IMG/VR virus record: IMGVR_UViG_3300037231_000215
Location: 1-25,090 of that record
Source of the DNA: a virus
DNA: 25,090 nt
Strand: one strand, 5' to 3'
Part shown: positions 1 to 25,090 of the stretch, piece after piece
Numbering within the stretch: position 1 is the first letter of the stretch
Layout: each line of letters begins with the position of its first letter
Made by a program: the position numbers and the translations under genes
The notes under the pieces: model-generated
What the model saw: the letters and a program-made list of their open reading frames with translations, nothing else
Told to the model about the DNA's origin: nothing
Databases searched by the model: none

Positions 1-46
1 CCTTCGCCTTAAACTCAGGACTGTGCTTTTTCCGTGTATTCGACAA
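1..46 (-). CDS. IS3-family transposase OrfA, N-terminal fragment
   Basis: A TTG start at 46 has a strong ribosome binding site (GGAGGTGAGAC) directly upstream. The frame gives MSNTRKKHSPEFKAK before the window edge. Basic residues followed by HSPEFKAK is the usual opening of IS3-family OrfA, the helix-turn-helix protein that is normally fused to the DDE transposase OrfB by frameshifting. A competing frame in the same stretch, ending in EYTEKAQS and a stop, is only the read-through of the interrupted neighbouring gene. Only 15 residues are visible, so the subgroup cannot be given. Confidence 0.75.
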   Translation of the reverse strand, partial: MSNTRKKHSPEFKAK

Positions 47-842
47 GTCTCACCTCCAGCCAACCGACCGTTCCAAGGCTGGACTCTCTCTTAGCTACCT
101 GTCCAGTTTTCGGGGACCACCTCAGATCCTCGGGAAATGCGCTCTTTCCGTCCACCGTCGTCATCACCGGCGCTTGCAGGAGGTTGGCGAGTTCGGTGAG
201 TTCGTCGGATGCCTCTGCGTACAGGACTCCTTGCCCGGCCAGGACCATTGGATGCGACGCCGCGAGCAGCAGTTTGGCCGCCTCGTCGACGTCTCGGGTG
301 TTGGGTGTTGAAATGGTTGGAACGATCGGCCGATAGGATGCCGCGTCGTTTCCGGCGTCGAGATCGACGATGTCCCGGGGAACCTCGACCATGACCGGTC
401 CCGGTCGCCCATTTTTCAAGGCATTGAACGCCCGCCGCATTGCCGCGGTCGTGGCGTGCGGGACAACGATTTCCTCCACCTGCTTGGTGACCGAGGCGTA
501 GGTTCGATTTGACCGGAATGTGGGGAAAACCTGGGATTGGTCGCGGGCATGTGCGAGGGGCAGGAACAGGACGGGGACGCTGTCGGAGAAGGTCGTGGCA
601 ATTCCGGGAAATGCGTTTTCCGCTCCGGGGCCATATTGCATCATGAAGACGCCGGGCGGTTTGCCGTTGGTCACTCGCGCGAACCCGTCGGCCATATCGA
701 CGCCGACCCGTTCCTGCCGGCAGATGATGGGGCGGATGCCGGCGGCGACCGCATTCTCGATCAGGGACGTCGTCGGGAAGCAAAAGAGTGTGGACACACC
801 CTCTCGCTTGAGGATTTCAACGATGGCATCCGCGGTTCGCAT
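15..842 (-). pseudogene. Thiamine-diphosphate-dependent enzyme (acetolactate synthase-like), truncated by IS
   Basis: The N-terminal half of a thiamine-diphosphate enzyme of the acetolactate synthase / benzoylformate decarboxylase superfamily. Residues 1-170 form the PYR domain. Features are TADAIVEILKREGV at the start, a Glu44 in CRQERVGVDMADGFAR in the position of the cofactor-activating glutamate, and GPGAENAFPGIATTFSDSVPVL. The central domain begins near residue 185. Native sequence stops at about residue 239 (SAFPEDL). The remaining 36 codons to the stop are IS sequence, and the PP domain that binds the diphosphate is missing, so a working enzyme is not expected. The ATG at 842 follows an AGGGGAA ribosome binding site. 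Substrate cannot be told. It is probably a host gene: it lies beyond the last phage tail gene and resembles no phage module. Confidence 0.85.
98..124 (-). repeat. Terminal inverted repeat of the left IS3-like element
   Basis: The 27-base terminus matches the terminus starting at 24966 at 22 of 27 positions. All five differences fall in one block (GAAAA here, ATCGG there). A second shared block, TAAGAGAGAGTCC, lies at 93-81, 31 bases in from the tip; at the other end it lies 40 bases in. Such imperfect pairs are expected of the left and right ends of one IS. Confidence 0.8.
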
Positions 843-862
843 TCCGACGTTCCCCTGGCTTT

Positions 863-879
863 GCTGGCTGGGAGCCAGC
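863..879 (-). repeat. Perfect 7-bp hairpin upstream of the thiamine-diphosphate enzyme gene
   Basis: GCTGGCT-CCC-AGCCAGC on the minus strand forms a perfect 7-bp stem with a 3-base loop, about 20 bases before the ATG at 842. No run of T follows on either strand, so it is not a classical terminator. It could be an operator, a leader hairpin or part of an attachment site. Confidence 0.5.
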
Positions 880-930
880 GTAGGCGGAGCGGCGGTGAAG
901 GGGAAGACTTACGGTTGCGTGCTACCTGAG

Positions 931-949
931 TTCCGATCCTGGACCGGAA
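931..949 (-). terminator. Weak hairpin after the last phage gene
   Basis: TTCCGGT-CCAGG-ATCGGAA on the minus strand gives a 7-bp stem (one G-U pair as RNA) with a 5-base loop. It starts a few bases after the stop of the tail-tip gene. The position suits an end-of-operon terminator, but there is no T tract, so this is tentative. Confidence 0.25.
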
Positions 950-953
950 CGTA

Positions 954-3038
954 TCACAAAGGAGTGCTTGACAGCGGGATACCGGAGAACGTCGCCGATA
1001 AGGGAAAGTTCAAGCTCCATGCGGTGCCGAGGTCAGTGCCGGCGTTCCAGCCGGTGGGCATGGCGATGGTGGAGAAATTATCCGTAACCGCGTTGCCGCG
1101 GCCGATTTGCACAGGACCGAATGGATAGAACAGTTGGCATTCGCTGGCCGCGTACAGGAGTGGGCTGCCTAAAGTAACTTGTAAATGTGTCGCGTCCACG
1201 CGCTGGCAGGAGATCGCCGATATGATCGTTCCGTCATTGCCAGGGGTTCCTCCGTCCATGACCGCAAAACCGATACCCGTTACGGCCTGCAACGGAACAA
1301 CCAGGTCGTTCCCGCCATCATGGACGACAGTGACAATGAGTGTCGTGCTTGACTGCATATACACATGCACGATCGAAGGGCCGCCCACTTTCGGCAGGGC
1401 GCTGGGGATGATCGTTATTGAGTCAGTGTATCCACCCGTAACCAGGGCTTGCGCGACAACGGGAGCGGCCAGCATGGCGAAACGCAAGTTGTCCGCGCTG
1501 TCGCGGTGCGATGAATCGCCCCCCGTTGCGATACCGGTCGTGGGATTCCACGATGACCCGCGAGGATTGCTATCGCTGGTTTGAGGGTTACCGACAATAA
1601 CGTTCTGCGCTGGGTTGGCCACAATATTTTGGACAACTTGCCGATGCATTGTTATGCCATCGGCCGATCCATAAGGTATGCCGTTCCACCACACCAGGGG
1701 AATTCGATTGATCGTATCCCCGAGCATCGCTCGCAGCAACGAGAGAAACCGGAGTGCCGCGGCCTCGAAAGTCGCGTACTCGCTGTATTGGCGGAGGCTG
1801 TCGGTCTCATTCCAGGGCCAAACGATCGCACAGAGGTCTGACAGGTCCTCAGCTGGGAGCCCGGCCACCGCCTGTTGCACCGCCAACCCATCCGCCCCCA
1901 GCGACCAGCCCGATGGATTGGAACCGTCTCCCGGATCCTGCACAAAGCTGCCAGGGTATCCAGCACTTGTCACCACGTAGATGCCGTGTCCGCTCTGCAT
2001 TGTATAGTTCGTCGGGCTGCCTGTCGTGGCGAGGACGTTATAAGCAAGAACCCCCAAATACCAGGCGATTCCTTGTGCTAGCAGAGCGGCGGCATCGTCA
2101 TTCATCGAATAGTTGATTGCATTCGACTGGCCGTTTATTATGAGGTAGAGTCCCTTGCGAGCGCCGCGGAACCAACGATTTATATAAGTAATGAGAGATG
2201 AAATGTCGCTATCGGATAATGCCTGGTTCCATTCGGCGGCCTCGTGAAGCCAGCATTGGGCTGCACCGTAGAGCGTGCCATCGTGCAGCAAAAGGACCGG
2301 GCCGGAGAGTGTTCCCGGTGACCAGGGGACGGATTGCGCGACCTGGGTGTTATCCAGCCAGAGATCTGCGCCTGACGCCGGTGAATAGCGGATAACGATG
2401 GAATGTGTATGGCGGCGAGTCATATTCGAGTTGACGACGACCTGGCCAGTACCGGGAAACAGCACAAGCCGGTTAGCCCCGCCGTAGCTGTCTACCTGCA
2501 AGATAGGGTGGGATCCCATCGTCAACAGGGTGATAGGATTTGCGTCGAGATTAGTACCTTGCCGCCAATTGGGCCGAGACCATACCAGATACCAGGTCCA
2601 ACTCGATGCGGCGGTCGCGATAGATCCCGGCAGTTGCCATCCGCATCCAGGATCGAGCGCGGGTTGCAGTAATCCGGCGGTGGTAGTGGGATAGCCGACG
2701 CCGCCCAGCAGGCCTGAAAGATGCGGCGAGCCCTCCGGCAAGGTTGCACCCGCTGGACTATAGAATGGAACCAGATTCCCGCCGTTTCCCGAAAGATCGA
2801 TGAGGGCTGTTCCGCCAGAGTTCCAAACGGTCACGGGTGTATTGCCGGGGCCGAGCAGTCCGCCTGGAGAACTGGCGTCCCACCAACCGGTTGCTCCCGG
2901 GACCGCTTGGATGAGCGTCGATGAAGAGCCTCCGGGGTCGGATGATGATGTTGTCGAGGATTGGAGTGGCGCGTAGAGGGCGAGTTGGTTGTTTCCAACC
3001 CCCATCACGTGGCCAGGTTGGACGAAAACGAGGCTCAT
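954..3038 (-). CDS. Tail-tip / receptor-binding protein with SGNH (sialate O-acetylesterase-like) domain
   Basis: A 694-aa protein, last in the tail operon; its ATG follows the previous stop by three bases. Residues about 45-290 look like a concanavalin/LamG-type beta-sandwich (GWWDAS near the start, later LWLDN and WLHEAAEWN), a fold that often binds sugars. Residues about 295-535 contain LYLIINGQSNA, the GQSN block of SGNH and sialate-O-acetylesterase families, with Ser305 as likely nucleophile. WPWNETDS near 407-414 and GGDSSHRDS (Asp508, His511) supply a plausible rest of the triad. Residues about 545-694 are beta-rich. The inferred role is to bind and perhaps de-O-acetylate a host surface polysaccharide at the tail tip. 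Activity and substrate are not shown by the sequence. The triad assignment rests on motif spacing only. Confidence 0.75.
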   Translation of the reverse strand: MSLVFVQPGHVMGVGNNQLALYAPLQSSTTSSSDPGGSSSTLIQAVPGATGWWDASSPGGLLGPGNTPVTVWNSGGTALIDLSGNGGNLVPFYSPAGATLPEGSPHLSGLLGGVGYPTTTAGLLQPALDPGCGWQLPGSIATAASSWTWYLVWSRPNWRQGTNLDANPITLLTMGSHPILQVDSYGGANRLVLFPGTGQVVVNSNMTRRHTHSIVIRYSPASGADLWLDNTQVAQSVPWSPGTLSGPVLLLHDGTLYGAAQCWLHEAAEWNQALSDSDISSLITYINRWFRGARKGLYLIINGQSNAINYSMNDDAAALLAQGIAWYLGVLAYNVLATTGSPTNYTMQSGHGIYVVTSAGYPGSFVQDPGDGSNPSGWSLGADGLAVQQAVAGLPAEDLSDLCAIVWPWNETDSLRQYSEYATFEAAALRFLSLLRAMLGDTINRIPLVWWNGIPYGSADGITMHRQVVQNIVANPAQNVIVGNPQTSDSNPRGSSWNPTTGIATGGDSSHRDSADNLRFAMLAAPVVAQALVTGGYTDSITIIPSALPKVGGPSIVHVYMQSSTTLIVTVVHDGGNDLVVPLQAVTGIGFAVMDGGTPGNDGTIISAISCQRVDATHLQVTLGSPLLYAASECQLFYPFGPVQIGRGNAVTDNFSTIAMPTGWNAGTDLGTAWSLNFPLSATFSGIPLSSTPL

Positions 3039-3041
3039 GTT

Positions 3042-4922
3042 CTATTGTACCATAAAAGAACTGGTGCTGACTGCCAACGCGCTGCCGTCTAGACCTTTCG
3101 CCCAGGTGTACCATGTGCCGGCCGCTGCGGGGGTATTCACGTAAGCGCCCCATAGATTGGTATTGACGAATGACGCCGCGGTCCAACTTGAGGGCGGTGT
3201 GGTGGCAGATGGCGAAAAGCCGAACTGAATCGCCGCGGATGCGGGGGAGACCAGGGCGTTGACGCCAATTGCCCCGCTTCCGTGGGTATAAGTTCCGCTT
3301 GGGAGCAGATTGAATGTGATGGAGGTGACTGACCCCGAGGCGGCCAGTGTCACGACGGTGACTGTGGCGGATGCTGATCCTGCTCCGGCGCTGTTTACGC
3401 CAATGACCGAGAAGTCGTAGTTTGTTGCGGCTGTGAGACCCGAGATGGTGTCTGTCGTCCCGGTGATGCCGGCGACCGAGAATGTCCAACTTGATGAACC
3501 GGTCACCCTGTATTGAACGGTGAAGCTACTGGCGGCGCTGGTACCCGTCTGAGCTGACCAACTGAGTTGGACGGTGCTACTCGATGTTGCGGTTGCGGCC
3601 AGACCGCTCACTTGTGACGGTAGGGTTACTTGTCCCGCACTCGCTGTTACTACCGTCAATATCGCGGAGGTAGCACCAGCGCCGGTCGTATTTTGCGCGA
3701 CTACAGTGATATCGTAGCTCGTGGTGGATTGCAGGGCTGTCAACTGGTAGGTCGTGGCGCTCACAACCGGTGGGCTACTGCTCCATGATGTTGTGCCAGT
3801 CGGCCGAAATTGCACAATGTACGATACCACCGCGCCACCGCTTGACGGTGGCTGCCAAGATACTGTGATTGTAGTGGTGGTTGTGCCTGACGTTGATAGA
3901 CCACCCACTTGGCCAGGAACGGAAATGCCAGTTGTAGCCGAAGCGGTCGTCGGCATAGAAGCGAAGGCGATCGTGCCACCCGAATAAGTAGCGCAGCAAA
4001 GCGTGGCAGACTGCCAGGGCGTTAGAACGAGGCTGCCGCTGGAACTCACAAATGCCGAACCGAGCGTTATATTGCCGGCGCTTGCATTGATCACGTGGCA
4101 CTGAAATCCACTGCCCATGTTATTGGTCAAAGGGGTCAGCGTGACTGGCTGGCTGCAAACGACGATCCGGCCATTATGCACGGTCGTATCAAGGTTTGTG
4201 TTGGTGGTAATTTCAACGACCGGAGCCTTGAAGGTCGGCAGATTGTTGGCGATCCATACCCAGATCGCACTAAAGGATTGGCTGACCATGACATTGCTGC
4301 CCTGGGCAACCCAGATGGTGTCGGAGTTGCCGGCAGGTCCGGCAGCCTGAGCCTGATCGATTGTCACGCCATCAAGGAAATTGCTGTACGCGATCGCGTA
4401 ATCTGAGCCGGAGTGGCTCACCGCGACGAGATCCTGTGCCGTCAATCCGGTGACGGTCTGGAGTTCTCCGATTGAACCTCCCGACACAACCGTGCCGGTA
4501 ACCGTAGCTTCGGCCGACGTGGATATAACCCCATTTGAATCGATGACGACATTTGAGCCGGCCGAAAACAATCCACGCAGAAAGGAAGCCTGCATCAGCC
4601 CCGGGCTACCCTGATTGGAAATCACCAGGTCAGATTCGATAGAAAGGCTGGATACTGCAGGAAATGCGGAATGATCCAATCCATCCGCGACCAGTGCGGT
4701 ACCAGAAAGACCTATCCCTATTCCGATATCAACCTGTTCCGGACCTCCTGATCCGATGCTTATCCTTCCAAGAAGAGACGGCGAGCTCATGATGATTGTG
4801 GGTTGGGTCGAGGCTAGAACCGCTCCGACCGATGCAGCGCAGACGGAGCCGTTCTGACTTATCGGTATTTCGTCGTCTACCGAAACATTATTGGCTGGGG
4901 GCAGTTGAGATATTGTTGGCAT
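3042..4922 (-). CDS. Tail fibre protein with two fibronectin type III domains
   Basis: A 626-aa fibre. The N-terminus (MPTISQLPPANNVSVDDEIP, then ISQNG) resembles that of the giant fibre encoded just upstream and probably serves for attachment. A related motif recurs around residues 160-190 (DLVAVSHSGSDYAIAYSNFLDG). Residues 235-325 are beta-rich with conserved-looking NITLGSAF and TPWQSATLCC. Two fibronectin III domains follow, about 335-427 and 435-526, each with the usual V.G L...., V.LSW and Y.....A.N..G.G....V features. The last 100 residues form another beta domain. There is no catalytic motif. Fibronectin III domains are frequent in phage surface proteins, where they are thought to aid weak sugar binding. 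The role in adsorption is inferred from position among the fibres. Confidence 0.78.
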   Translation of the reverse strand: MPTISQLPPANNVSVDDEIPISQNGSVCAASVGAVLASTQPTIIMSSPSLLGRISIGSGGPEQVDIGIGIGLSGTALVADGLDHSAFPAVSSLSIESDLVISNQGSPGLMQASFLRGLFSAGSNVVIDSNGVISTSAEATVTGTVVSGGSIGELQTVTGLTAQDLVAVSHSGSDYAIAYSNFLDGVTIDQAQAAGPAGNSDTIWVAQGSNVMVSQSFSAIWVWIANNLPTFKAPVVEITTNTNLDTTVHNGRIVVCSQPVTLTPLTNNMGSGFQCHVINASAGNITLGSAFVSSSGSLVLTPWQSATLCCATYSGGTIAFASMPTTASATTGISVPGQVGGLSTSGTTTTTITVSWQPPSSGGAVVSYIVQFRPTGTTSWSSSPPVVSATTYQLTALQSTTSYDITVVAQNTTGAGATSAILTVVTASAGQVTLPSQVSGLAATATSSSTVQLSWSAQTGTSAASSFTVQYRVTGSSSWTFSVAGITGTTDTISGLTAATNYDFSVIGVNSAGAGSASATVTVVTLAASGSVTSITFNLLPSGTYTHGSGAIGVNALVSPASAAIQFGFSPSATTPPSSWTAASFVNTNLWGAYVNTPAAAGTWYTWAKGLDGSALAVSTSSFMVQ

Positions 4923-4963
4923 TTATGATTTCGACTCGAAAGTGAGCAGATGTGAAAGCGGCG

Positions 4964-7900
4964 TCAGGCAGCAACGACCGAACCGCTGCATGAAGAAATC
5001 CAATGTTGGCCGTCGAAGAAGGTCTCGACTCCACTTCCGGAACCTGCTGCTTCACTTGGCTTTCGTCCGTTCGATGCGAAAGCCTTAGCTCCTGCCGCCA
5101 TTCCGGCTGGTAGATTGGCAACGGTATAGGACGCAAGCACGATGGGGCCGAGAAATCTCGGCGAAATAGCGTTCGTACGAAACACCTCGTACCACAGTGA
5201 ATCGCCATCCGAGACAATATGGCAGCGATCATTCGAATATAGAACAATGGGGCCAGAGGTGAATCCATTTGTCCCGTTCGGGACGATGGTAACAGGTCCT
5301 GTCCCAGTCACCGAAAAAGTAAACCCAGTTCCTGCTGCGACAGTACTCGCCGGCGGTAAGTTGATCGAGTAGCCGGTCGTACCAGCTAGAAAAATGATGT
5401 CGCCCGATATATAATTTGGCAGCGTGGCGGAACTTGAATATACTTCAGCCCAACCGACTGATATACCCTTCCCGACAACATAAGAAAGAGTGCCTTGATT
5501 CCACCGAAGGGTATTAGTTGTGCTATCATATAGTAATCTATTGCTGTTTGTACCTTCGAACGCAATTGCTTGGCCGGCGGACATCTTGATAACCGGGGCA
5601 TTGTTAATTGTCTGCGCGTTAGTAGAATCGAGTATGGCATTCGAAAATGGGACGCAAATTTTGAAGACTGTTTTGGTGCTCCCAGAAGATCCGCCGCTAA
5701 GATAAACACCAATAATACTGCCTACTTCAACTGGCGAACCGAACGTGTTATTTTGACCGATGACAAGACTTTGAATGGTCCGGCTATTGGCATCGTCTAG
5801 GCCATTGCCGAACCAGTCCATCTCAATTGTAAGTGAAGAATTTACCGCGCTTGATGGCTGCCCAGTCGTATCCCTGTATTCGATGCAGACACCCCAAAGC
5901 TGCGGCTGTGGTAGAAACGAGCCATTAGATCCAGTCGTAGCCGACTGTCGGATGGTTTGAATGTAGCGGCCGACATGTTGAGTTGGGGCGGCGGCATTTG
6001 GAGTTTGGGTTCCTACCCAGAGCAAACGATCAAGACCACTCCAAACAGAATTGCCGGGGCTGCTGTAGATAATAGTATCGCTGCGAACGTTGGAAATTAC
6101 TGCGCCATTTGGGCCGCCGCTGTGATTGACGATGTAAGACGATTGACTAACCGCGAAGTCTGTTGCCTGCGACGCCCCTTGAGACGTCGCGGAGCCAACA
6201 GGGGCATTGCCGACGACAAATCCTGGCAGCACGAAATCTGCCGGCCCCCCACCCCCCGGGATCGCTGAGGCAAGCGGGGTCCCGTCTGATAGGACGGTTC
6301 CGTCTACGATCCACTTGACTCGCTTGGTAAGTGCGATTCCCCAGGTGCCAGGCTGCTGTATAACTGTTACGCCGTTCGGAACGTAAATGGCTGCACCCGT
6401 CAGGGCTGCCTGATACGCTGCCTTGAACGCGGCCGTATCGTCCGTTAGGCCATTAATTTTGGCGCCATAAGGAGGCATCATTACATTGATGACGCCCTCG
6501 GAGTTCGGGTTTGCATCGACGTACGATTTTGTGGCCGCCTGCAATGGCGACGTCGGCACCCCCGCAAGTGTTAGAGTCCCGGTCAGCGTGCCGCCCGAGT
6601 AAGGCAAGCCAGTCGCGACCTGCCCGTCCACGTATTGTTTGGTCGCCCCATGTAGGGCAGACGTTGGTGGCGCCGCCAACGAGAGCAACCCGGTCAATGA
6701 CCCGCCCGTGATAGGAAGTGCCGTGGCAACCTGTGCGTCTACGTAGCGTTTCGTAGCGGCCTGACCGAGACTGATTGGATCCGCACTGAGTGTGAGAGAT
6801 CCCGTAAGGCTACCACCGGCACGCGGCAACGACGTGATTACCTGACCGTCAACATAGTTCTTGGTTGCAGCCTGAGCCGCTACAACTGGATCGGCTGCCA
6901 GTATGAGCGGGCCAGTAAGCGTATCGCCACTGCGCAATACCCTGGCGTCGGCGTATTGCTTTGTTGCGGCCTGCGTTGCGGCAGTGGGGTCGCCGGCTAG
7001 AATTATTGGCCCCGTGAAGGTGCCCCCTGATGCAGTGATCGTCATTGAAAGCTGATTATCAACATATTGCTTGGTCGCGGCATGTAACGAAGCCGTCGGG
7101 TTCGCCGCAAGATACAGCGCGCCGGTCAACGTGTCGCCATTGCGCACGACGTGGAGATCGACATATTGCTTTGTACTGGCCTGCAATGGCGTCGCGGGAT
7201 CCGAGGCCAACAACAGCGCGCCGGTCATCGATGCCCCCGACCGCGAGATTGAGCCGATGGCTTGCGCGTCTACATAATTCTTTGTTGCGGCCTGTGGTGG
7301 CATCACTGGATCGGCTGCGAGAATAAGTGCACCCGTCAGCGTATCGCCGGTTCGGAGAATTCTTTGGTCAACGTATTGTTTGGTGGAGGCTTGCGCATTG
7401 GCCGACGGATCGGATGCCAGAAGCAAACTTCCGGTCAACGTTCCACCCGACGTTGGTAAGGATGTAGAGACTTGAGTATCAACGTAATTCTTAGTGGCCG
7501 CTTGCAACGCGGACACGGGATCGGCCGCCAGAGTAAGTAGCCCCGCTAGGGTGTCACCTGTCCGCGCCAACTTTAAATCGGTATAATGTTTAGTCGACGC
7601 TTGTAGCGCGGTAGTGGGGTCGGCGCTTAGGAGCAGAGTGCCTGAAAGTGAGCCGCCACCTGTTGGTAGAAGCCCCGCGGCGATCGAATCTGCATATCCC
7701 TTTGTCGCCGAGTCAAAGGGGCGCTGCGGTGCAGCTAATAGCGTCAAGACTCCCGACATTGACCCACCGGACAAGGGTAGAGCGGTCGAGACTCGTTGAT
7801 CGACATAAGCTTTATTAGCTGCGTGTCCGGACGCGGTGGGAGCATCAACCAGAGTGAGAAGGCCCGTCACCGTCCCCCCGGACAGGGGGAGCATTTTGGC

Positions 7901-8347
7901 GGCCAATTGGGCCAGGGTCTGACCCGACGTTGTGCCGGCTGCCGTCACTAAAGCTTGGGACAGATTAATATTTGCAACTCCCGAAATACCGTTCAGGAGT
8001 TGACCATAAGTGACCGCTACATCTTGTCCCGCCTGGGATATTGAAATCAGATCACCATTCGCTGGTACCGTTCCCGCCGGAAGGGCCGTAATCACAAATG
8101 GTGCGGCAGTTGCCGATAAGGTAGAACCGTTGAAACTCAGATTTTGGCCGACAGTGATGACTTGTGGAGCTCCTAGACCGGTCCCCACTCCGCCAAGCAG
8201 GGAGTGGGGGGGTACAGTCAGTTGTGTTTGGACGCCGTTCAAAACCTGCGCGCGTGTGACCTTTCGAGCGATCCCTGCCTGGCTAACGACGAACTCATCG
8301 GAATCAGACGCAGAGGTTGCGGGGGCAAGGTTGTCGATTGTCGGCAT
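4964..8347 (-). CDS. Giant repeat-containing tail fibre protein
   Basis: About 1127 aa from the ATG at 8347. That start is preferred over the ATG at 8371 because GGAG lies upstream and the N-terminus then aligns with the next fibre (MPTI). Two copies of an SQAG....LLNG motif occupy residues 1-130. Residues 178-605 are twelve repeats of 33 or 37 residues with ATK.YVD and G.(T/S)LTG..(L/I)LAADP cores, a trimeric fibre-shaft type. At about 619-650, YGAKINGLTDDTAAFKAAYQAA resembles the opening strand-helix of pectate-lyase-like beta-helix tailspikes. A beta-rich receptor-binding part follows. The end, with LASYTVANLPAGMAAGAKAF and GVETFFDGQHWIS, is a C-terminal domain common on alphaproteobacterial phage fibres. 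It is likely the main long adsorption fibre. No catalytic residues could be assigned. Confidence 0.85.
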   Translation of the reverse strand: MPTIDNLAPATSASDSDEFVVSQAGIARKVTRAQVLNGVQTQLTVPPHSLLGGVGTGLGAPQVITVGQNLSFNGSTLSATAAPFVITALPAGTVPANGDLISISQAGQDVAVTYGQLLNGISGVANINLSQALVTAAGTTSGQTLAQLAAKMLPLSGGTVTGLLTLVDAPTASGHAANKAYVDQRVSTALPLSGGSMSGVLTLLAAPQRPFDSATKGYADSIAAGLLPTGGGSLSGTLLLSADPTTALQASTKHYTDLKLARTGDTLAGLLTLAADPVSALQAATKNYVDTQVSTSLPTSGGTLTGSLLLASDPSANAQASTKQYVDQRILRTGDTLTGALILAADPVMPPQAATKNYVDAQAIGSISRSGASMTGALLLASDPATPLQASTKQYVDLHVVRNGDTLTGALYLAANPTASLHAATKQYVDNQLSMTITASGGTFTGPIILAGDPTAATQAATKQYADARVLRSGDTLTGPLILAADPVVAAQAATKNYVDGQVITSLPRAGGSLTGSLTLSADPISLGQAATKRYVDAQVATALPITGGSLTGLLSLAAPPTSALHGATKQYVDGQVATGLPYSGGTLTGTLTLAGVPTSPLQAATKSYVDANPNSEGVINVMMPPYGAKINGLTDDTAAFKAAYQAALTGAAIYVPNGVTVIQQPGTWGIALTKRVKWIVDGTVLSDGTPLASAIPGGGGPADFVLPGFVVGNAPVGSATSQGASQATDFAVSQSSYIVNHSGGPNGAVISNVRSDTIIYSSPGNSVWSGLDRLLWVGTQTPNAAAPTQHVGRYIQTIRQSATTGSNGSFLPQPQLWGVCIEYRDTTGQPSSAVNSSLTIEMDWFGNGLDDANSRTIQSLVIGQNNTFGSPVEVGSIIGVYLSGGSSGSTKTVFKICVPFSNAILDSTNAQTINNAPVIKMSAGQAIAFEGTNSNRLLYDSTTNTLRWNQGTLSYVVGKGISVGWAEVYSSSATLPNYISGDIIFLAGTTGYSINLPPASTVAAGTGFTFSVTGTGPVTIVPNGTNGFTSGPIVLYSNDRCHIVSDGDSLWYEVFRTNAISPRFLGPIVLASYTVANLPAGMAAGAKAFASNGRKPSEAAGSGSGVETFFDGQHWISSCSGSVVAA
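6533..7816 (-). repeat. Array of twelve fibre-shaft repeats (33/37 codons)
   Basis: Counting from one ATK/STK-x-Y-(V/A/T)-D to the next gives units of exactly 37 (long, L) or 33 (short, S) codons. Short units carry R(T/N/S)GDTL; most long ones carry LPxSGG or a similar stretch four residues longer. The order in the protein is L-L-S-L-S-L-S-L-S-L-L-L. The central four S-L pairs (7594 down to 6755) make a 70-codon, 210-base period. Units are diverged at DNA level but obvious in protein. Confidence 0.88.
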
Positions 8348-8442
8348 GGATACTCGTTCTCCGGTCCCCATAATCTGCTGGGGAGGCCTGATCCAAGGGG
8401 GTGCGGCGACTGATGCGTGAATTTAAAAACAGAGAAGCAGAA

Positions 8443-8928
8443 TTAGCTGCCTGATAGGACTGGATTCCCATTTTGATCTGTAAGCACAACGCCGCTCGCT
8501 GTTACTAATGCATTGGGTGGAATTGCGGGAACAGAAAGTAACAGCACAGGTAGCAGGACGCTTCTTTGGAGTGATCGACCATTGGTAGTCGTTATACCGA
8601 ATGTTATCGTATAAATAGTTCCAGCCTGCCCTTCCGAAAGCCAAAGTATGATACGGCTACCATCCGCGGTCGTGCTCCGAAGAACGAGATCACCCGGATT
8701 GGACGGCGAAAGGTTGACCAGTAGTGTTGCGATGCCATCTCCATCGTTGCCAACTATCGCAGGTCCAATGTCGAGTATATAGTCCAAAATGTCGCCAGGA
8801 TCCTTCGTGGGCCAATTTAGCGGAGGGGGCGCTATAGCAGCATTGCCACGAGGGAGAGGGATGAAAGAATCAATCGTCACCAAGCGTGCGTTACTTGGCT
8901 TCCAGACGTGACTTACAGTCGTTGACAT
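8443..8928 (-). CDS. Probable phage fibre-tail adaptor protein
   Basis: A 161-aa protein between the glycine-rich fibre and the giant fibre. The N-terminal part has WPTKDPGDILDYILDIGPAIVGNDGDGIATLLVNLSP, followed by RIILWLSEGQAGTIYTITFGITTTNGRSLQRSVLLPV. This pattern (KDP..ILDY..D, then WLS.GQAG..Y.ITF.I.T..GR) matches the family annotated as fibre-tail adaptors in many alphaproteobacterial phages. The short C-terminal tail (VLTDQNGNPVLSGS) is hydrophilic. The ATG at 8928 has AGG six bases upstream. It probably helps connect the downstream fibres to the baseplate. Family assignment is from memory of the motif and is moderately secure. Confidence 0.62.
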   Translation of the reverse strand: MSTTVSHVWKPSNARLVTIDSFIPLPRGNAAIAPPPLNWPTKDPGDILDYILDIGPAIVGNDGDGIATLLVNLSPSNPGDLVLRSTTADGSRIILWLSEGQAGTIYTITFGITTTNGRSLQRSVLLPVLLLSVPAIPPNALVTASGVVLTDQNGNPVLSGS

Positions 8929-9106
8929 GCAAAACCTATTATTTTACCGACATACCTTGGCATGGGGGTCTTCATATGGCACACATCCGAACCCGCTCAG
9001 GACGGTAAAGTCACCGCGTTACGGAACTGCGGTTGTCCGCGGTTGATATGGCCTCTATCGCTTGGTCCGCAGGCAACGATATCTGGACAAGGTTGGTCGC
9101 AGGTTG
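8929..9106. other. Intergenic gap with no recognised feature
   Basis: These 178 bases lie between the glycine-rich fibre stop and the adaptor start. Only very short frames occur. A 6-bp ACCGCG/CGCGGT inverted repeat with a 19-base loop is present but too weak to call. It may simply be spacer, or the remains of a small chaperone gene. Confidence 0.3.
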
Positions 9107-10360
9107 CTACCATCTCACGACAACCAAGCCGCCGCCGCCGGCCGCGCCATTGAACGCGGTGTTGCCGGTGGCGCCTGTGCCAGCGCCGGCGGCCCCCCCG
9201 CCCGGAGAGCTACCGGCATTTCCTGTCGAGCCACTGTTCTGGGCTCCCCCGATTGGGGCTGCGCCACCCATGCCACCTTGATTCAATATGCCCGCCTGAC
9301 CTGCCGACCCGGCGAAGTTCACGTCACCCCCGACTCCAATCCCTGGCGGAGTGGCGCCATTTTCTGGGGCCGAGGTGGTCGCCAGGTAGTTCAGGGTCCC
9401 GCCAGTCGCATTGACGAATTGACCGAAGCTGGATGTTCCTCCAGAGCCCGCGGCGACACCTCCGGTAGAACCCGCTGTCCCGCCGGCGCCGACTGTAATC
9501 GGAACAATTTGGCCAGGGATCAAACCGGTGACAAGTTTTCTACCGTACCCGCCCCCAGCCCCGCCGCCACTCGGTAAACCCGGAACCGACGCATAGCTGC
9601 CCGAACCGGCTCCCCAAACCTCGACCTCAACCTGTGTCACTCCCATAGGAACTGAAAAACTTCCGCTGCTGCTGAAGCTTTGTATGCCCGACCCAAATCC
9701 CGGACGTAGCGAGGGCAACTTCCAGAGCAAAAAGGGGGCGGTCGGAATGACGACGATGTTGGCACTTGTTACTTGTGATTGTGCGTACGAGACGGTGATT
9801 TGATACAACCCGATCCATCCGCTATCCGCGGCCGGAGTGGTTTGGCTCCCGGTATTGCCAGGAAGACCTTGCTTGAGCTGTAACTGCACACGCTGTGTCC
9901 GCACGGTATTCTGTGCAGCTCCTGAATTTGACGGACCGCCGAACGACTGAGCGGGATTGCTGGCGTTATAGTAAGGCAGCACGACAGGATTACCGTCTGC
10001 TTCCTGAAAGGCTGCCTCCACGAGATAATTAATAGATTGTCCGACACCAGGCGGCCCGTTCAAAATATAGGTCGTTGACTCAGTGTTGCTACCCATCTTG
10101 ACGATCAGATCGGTAAGATCGGCTGAAATCGATCCATAGGCCAAGCCGTCAACGGGGCCAAGCTGAGTAATGCTACCTGGCCCTATGACGACACTCATGG
10201 AGGCGGGACTCGTCGGTTGACACGCCAATCCGTCGACGACAGTGTTTGTACCGAGCACTGCCTGGATTAGAAACCCCAGGCCGGTCATCGTGTTCCGGTT
10301 AACCGACAAAAGGTCCGTATCCAGCGGAATGCTTCCTGGATAAATGATATTGCGATCCAT
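9107..10360 (-). CDS. Tail fibre / adhesin with glycine-rich C-terminal domain
   Basis: A 417-aa protein directly after gpI, the usual place of the first fibre gene. Residues 1-220 look like a baseplate-attachment region (MDRNIIYPGSIPLDTDLLSVNRNTMTGLGFL near the start). From about residue 228, SSSGSFSVPMGVTQVEVEVWGAGSG opens the glycine-rich module widespread on phage and surface proteins. It then runs through many GG, GGA and GxGG segments to a hydrophobic end (GGGGLVVVRW). Glycine-rich adhesins of some T4-like phages fold as layered polyglycine helices that bind receptors, and a similar use is inferred here. The DNA is correspondingly GC-rich at 9130-9620. Confidence 0.78.
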   Translation of the reverse strand: MDRNIIYPGSIPLDTDLLSVNRNTMTGLGFLIQAVLGTNTVVDGLACQPTSPASMSVVIGPGSITQLGPVDGLAYGSISADLTDLIVKMGSNTESTTYILNGPPGVGQSINYLVEAAFQEADGNPVVLPYYNASNPAQSFGGPSNSGAAQNTVRTQRVQLQLKQGLPGNTGSQTTPAADSGWIGLYQITVSYAQSQVTSANIVVIPTAPFLLWKLPSLRPGFGSGIQSFSSSGSFSVPMGVTQVEVEVWGAGSGSYASVPGLPSGGGAGGGYGRKLVTGLIPGQIVPITVGAGGTAGSTGGVAAGSGGTSSFGQFVNATGGTLNYLATTSAPENGATPPGIGVGGDVNFAGSAGQAGILNQGGMGGAAPIGGAQNSGSTGNAGSSPGGGAAGAGTGATGNTAFNGAAGGGGLVVVRW

Positions 10361-10390
10361 GCGGGCTATTCACCAGTTCGTTGGATGAGA

Positions 10391-11074
10391 TTAAATGATC
10401 TGTAGCCAGGCCACCGAATTGGCGGGACGAAGCCTGCACAACAGTGCCTGAATGTCGCCGTCTGTTACATGTCCAGACAGAAGAGAAAGATCGACATAAC
10501 TGATAGTTCCCGCGCCGTATCCACCGTTAGGGGTACCATAGCCAGCTAACATTCCCACCCCAGCCGTCGGCGGACGTGTAGCTTTGACAAAGAACTGGAG
10601 CGGGAGCTGTAGGCTTCCCCAACCGCCAGCCAGTCCATAGGCCAGTCCGGTGCCTGGCATATTGGCAGTCGCTGCCGAGGGGCCGTAGGAGCCGGTGTCC
10701 ATGCAATTTGCAGGCTCAAAAATTGCCGGCTGGGTGCCTATCAGACCTTGCAACCCGGACTCCACTGCCGGGCGAGTGGCGGCCTCCTGTAGCAATGCCG
10801 CCTGAATACGATTCCTGTACGAGAAGTCTACTTCGTTGGCCTTTCGGCTAAGTTGGCGCCCAAAGTAGTCAACCGCGATCAGATCAAGCCATTTATCGGT
10901 GGCAGTCGCTAGCCGTGTCTGGGCGCTCACATAGGTAATCAAATTATAGAGCCAAACCCAAGGCGTGGCGATGCTGGTCAGCAAGGCTCCGAGATTGGGG
11001 CTTTGCTCGGCGAACCAACGCTTTGGGAGAACGGCCCAAAGTCGGGAGAGGAAATCGGAAAGATCACCCGTCAT
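10391..11074 (-). CDS. Baseplate wedge protein gpI-like (tail protein I family)
   Basis: A 227-aa protein whose start overlaps the end of the gpJ-like gene by 11 bases, as in P2-type operons. The N-terminus (SRLWAVLPKRWF..QSPNLGALLTSIATPWVWLYNLITYVSAQTRLATATDKWLDLIAVDYFG) has the helical character and W(L)D....DYFG motif of these wedge proteins. In P2, gpI joins gpJ and gpW in the baseplate and helps hold the fibres. The C-terminal half carries a G-rich loop followed by SLLSGHVTDGDIQALLCRLRPANSVAWLQII. It probably works between gpJ and the fibre encoded next. Confidence 0.75.
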   Translation of the reverse strand: MTGDLSDFLSRLWAVLPKRWFAEQSPNLGALLTSIATPWVWLYNLITYVSAQTRLATATDKWLDLIAVDYFGRQLSRKANEVDFSYRNRIQAALLQEAATRPAVESGLQGLIGTQPAIFEPANCMDTGSYGPSAATANMPGTGLAYGLAGGWGSLQLPLQFFVKATRPPTAGVGMLAGYGTPNGGYGAGTISYVDLSLLSGHVTDGDIQALLCRLRPANSVAWLQII

Positions 11075-12200
11075 TGGTCGTAATCACCACTTGGCCCGCC
11101 TTTATGACGGTACCTGCTGGCGCGGCGATATCTGAGGGTGAGCCGTTCAATTGAATTCCGGTAACATTCTCTACCCCAGCGCCCACAAGATAGGCACTTT
11201 GTGCTACACGAGTGACCGAAGCACTTTTGCCAATGGGTAGACTATTGAGGTAAATGGCAACGTAGTTCTGAATGCTTGGAACGCTAACAGAAGCGGTTGT
11301 GGTGGAGGTCAGCACCGCGGTCAGGGCGACGTTCACGGTCAGAACCAGCGGGGGCATGACGGCAAAGGTTGTTCCGATGGGCCGAACGGCATCAACGGCG
11401 GTTGCGACGGTCGAGAGAAGCTCGGACGACGGATAGCCGGTCCCATCATCGACGATGACCAAAAACGAGCCGATCTGAGTGGTTCCATTAGGTGCGGTGT
11501 TTTCGGCTACGGCGACATCCAGGCCTTGCTGAACATTGGCGATCGCGTTTTGCACCGCGATGAGCGTTGCACGGGATCGGCTGGCTAAGTAACTTTGAAA
11601 TCGATTTCTAAATGCTGAGTCAATCTCTGCATTAGCCCCGCTTGAAAGTGGGTTGGCGTTGTTGACCTGATCGATACCCGGCAGCGATGCCGCGATTACC
11701 GTTATCGTTCCGGCCAAAACATTTCCTACCGATCCGCTGGTTGTGCAAATCACTGGCACGTCTGCCGAACCTACTCCGCCAGGCAAAACATAGGCCGAAG
11801 CGCTGGACTGCCAGATCGAAAGACTCTGATCCTCGGTAACGGAAAAGACCAGCGAACCATCTGTTGTCTTGACCAAGGTCCCGGTTGGGATTGTGGCTGA
11901 CAAAGTATCCACAAACCGCGAAAAGCTGACGATACCGGCGGACGGCACAGCAGGCAGGCGTGTCAGGCCAAAATCCAGCATCCAGGAATCAAGATCTGGC
12001 CCATTGGATGTAGAAGCTCGTGTAGCCGCCAAGACCTGAAGAATAATCCACTGCAACCAGAGAACAACAGAGGCATTCGCTTCGAATATAGCTCGAACAA
12101 CAGAGCCTACGGATACGTCGACAAGAAATGACGCCGAGCTTTGCAGTGCGGCTCCCATATCTTCGACTAGTTGCGAAAACCCCTTGAGATTTAGGTTCAT
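11064..12200 (-). CDS. Baseplate assembly protein gpJ-like (Baseplate_J family)
   Basis: About 378 aa from the ATG at 12200; a TTG at 12206 is an alternative start two codons earlier. Length and layout fit Baseplate_J/gp47 proteins: an N-terminal helix with VSVGSVVRAIFEANASVVLWLQWIILQVL and DSWMLDFGLTRLPAVPSAG, then a beta domain (TIPTGTLVKTTDGSLVF). This is followed by VNNANPLSSGANAEIDSAFRNRFQSYLASRSRAT, the usual signature before a C-terminal ferredoxin-like domain. The protein forms the wedge of the contractile baseplate with gp25 and gpI. The gene follows the gp25 stop within a few bases. Confidence 0.88.
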   Translation of the reverse strand: MNLNLKGFSQLVEDMGAALQSSASFLVDVSVGSVVRAIFEANASVVLWLQWIILQVLAATRASTSNGPDLDSWMLDFGLTRLPAVPSAGIVSFSRFVDTLSATIPTGTLVKTTDGSLVFSVTEDQSLSIWQSSASAYVLPGGVGSADVPVICTTSGSVGNVLAGTITVIAASLPGIDQVNNANPLSSGANAEIDSAFRNRFQSYLASRSRATLIAVQNAIANVQQGLDVAVAENTAPNGTTQIGSFLVIVDDGTGYPSSELLSTVATAVDAVRPIGTTFAVMPPLVLTVNVALTAVLTSTTTASVSVPSIQNYVAIYLNSLPIGKSASVTRVAQSAYLVGAGVENVTGIQLNGSPSDIAAPAGTVIKAGQVVITTNDG

Positions 12201-12206
12201 GTCCAA

Positions 12207-12584
12207 TTAACCCGTAGAGACGTTAAGCTGGACGGCTGCCATCGAAGAGGGATCCGCATATGTAATGGTAGCGGCAACATATCCATTGGTGGCGTCAACG
12301 ATACTTGCTGTGACCTGAGGGGCGGGCGTTGTTGGCACGGCGGTCTCCAGTGCAAGCTGTGTGGTGATGACCCCCTCAATATCCGCTGGGTAGGCCGGAA
12401 TGCCCACGAATTGGCCTAACCCGCCTCCGTAATCTAGGTTCCAGAGGTAGTCGCCAGGATTTGTAAGCAACCGGCGCAACACGCGCTGACTGATGGTGTC
12501 GGAGCCCGTTGAGAGCGCCAGATCGCCGCCGCTACCAACTGCCAGATCATTGCCCCATTCATGAAAAATATCGTACATATTCAT
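12207..12584 (-). CDS. Baseplate wedge protein gp25/gpW-like
   Basis: A 125-aa protein, the usual size for the gp25/gpW family. DLAVGSGGDLALSTGSDTISQRVLRRLLTNPGDYLWNLDYGGGLGQFVG contains the gp25 hallmark: an R-LLT-PG-Y-W---YG-GL pattern. This protein sits in every contractile tail baseplate, including type VI secretion (TssE), and nucleates sheath attachment. Its start overlaps the spike-gene stop (TAATG), and its stop lies just before gpJ, so translation is probably coupled. Confidence 0.87.
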   Translation of the reverse strand: MNMYDIFHEWGNDLAVGSGGDLALSTGSDTISQRVLRRLLTNPGDYLWNLDYGGGLGQFVGIPAYPADIEGVITTQLALETAVPTTPAPQVTASIVDATNGYVAATITYADPSSMAAVQLNVSTG

Positions 12585-13102
12585 TAGTCCAGAGGAGACG
12601 CTATACTGGTTGTTCCGCCTGATGATGTCGTATGGGTGTGCGAATTGTAATGACCTCGCAGAGCCGACATGGCGCCATGCCGGTCGTATACATCGCCCTG
12701 GACATGAAGGTCACCGCTTATCTGAATAGTTCCATCGTTGCAGAGCTTCAGAAAACTACCACTTTGATGCAGCAGCCAGAATTCTCCTTCCGGCGCCGCC
12801 GGCGGCATTTGCTTATTTGAAAAGCTTCGGCCAATAATAATACCGTGTTCAACGTTGCCCTCTTGGGGAACAAGAAGCACCTGATCACCAGGACTGGGTG
12901 GGCACACCATTCCCCACCCGCTTCCCACCCACTGTGATAAAACAGGAAGCCACCCTGATAAGACTCCATCGGGTTGGATAAGGACGCGAGCAGTCGCGTT
13001 CTGGAAATTCACCGAGGTTACGGTACCAAATTTTACCTGGCCCGCCGATTGATCCAAGCATGCCGCATGAGATTTTATTGCGTTCGATAGTCGTTCAATC
13101 AT
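12584..13102 (-). CDS. Baseplate spike protein gpV-like
   Basis: A 172-aa tail spike. Residues 22-95 form an OB-fold domain (GTVTSVNFQNATARVLIQPDG, then GDQVLLVPQEGNVEHGIIIGRSFS). Residues 105-145 form a short beta-helical stem (SGSFLKLCNDGTIQISGDLHVQGDVYD). The tip region HYNSHTHTTSSGGTTS contains His155-x-His157, the metal-binding HxH of P2 gpV and phi92-type spike tips, where three chains jointly bind iron. It is expected to cap the tail tube and pierce the outer membrane. The ATG at 13102 is preceded by GAGGA. Confidence 0.87.
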   Translation of the reverse strand: MIERLSNAIKSHAACLDQSAGQVKFGTVTSVNFQNATARVLIQPDGVLSGWLPVLSQWVGSGWGMVCPPSPGDQVLLVPQEGNVEHGIIIGRSFSNKQMPPAAPEGEFWLLHQSGSFLKLCNDGTIQISGDLHVQGDVYDRHGAMSALRGHYNSHTHTTSSGGTTSIASPLD

Positions 13103-13120
13103 GCTTCCTCGCGGTGAAAT

Positions 13121-14161
13121 CTAACCCTGGGGGTAGCCAGTTGCTGATCTGGCGATAATAGCACGAATAACTTGGGTTGAGCCAAAGGTGGTACTGTAGT
13201 GGCGTTCGATACTATCAATCTGATAGGTCGTGTCGAAAATAGAGTCCGTTTCGTCGATCGAAATCATTGTCCCCGGGGAGAGTGTAAGATCCCACAGCAT
13301 TTCCGCATGCAGCACCGTGCTAAGACGGCTTAGCTCCGCCGAGTATCGCCCTGCGGAGTCCGCGACTTGCTGTGACGTAAAATTCGACGCGGAAAATAGA
13401 AAGGGCTGATCGCTTGCCGCCTGGGAAGTTTGCGGGGGGGCGGCATCATTGCTCAAATTATTGGTGTCGTAGGAGGCTAGATTTTGAGAATTCCACGACT
13501 GAACGCGAGCCGGCGTGTTTGATGCAATCGTCAATGCTTGTCGGAACTGCATCGTCTTCACATCGCGAATTGCAAGGTGAATCGCTGCAGTGGCTGAGGA
13601 GGGCGAAGGTTGGAAAAATAGGGTCCTGCCTTGAACAAAGACATCGAAGCTATTTTCCCGGGCCAGTTCCACCACCAGGTCCCAGTCTGAGCGGACGCGT
13701 GAAAACTGCCCGAGCGACAGTCGCGTATAGCCATCACCATAATAGCGCCCGACACTCGGGGATGTCGTAGTGACCACCGGAGTAAGACCATGATACTGGG
13801 CTATAGTCGACACAACCTCCGACGCCGTCTGATTGACAAAATCCTGCTGGCGGTAGGCATCGATCATGGACGACGACAGATCTCTCCCCTCGATCGCTAC
13901 GGTCCCCTGTATCGGATCGACAGCGACCGAATCGATCATACCGCTGATCAGGCTCTGCGAGGTCGGCTCATACATTTTGATCACGTCGACTTCGACGTAA
14001 GTTGACCCAAGCGAGGACCAAAATATTATATCACCTAACGGCGGCGGACCCATAGCAAAGGTGAGAGCATATGAGTCTGATGAAAAGCAATTGCTCGTCA
14101 CGATGGACGCATTAAGCAAACCTTGAATTGTGCTGCCGTTCAAGGTGATCTGGAGTTCCAT
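13121..14161 (-). CDS. Baseplate hub protein gpD-like (late control D family)
   Basis: A 346-aa protein in the gpX-gpD-gpV order of P2 and Mu-like tails. It begins with a beta domain (MELQITLNGSTIQGLLNASIVTS). GMIDSVAVDPIQGTVAIEGRDLSSSMIDAY and SEVVSTIAQYHGLTPVV follow, then SDWDLVVELARENSFDVFVQGRTLFFQPSP, the typical hub repeat in which a helix (WD-L--LA---) precedes a beta strand. The C-terminal part (MLWDLTLSPGTMISIDETDSIFDTTYQIDSIERHYS) matches the end of such hubs. It forms the trimeric hub joining the tube to the gpV spike. Confidence 0.82.
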   Translation of the reverse strand: MELQITLNGSTIQGLLNASIVTSNCFSSDSYALTFAMGPPPLGDIIFWSSLGSTYVEVDVIKMYEPTSQSLISGMIDSVAVDPIQGTVAIEGRDLSSSMIDAYRQQDFVNQTASEVVSTIAQYHGLTPVVTTTSPSVGRYYGDGYTRLSLGQFSRVRSDWDLVVELARENSFDVFVQGRTLFFQPSPSSATAAIHLAIRDVKTMQFRQALTIASNTPARVQSWNSQNLASYDTNNLSNDAAPPQTSQAASDQPFLFSASNFTSQQVADSAGRYSAELSRLSTVLHAEMLWDLTLSPGTMISIDETDSIFDTTYQIDSIERHYSTTFGSTQVIRAIIARSATGYPQG

Positions 14162-14185
14162 CCGCTAGGCTGCCTTGCTGGCCAT

Positions 14186-14371
14186 TTACTGCGGCCCTAT
14201 TCCATCTGAGAAGACGGAGGAGGCCGATGGAATCACGATCCGATTCTGACCGGAGAGCATAGGGTCAGTCAGATTGTTAGTCTGTGCTATATTGATCCAC
14301 TGCAAGGCATCGCCAAGCTGGGTAGCCGCGATTTCGAACAAATTTCCGCCGATCGTGATAATGGTCTGCAC
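14186..14371 (-). CDS. Tail protein X-like LysM-domain protein
   Basis: A 61-aa protein starting at GTG with CAGGA upstream. Nearly its whole length is one LysM-like unit: NLFEIAATQLGDALQWINIAQTNNLTDPMLSGQNRIVIP. P2 gpX and relatives are the same size, lie next to gpD, and act in the baseplate or tail hub rather than in peptidoglycan turnover. The start is one base after the upstream stop, so coupling is likely. Confidence 0.78.
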   Translation of the reverse strand: MQTIITIGGNLFEIAATQLGDALQWINIAQTNNLTDPMLSGQNRIVIPSASSVFSDGIGPQ

Positions 14372-14372
14372 G

Positions 14373-15107
14373 TCAGGTTCCTGAGCTATTTAGGTTCGTT
14401 CCTATTCGTCCTACGTAAGATCCAGCATTGACGGCCGCTGCTAACGAGCCGGCGCTGTTCACCGTCGCGGTGAGGGTTGGGCCAATACTGTCGGGTTCCG
14501 AACCTGCTTCGATTGGGGCCGTAACCAAGGCTGACTGTAACGCGACCTGCGCGTTAATAGCGACCAATGTAGTGCCGATCGCTGTCACCGCCTCTATCTG
14601 GTCGGATGTGCCCAACGTTAGCGCATTGGTGGCGGAAAGAGCGGTCTGCAACGCAGTCAGCGAGACGACTGAGCCGGCGACCGCGGACAAAGCGCTACCG
14701 AGGTCTGCCGACACGAGGGCCGATAAGGTTGATGTTTGTGCGTACGCTGCGCCAGTTTGATAAACGACGACACAACTCACCTTGTAGGGGATCCACCAGG
14801 GGCTGTGATAGTCAGCGACGAAGCTCTTCACCACGATCCGACGTCTGAATGACTCCCAGGTTAACCACACAATCTGGCCTGATACCCGGAGATTGTCGAA
14901 TGCGCGAACACGGGCCTCCGCATTGGCTCCGGAAAACGTGCCCTGAAAGGCGATCTCGCCATCGTCCGGTCCCAGTCGCTCCACGATTCTCCGGCCACCG
15001 GATAATTTATGAACTGCTACCCTGTAACGACCCCCAAAGCGGACCGATGAAGGGATTTCGAAACCTTGAAGGCGTATGGGCCCGATCTGGATTGGTGAGT
15101 CCTGCAA
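14373..15107 (-). CDS. Tail/baseplate protein in the gpN/gpU position
   Basis: A 244-aa protein with a TTG start. Residues 1-118 are a beta-rich domain (IQIGPIRLQGFEIPSSVRFGGRYRVAVHKLSGG near the start, then LGPDDGEIAFQGTFSGANAEARVRAFDNLRVSGQIVWLTWESF). This matches proteins commonly found in alphaproteobacterial contractile-tail clusters between the tape measure and the LysM gene. Residues 125-244 are Ala/Ser/Thr-rich and probably helical. Position suggests a hub or tube-baseplate adaptor equivalent to Mu gpN or T4 gp53/54-side proteins. Exact family was not assigned. Confidence 0.6.
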   Translation of the reverse strand: MQDSPIQIGPIRLQGFEIPSSVRFGGRYRVAVHKLSGGRRIVERLGPDDGEIAFQGTFSGANAEARVRAFDNLRVSGQIVWLTWESFRRRIVVKSFVADYHSPWWIPYKVSCVVVYQTGAAYAQTSTLSALVSADLGSALSAVAGSVVSLTALQTALSATNALTLGTSDQIEAVTAIGTTLVAINAQVALQSALVTAPIEAGSEPDSIGPTLTATVNSAGSLAAAVNAGSYVGRIGTNLNSSGT

Positions 15108-15157
15108 AGTTCAAGTCGCTTCCGTGGAAAATTTTAGGGATATGGTTAGTGGGATGC

Positions 15158-16051
15158 TCAAAAGGGCGCGACGCGGCTTCGTGGTATAGTAGATCGAGGA
15201 TCCACGCCGGTCATGCCAGTGGCCGGCCTTCCCAATGCTCGTTCCAAATGTTGCACCGTCCATCGTCCAAGTGCCGAACCGTCAATATGTATTGTTGAAA
15301 CAGCTGATCTGGTGCGTTGGAACTGTTCGCTGTCGACAGTCCGATCCCGATCCGGTAAGAATGACTGAGACTGACCAGCATAATCTTGGTTCGAAATTGG
15401 CTGCTCGCCTGCCAGGACGGGAGGCTTGCCCAATGTGACTTTTTTAACCCCGGTGGCGAGCGTGTTCTGTTCCGGGTAGGGCTCAAATTCTCCAACGCGC
15501 TGGTCAAGTGAAAAGACAGACTTCGGCGCGAGTGGATCCGCTTTCTTTGACCTAAATCCGGGGGCGCCCGATCCGGCAATCAGCCAATTTCTCCCCTTAA
15601 GATTTGAAGATTCTTGCCGAACAATGGAATGATGCTCGGTATGTTTTTCGATATTCTGCCGAGGTTTCGCAAGAGGGGCCAAATTCGGTAATGGTCGCCA
15701 CCGTGAGAGACTGCTGGTCGATGCCGCCGCCGCTACCTTGACCTCACGGAGAATGTTGGCCGGACTCGAGCGAAAGCCCGGGGATCTCATTTGGTTAAGC
15801 ATTTGAAGCGACAGTGCTGGGTGGCCGCTCTGCCGTTCCGAAGTGGCGCGTTCGTTTTGGGGCGGCCAAAAGCCTTCTCCTGTCGTCTCCAAATCTGAGG
15901 CTGCTAGTCTGCGGTGTTGCCGGAAAAGTGTCTCCGGAGCCATAAAGCGCCTTGGAAAGTGGAATATCCGCTGTAGACTGAGGAACCAGGCAATGCGTCT
16001 TTGGTCGGCCTTCACCACAGGTGTCAACCTCTCGGTTCTCGTTCGGCCCAC
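15158..16051 (-). CDS. Short protein in tape-measure position; probable truncated or decayed tape measure
   Basis: A 297-aa frame lies between the chaperone and the gpN-like gene, where a tape measure is expected; those are usually 600 aa or more. The last 45 residues (STIHIDGSALGRWTVQHLERALGRP, then TGMTGVDPRST) look like the conserved C-terminal end of such tail proteins. The rest is Arg/Ser/Pro-rich, with no long coiled coil and no hydrophobic segments. The GTG start at 16051 has no ribosome binding site and sits one codon after an in-frame stop. The natural coupled start is the ATG at 16058, overlapping the chaperone stop as ATGA, but that frame ends at 15795 after 87 codons. Either a frameshift near the 5' end or an internal deletion is likely. 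A genuine miniature tape measure is the alternative. Confidence 0.5.
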   Translation of the reverse strand: MGRTRTERLTPVVKADQRRIAWFLSLQRIFHFPRRFMAPETLFRQHRRLAASDLETTGEGFWPPQNERATSERQSGHPALSLQMLNQMRSPGFRSSPANILREVKVAAAASTSSLSRWRPLPNLAPLAKPRQNIEKHTEHHSIVRQESSNLKGRNWLIAGSGAPGFRSKKADPLAPKSVFSLDQRVGEFEPYPEQNTLATGVKKVTLGKPPVLAGEQPISNQDYAGQSQSFLPDRDRTVDSEQFQRTRSAVSTIHIDGSALGRWTVQHLERALGRPATGMTGVDPRSTIPRSRVAPF

Positions 16052-16054
16052 GCG

Positions 16055-16578
16055 TCATCGCGCGCCCGTCGCGGGTTGCGTCCACTCGAACGCCGACCAA
16101 TCAAAAATGTGGCCCCCGAGGGTTCCGAGGGCAATGACATAAGCTGCCCTTTCGGTATCCGAAAGTGAGAACGCAACGTTAAATGGCACCCCGTTCCGAA
16201 CAAGGTACAGACAGTCGATCAGGACTGGGTGCCGGGCAAGTTTCCCACGTTTGCATTCGGATCAGACCCTTCTTGCCGAACTTTGAAGGTGTCGGCGATG
16301 GCCGACAATCCCTCATCGCCCAACCGGTCGATCAAGCTCTCGATTTGCGGTTCAGTCGTCGGTGGGGGCACGGGCACGCCATCGATTTCCAAAACTGAAA
16401 ATGCCAAACCTGCCATGGAAAGCCAAGGTTCATTTTGAGCCAGGACTGGACCGGCAGCTTTGAAAAGCCTCAATGTGTCGAGTGCGGTCAGGCATCGTAG
16501 TACCAGACGCCGGCCCTTCCCGTCGATAACCGAAGCGGTCTTGATAGATTCCCGCACAATGGCCTGCGAAGGAGTCAT
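16055..16578 (-). CDS. Tail assembly chaperone, -1 frameshift fusion product
   Basis: This is the long form of the chaperone. Ribosomes read 113 codons from the ATG at 16578, slip back one base at GGGAAAC (16246-16240), and read 61 more codons to a TGA at 16055, giving 174 aa. The extension has no start of its own. It reads LIDCLYLVRNGVPFNVAFSLSD, then ERAAYVIALGTLGGHIFDWSAFEW, a pattern typical of the downstream chaperone domain in alphaproteobacterial tails (GVPF.VA, A..IALG, G..FDW). As with lambda gpG/gpGT and P2 gpE/E', a fixed ratio of short and long products would guide tail tube assembly on the tape measure. The stop overlaps an ATG (ATGA) for the next gene. Confidence 0.85.
16219..16578 (-). 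CDS. Tail assembly chaperone, short (unshifted) form
   Basis: A 119-aa protein starting in a TGATGA overlap with the tube gene stop. The sequence (TASVIDGKGRRLVLRCLTALDTLRLFKAAGP, then EPWLSMAGLAFSVLEIDGVPVPPPTTEPQIESLIDRLGDEGLSAIADTF) has the features of gpG/gpE-type tail chaperones that follow the tail tube. Translation ends seven codons after the slippery site, so ribosomes that do not shift make this form. It should bind the tape measure and tube subunits during assembly and is absent from the finished tail. Confidence 0.82.
   Translation of the reverse strand: MTPSQAIVRESIKTASVIDGKGRRLVLRCLTALDTLRLFKAAGPVLAQNEPWLSMAGLAFSVLEIDGVPVPPPTTEPQIESLIDRLGDEGLSAIADTFKVRQEGSDPNANVGNLPGTQS
16240..16246 (-). 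promoter_or_regulatory. Programmed -1 ribosomal frameshift site GGGAAAC
   Basis: The zero frame reads GTG GGA AAC, which places G-GGA-AAC as a perfect X-XXY-YYZ heptamer. The -1 frame is open from here to 16055, and its product is family-like. Lambda uses the closely related GGGAAAG in the same gene position. No strong pseudoknot was identified by eye downstream. Confidence 0.88.
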
Positions 16579-17006
16579 CAGATGCGGCGCTTCCGGGTCG
16601 CATAGAATTCGAGCTTCTGTTTTACGCTGGAATCTCCCTTCCAGGCGCCGGCACTGGTCAACTTAAATACCACGCCATCAAATTGGTAGGTCGAAACGGA
16701 GCTATCTGTCTCGGTAACGTATTGATACATCGTACTGGTTTGGTTATCAGTTCCGCTATAAAAATTTTGCTCGAGACCAGAAATGAAGTCATCCAATGCA
16801 GAGGTTCCTCTTTCAACCTCAAAATTTCCTTCCCAGCCCTTCGGAAGTTCGGCGCCAAGCTGGGTCCCATCAAGCCGGCTGATCCGCACCGGGCTCGTGA
16901 GCTGCCGGCTTTCAAAGCCAGTAACGTGGCTAATGTCGACTCGGCCACTGGGGCCCATGACCACAAGTTGAGTGTCCCGGCCTATCGAGAATGCTGTCAG
17001 TGCCAC
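16578..17006 (-). CDS. Tail tube protein
   Basis: A 142-aa protein between the sheath and the chaperone, the size and place of contractile-tail tube proteins. The GTG start at 17006 has TAGGAG nine bases upstream. The sequence is beta-rich throughout, as expected of Hcp-like tube subunits: GFESRQLTSPVRISRLDGTQLGAELPKGWEGNFEVERG, then TYQFDGVVFKLTSAGAWKGDSSVKQKLEFYATRKRR. It would polymerise into the inner tube that carries DNA and holds the gpV spike. The stop overlaps the chaperone ATG. Confidence 0.82.
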   Translation of the reverse strand: MALTAFSIGRDTQLVVMGPSGRVDISHVTGFESRQLTSPVRISRLDGTQLGAELPKGWEGNFEVERGTSALDDFISGLEQNFYSGTDNQTSTMYQYVTETDSSVSTYQFDGVVFKLTSAGAWKGDSSVKQKLEFYATRKRRI

Positions 17007-17017
17007 TGCATGATCTC

Positions 17018-18580
17018 CTAGTTAACTTGACCAGTGGGCAGCGTCTGTACAGATACCTCGACCGTCTGGCCTCCCTCGACATTGACAATGAACCGCTCGT
17101 TGATTGCCTGGTACTGGACTTGAGCATCGGATTGGACATAGCCCAGGCCTGTGCGCGAAAGCGGATTGTTGCTTGCGTCGCAGATGACACTGAATGGTAG
17201 TGAACCATTCGTGCTGCCGAGCAACCCTTGTCCATACATGTTGTTTAGAAACGACAATTGAGTTGATCGGATTTGCTGGAACAGGTTGCTGTTGATTACC
17301 TGCCCGACATATTGGCCCATGCCGGCGGCCAACGTCTCGGCGATATAGTTGGTTAGTCGCGTGTAGTTATCTCCATCTATGGCTGCGTTCGACGACGTAT
17401 TGTTCCCGCCACGGACGCCCCAATACGACCCACCCGGCTGAGGATTGCAGATCAGATCGAGGCCGGCACCGAGAAGCGCACTGAGGTCAGCGGATGCGTA
17501 TGTCGTGTTCTGACCGGAACCAGGGGTCCCGGTCCGTTGGCTGCCTATGACTCCGTAGATCTGCTTATTGAGGCTGGACTGTTCCGGCGATAGATTTGCC
17601 AGGCGACCGGCTGCGAAGCCTTGCGGTGAGACAAGGCGGACAGTGTTATTTACCTGATCAGACCACCATAACCAGTCACCAAACATAAGTTTTGCGCCAT
17701 AGCTGTCCAACCCTGCTGCTGCCTTGGTCGTAACGGCATTCGTGATGGTGTCACCAGCTGGCGTTGTGAGGATCATGTACATCCCCTCGTCCAACCCGAA
17801 CCCCGCCTGAGTCGTCCAGGTCGTGCAATCGTCGCAATCCGCGAGCACCCCGAGACCACAGCCCTGTCCCCGCAATGCATACATTCCAGTGCGACTGGAG
17901 ACGTCCGCACCCACCAGTTGACTGCTGCCAACCTGTGTCGCTCCGTCCGACCCGGCGCCCGAGGATCCCAAGGTTAATGAGAATGGTGCCGGCGAAGCGG
18001 TCGTCCCACCCGCGCTGGCGACGATGAGGAGAGATGGCCCGCGCTGTGGCCCGAGGCCCATATTGACTGCGGCCGCCAAACCCGCCCAAAAAGCCGCTCC
18101 ATTACCGACCAGTCCGTCGTACATCTCGGGAACAAATCCAGGAAGTAGTACCGTAAGAACCCATGTATTGGGCTGGCTGCCTGCTCCAAGAGTTAGTGTG
18201 ATATTGTTGCCAAGAGAGCCGGTGTAGATCGCAGTGAAGCTTGCATTCGACCCTGGGACCGTAGTATATGCTGCCGCGTCGGTGCCGTCGGTCACGCGCA
18301 CGCAGCGGAAATTTTGAGCGCCCTGTTGGACCGCGGTTGCCACCTGAGTCCCCAGATCGTATTTTCGCGGTACAATTGACCCAAACTGCTGTGCATAATC
18401 GGCCATCGTCGCAACGATTGCGGGTTCGTCGACGGGGCCCCAGGATGCGGTCCCAACGATACCGACTATGTTGGTCGGGACTCCGTTCAAAACCAAATTT
18501 TGGGGCGGAACGATCTGTACGTACAGACCCGGCACAATTAGCGATGTCGTATTGACGCTGCCTTGCTGAGAGATTGGCAC
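17018..18580 (-). CDS. Contractile tail sheath protein
   Basis: A 520-aa protein. The N-terminus (SLIVPGLYVQIVPPQNLVLNGVPTNIVGIVGTASWGP) is the classic sheath opening: PG-YV, then GVPT, then a GP-rich turn. The C-terminus (YVQSDAQVQYQAINERFIVNVEGGQTVEVSV) is the typical domain ending in the arm that links neighbouring subunits. A variable middle domain occupies about residues 100-330. The start is GTG at 18580 with AAAGG nine bases upstream, inside the end of the small upstream gene. The sheath identifies the particle as myovirus-like. The gene is full length and uninterrupted. Confidence 0.92.
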   Translation of the reverse strand: MPISQQGSVNTTSLIVPGLYVQIVPPQNLVLNGVPTNIVGIVGTASWGPVDEPAIVATMADYAQQFGSIVPRKYDLGTQVATAVQQGAQNFRCVRVTDGTDAAAYTTVPGSNASFTAIYTGSLGNNITLTLGAGSQPNTWVLTVLLPGFVPEMYDGLVGNGAAFWAGLAAAVNMGLGPQRGPSLLIVASAGGTTASPAPFSLTLGSSGAGSDGATQVGSSQLVGADVSSRTGMYALRGQGCGLGVLADCDDCTTWTTQAGFGLDEGMYMILTTPAGDTITNAVTTKAAAGLDSYGAKLMFGDWLWWSDQVNNTVRLVSPQGFAAGRLANLSPEQSSLNKQIYGVIGSQRTGTPGSGQNTTYASADLSALLGAGLDLICNPQPGGSYWGVRGGNNTSSNAAIDGDNYTRLTNYIAETLAAGMGQYVGQVINSNLFQQIRSTQLSFLNNMYGQGLLGSTNGSLPFSVICDASNNPLSRTGLGYVQSDAQVQYQAINERFIVNVEGGQTVEVSVQTLPTGQVN

Positions 18581-18585
18581 GAGGA

Positions 18586-18735
18586 CTAACCTTTCAACGT
18601 TGAGGGTAGCGCAACCTTCGTGACGAATTTTTTGTATTCGGTGGAAAGTATATCGCTTATTTTCGTAAAATCAGCAATAATGTCGCCTCGAATGAAGTTA
18701 AGAAATGGCTTCGTAACCACTAAGTGGTGTGTCAT
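18586..18735 (-). CDS. Small conserved-looking phage protein upstream of sheath (49 aa)
   Basis: A 49-aa ORF fills the gap between the neck gene and the sheath. It starts at ATG 18735, 9 bases after the previous stop, and ends five bases before the sheath GTG. The sheath ribosome binding site, AAAGG, is inside its last codons. The sequence MTHHLVVTKPFLNFIRGDIIADF, followed by a short helix (KISDILSTEYKKFVTKV), fits a recurring small-protein pattern in Mu-like and alphaproteobacterial phages: V..PF....RGD.I.D. The function of such proteins is unknown; position suggests head-tail joining. Its snug fit in the operon supports a real gene. Confidence 0.68.
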   Translation of the reverse strand: MTHHLVVTKPFLNFIRGDIIADFTKISDILSTEYKKFVTKVALPSTLKG

Positions 18736-18744
18736 GGTGAATAC

Positions 18745-19554
18745 CTAACCATATGTAATATTTTCATTTAAATCGGAAGCGCCAAAAAGCATCGATGGCT
18801 GCCGGAGGATCGTGACGGTTGGATATTCGACCGTATAAACCAAGTCCCGGCGATATAGCAAAGCATTCTGGGCCTGATCATAGCTGGTGGTGTTTCGATA
18901 GACCACCCGTGCGTTAGTGGAATCTGAAAGAGCCAGGAAACTCATTTGATCGATGGCAGCGTCGATAGCAGCGGCGATCGAATCCCGGATTTGCGGGGTT
19001 GGACACCAACAGATGATTCGCACATCCTTTTCTTGGCGGCGACTTTCGAAGGACGTAGAATTGTCGCAAACGACCCGAATTGAGATCGAACCTGCGCCCG
19101 GCACCGTAACGGCAAAACCCTGTGCGGTCGCCGGACGATTCGCCTGAATTAATCGACTGATGTTTGAGGCTATAAGCCCTGGGCTATCACCTGCCTGAAC
19201 TCGGTAGGCATAAGCAGCACCGTCGATTAGTGCGCCAATTGCGTCTCCGACGGAGGGAATACCGGATATGGTGATGGTCTGTCCTGCCGCACTGGCTGTC
19301 ACCCCCGGCTCTGACAATGTGGTCTGCCACTCAGGAAGATATCGGGTAGTGGTTCGTCCGAAATCGTTGTCGGTCACGACTGTGATATTGACTGAGCCTG
19401 CGCTGAGATCGGTGTTCAGAGTGGCAGAGTTCGGCCAACCGCGATAGATGCGACAAAGCACGCCAATGATGCTGGACTGAGAAGAACCCGACGGATATAT
19501 GACCGATGTGAGATTGTTTGCGACCGCCTGCTCAACCTCCGAGATATCGGCCAT
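18745..19554 (-). CDS. Neck / tail-completion protein (hypothetical)
   Basis: A 269-aa protein encoded between the connectors and the sheath. The first 30 residues (MADISEVEQAVANNLTSVIYP) and the last part (STNARVVYRNTTSYDQAQNALLYRRDLVYTVEYPTV) resemble tail-terminator or tail-completion proteins: a helix at each end and a beta sheet ending in a Y..EY.T motif. A beta-rich insert occupies about residues 60-165. Its place directly before the sheath suits a protein that stops tube growth and joins the tail to the head. Specific family not recognised. Confidence 0.5.
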   Translation of the reverse strand: MADISEVEQAVANNLTSVIYPSGSSQSSIIGVLCRIYRGWPNSATLNTDLSAGSVNITVVTDNDFGRTTTRYLPEWQTTLSEPGVTASAAGQTITISGIPSVGDAIGALIDGAAYAYRVQAGDSPGLIASNISRLIQANRPATAQGFAVTVPGAGSISIRVVCDNSTSFESRRQEKDVRIICWCPTPQIRDSIAAAIDAAIDQMSFLALSDSTNARVVYRNTTSYDQAQNALLYRRDLVYTVEYPTVTILRQPSMLFGASDLNENITYG

Positions 19555-20202
19555 CTACGTTGTTGCCATCTTCGCGCTTATTCGCCATCCTAGGTCAGTC
19601 AGTTCGGATCCCACAACGATCGCGGTTCGACGCAGATCGTCCGTTACCAGGTCGCCCGGCGATAGTAAGATATGGGCGACGGCGGGAAGTAGGATGTTCC
19701 AAAATGGAATGGCCTGATCCGTGGGCAAATCGGTCACTGAACTGCTTGATCGATTTTCACCGAGTACGCTCGCCGGCCATTCGTTCATCAACATCACCGA
19801 ACCGCCTGGTGTGTAGCCGCCATATGCGTTGCTGGCGGTACTCGTCTGGAGGTTTGGGCGCACGATGGAGATAACACGATTGGTCTTGACACACAAAACG
19901 GGCAGGAGAGGAATTTGTGATGCCACGAAAAATATTTTTGTATCGAGGACAATATAGTCGCCGGATTGGGTATAGCTGGCGTCAAAAATTCCATGCCAGA
20001 GTGCTTCGCCATAGACATTTGTTCGACCTTCATTGCCTTTGGCGGAAAAAAATGTCGCGGGTAATCTGAGAAACCGGTTCTGATTATCCAGTGGGGTGAG
20101 CGGCCCCTTGGGTCGGAACGCATCCGCGGACTGACCGACATGCCGTGCGGACAATCCTAGGCCCAAATAGAGGCGATCTTGTAACTTTCGGCCGTTCATC
20201 AT
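19555..20202 (-). CDS. Head-tail joining region protein (hypothetical)
   Basis: A 215-aa protein whose ATG abuts the stop of the preceding connector gene (TAAATG), so translation is likely coupled. No catalytic motif or membrane segment is visible. The sequence mixes basic helical parts (MMNGRKLQDRLYLGLGLSARHVGQSADAFRPKGPLTPL) with beta-rich ones, the latter including PLLPVLCVKTNRVISIVRPN. Similar proteins of about 200 aa commonly sit between connector and terminator genes in alphaproteobacterial phages. A role in the neck is inferred only from position. Confidence 0.45.
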   Translation of the reverse strand: MMNGRKLQDRLYLGLGLSARHVGQSADAFRPKGPLTPLDNQNRFLRLPATFFSAKGNEGRTNVYGEALWHGIFDASYTQSGDYIVLDTKIFFVASQIPLLPVLCVKTNRVISIVRPNLQTSTASNAYGGYTPGGSVMLMNEWPASVLGENRSSSSVTDLPTDQAIPFWNILLPAVAHILLSPGDLVTDDLRRTAIVVGSELTDLGWRISAKMATT

Positions 20203-20583
20203 TTAAACAGTCAACGATGCAGTGCCGCTTGAGAGGGCCGGACCTGTTGGCACGCCGAGGAAACCGCAAAGCCGCCGGCGCCACTCGTCGAAAAGGCGAA
20301 GCCTGTCGGTCAATTCATTTTTATTCCTTGTCCATATCGACGCCTGATCAGTATCCAGATTGTCGGATGCTGCGGGAACAGCCAATTCGATTACGGCCAG
20401 GTTGCCCAGATAGCGGCGCGCGATTGTGATCTCGGAGTCCGACAAATTTGTCAGACGAAACTCGAGAAGGCCGTAGCCCTGAAAGAAGCGCCACGATTGC
20501 ATCCCGGTGGGTGTCGCTCCATACGCAGGATACCCGCAATAGCGACGGATATCCACCTTTTCGGCGTCGGTTAGCGGGTTCAA
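20203..20583 (-). CDS. Head-tail connector / adaptor-like protein
   Basis: A 126-aa protein starting at TTG in a four-base overlap with the preceding stop (TTGA). LTDAEKVDIRRYCGYPAYG opens it, then mostly helical sequence with SDSEITIARRYLGNLAVIELAVP and DELTDR-type helix (NKNELTDRLRLFDEWRRRLCGFLGV). Size, helical content and location two genes after the capsid fit the gp6/gp15-like adaptors that dock under the portal ring. The family is a positional inference supported by the helical pattern. Confidence 0.5.
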   Translation of the reverse strand: MNPLTDAEKVDIRRYCGYPAYGATPTGMQSWRFFQGYGLLEFRLTNLSDSEITIARRYLGNLAVIELAVPAASDNLDTDQASIWTRNKNELTDRLRLFDEWRRRLCGFLGVPTGPALSSGTASLTV

Positions 20584-20888
20584 AGGAATGAGCCGTCGCC
20601 ACGGCTGAATAGGATGGTTCCCGATCCCGAAGGCGAAATCGCAGCTACATATGAGATCAAACTATTGACCGACAGGATCAACCTGCTGGTTGCCAAAATC
20701 GGCATGTCAGCGGTGGAAGCTATGACAGTCGAGTCCGAACCGAATTTGATATACGCGAGCGCGCTCGTGGTGTTAGTGACGACGACCGAATCACCACCAC
20801 CCGACAGCGGTGCATTTGCGGAGACGCTGCCCACCGATACGCTGATGGTACCGGTCGGGCGGAATGGACTTACGGAACCTAACGGCAT
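20580..20888 (-). CDS. Small capsid-associated protein (possible decoration or head-fibre protein)
   Basis: A 102-aa, Ser/Val-rich, all-beta-looking protein directly after the major capsid gene: MPLGSVSPFRPTGTISVSVGSVSANAP, then SVVVTNTTSALAYIKFGSDSTV. The TNTTSALAYIKFG stretch resembles small beta-sandwich proteins often encoded beside capsid genes. It has no signal peptide and no catalytic motif. A capsid decoration role is inferred from place, size and composition. Confidence 0.45.
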   Translation of the reverse strand: MPLGSVSPFRPTGTISVSVGSVSANAPLSGGGDSVVVTNTTSALAYIKFGSDSTVIASTADMPILATSRLILSVNSLISYVAAISPSGSGTILFSRGDGSFL

Positions 20889-20912
20889 ACTGATTGTACT
20901 CTTTTATCGCAT

Positions 20913-22235
20913 TTAGCCAATGTGTTCCACGATCACAGCGCGCTTGTAAGCAGCGTTGGTGGCGGTTGGCACCGTTGTCGGGTTGGTGGTGGTATCCGAT
21001 GGGGCACAGAACCCGCCGATCCAGTACCAAGACTGTGCGATGATTTGCTGCAAACGATCGATTGCCTCACGGGTGACCATAGCGATCCCATCTATCATGT
21101 TGATAATCGAATCCGCTGGTGCAACGTCCGTAGCTGCGATGCCGGCAAAATCTCCCTCAATCAAGGCCCCTTGACCACAAATCACCGGCCGTCGGATCAT
21201 CAGGCCGGACAATGTTGGATGCGCCTGAACGAATGCCTCGGTGGTCGGAACGAAGCGAAGGCCTAAGAAGTCGTTCGTCATGCCTTTTTTGAAGACCTGG
21301 TTGGCCGAGGTCGCGCCCTGGAAGAGCTGCTTGAAGTCCGGGTCGGCAAAGAGTTGGCGAGAGGAAACAGGATCGAGATAACAGTTATAAGCACCATCGA
21401 TTTCGGGAACCGCGTTCAAACGAAGTTTGGCAACCGCATCAAGAAGATTAGACATCGTCAGCGTATCGGACGCTGTGATTAGGGAACTGTTCCCGCGCTG
21501 CGATGGACGTACGATAGTCGCGGCGCTCGCGGCGCTAACCGTATTGCCGGCGGTCCCATCGCCTACCGTGACATTACCGGACAACGTAAGGACGCCCGAC
21601 ACACCATTCGGTGCCGTGGATACGTTCGTGGTATCTATTGCGACGCTGACGAGTGTATAGGCATCCGATCCGATAGTGACCGTCATCGGCGCGCTGCTGC
21701 TGACAGCCTGTTGGATACCGTTGACAAATACAGTCAGAAAGCCGCGAACATCGTCGACTGCGACGGCCGGGCCCGCACTCGCGAGCGTGGTGCGGACGCG
21801 GGTATTGCCACCCAGATACGCCCCGAACAGTGCGTTCCGGCTCAGTTCATCCAGGCTGCGGGCCGCCTGTTCGCCGTTCACATAGGCGTTTTGCAAAAAC
21901 TGCGATGCGATGCCTACTCTTTCGGTCACGACGTTGAGGTCGGTCGTCGCGGCGTAGAGATTGATGGAGATTGTATATTGCTCGACGCCCCATGTGGTGG
22001 GGCTCAGACCATTGTCGAAGTTGGTATTCGTTGCCGGTGCCAGCGGCGTTGTTACCGACGGCTTCAGTCCGGCTCGGGTCTTGGTCAGCGTTTCACCAAT
22101 ACCAACTGCCACTGTAACGCGATCGGCACAAGCGCGGTAACCGAGCCGTGATCGCAATGCCTGCGCGAATTCGCGCTCAAGAAAGCCCTGCTGAATAATC
22201 GGTTGAAGCGAAACGGGAAAATTTTGAATACCCAT
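20913..22235 (-). CDS. Major capsid protein
   Basis: About 440 aa from the ATG at 22235, with AGGACG upstream; a TTG three bases earlier is also possible. The core has HK97-fold capsid character: NFPVSLQPIIQQGFLEREFAQALRSRLGYRACADR at the N-terminus, a long helix with SQFLQNAYVNGEQAARSLDELSRNALFGAYLGG, then PVSSRQLFADPDFKQLFQGA. No protease precedes it and no delta domain is evident, so maturation probably uses the separate scaffold-like protein upstream. Residues about 145-250 are a Val/Thr/Ser-rich beta domain that looks inserted into the fold (see findings). The C-terminal residues include DGIAMVTREAIDRLQQIIAQSWYW. Confidence 0.85.
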   Translation of the reverse strand: MGIQNFPVSLQPIIQQGFLEREFAQALRSRLGYRACADRVTVAVGIGETLTKTRAGLKPSVTTPLAPATNTNFDNGLSPTTWGVEQYTISINLYAATTDLNVVTERVGIASQFLQNAYVNGEQAARSLDELSRNALFGAYLGGNTRVRTTLASAGPAVAVDDVRGFLTVFVNGIQQAVSSSAPMTVTIGSDAYTLVSVAIDTTNVSTAPNGVSGVLTLSGNVTVGDGTAGNTVSAASAATIVRPSQRGNSSLITASDTLTMSNLLDAVAKLRLNAVPEIDGAYNCYLDPVSSRQLFADPDFKQLFQGATSANQVFKKGMTNDFLGLRFVPTTEAFVQAHPTLSGLMIRRPVICGQGALIEGDFAGIAATDVAPADSIINMIDGIAMVTREAIDRLQQIIAQSWYWIGGFCAPSDTTTNPTTVPTATNAAYKRAVIVEHIG

Positions 22236-22283
22236 CAATCGTCCTATCTAAAATCTGTGACCGTCGTCTGATGCGGCGAGCAA

Positions 22284-22694
22284 TCAGAATTGGTATTTTG
22301 TTACTGCGGTCCGGGCCGCAGCATATTCTTCGTCTGTCATTTCCAATGCCGTCTTCTGCCGAGCAGGCTGTGACGTCGGTGCGATGGCCGCACTCGATGA
22401 GGATGCTACCCCAAACAACCATGGTTTGGTTCGTCGGAGATCGTCCATCAGCTTGCGGCCACCGATTATTTTGTCGTCATTGCCTAGCCGAACAGTCGAG
22501 ATGTCGATCAGCCTCAATCCATCCAGATCGATCATTCCCGCTCGGACTGCTTCGGTCCGCAAGTTTGCTACAACGAGACGGGACTGAAATTCGTCCCGTA
22601 ATTTGGTGATATCTTCGGACTCCGTCGCCGGTTGCTCGTCCAGAGTATCTCCCAGTTCGGAGGCCGGTTGCGCGTCATGCAATTCATCATCCAT
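22284..22694 (-). CDS. Capsid scaffold-like protein
   Basis: About 136 aa if begun at the ATG at 22694, two bases after the portal stop; in-frame starts at 22715 and 22748 would overlap the portal gene. The N-terminal part is acidic (MDDELHDAQPASELGDTLDEQ). A helix follows (SEDITKLRDEFQSRLVVANLRTEAVRAGMIDLDGLRLID), then LMDDLRRTKPWLFG and a disordered Ala/Ser/Gln stretch. It ends in a basic helix (YAAARTAVTKYQF). Small acidic helical proteins with the AVRAGMIDLDGL and KPWLFG patterns are encoded between portal and capsid in many alphaproteobacterial phages and are taken to be scaffolds. Confidence 0.68.
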   Translation of the reverse strand: MDDELHDAQPASELGDTLDEQPATESEDITKLRDEFQSRLVVANLRTEAVRAGMIDLDGLRLIDISTVRLGNDDKIIGGRKLMDDLRRTKPWLFGVASSSSAAIAPTSQPARQKTALEMTDEEYAAARTAVTKYQF

Positions 22695-22695
22695 T

Positions 22696-24108
22696 TCAAT
22701 CTCGTGGAGTGTCATCAAGAGTTGTCGAAACCAGTCCGTCCTCAACATATTCTATGTCGTAACAAGCAGCGATTGCCTTCAAGGCGGTCTCCCGGCTGAT
22801 GCATCCTGCTGTCACCAAGGACGTCAATGATTGAACGTCCTTCTGGCGGTCATCTGCGGTCGTGGGATACCATCTCGGCCACTTGAGGCTCAGTAGCGCA
22901 TTTGGATCAAGAGGTTCAATCGGTTCGCCCAGAACAACGACGCTATACATTTGCGACGCACGCACAATAAGTCGAGCGAGTTGTAAGAGGCCTGCTTCAC
23001 CGTAACTGGTTCGCAAATTGTCAGTGAGCCAGATCAGGCCTTGGTTCAGCAATTCCAATGCTCGACCGGACTGTGCGGAGGTAATTCGCTCAGGGCTGGC
23101 ACGATTGCCGTGGATACTCTCCAGTGCAAGTTCGCGCAAGGTTCGGACATACTCGATAACCGCGGCCGAGGCTGTTCCACCGATCTCTAAAAGCCGGGCG
23201 TCACCCTTTTCGGAAACGATTAGTGCATTGCCTGCACCCTTAATCAACTCACCGTCGGGAAAGGCAGGGTCCTTCAACAGCAAAGTAGGGTCGCTGCTGT
23301 ATTTCAGGCCACGGCCCGCCTGACTTAGTTGGTAGTCGATTTCTACCTGGGTATGCATCGCCGCTGCGAACGTGCATGCGCCATCTACGCTGTCTCCCGT
23401 TGCCGATGAGCCAGGTAAGTTCTTGATCCATACGATCGGCACGGCGCCAAACTTGTGTGTGACGGAACGGGCGGTATCGATCACCGAGGGAAGGGCTTTT
23501 CCAACTGGTGTTGGGACCAGCCAGGTCTCACTGTCTTTGTCCCAGAATCGCGTGAACCAATACTGGCCATCAGGTTCATCGATCGTATATCCGTTCCGCA
23601 GGAGATCGGCCCCGGCGACTTTATACCGGTCATCAACTCGGGCAAGTGTATCGGGGGCTGATGGATCCCAGGTTGGTGTAAGATACATTGTGTCCAAGAC
23701 ATCAACGAATATTCGTCCCTTCAGGACGCGCAGGAGCAAGGCGACAGACCCTGTCGCTCCTCTCATCGCAGCCTGAGTCATCGTCAGATTCAGGCGGGTT
23801 TCTTTGATTATATTTGCAAACGTCGCTCGTACTGTTCGGTCGGTACTATCGATGGTTGGAAAATGGCCCTCACTGAATAACAAAGACACACTGTCTTCTA
23901 CGACGATGCGGCATAGTGGATATCTGACACTAGGGCGTCGTTGTCGGAGAGGAATGTATTCTCCAGCTTCGGTTCGTTCCTCATGAAAATGATACGGGAG
24001 TACATCATAAAGCGTCCCGTCGAGCACGCGATCCAGAATCGTCAGCTTCCGGACCCGCTGCGGGTAGTCATTATCACAACGGACCAAATCGCAGAGTGCG
24101 TCAAACAT
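22696..24108 (-). CDS. Portal protein
   Basis: A 470-aa protein between terminase and scaffold/capsid. Its size and composition fit SPP1 gp6-type portals, the dodecameric ring through which DNA enters. Supporting stretches are YPLCRIVVEDSVSLLFSEGHFP (N-terminal wing), VPIVWIKNLPG, CTFAAAMHTQVEIDYQLSQAGRGLKYSSDPTLL and ARLLEIGGTASAAVIEYVRTLRELALESIHG (stem and clip helices). The last part, SLKWPRWYPTTADDRQKDVQSLTSLVTAGCISRETALKAIA, is the characteristic C-terminal region in which two helices precede the end. It is open and full length, so the IS damage stops at the terminase. Confidence 0.85.
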   Translation of the reverse strand: MFDALCDLVRCDNDYPQRVRKLTILDRVLDGTLYDVLPYHFHEERTEAGEYIPLRQRRPSVRYPLCRIVVEDSVSLLFSEGHFPTIDSTDRTVRATFANIIKETRLNLTMTQAAMRGATGSVALLLRVLKGRIFVDVLDTMYLTPTWDPSAPDTLARVDDRYKVAGADLLRNGYTIDEPDGQYWFTRFWDKDSETWLVPTPVGKALPSVIDTARSVTHKFGAVPIVWIKNLPGSSATGDSVDGACTFAAAMHTQVEIDYQLSQAGRGLKYSSDPTLLLKDPAFPDGELIKGAGNALIVSEKGDARLLEIGGTASAAVIEYVRTLRELALESIHGNRASPERITSAQSGRALELLNQGLIWLTDNLRTSYGEAGLLQLARLIVRASQMYSVVVLGEPIEPLDPNALLSLKWPRWYPTTADDRQKDVQSLTSLVTAGCISRETALKAIAACYDIEYVEDGLVSTTLDDTPRD

Positions 24109-24138
24109 TTGGTTCCAAACTTTAAATTCGCCGATTGG

Positions 24139-24965
24139 TCAGCGACTGAGTATTGATAGGCCGATCGAACTCGGTGAGCGCGCACGCGTCGTCAACGTTG
24201 TGAACGCGCGAACCAAGGCATCGACCTGATCGTCTTTTCTGCCCCAGGGAAAGTCACGCATTTCGGCGAGGAGGGTCCGGCTCCATTCGGCGCGGACGAT
24301 AGAGACGTTGCCGGCCTCCACTTGAGATGCAAGTGGCATGGCTCGGGTCGCCTTGGAGCCTGTTTCGCGGGACGAAATCACATGGAATCCTGCAAGTTGC
24401 CGCGTCAGATATGACATTTGGCTCTTTCCGGCCTGACCTGGATCCTCGGGAATCGCCACGATGACTCTTGCACCGTCCTTTTGGGCAGTGGTTACAATCA
24501 ACTCCTCGACTTGATGCGGCGTCCCGCGGATCCGGGCGACATCGAGAATCAGATACCGGCCGGTATTTTCTCGTGATACCTTGATGCCCACCGTCCAATC
24601 GGGATCGTTGCTTCCGGTATTCCCTGTCGCAGCCAAGTCCCATGCTCGAACGGTTGTTCCTGTGTCCGGCTCCAGCTGTGCCACAGCGATACGATCAATA
24701 GAGAATAGTCTGCCACCGGACGGTAACGGTGTCTGCTGAAAAAGGGCCGACCATGCGCGCTCGCCGATGAGTTCACGCTTACGCGTAAGCGCCTTATGAT
24801 CTTCCCACTCAGGCCACAATGGTGCCCCCACCGAGCGGCCGAGGGGGTCGTCGGTCTCCGCGAATGCCGGAAGCCGCAGGACGCGCCACTCAGATCTCGC
24901 CTGCTCCAATAGCTGCCCCCCCAAATCGTCAGGGTGCCAGCGTGTCATGATTAAAACCACTTTAC
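24139..24965 (-). pseudogene. Large terminase, C-terminal part; ATPase half removed by IS
   Basis: The surviving 273-275 codons hold the end of the ATPase domain (VVLIMTRWHPDDLGG, the coupling region) and the whole nuclease domain. Asp108 in RAWDLAATG, Glu172/Asp173 in IPEDPGQAGKS and Asp243/Asp244/Asp247 in KDDQVDALV supply the usual metal-binding acids (numbered from a GTG at 24960). The gene meets an IS terminus at 24966, directly before the Lys codon of KVVLIMTRWH. Walker A and Walker B, about 200 residues, are missing, so no DNA translocation is expected. GTG at 24960 or ATG at 24948 could still start a nuclease fragment, but neither has a good ribosome binding site. Portal and capsid genes follow as usual. 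Confidence 0.88.
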
Positions 24966-24992
24966 TGAGGTGGTCCCCATCGGCTGGACAGG
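24966..24992 (+). repeat. Terminal inverted repeat of the right IS3-like element
   Basis: A 27-base terminus, 22 of 27 identical to the repeat at 124-98 and pointing the other way. It joins terminase sequence directly (…TTTAC then TGAGG), which fixes the insertion point to within a base. Confidence 0.8.
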
Positions 24993-25090
24993 AACCGGGG
25001 TGACTTAAGAGAGAGTCCCGCCGTGTTTCCCATTCCCTCCCGATATGAGGGACGAAGTATTACCTAAGTATAGACCCTATTCTACATGGG
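24966..25090 (-). mobile_element. IS3-family-like insertion sequence, orfB-side end (partial)
   Basis: From 24966 the plus strand reads TGAGGTGGTCCCC, ATCGG, CTGGACAGG, then TAAGAGAGAGTCC at 25006-25018. This is the partner of the terminus at 124. No orfA-like start is found where the other end has one (about 78 bases in), and the two ends diverge beyond the shared blocks. This end is therefore best taken as the opposite (orfB-side) terminus, with the element lying to the right and reading leftward. No protein-coding frame can be identified in the 125 bases visible. Confidence 0.75.

Follow-up and report, generated by a model that had tools for sequence, protein, structure and literature searches.

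The viral record IMGVR_UViG_3300037231_000215 is classed in IMG/VR as linear without end repeats, and its 25,090 bp make up the whole stretch of DNA analysed here (the window). Both edges carry the tip of an insertion sequence (IS), and the genes in between are those of a phage head and contractile tail. This raises the question of whether the segment is a prophage, a unit that the flanking IS can move, or a cluster that the bacterial host has kept for itself. The features of the window are as follows.

1-124, minus strand: orfA-side end of an IS3-family element; 83% identity across 124 nt with the IS in G001:C398 (left end), 92.7% with a copy in genome G003
125-842, minus strand: first ~239 codons of a thiamine-pyrophosphate (TPP) enzyme gene, cut by the left IS; Pfam TPP_enzyme_N/M, 87-94% amino acid identity to intact ~550-aa orthologues
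954-3038, minus strand: terminal fibre-like protein (694 aa), last gene of the cluster; 68-75% in four relatives, found in eight viral contigs
3042-4922, minus strand: fibronectin-III fibre-like protein; Pfam fn3
4964-8371, minus strand: long tail fibre protein (1135 aa); PHROGs tail fibre
8443-8928, minus strand: small conserved cluster protein; 73-81% in relatives
9107-10360, minus strand: glycine-rich tail fibre/assembly protein; Pfam Gly_rich_2, PHROG 863
10391-12584, minus strand: baseplate genes, gpI-, gpJ- and gpW-like; Pfam Baseplate_J, PHROGs 26379, 6 and 120
12584-14161, minus strand: baseplate spike (gpV-like) and gpD-like tail protein; PHROGs 6142 and 52
14373-15107, minus strand: conserved tail protein of unknown function; PHROG 21362
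15158-16051, minus strand: poorly conserved 297-aa gene in the tape-measure position; 35-54% amino acid identity, conserved C-terminal motif
16219-17006, minus strand: tail assembly chaperone-like gene and tail tube-like gene; position, PHROGs 20383 and 12993, 63-85% in relatives
16246-16240, minus strand: G GGA AAC, candidate heptamer for -1 frameshifting where the chaperone-like frame ends
17018-18580, minus strand: contractile tail sheath; PHROG 23 (1.4e-46), 53% to phage phiKX1
18745-20888, minus strand: four genes in head-tail connector position; PHROGs 13532, 14605 and 14539 (three of them), conserved order
20913-22238, minus strand: major capsid protein; PHROG 1357
22284-22748, minus strand: small gene between portal and capsid, possible scaffold; position, 59-64% in relatives
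22696-24108, minus strand: portal protein; PHROGs 145/64
24139-24965, minus strand: C-terminal 273 aa of the terminase large subunit (terL), cut by the right IS; Pfam Terminase_6C, TIGR01630, 76-79% to intact genes
24966-25090, plus strand: opposite, orfB-side end of this IS3-family element type; 81% identity across ~120 nt with the IS in G001:C398 (right end), 87% with a copy in G002

The two IS tips, at 124 on the minus strand and at 24966 on the plus strand, are built alike: the left one reads TGAGGTGGTCCCC-GAAAA-CTGGACAG and then TAAGAGAGAGTCC, the right one TGAGGTGGTCCCC-ATCGG-CTGGACAG and then TAAGAGAGAGTCC. The joint pattern occurs in the window only at these two places, and in none of 100 shuffles. 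A complete relative (G001:C398:5412-6839) is 1428 bp long, with an orfA frame of 98 aa and an orfB frame of 329 aa, the latter scoring 286.9 bits against an NCBIfam IS3 cut-off of 160. The first 124 nt of this relative match the left 124 nt of the window at 83%, and its last ~120 nt match the right 125 nt at 81%. Since the two window ends thus match opposite ends of one element, they are, by alignment, the orfA-side and orfB-side ends of a single IS3-family element type, as the initial annotation had inferred, and opposite ends facing the segment mean direct orientation if there are two copies. The orfA start noted in the left end, a TTG at 46 from which the frame reads leftwards L-S-N-T-R-K-K-H-S-P-E-F-K-A-K, likewise has its counterpart (MANTRKKHNAEFKAK) at the matching place in the complete relative. 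Assignment to the IS3 family follows from the TGA...TCA ends and from the relative, which carries orfA and orfB between terminal inverted repeats, although the window itself shows only ~125 bp of either IS end.

The same IS is carried by other genomes within the family, and another pair of both ends lies 3897 bp apart in G004. Exact patterns of the IS ends gave no match in viral_contigs or genome_contigs and those of the insertion sites none in viral_contigs; a plasmid search yielded a single short match, in Salipiger, and nothing for the right end. A 1428-bp element at L199 426-1853 (G003:C128) has the ends of the window's IS and a different interior, with frames that resemble another transposase family, and could be either a hybrid or a decayed copy that received an insertion. 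The orfA end was also seen at L078 1170-1291, just upstream of the terminase gene in a related viral contig.

Only the inner ends of the IS lie in the window, the outer parts falling beyond the record. Contigs that end within a repeated IS are the usual sign of assembly breakage, and several contigs of the related genomes stop inside this same IS, so that the ends of the record most likely are assembly breaks as well.

Between the IS ends, the minus strand encodes, in this order, the C-terminal part of the terminase, portal, capsid, connectors, sheath, tube, chaperone, baseplate and fibres. No integrase, repressor, replication or lysis gene was found in the segment, which makes the initial label of prophage too strong, and no Rfam family was found in the window. 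Frameshifting in tail-chaperone genes is a known phenomenon, and the candidate heptamer and overlapping frame match this expectation: the heptamer is in frame, and the shifted frame is open and conserved in five loci. The 297-aa gene showed no BLAST similarity to a 743-aa protein of phage phiKX1, so that reading it as a shortened tape measure follows from its position only.

Comparison with related genomes showed that the cluster occupies a fixed chromosomal site. In Rhodopila-clade genomes the order is tgt, cluster, TPP enzyme gene, recA, and positions 128-24966 of the window are colinear in G002, G004, G008 and G009 at 65-72% nucleotide identity. Upstream of terL, queG-queF-tgt is found in nine loci. 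On the downstream side the cluster is followed by the TPP gene and recA, except in G005 and G006, where recA stands without the TPP gene. Orthologues of the TPP gene at 87-94% are present in G001, G002, G004, G008 and G009, and the intact ones adjoin the same cluster. An intact cluster is also present in Rhodopila globiformis DSM 161. Colinearity and conserved flanking genes thus indicate that the segment has kept its ancestral location, where two genes were interrupted: terL retains ~273 of the ~455 codons that it has in relatives, and 239 of ~550 codons remain of the TPP gene. Acidocella-type genomes carry the cluster with another flank, common to them, indicating that the site is fixed within clades and not across the family. 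In one Acidocella locus a DUF6362 gene (L122 6151-6636) lies directly upstream of terL, where the Rhodopila clade has tgt and a promoter-like element. No tRNA was found in the fetched regions at the cluster site, and the cluster contigs of G002, G004, G008 and G009 have no match to PF00589, integrases being present elsewhere in those genomes.

The open frames of the cluster are intact, and their dN/dS values versus relatives are mostly 0.03-0.15; dS is saturated in the more distant pairs, which makes the closest pair, with L011, the best guide. Terminase, portal and capsid belong to the most tightly constrained genes (0.03-0.06); the 297-aa gene is the exception, with 0.3-0.5 where measurable. 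Of 300 genomes of the family, 133 have the capsid gene. Among the matches listed, a close form (63-89% identity) occurs in 95 genomes, in 93 of them once, and the remaining genomes carry copies at ~43-60% identity. More than one copy of the cluster was found in G253 and G242, indicating some transfer or duplication. Three capsid copies lie in one metagenome-assembled genome (L126 and L129, on the same contig in opposite orientation, and L105), which may stem from duplication, from a live phage or from mixed binning. The tree built from portal, capsid and sheath of 18 genomes shares 9 of 15 splits with the tree of the host protein RpoB, which was identified by motif; six splits conflict, four of them with support >0.9. 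Distances for the phage genes and RpoB are correlated (r = 0.60, Mantel p = 0.0001), with a Spearman coefficient of only 0.32.

We favor, with a probability of about 0.72, the reading that two in-place IS insertions flank a domesticated, vertically inherited and selected phage-derived head-tail cluster. The contig would be a chromosomal piece from a Rhodopila-like Acetobacteraceae bacterium, with its ends inside two direct copies of a multi-copy IS3-family element, one of which would have landed in the terminase gene and the other in the TPP-enzyme gene. The 24-kb head and contractile-tail cluster would have stayed in its ancestral place, inherited vertically under purifying selection, and most likely makes, or made, phage-like particles for its host. 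We thus read the segment as an immobilised, selected phage-derived element, an old cluster of acid-loving bacteria, and prefer this to a transposon or a prophage. Against it stand the facts that purifying selection alone fits live phages too and that other Acetobacteraceae carry the cluster at other sites.

Both facts would also suit an ordinary, still-mobile prophage with a favored integration site in the clade, where repeated integration would have produced the shared flanks; its structural genes are, moreover, 42-53% identical to those of the complete phages phiKX1 and phiKX2. We consider this unlikely. On the cluster contigs of four clade genomes there is neither an integrase nor, at the site, a tRNA, host genes lie directly on both sides of the cluster with no repressor or replication genes between them in the Rhodopila clade, and the tree is largely congruent with that of RpoB.

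More improbable still is a tailocin-like particle, in which the tails serve as weapons and the head genes are mere remnants. The contractile tail with baseplate and fibres and the broken terL of the window's strain are as this would have it, but terminase, portal and capsid are under strong constraint and all intact in relatives.

With odds as long as those of the tailocin, the molecule could be circular and have a single IS copy, such as a circle of the segment formed by IS recombination, which the assembly opened within the IS. Both ends of one IS would then face the segment exactly as seen, and a recombination circle is expected to have unequal flanks. A simple single insertion in a circle, however, leaves a target duplication, that is, equal flanks of 3-5 bp, whereas the inner flanks here are TTAC on the right and GATC on the left; in addition, the record is classed as linear, and terL and the TPP gene lie ~24 kb apart in relatives. 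Because the outer IS parts fall beyond the record, the choice between two copies and one circular copy rests on synteny and the unequal flanks. Of the initial proposal of two directly oriented copies, the end polarity stands, and two separate copies are the probable arrangement.

The composite transposon that had been suggested, with two IS copies mobilising the 24.84-kb segment as a unit, is highly improbable: the same IS type does stand at both edges in direct orientation, but relatives free of the IS have the TPP gene and terL at these very edges, the segment is at its ancestral place rather than at a new site with a target duplication, so that the main support for this idea is gone, and IS3-family elements usually move singly. 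Loss of the segment through recombination between IS copies is possible in principle; the collections searched contain no exact match to the IS ends or to the two insertion sites and so speak neither for nor against a junction allele in which one IS replaces the segment.

Under the favored reading of in-place insertions, the right IS has a predictable consequence. The stretch between tgt and terL contains a strongly conserved block, AAAAAAGGCTTGACCAAACRCCCCAAAA, with a TAT-rich box ~17 bases after TTGACC. This promoter-like element occurs once per genome in nine Rhodopila-clade genomes, upstream of terL in the loci fetched (e.g., L086 6552-6578), and in none of 11 other genomes searched. In the window's strain it would fall beyond the right IS, outside the record. 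The right IS would thus both remove the N-terminal part of terL, which carries the Walker A motif in relatives, and separate the operon from its promoter-like element, so that DNA packaging should be lost; judged from the sequence, it is probably disabled in this strain.

A gene-transfer-agent (GTA)-like role is our leading guess for the function of the cluster, at somewhat less than even odds. Vertical inheritance, purifying selection and a host-fixed position, with one site within the Rhodopila clade and other sites in other genera, are what a functional GTA should display; against this, no lysis gene was identified, and a GTA would need one from elsewhere. Slightly more tentatively, the cluster may represent a new contractile-tail GTA family, fixed in many acidophilic Acetobacteraceae and, in the Rhodopila clade, equipped with a dedicated promoter element present once per genome.

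The IS pair itself is ordinary biology and mainly explains where the contig ends. The cluster carries more weight: of the 300 genomes sampled from the family, about a third have a close relative of its capsid gene, and loci of this kind are treated as viruses in IMG/VR (539 confirmed contigs). If they encode host-maintained particles, some of the "viral" signal in acidic soils and peat would come from bacterial machinery, and Alphaproteobacteria may possess a second gene-transfer system unrelated to the first.

Of the phage records found, those of the Komagataeibacter phages phiKX1 and phiKX2 come closest in capsid, sheath and baseplate J (42-53%), and these phages share the gene order of the cluster. 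In contrast to the cluster, phiKX1 has a 53-kb genome with a small terminase, a repressor-like regulator, an antirepressor and early genes, and a tape-measure-like protein of 743 aa where the cluster has its 297-aa gene. Phage-like contigs shared among Sphagnum moss viromes and linked to Acetobacteraceae also lack excision genes and were read as temperate or degraded prophages (PMC12142844). They resemble the cluster in having structural genes beside host genes, no integrase and gpV/W/J baseplate domains, a likeness of features and not an identification as the same cluster. The gene named as their neighbor, lpxK (PMC12142844), is absent from the cluster contigs in those genomes that were checked. 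A 2019 survey found RcGTA-like clusters in 0 of 62 Acetobacterales genomes (PMC6821227), so that the proposed GTA family, if true, would occur in an order where none of that type was found. With RcGTA-type elements (Rhodogtaviriformidae) the cluster shares a host-fixed head-tail organization, the lack of an integrase, purifying selection and vertical inheritance; whereas those are defined by a homologous cluster with a non-contractile tail, the cluster described here encodes a contractile sheath and has its closest phages in phiKX1 and phiKX2.
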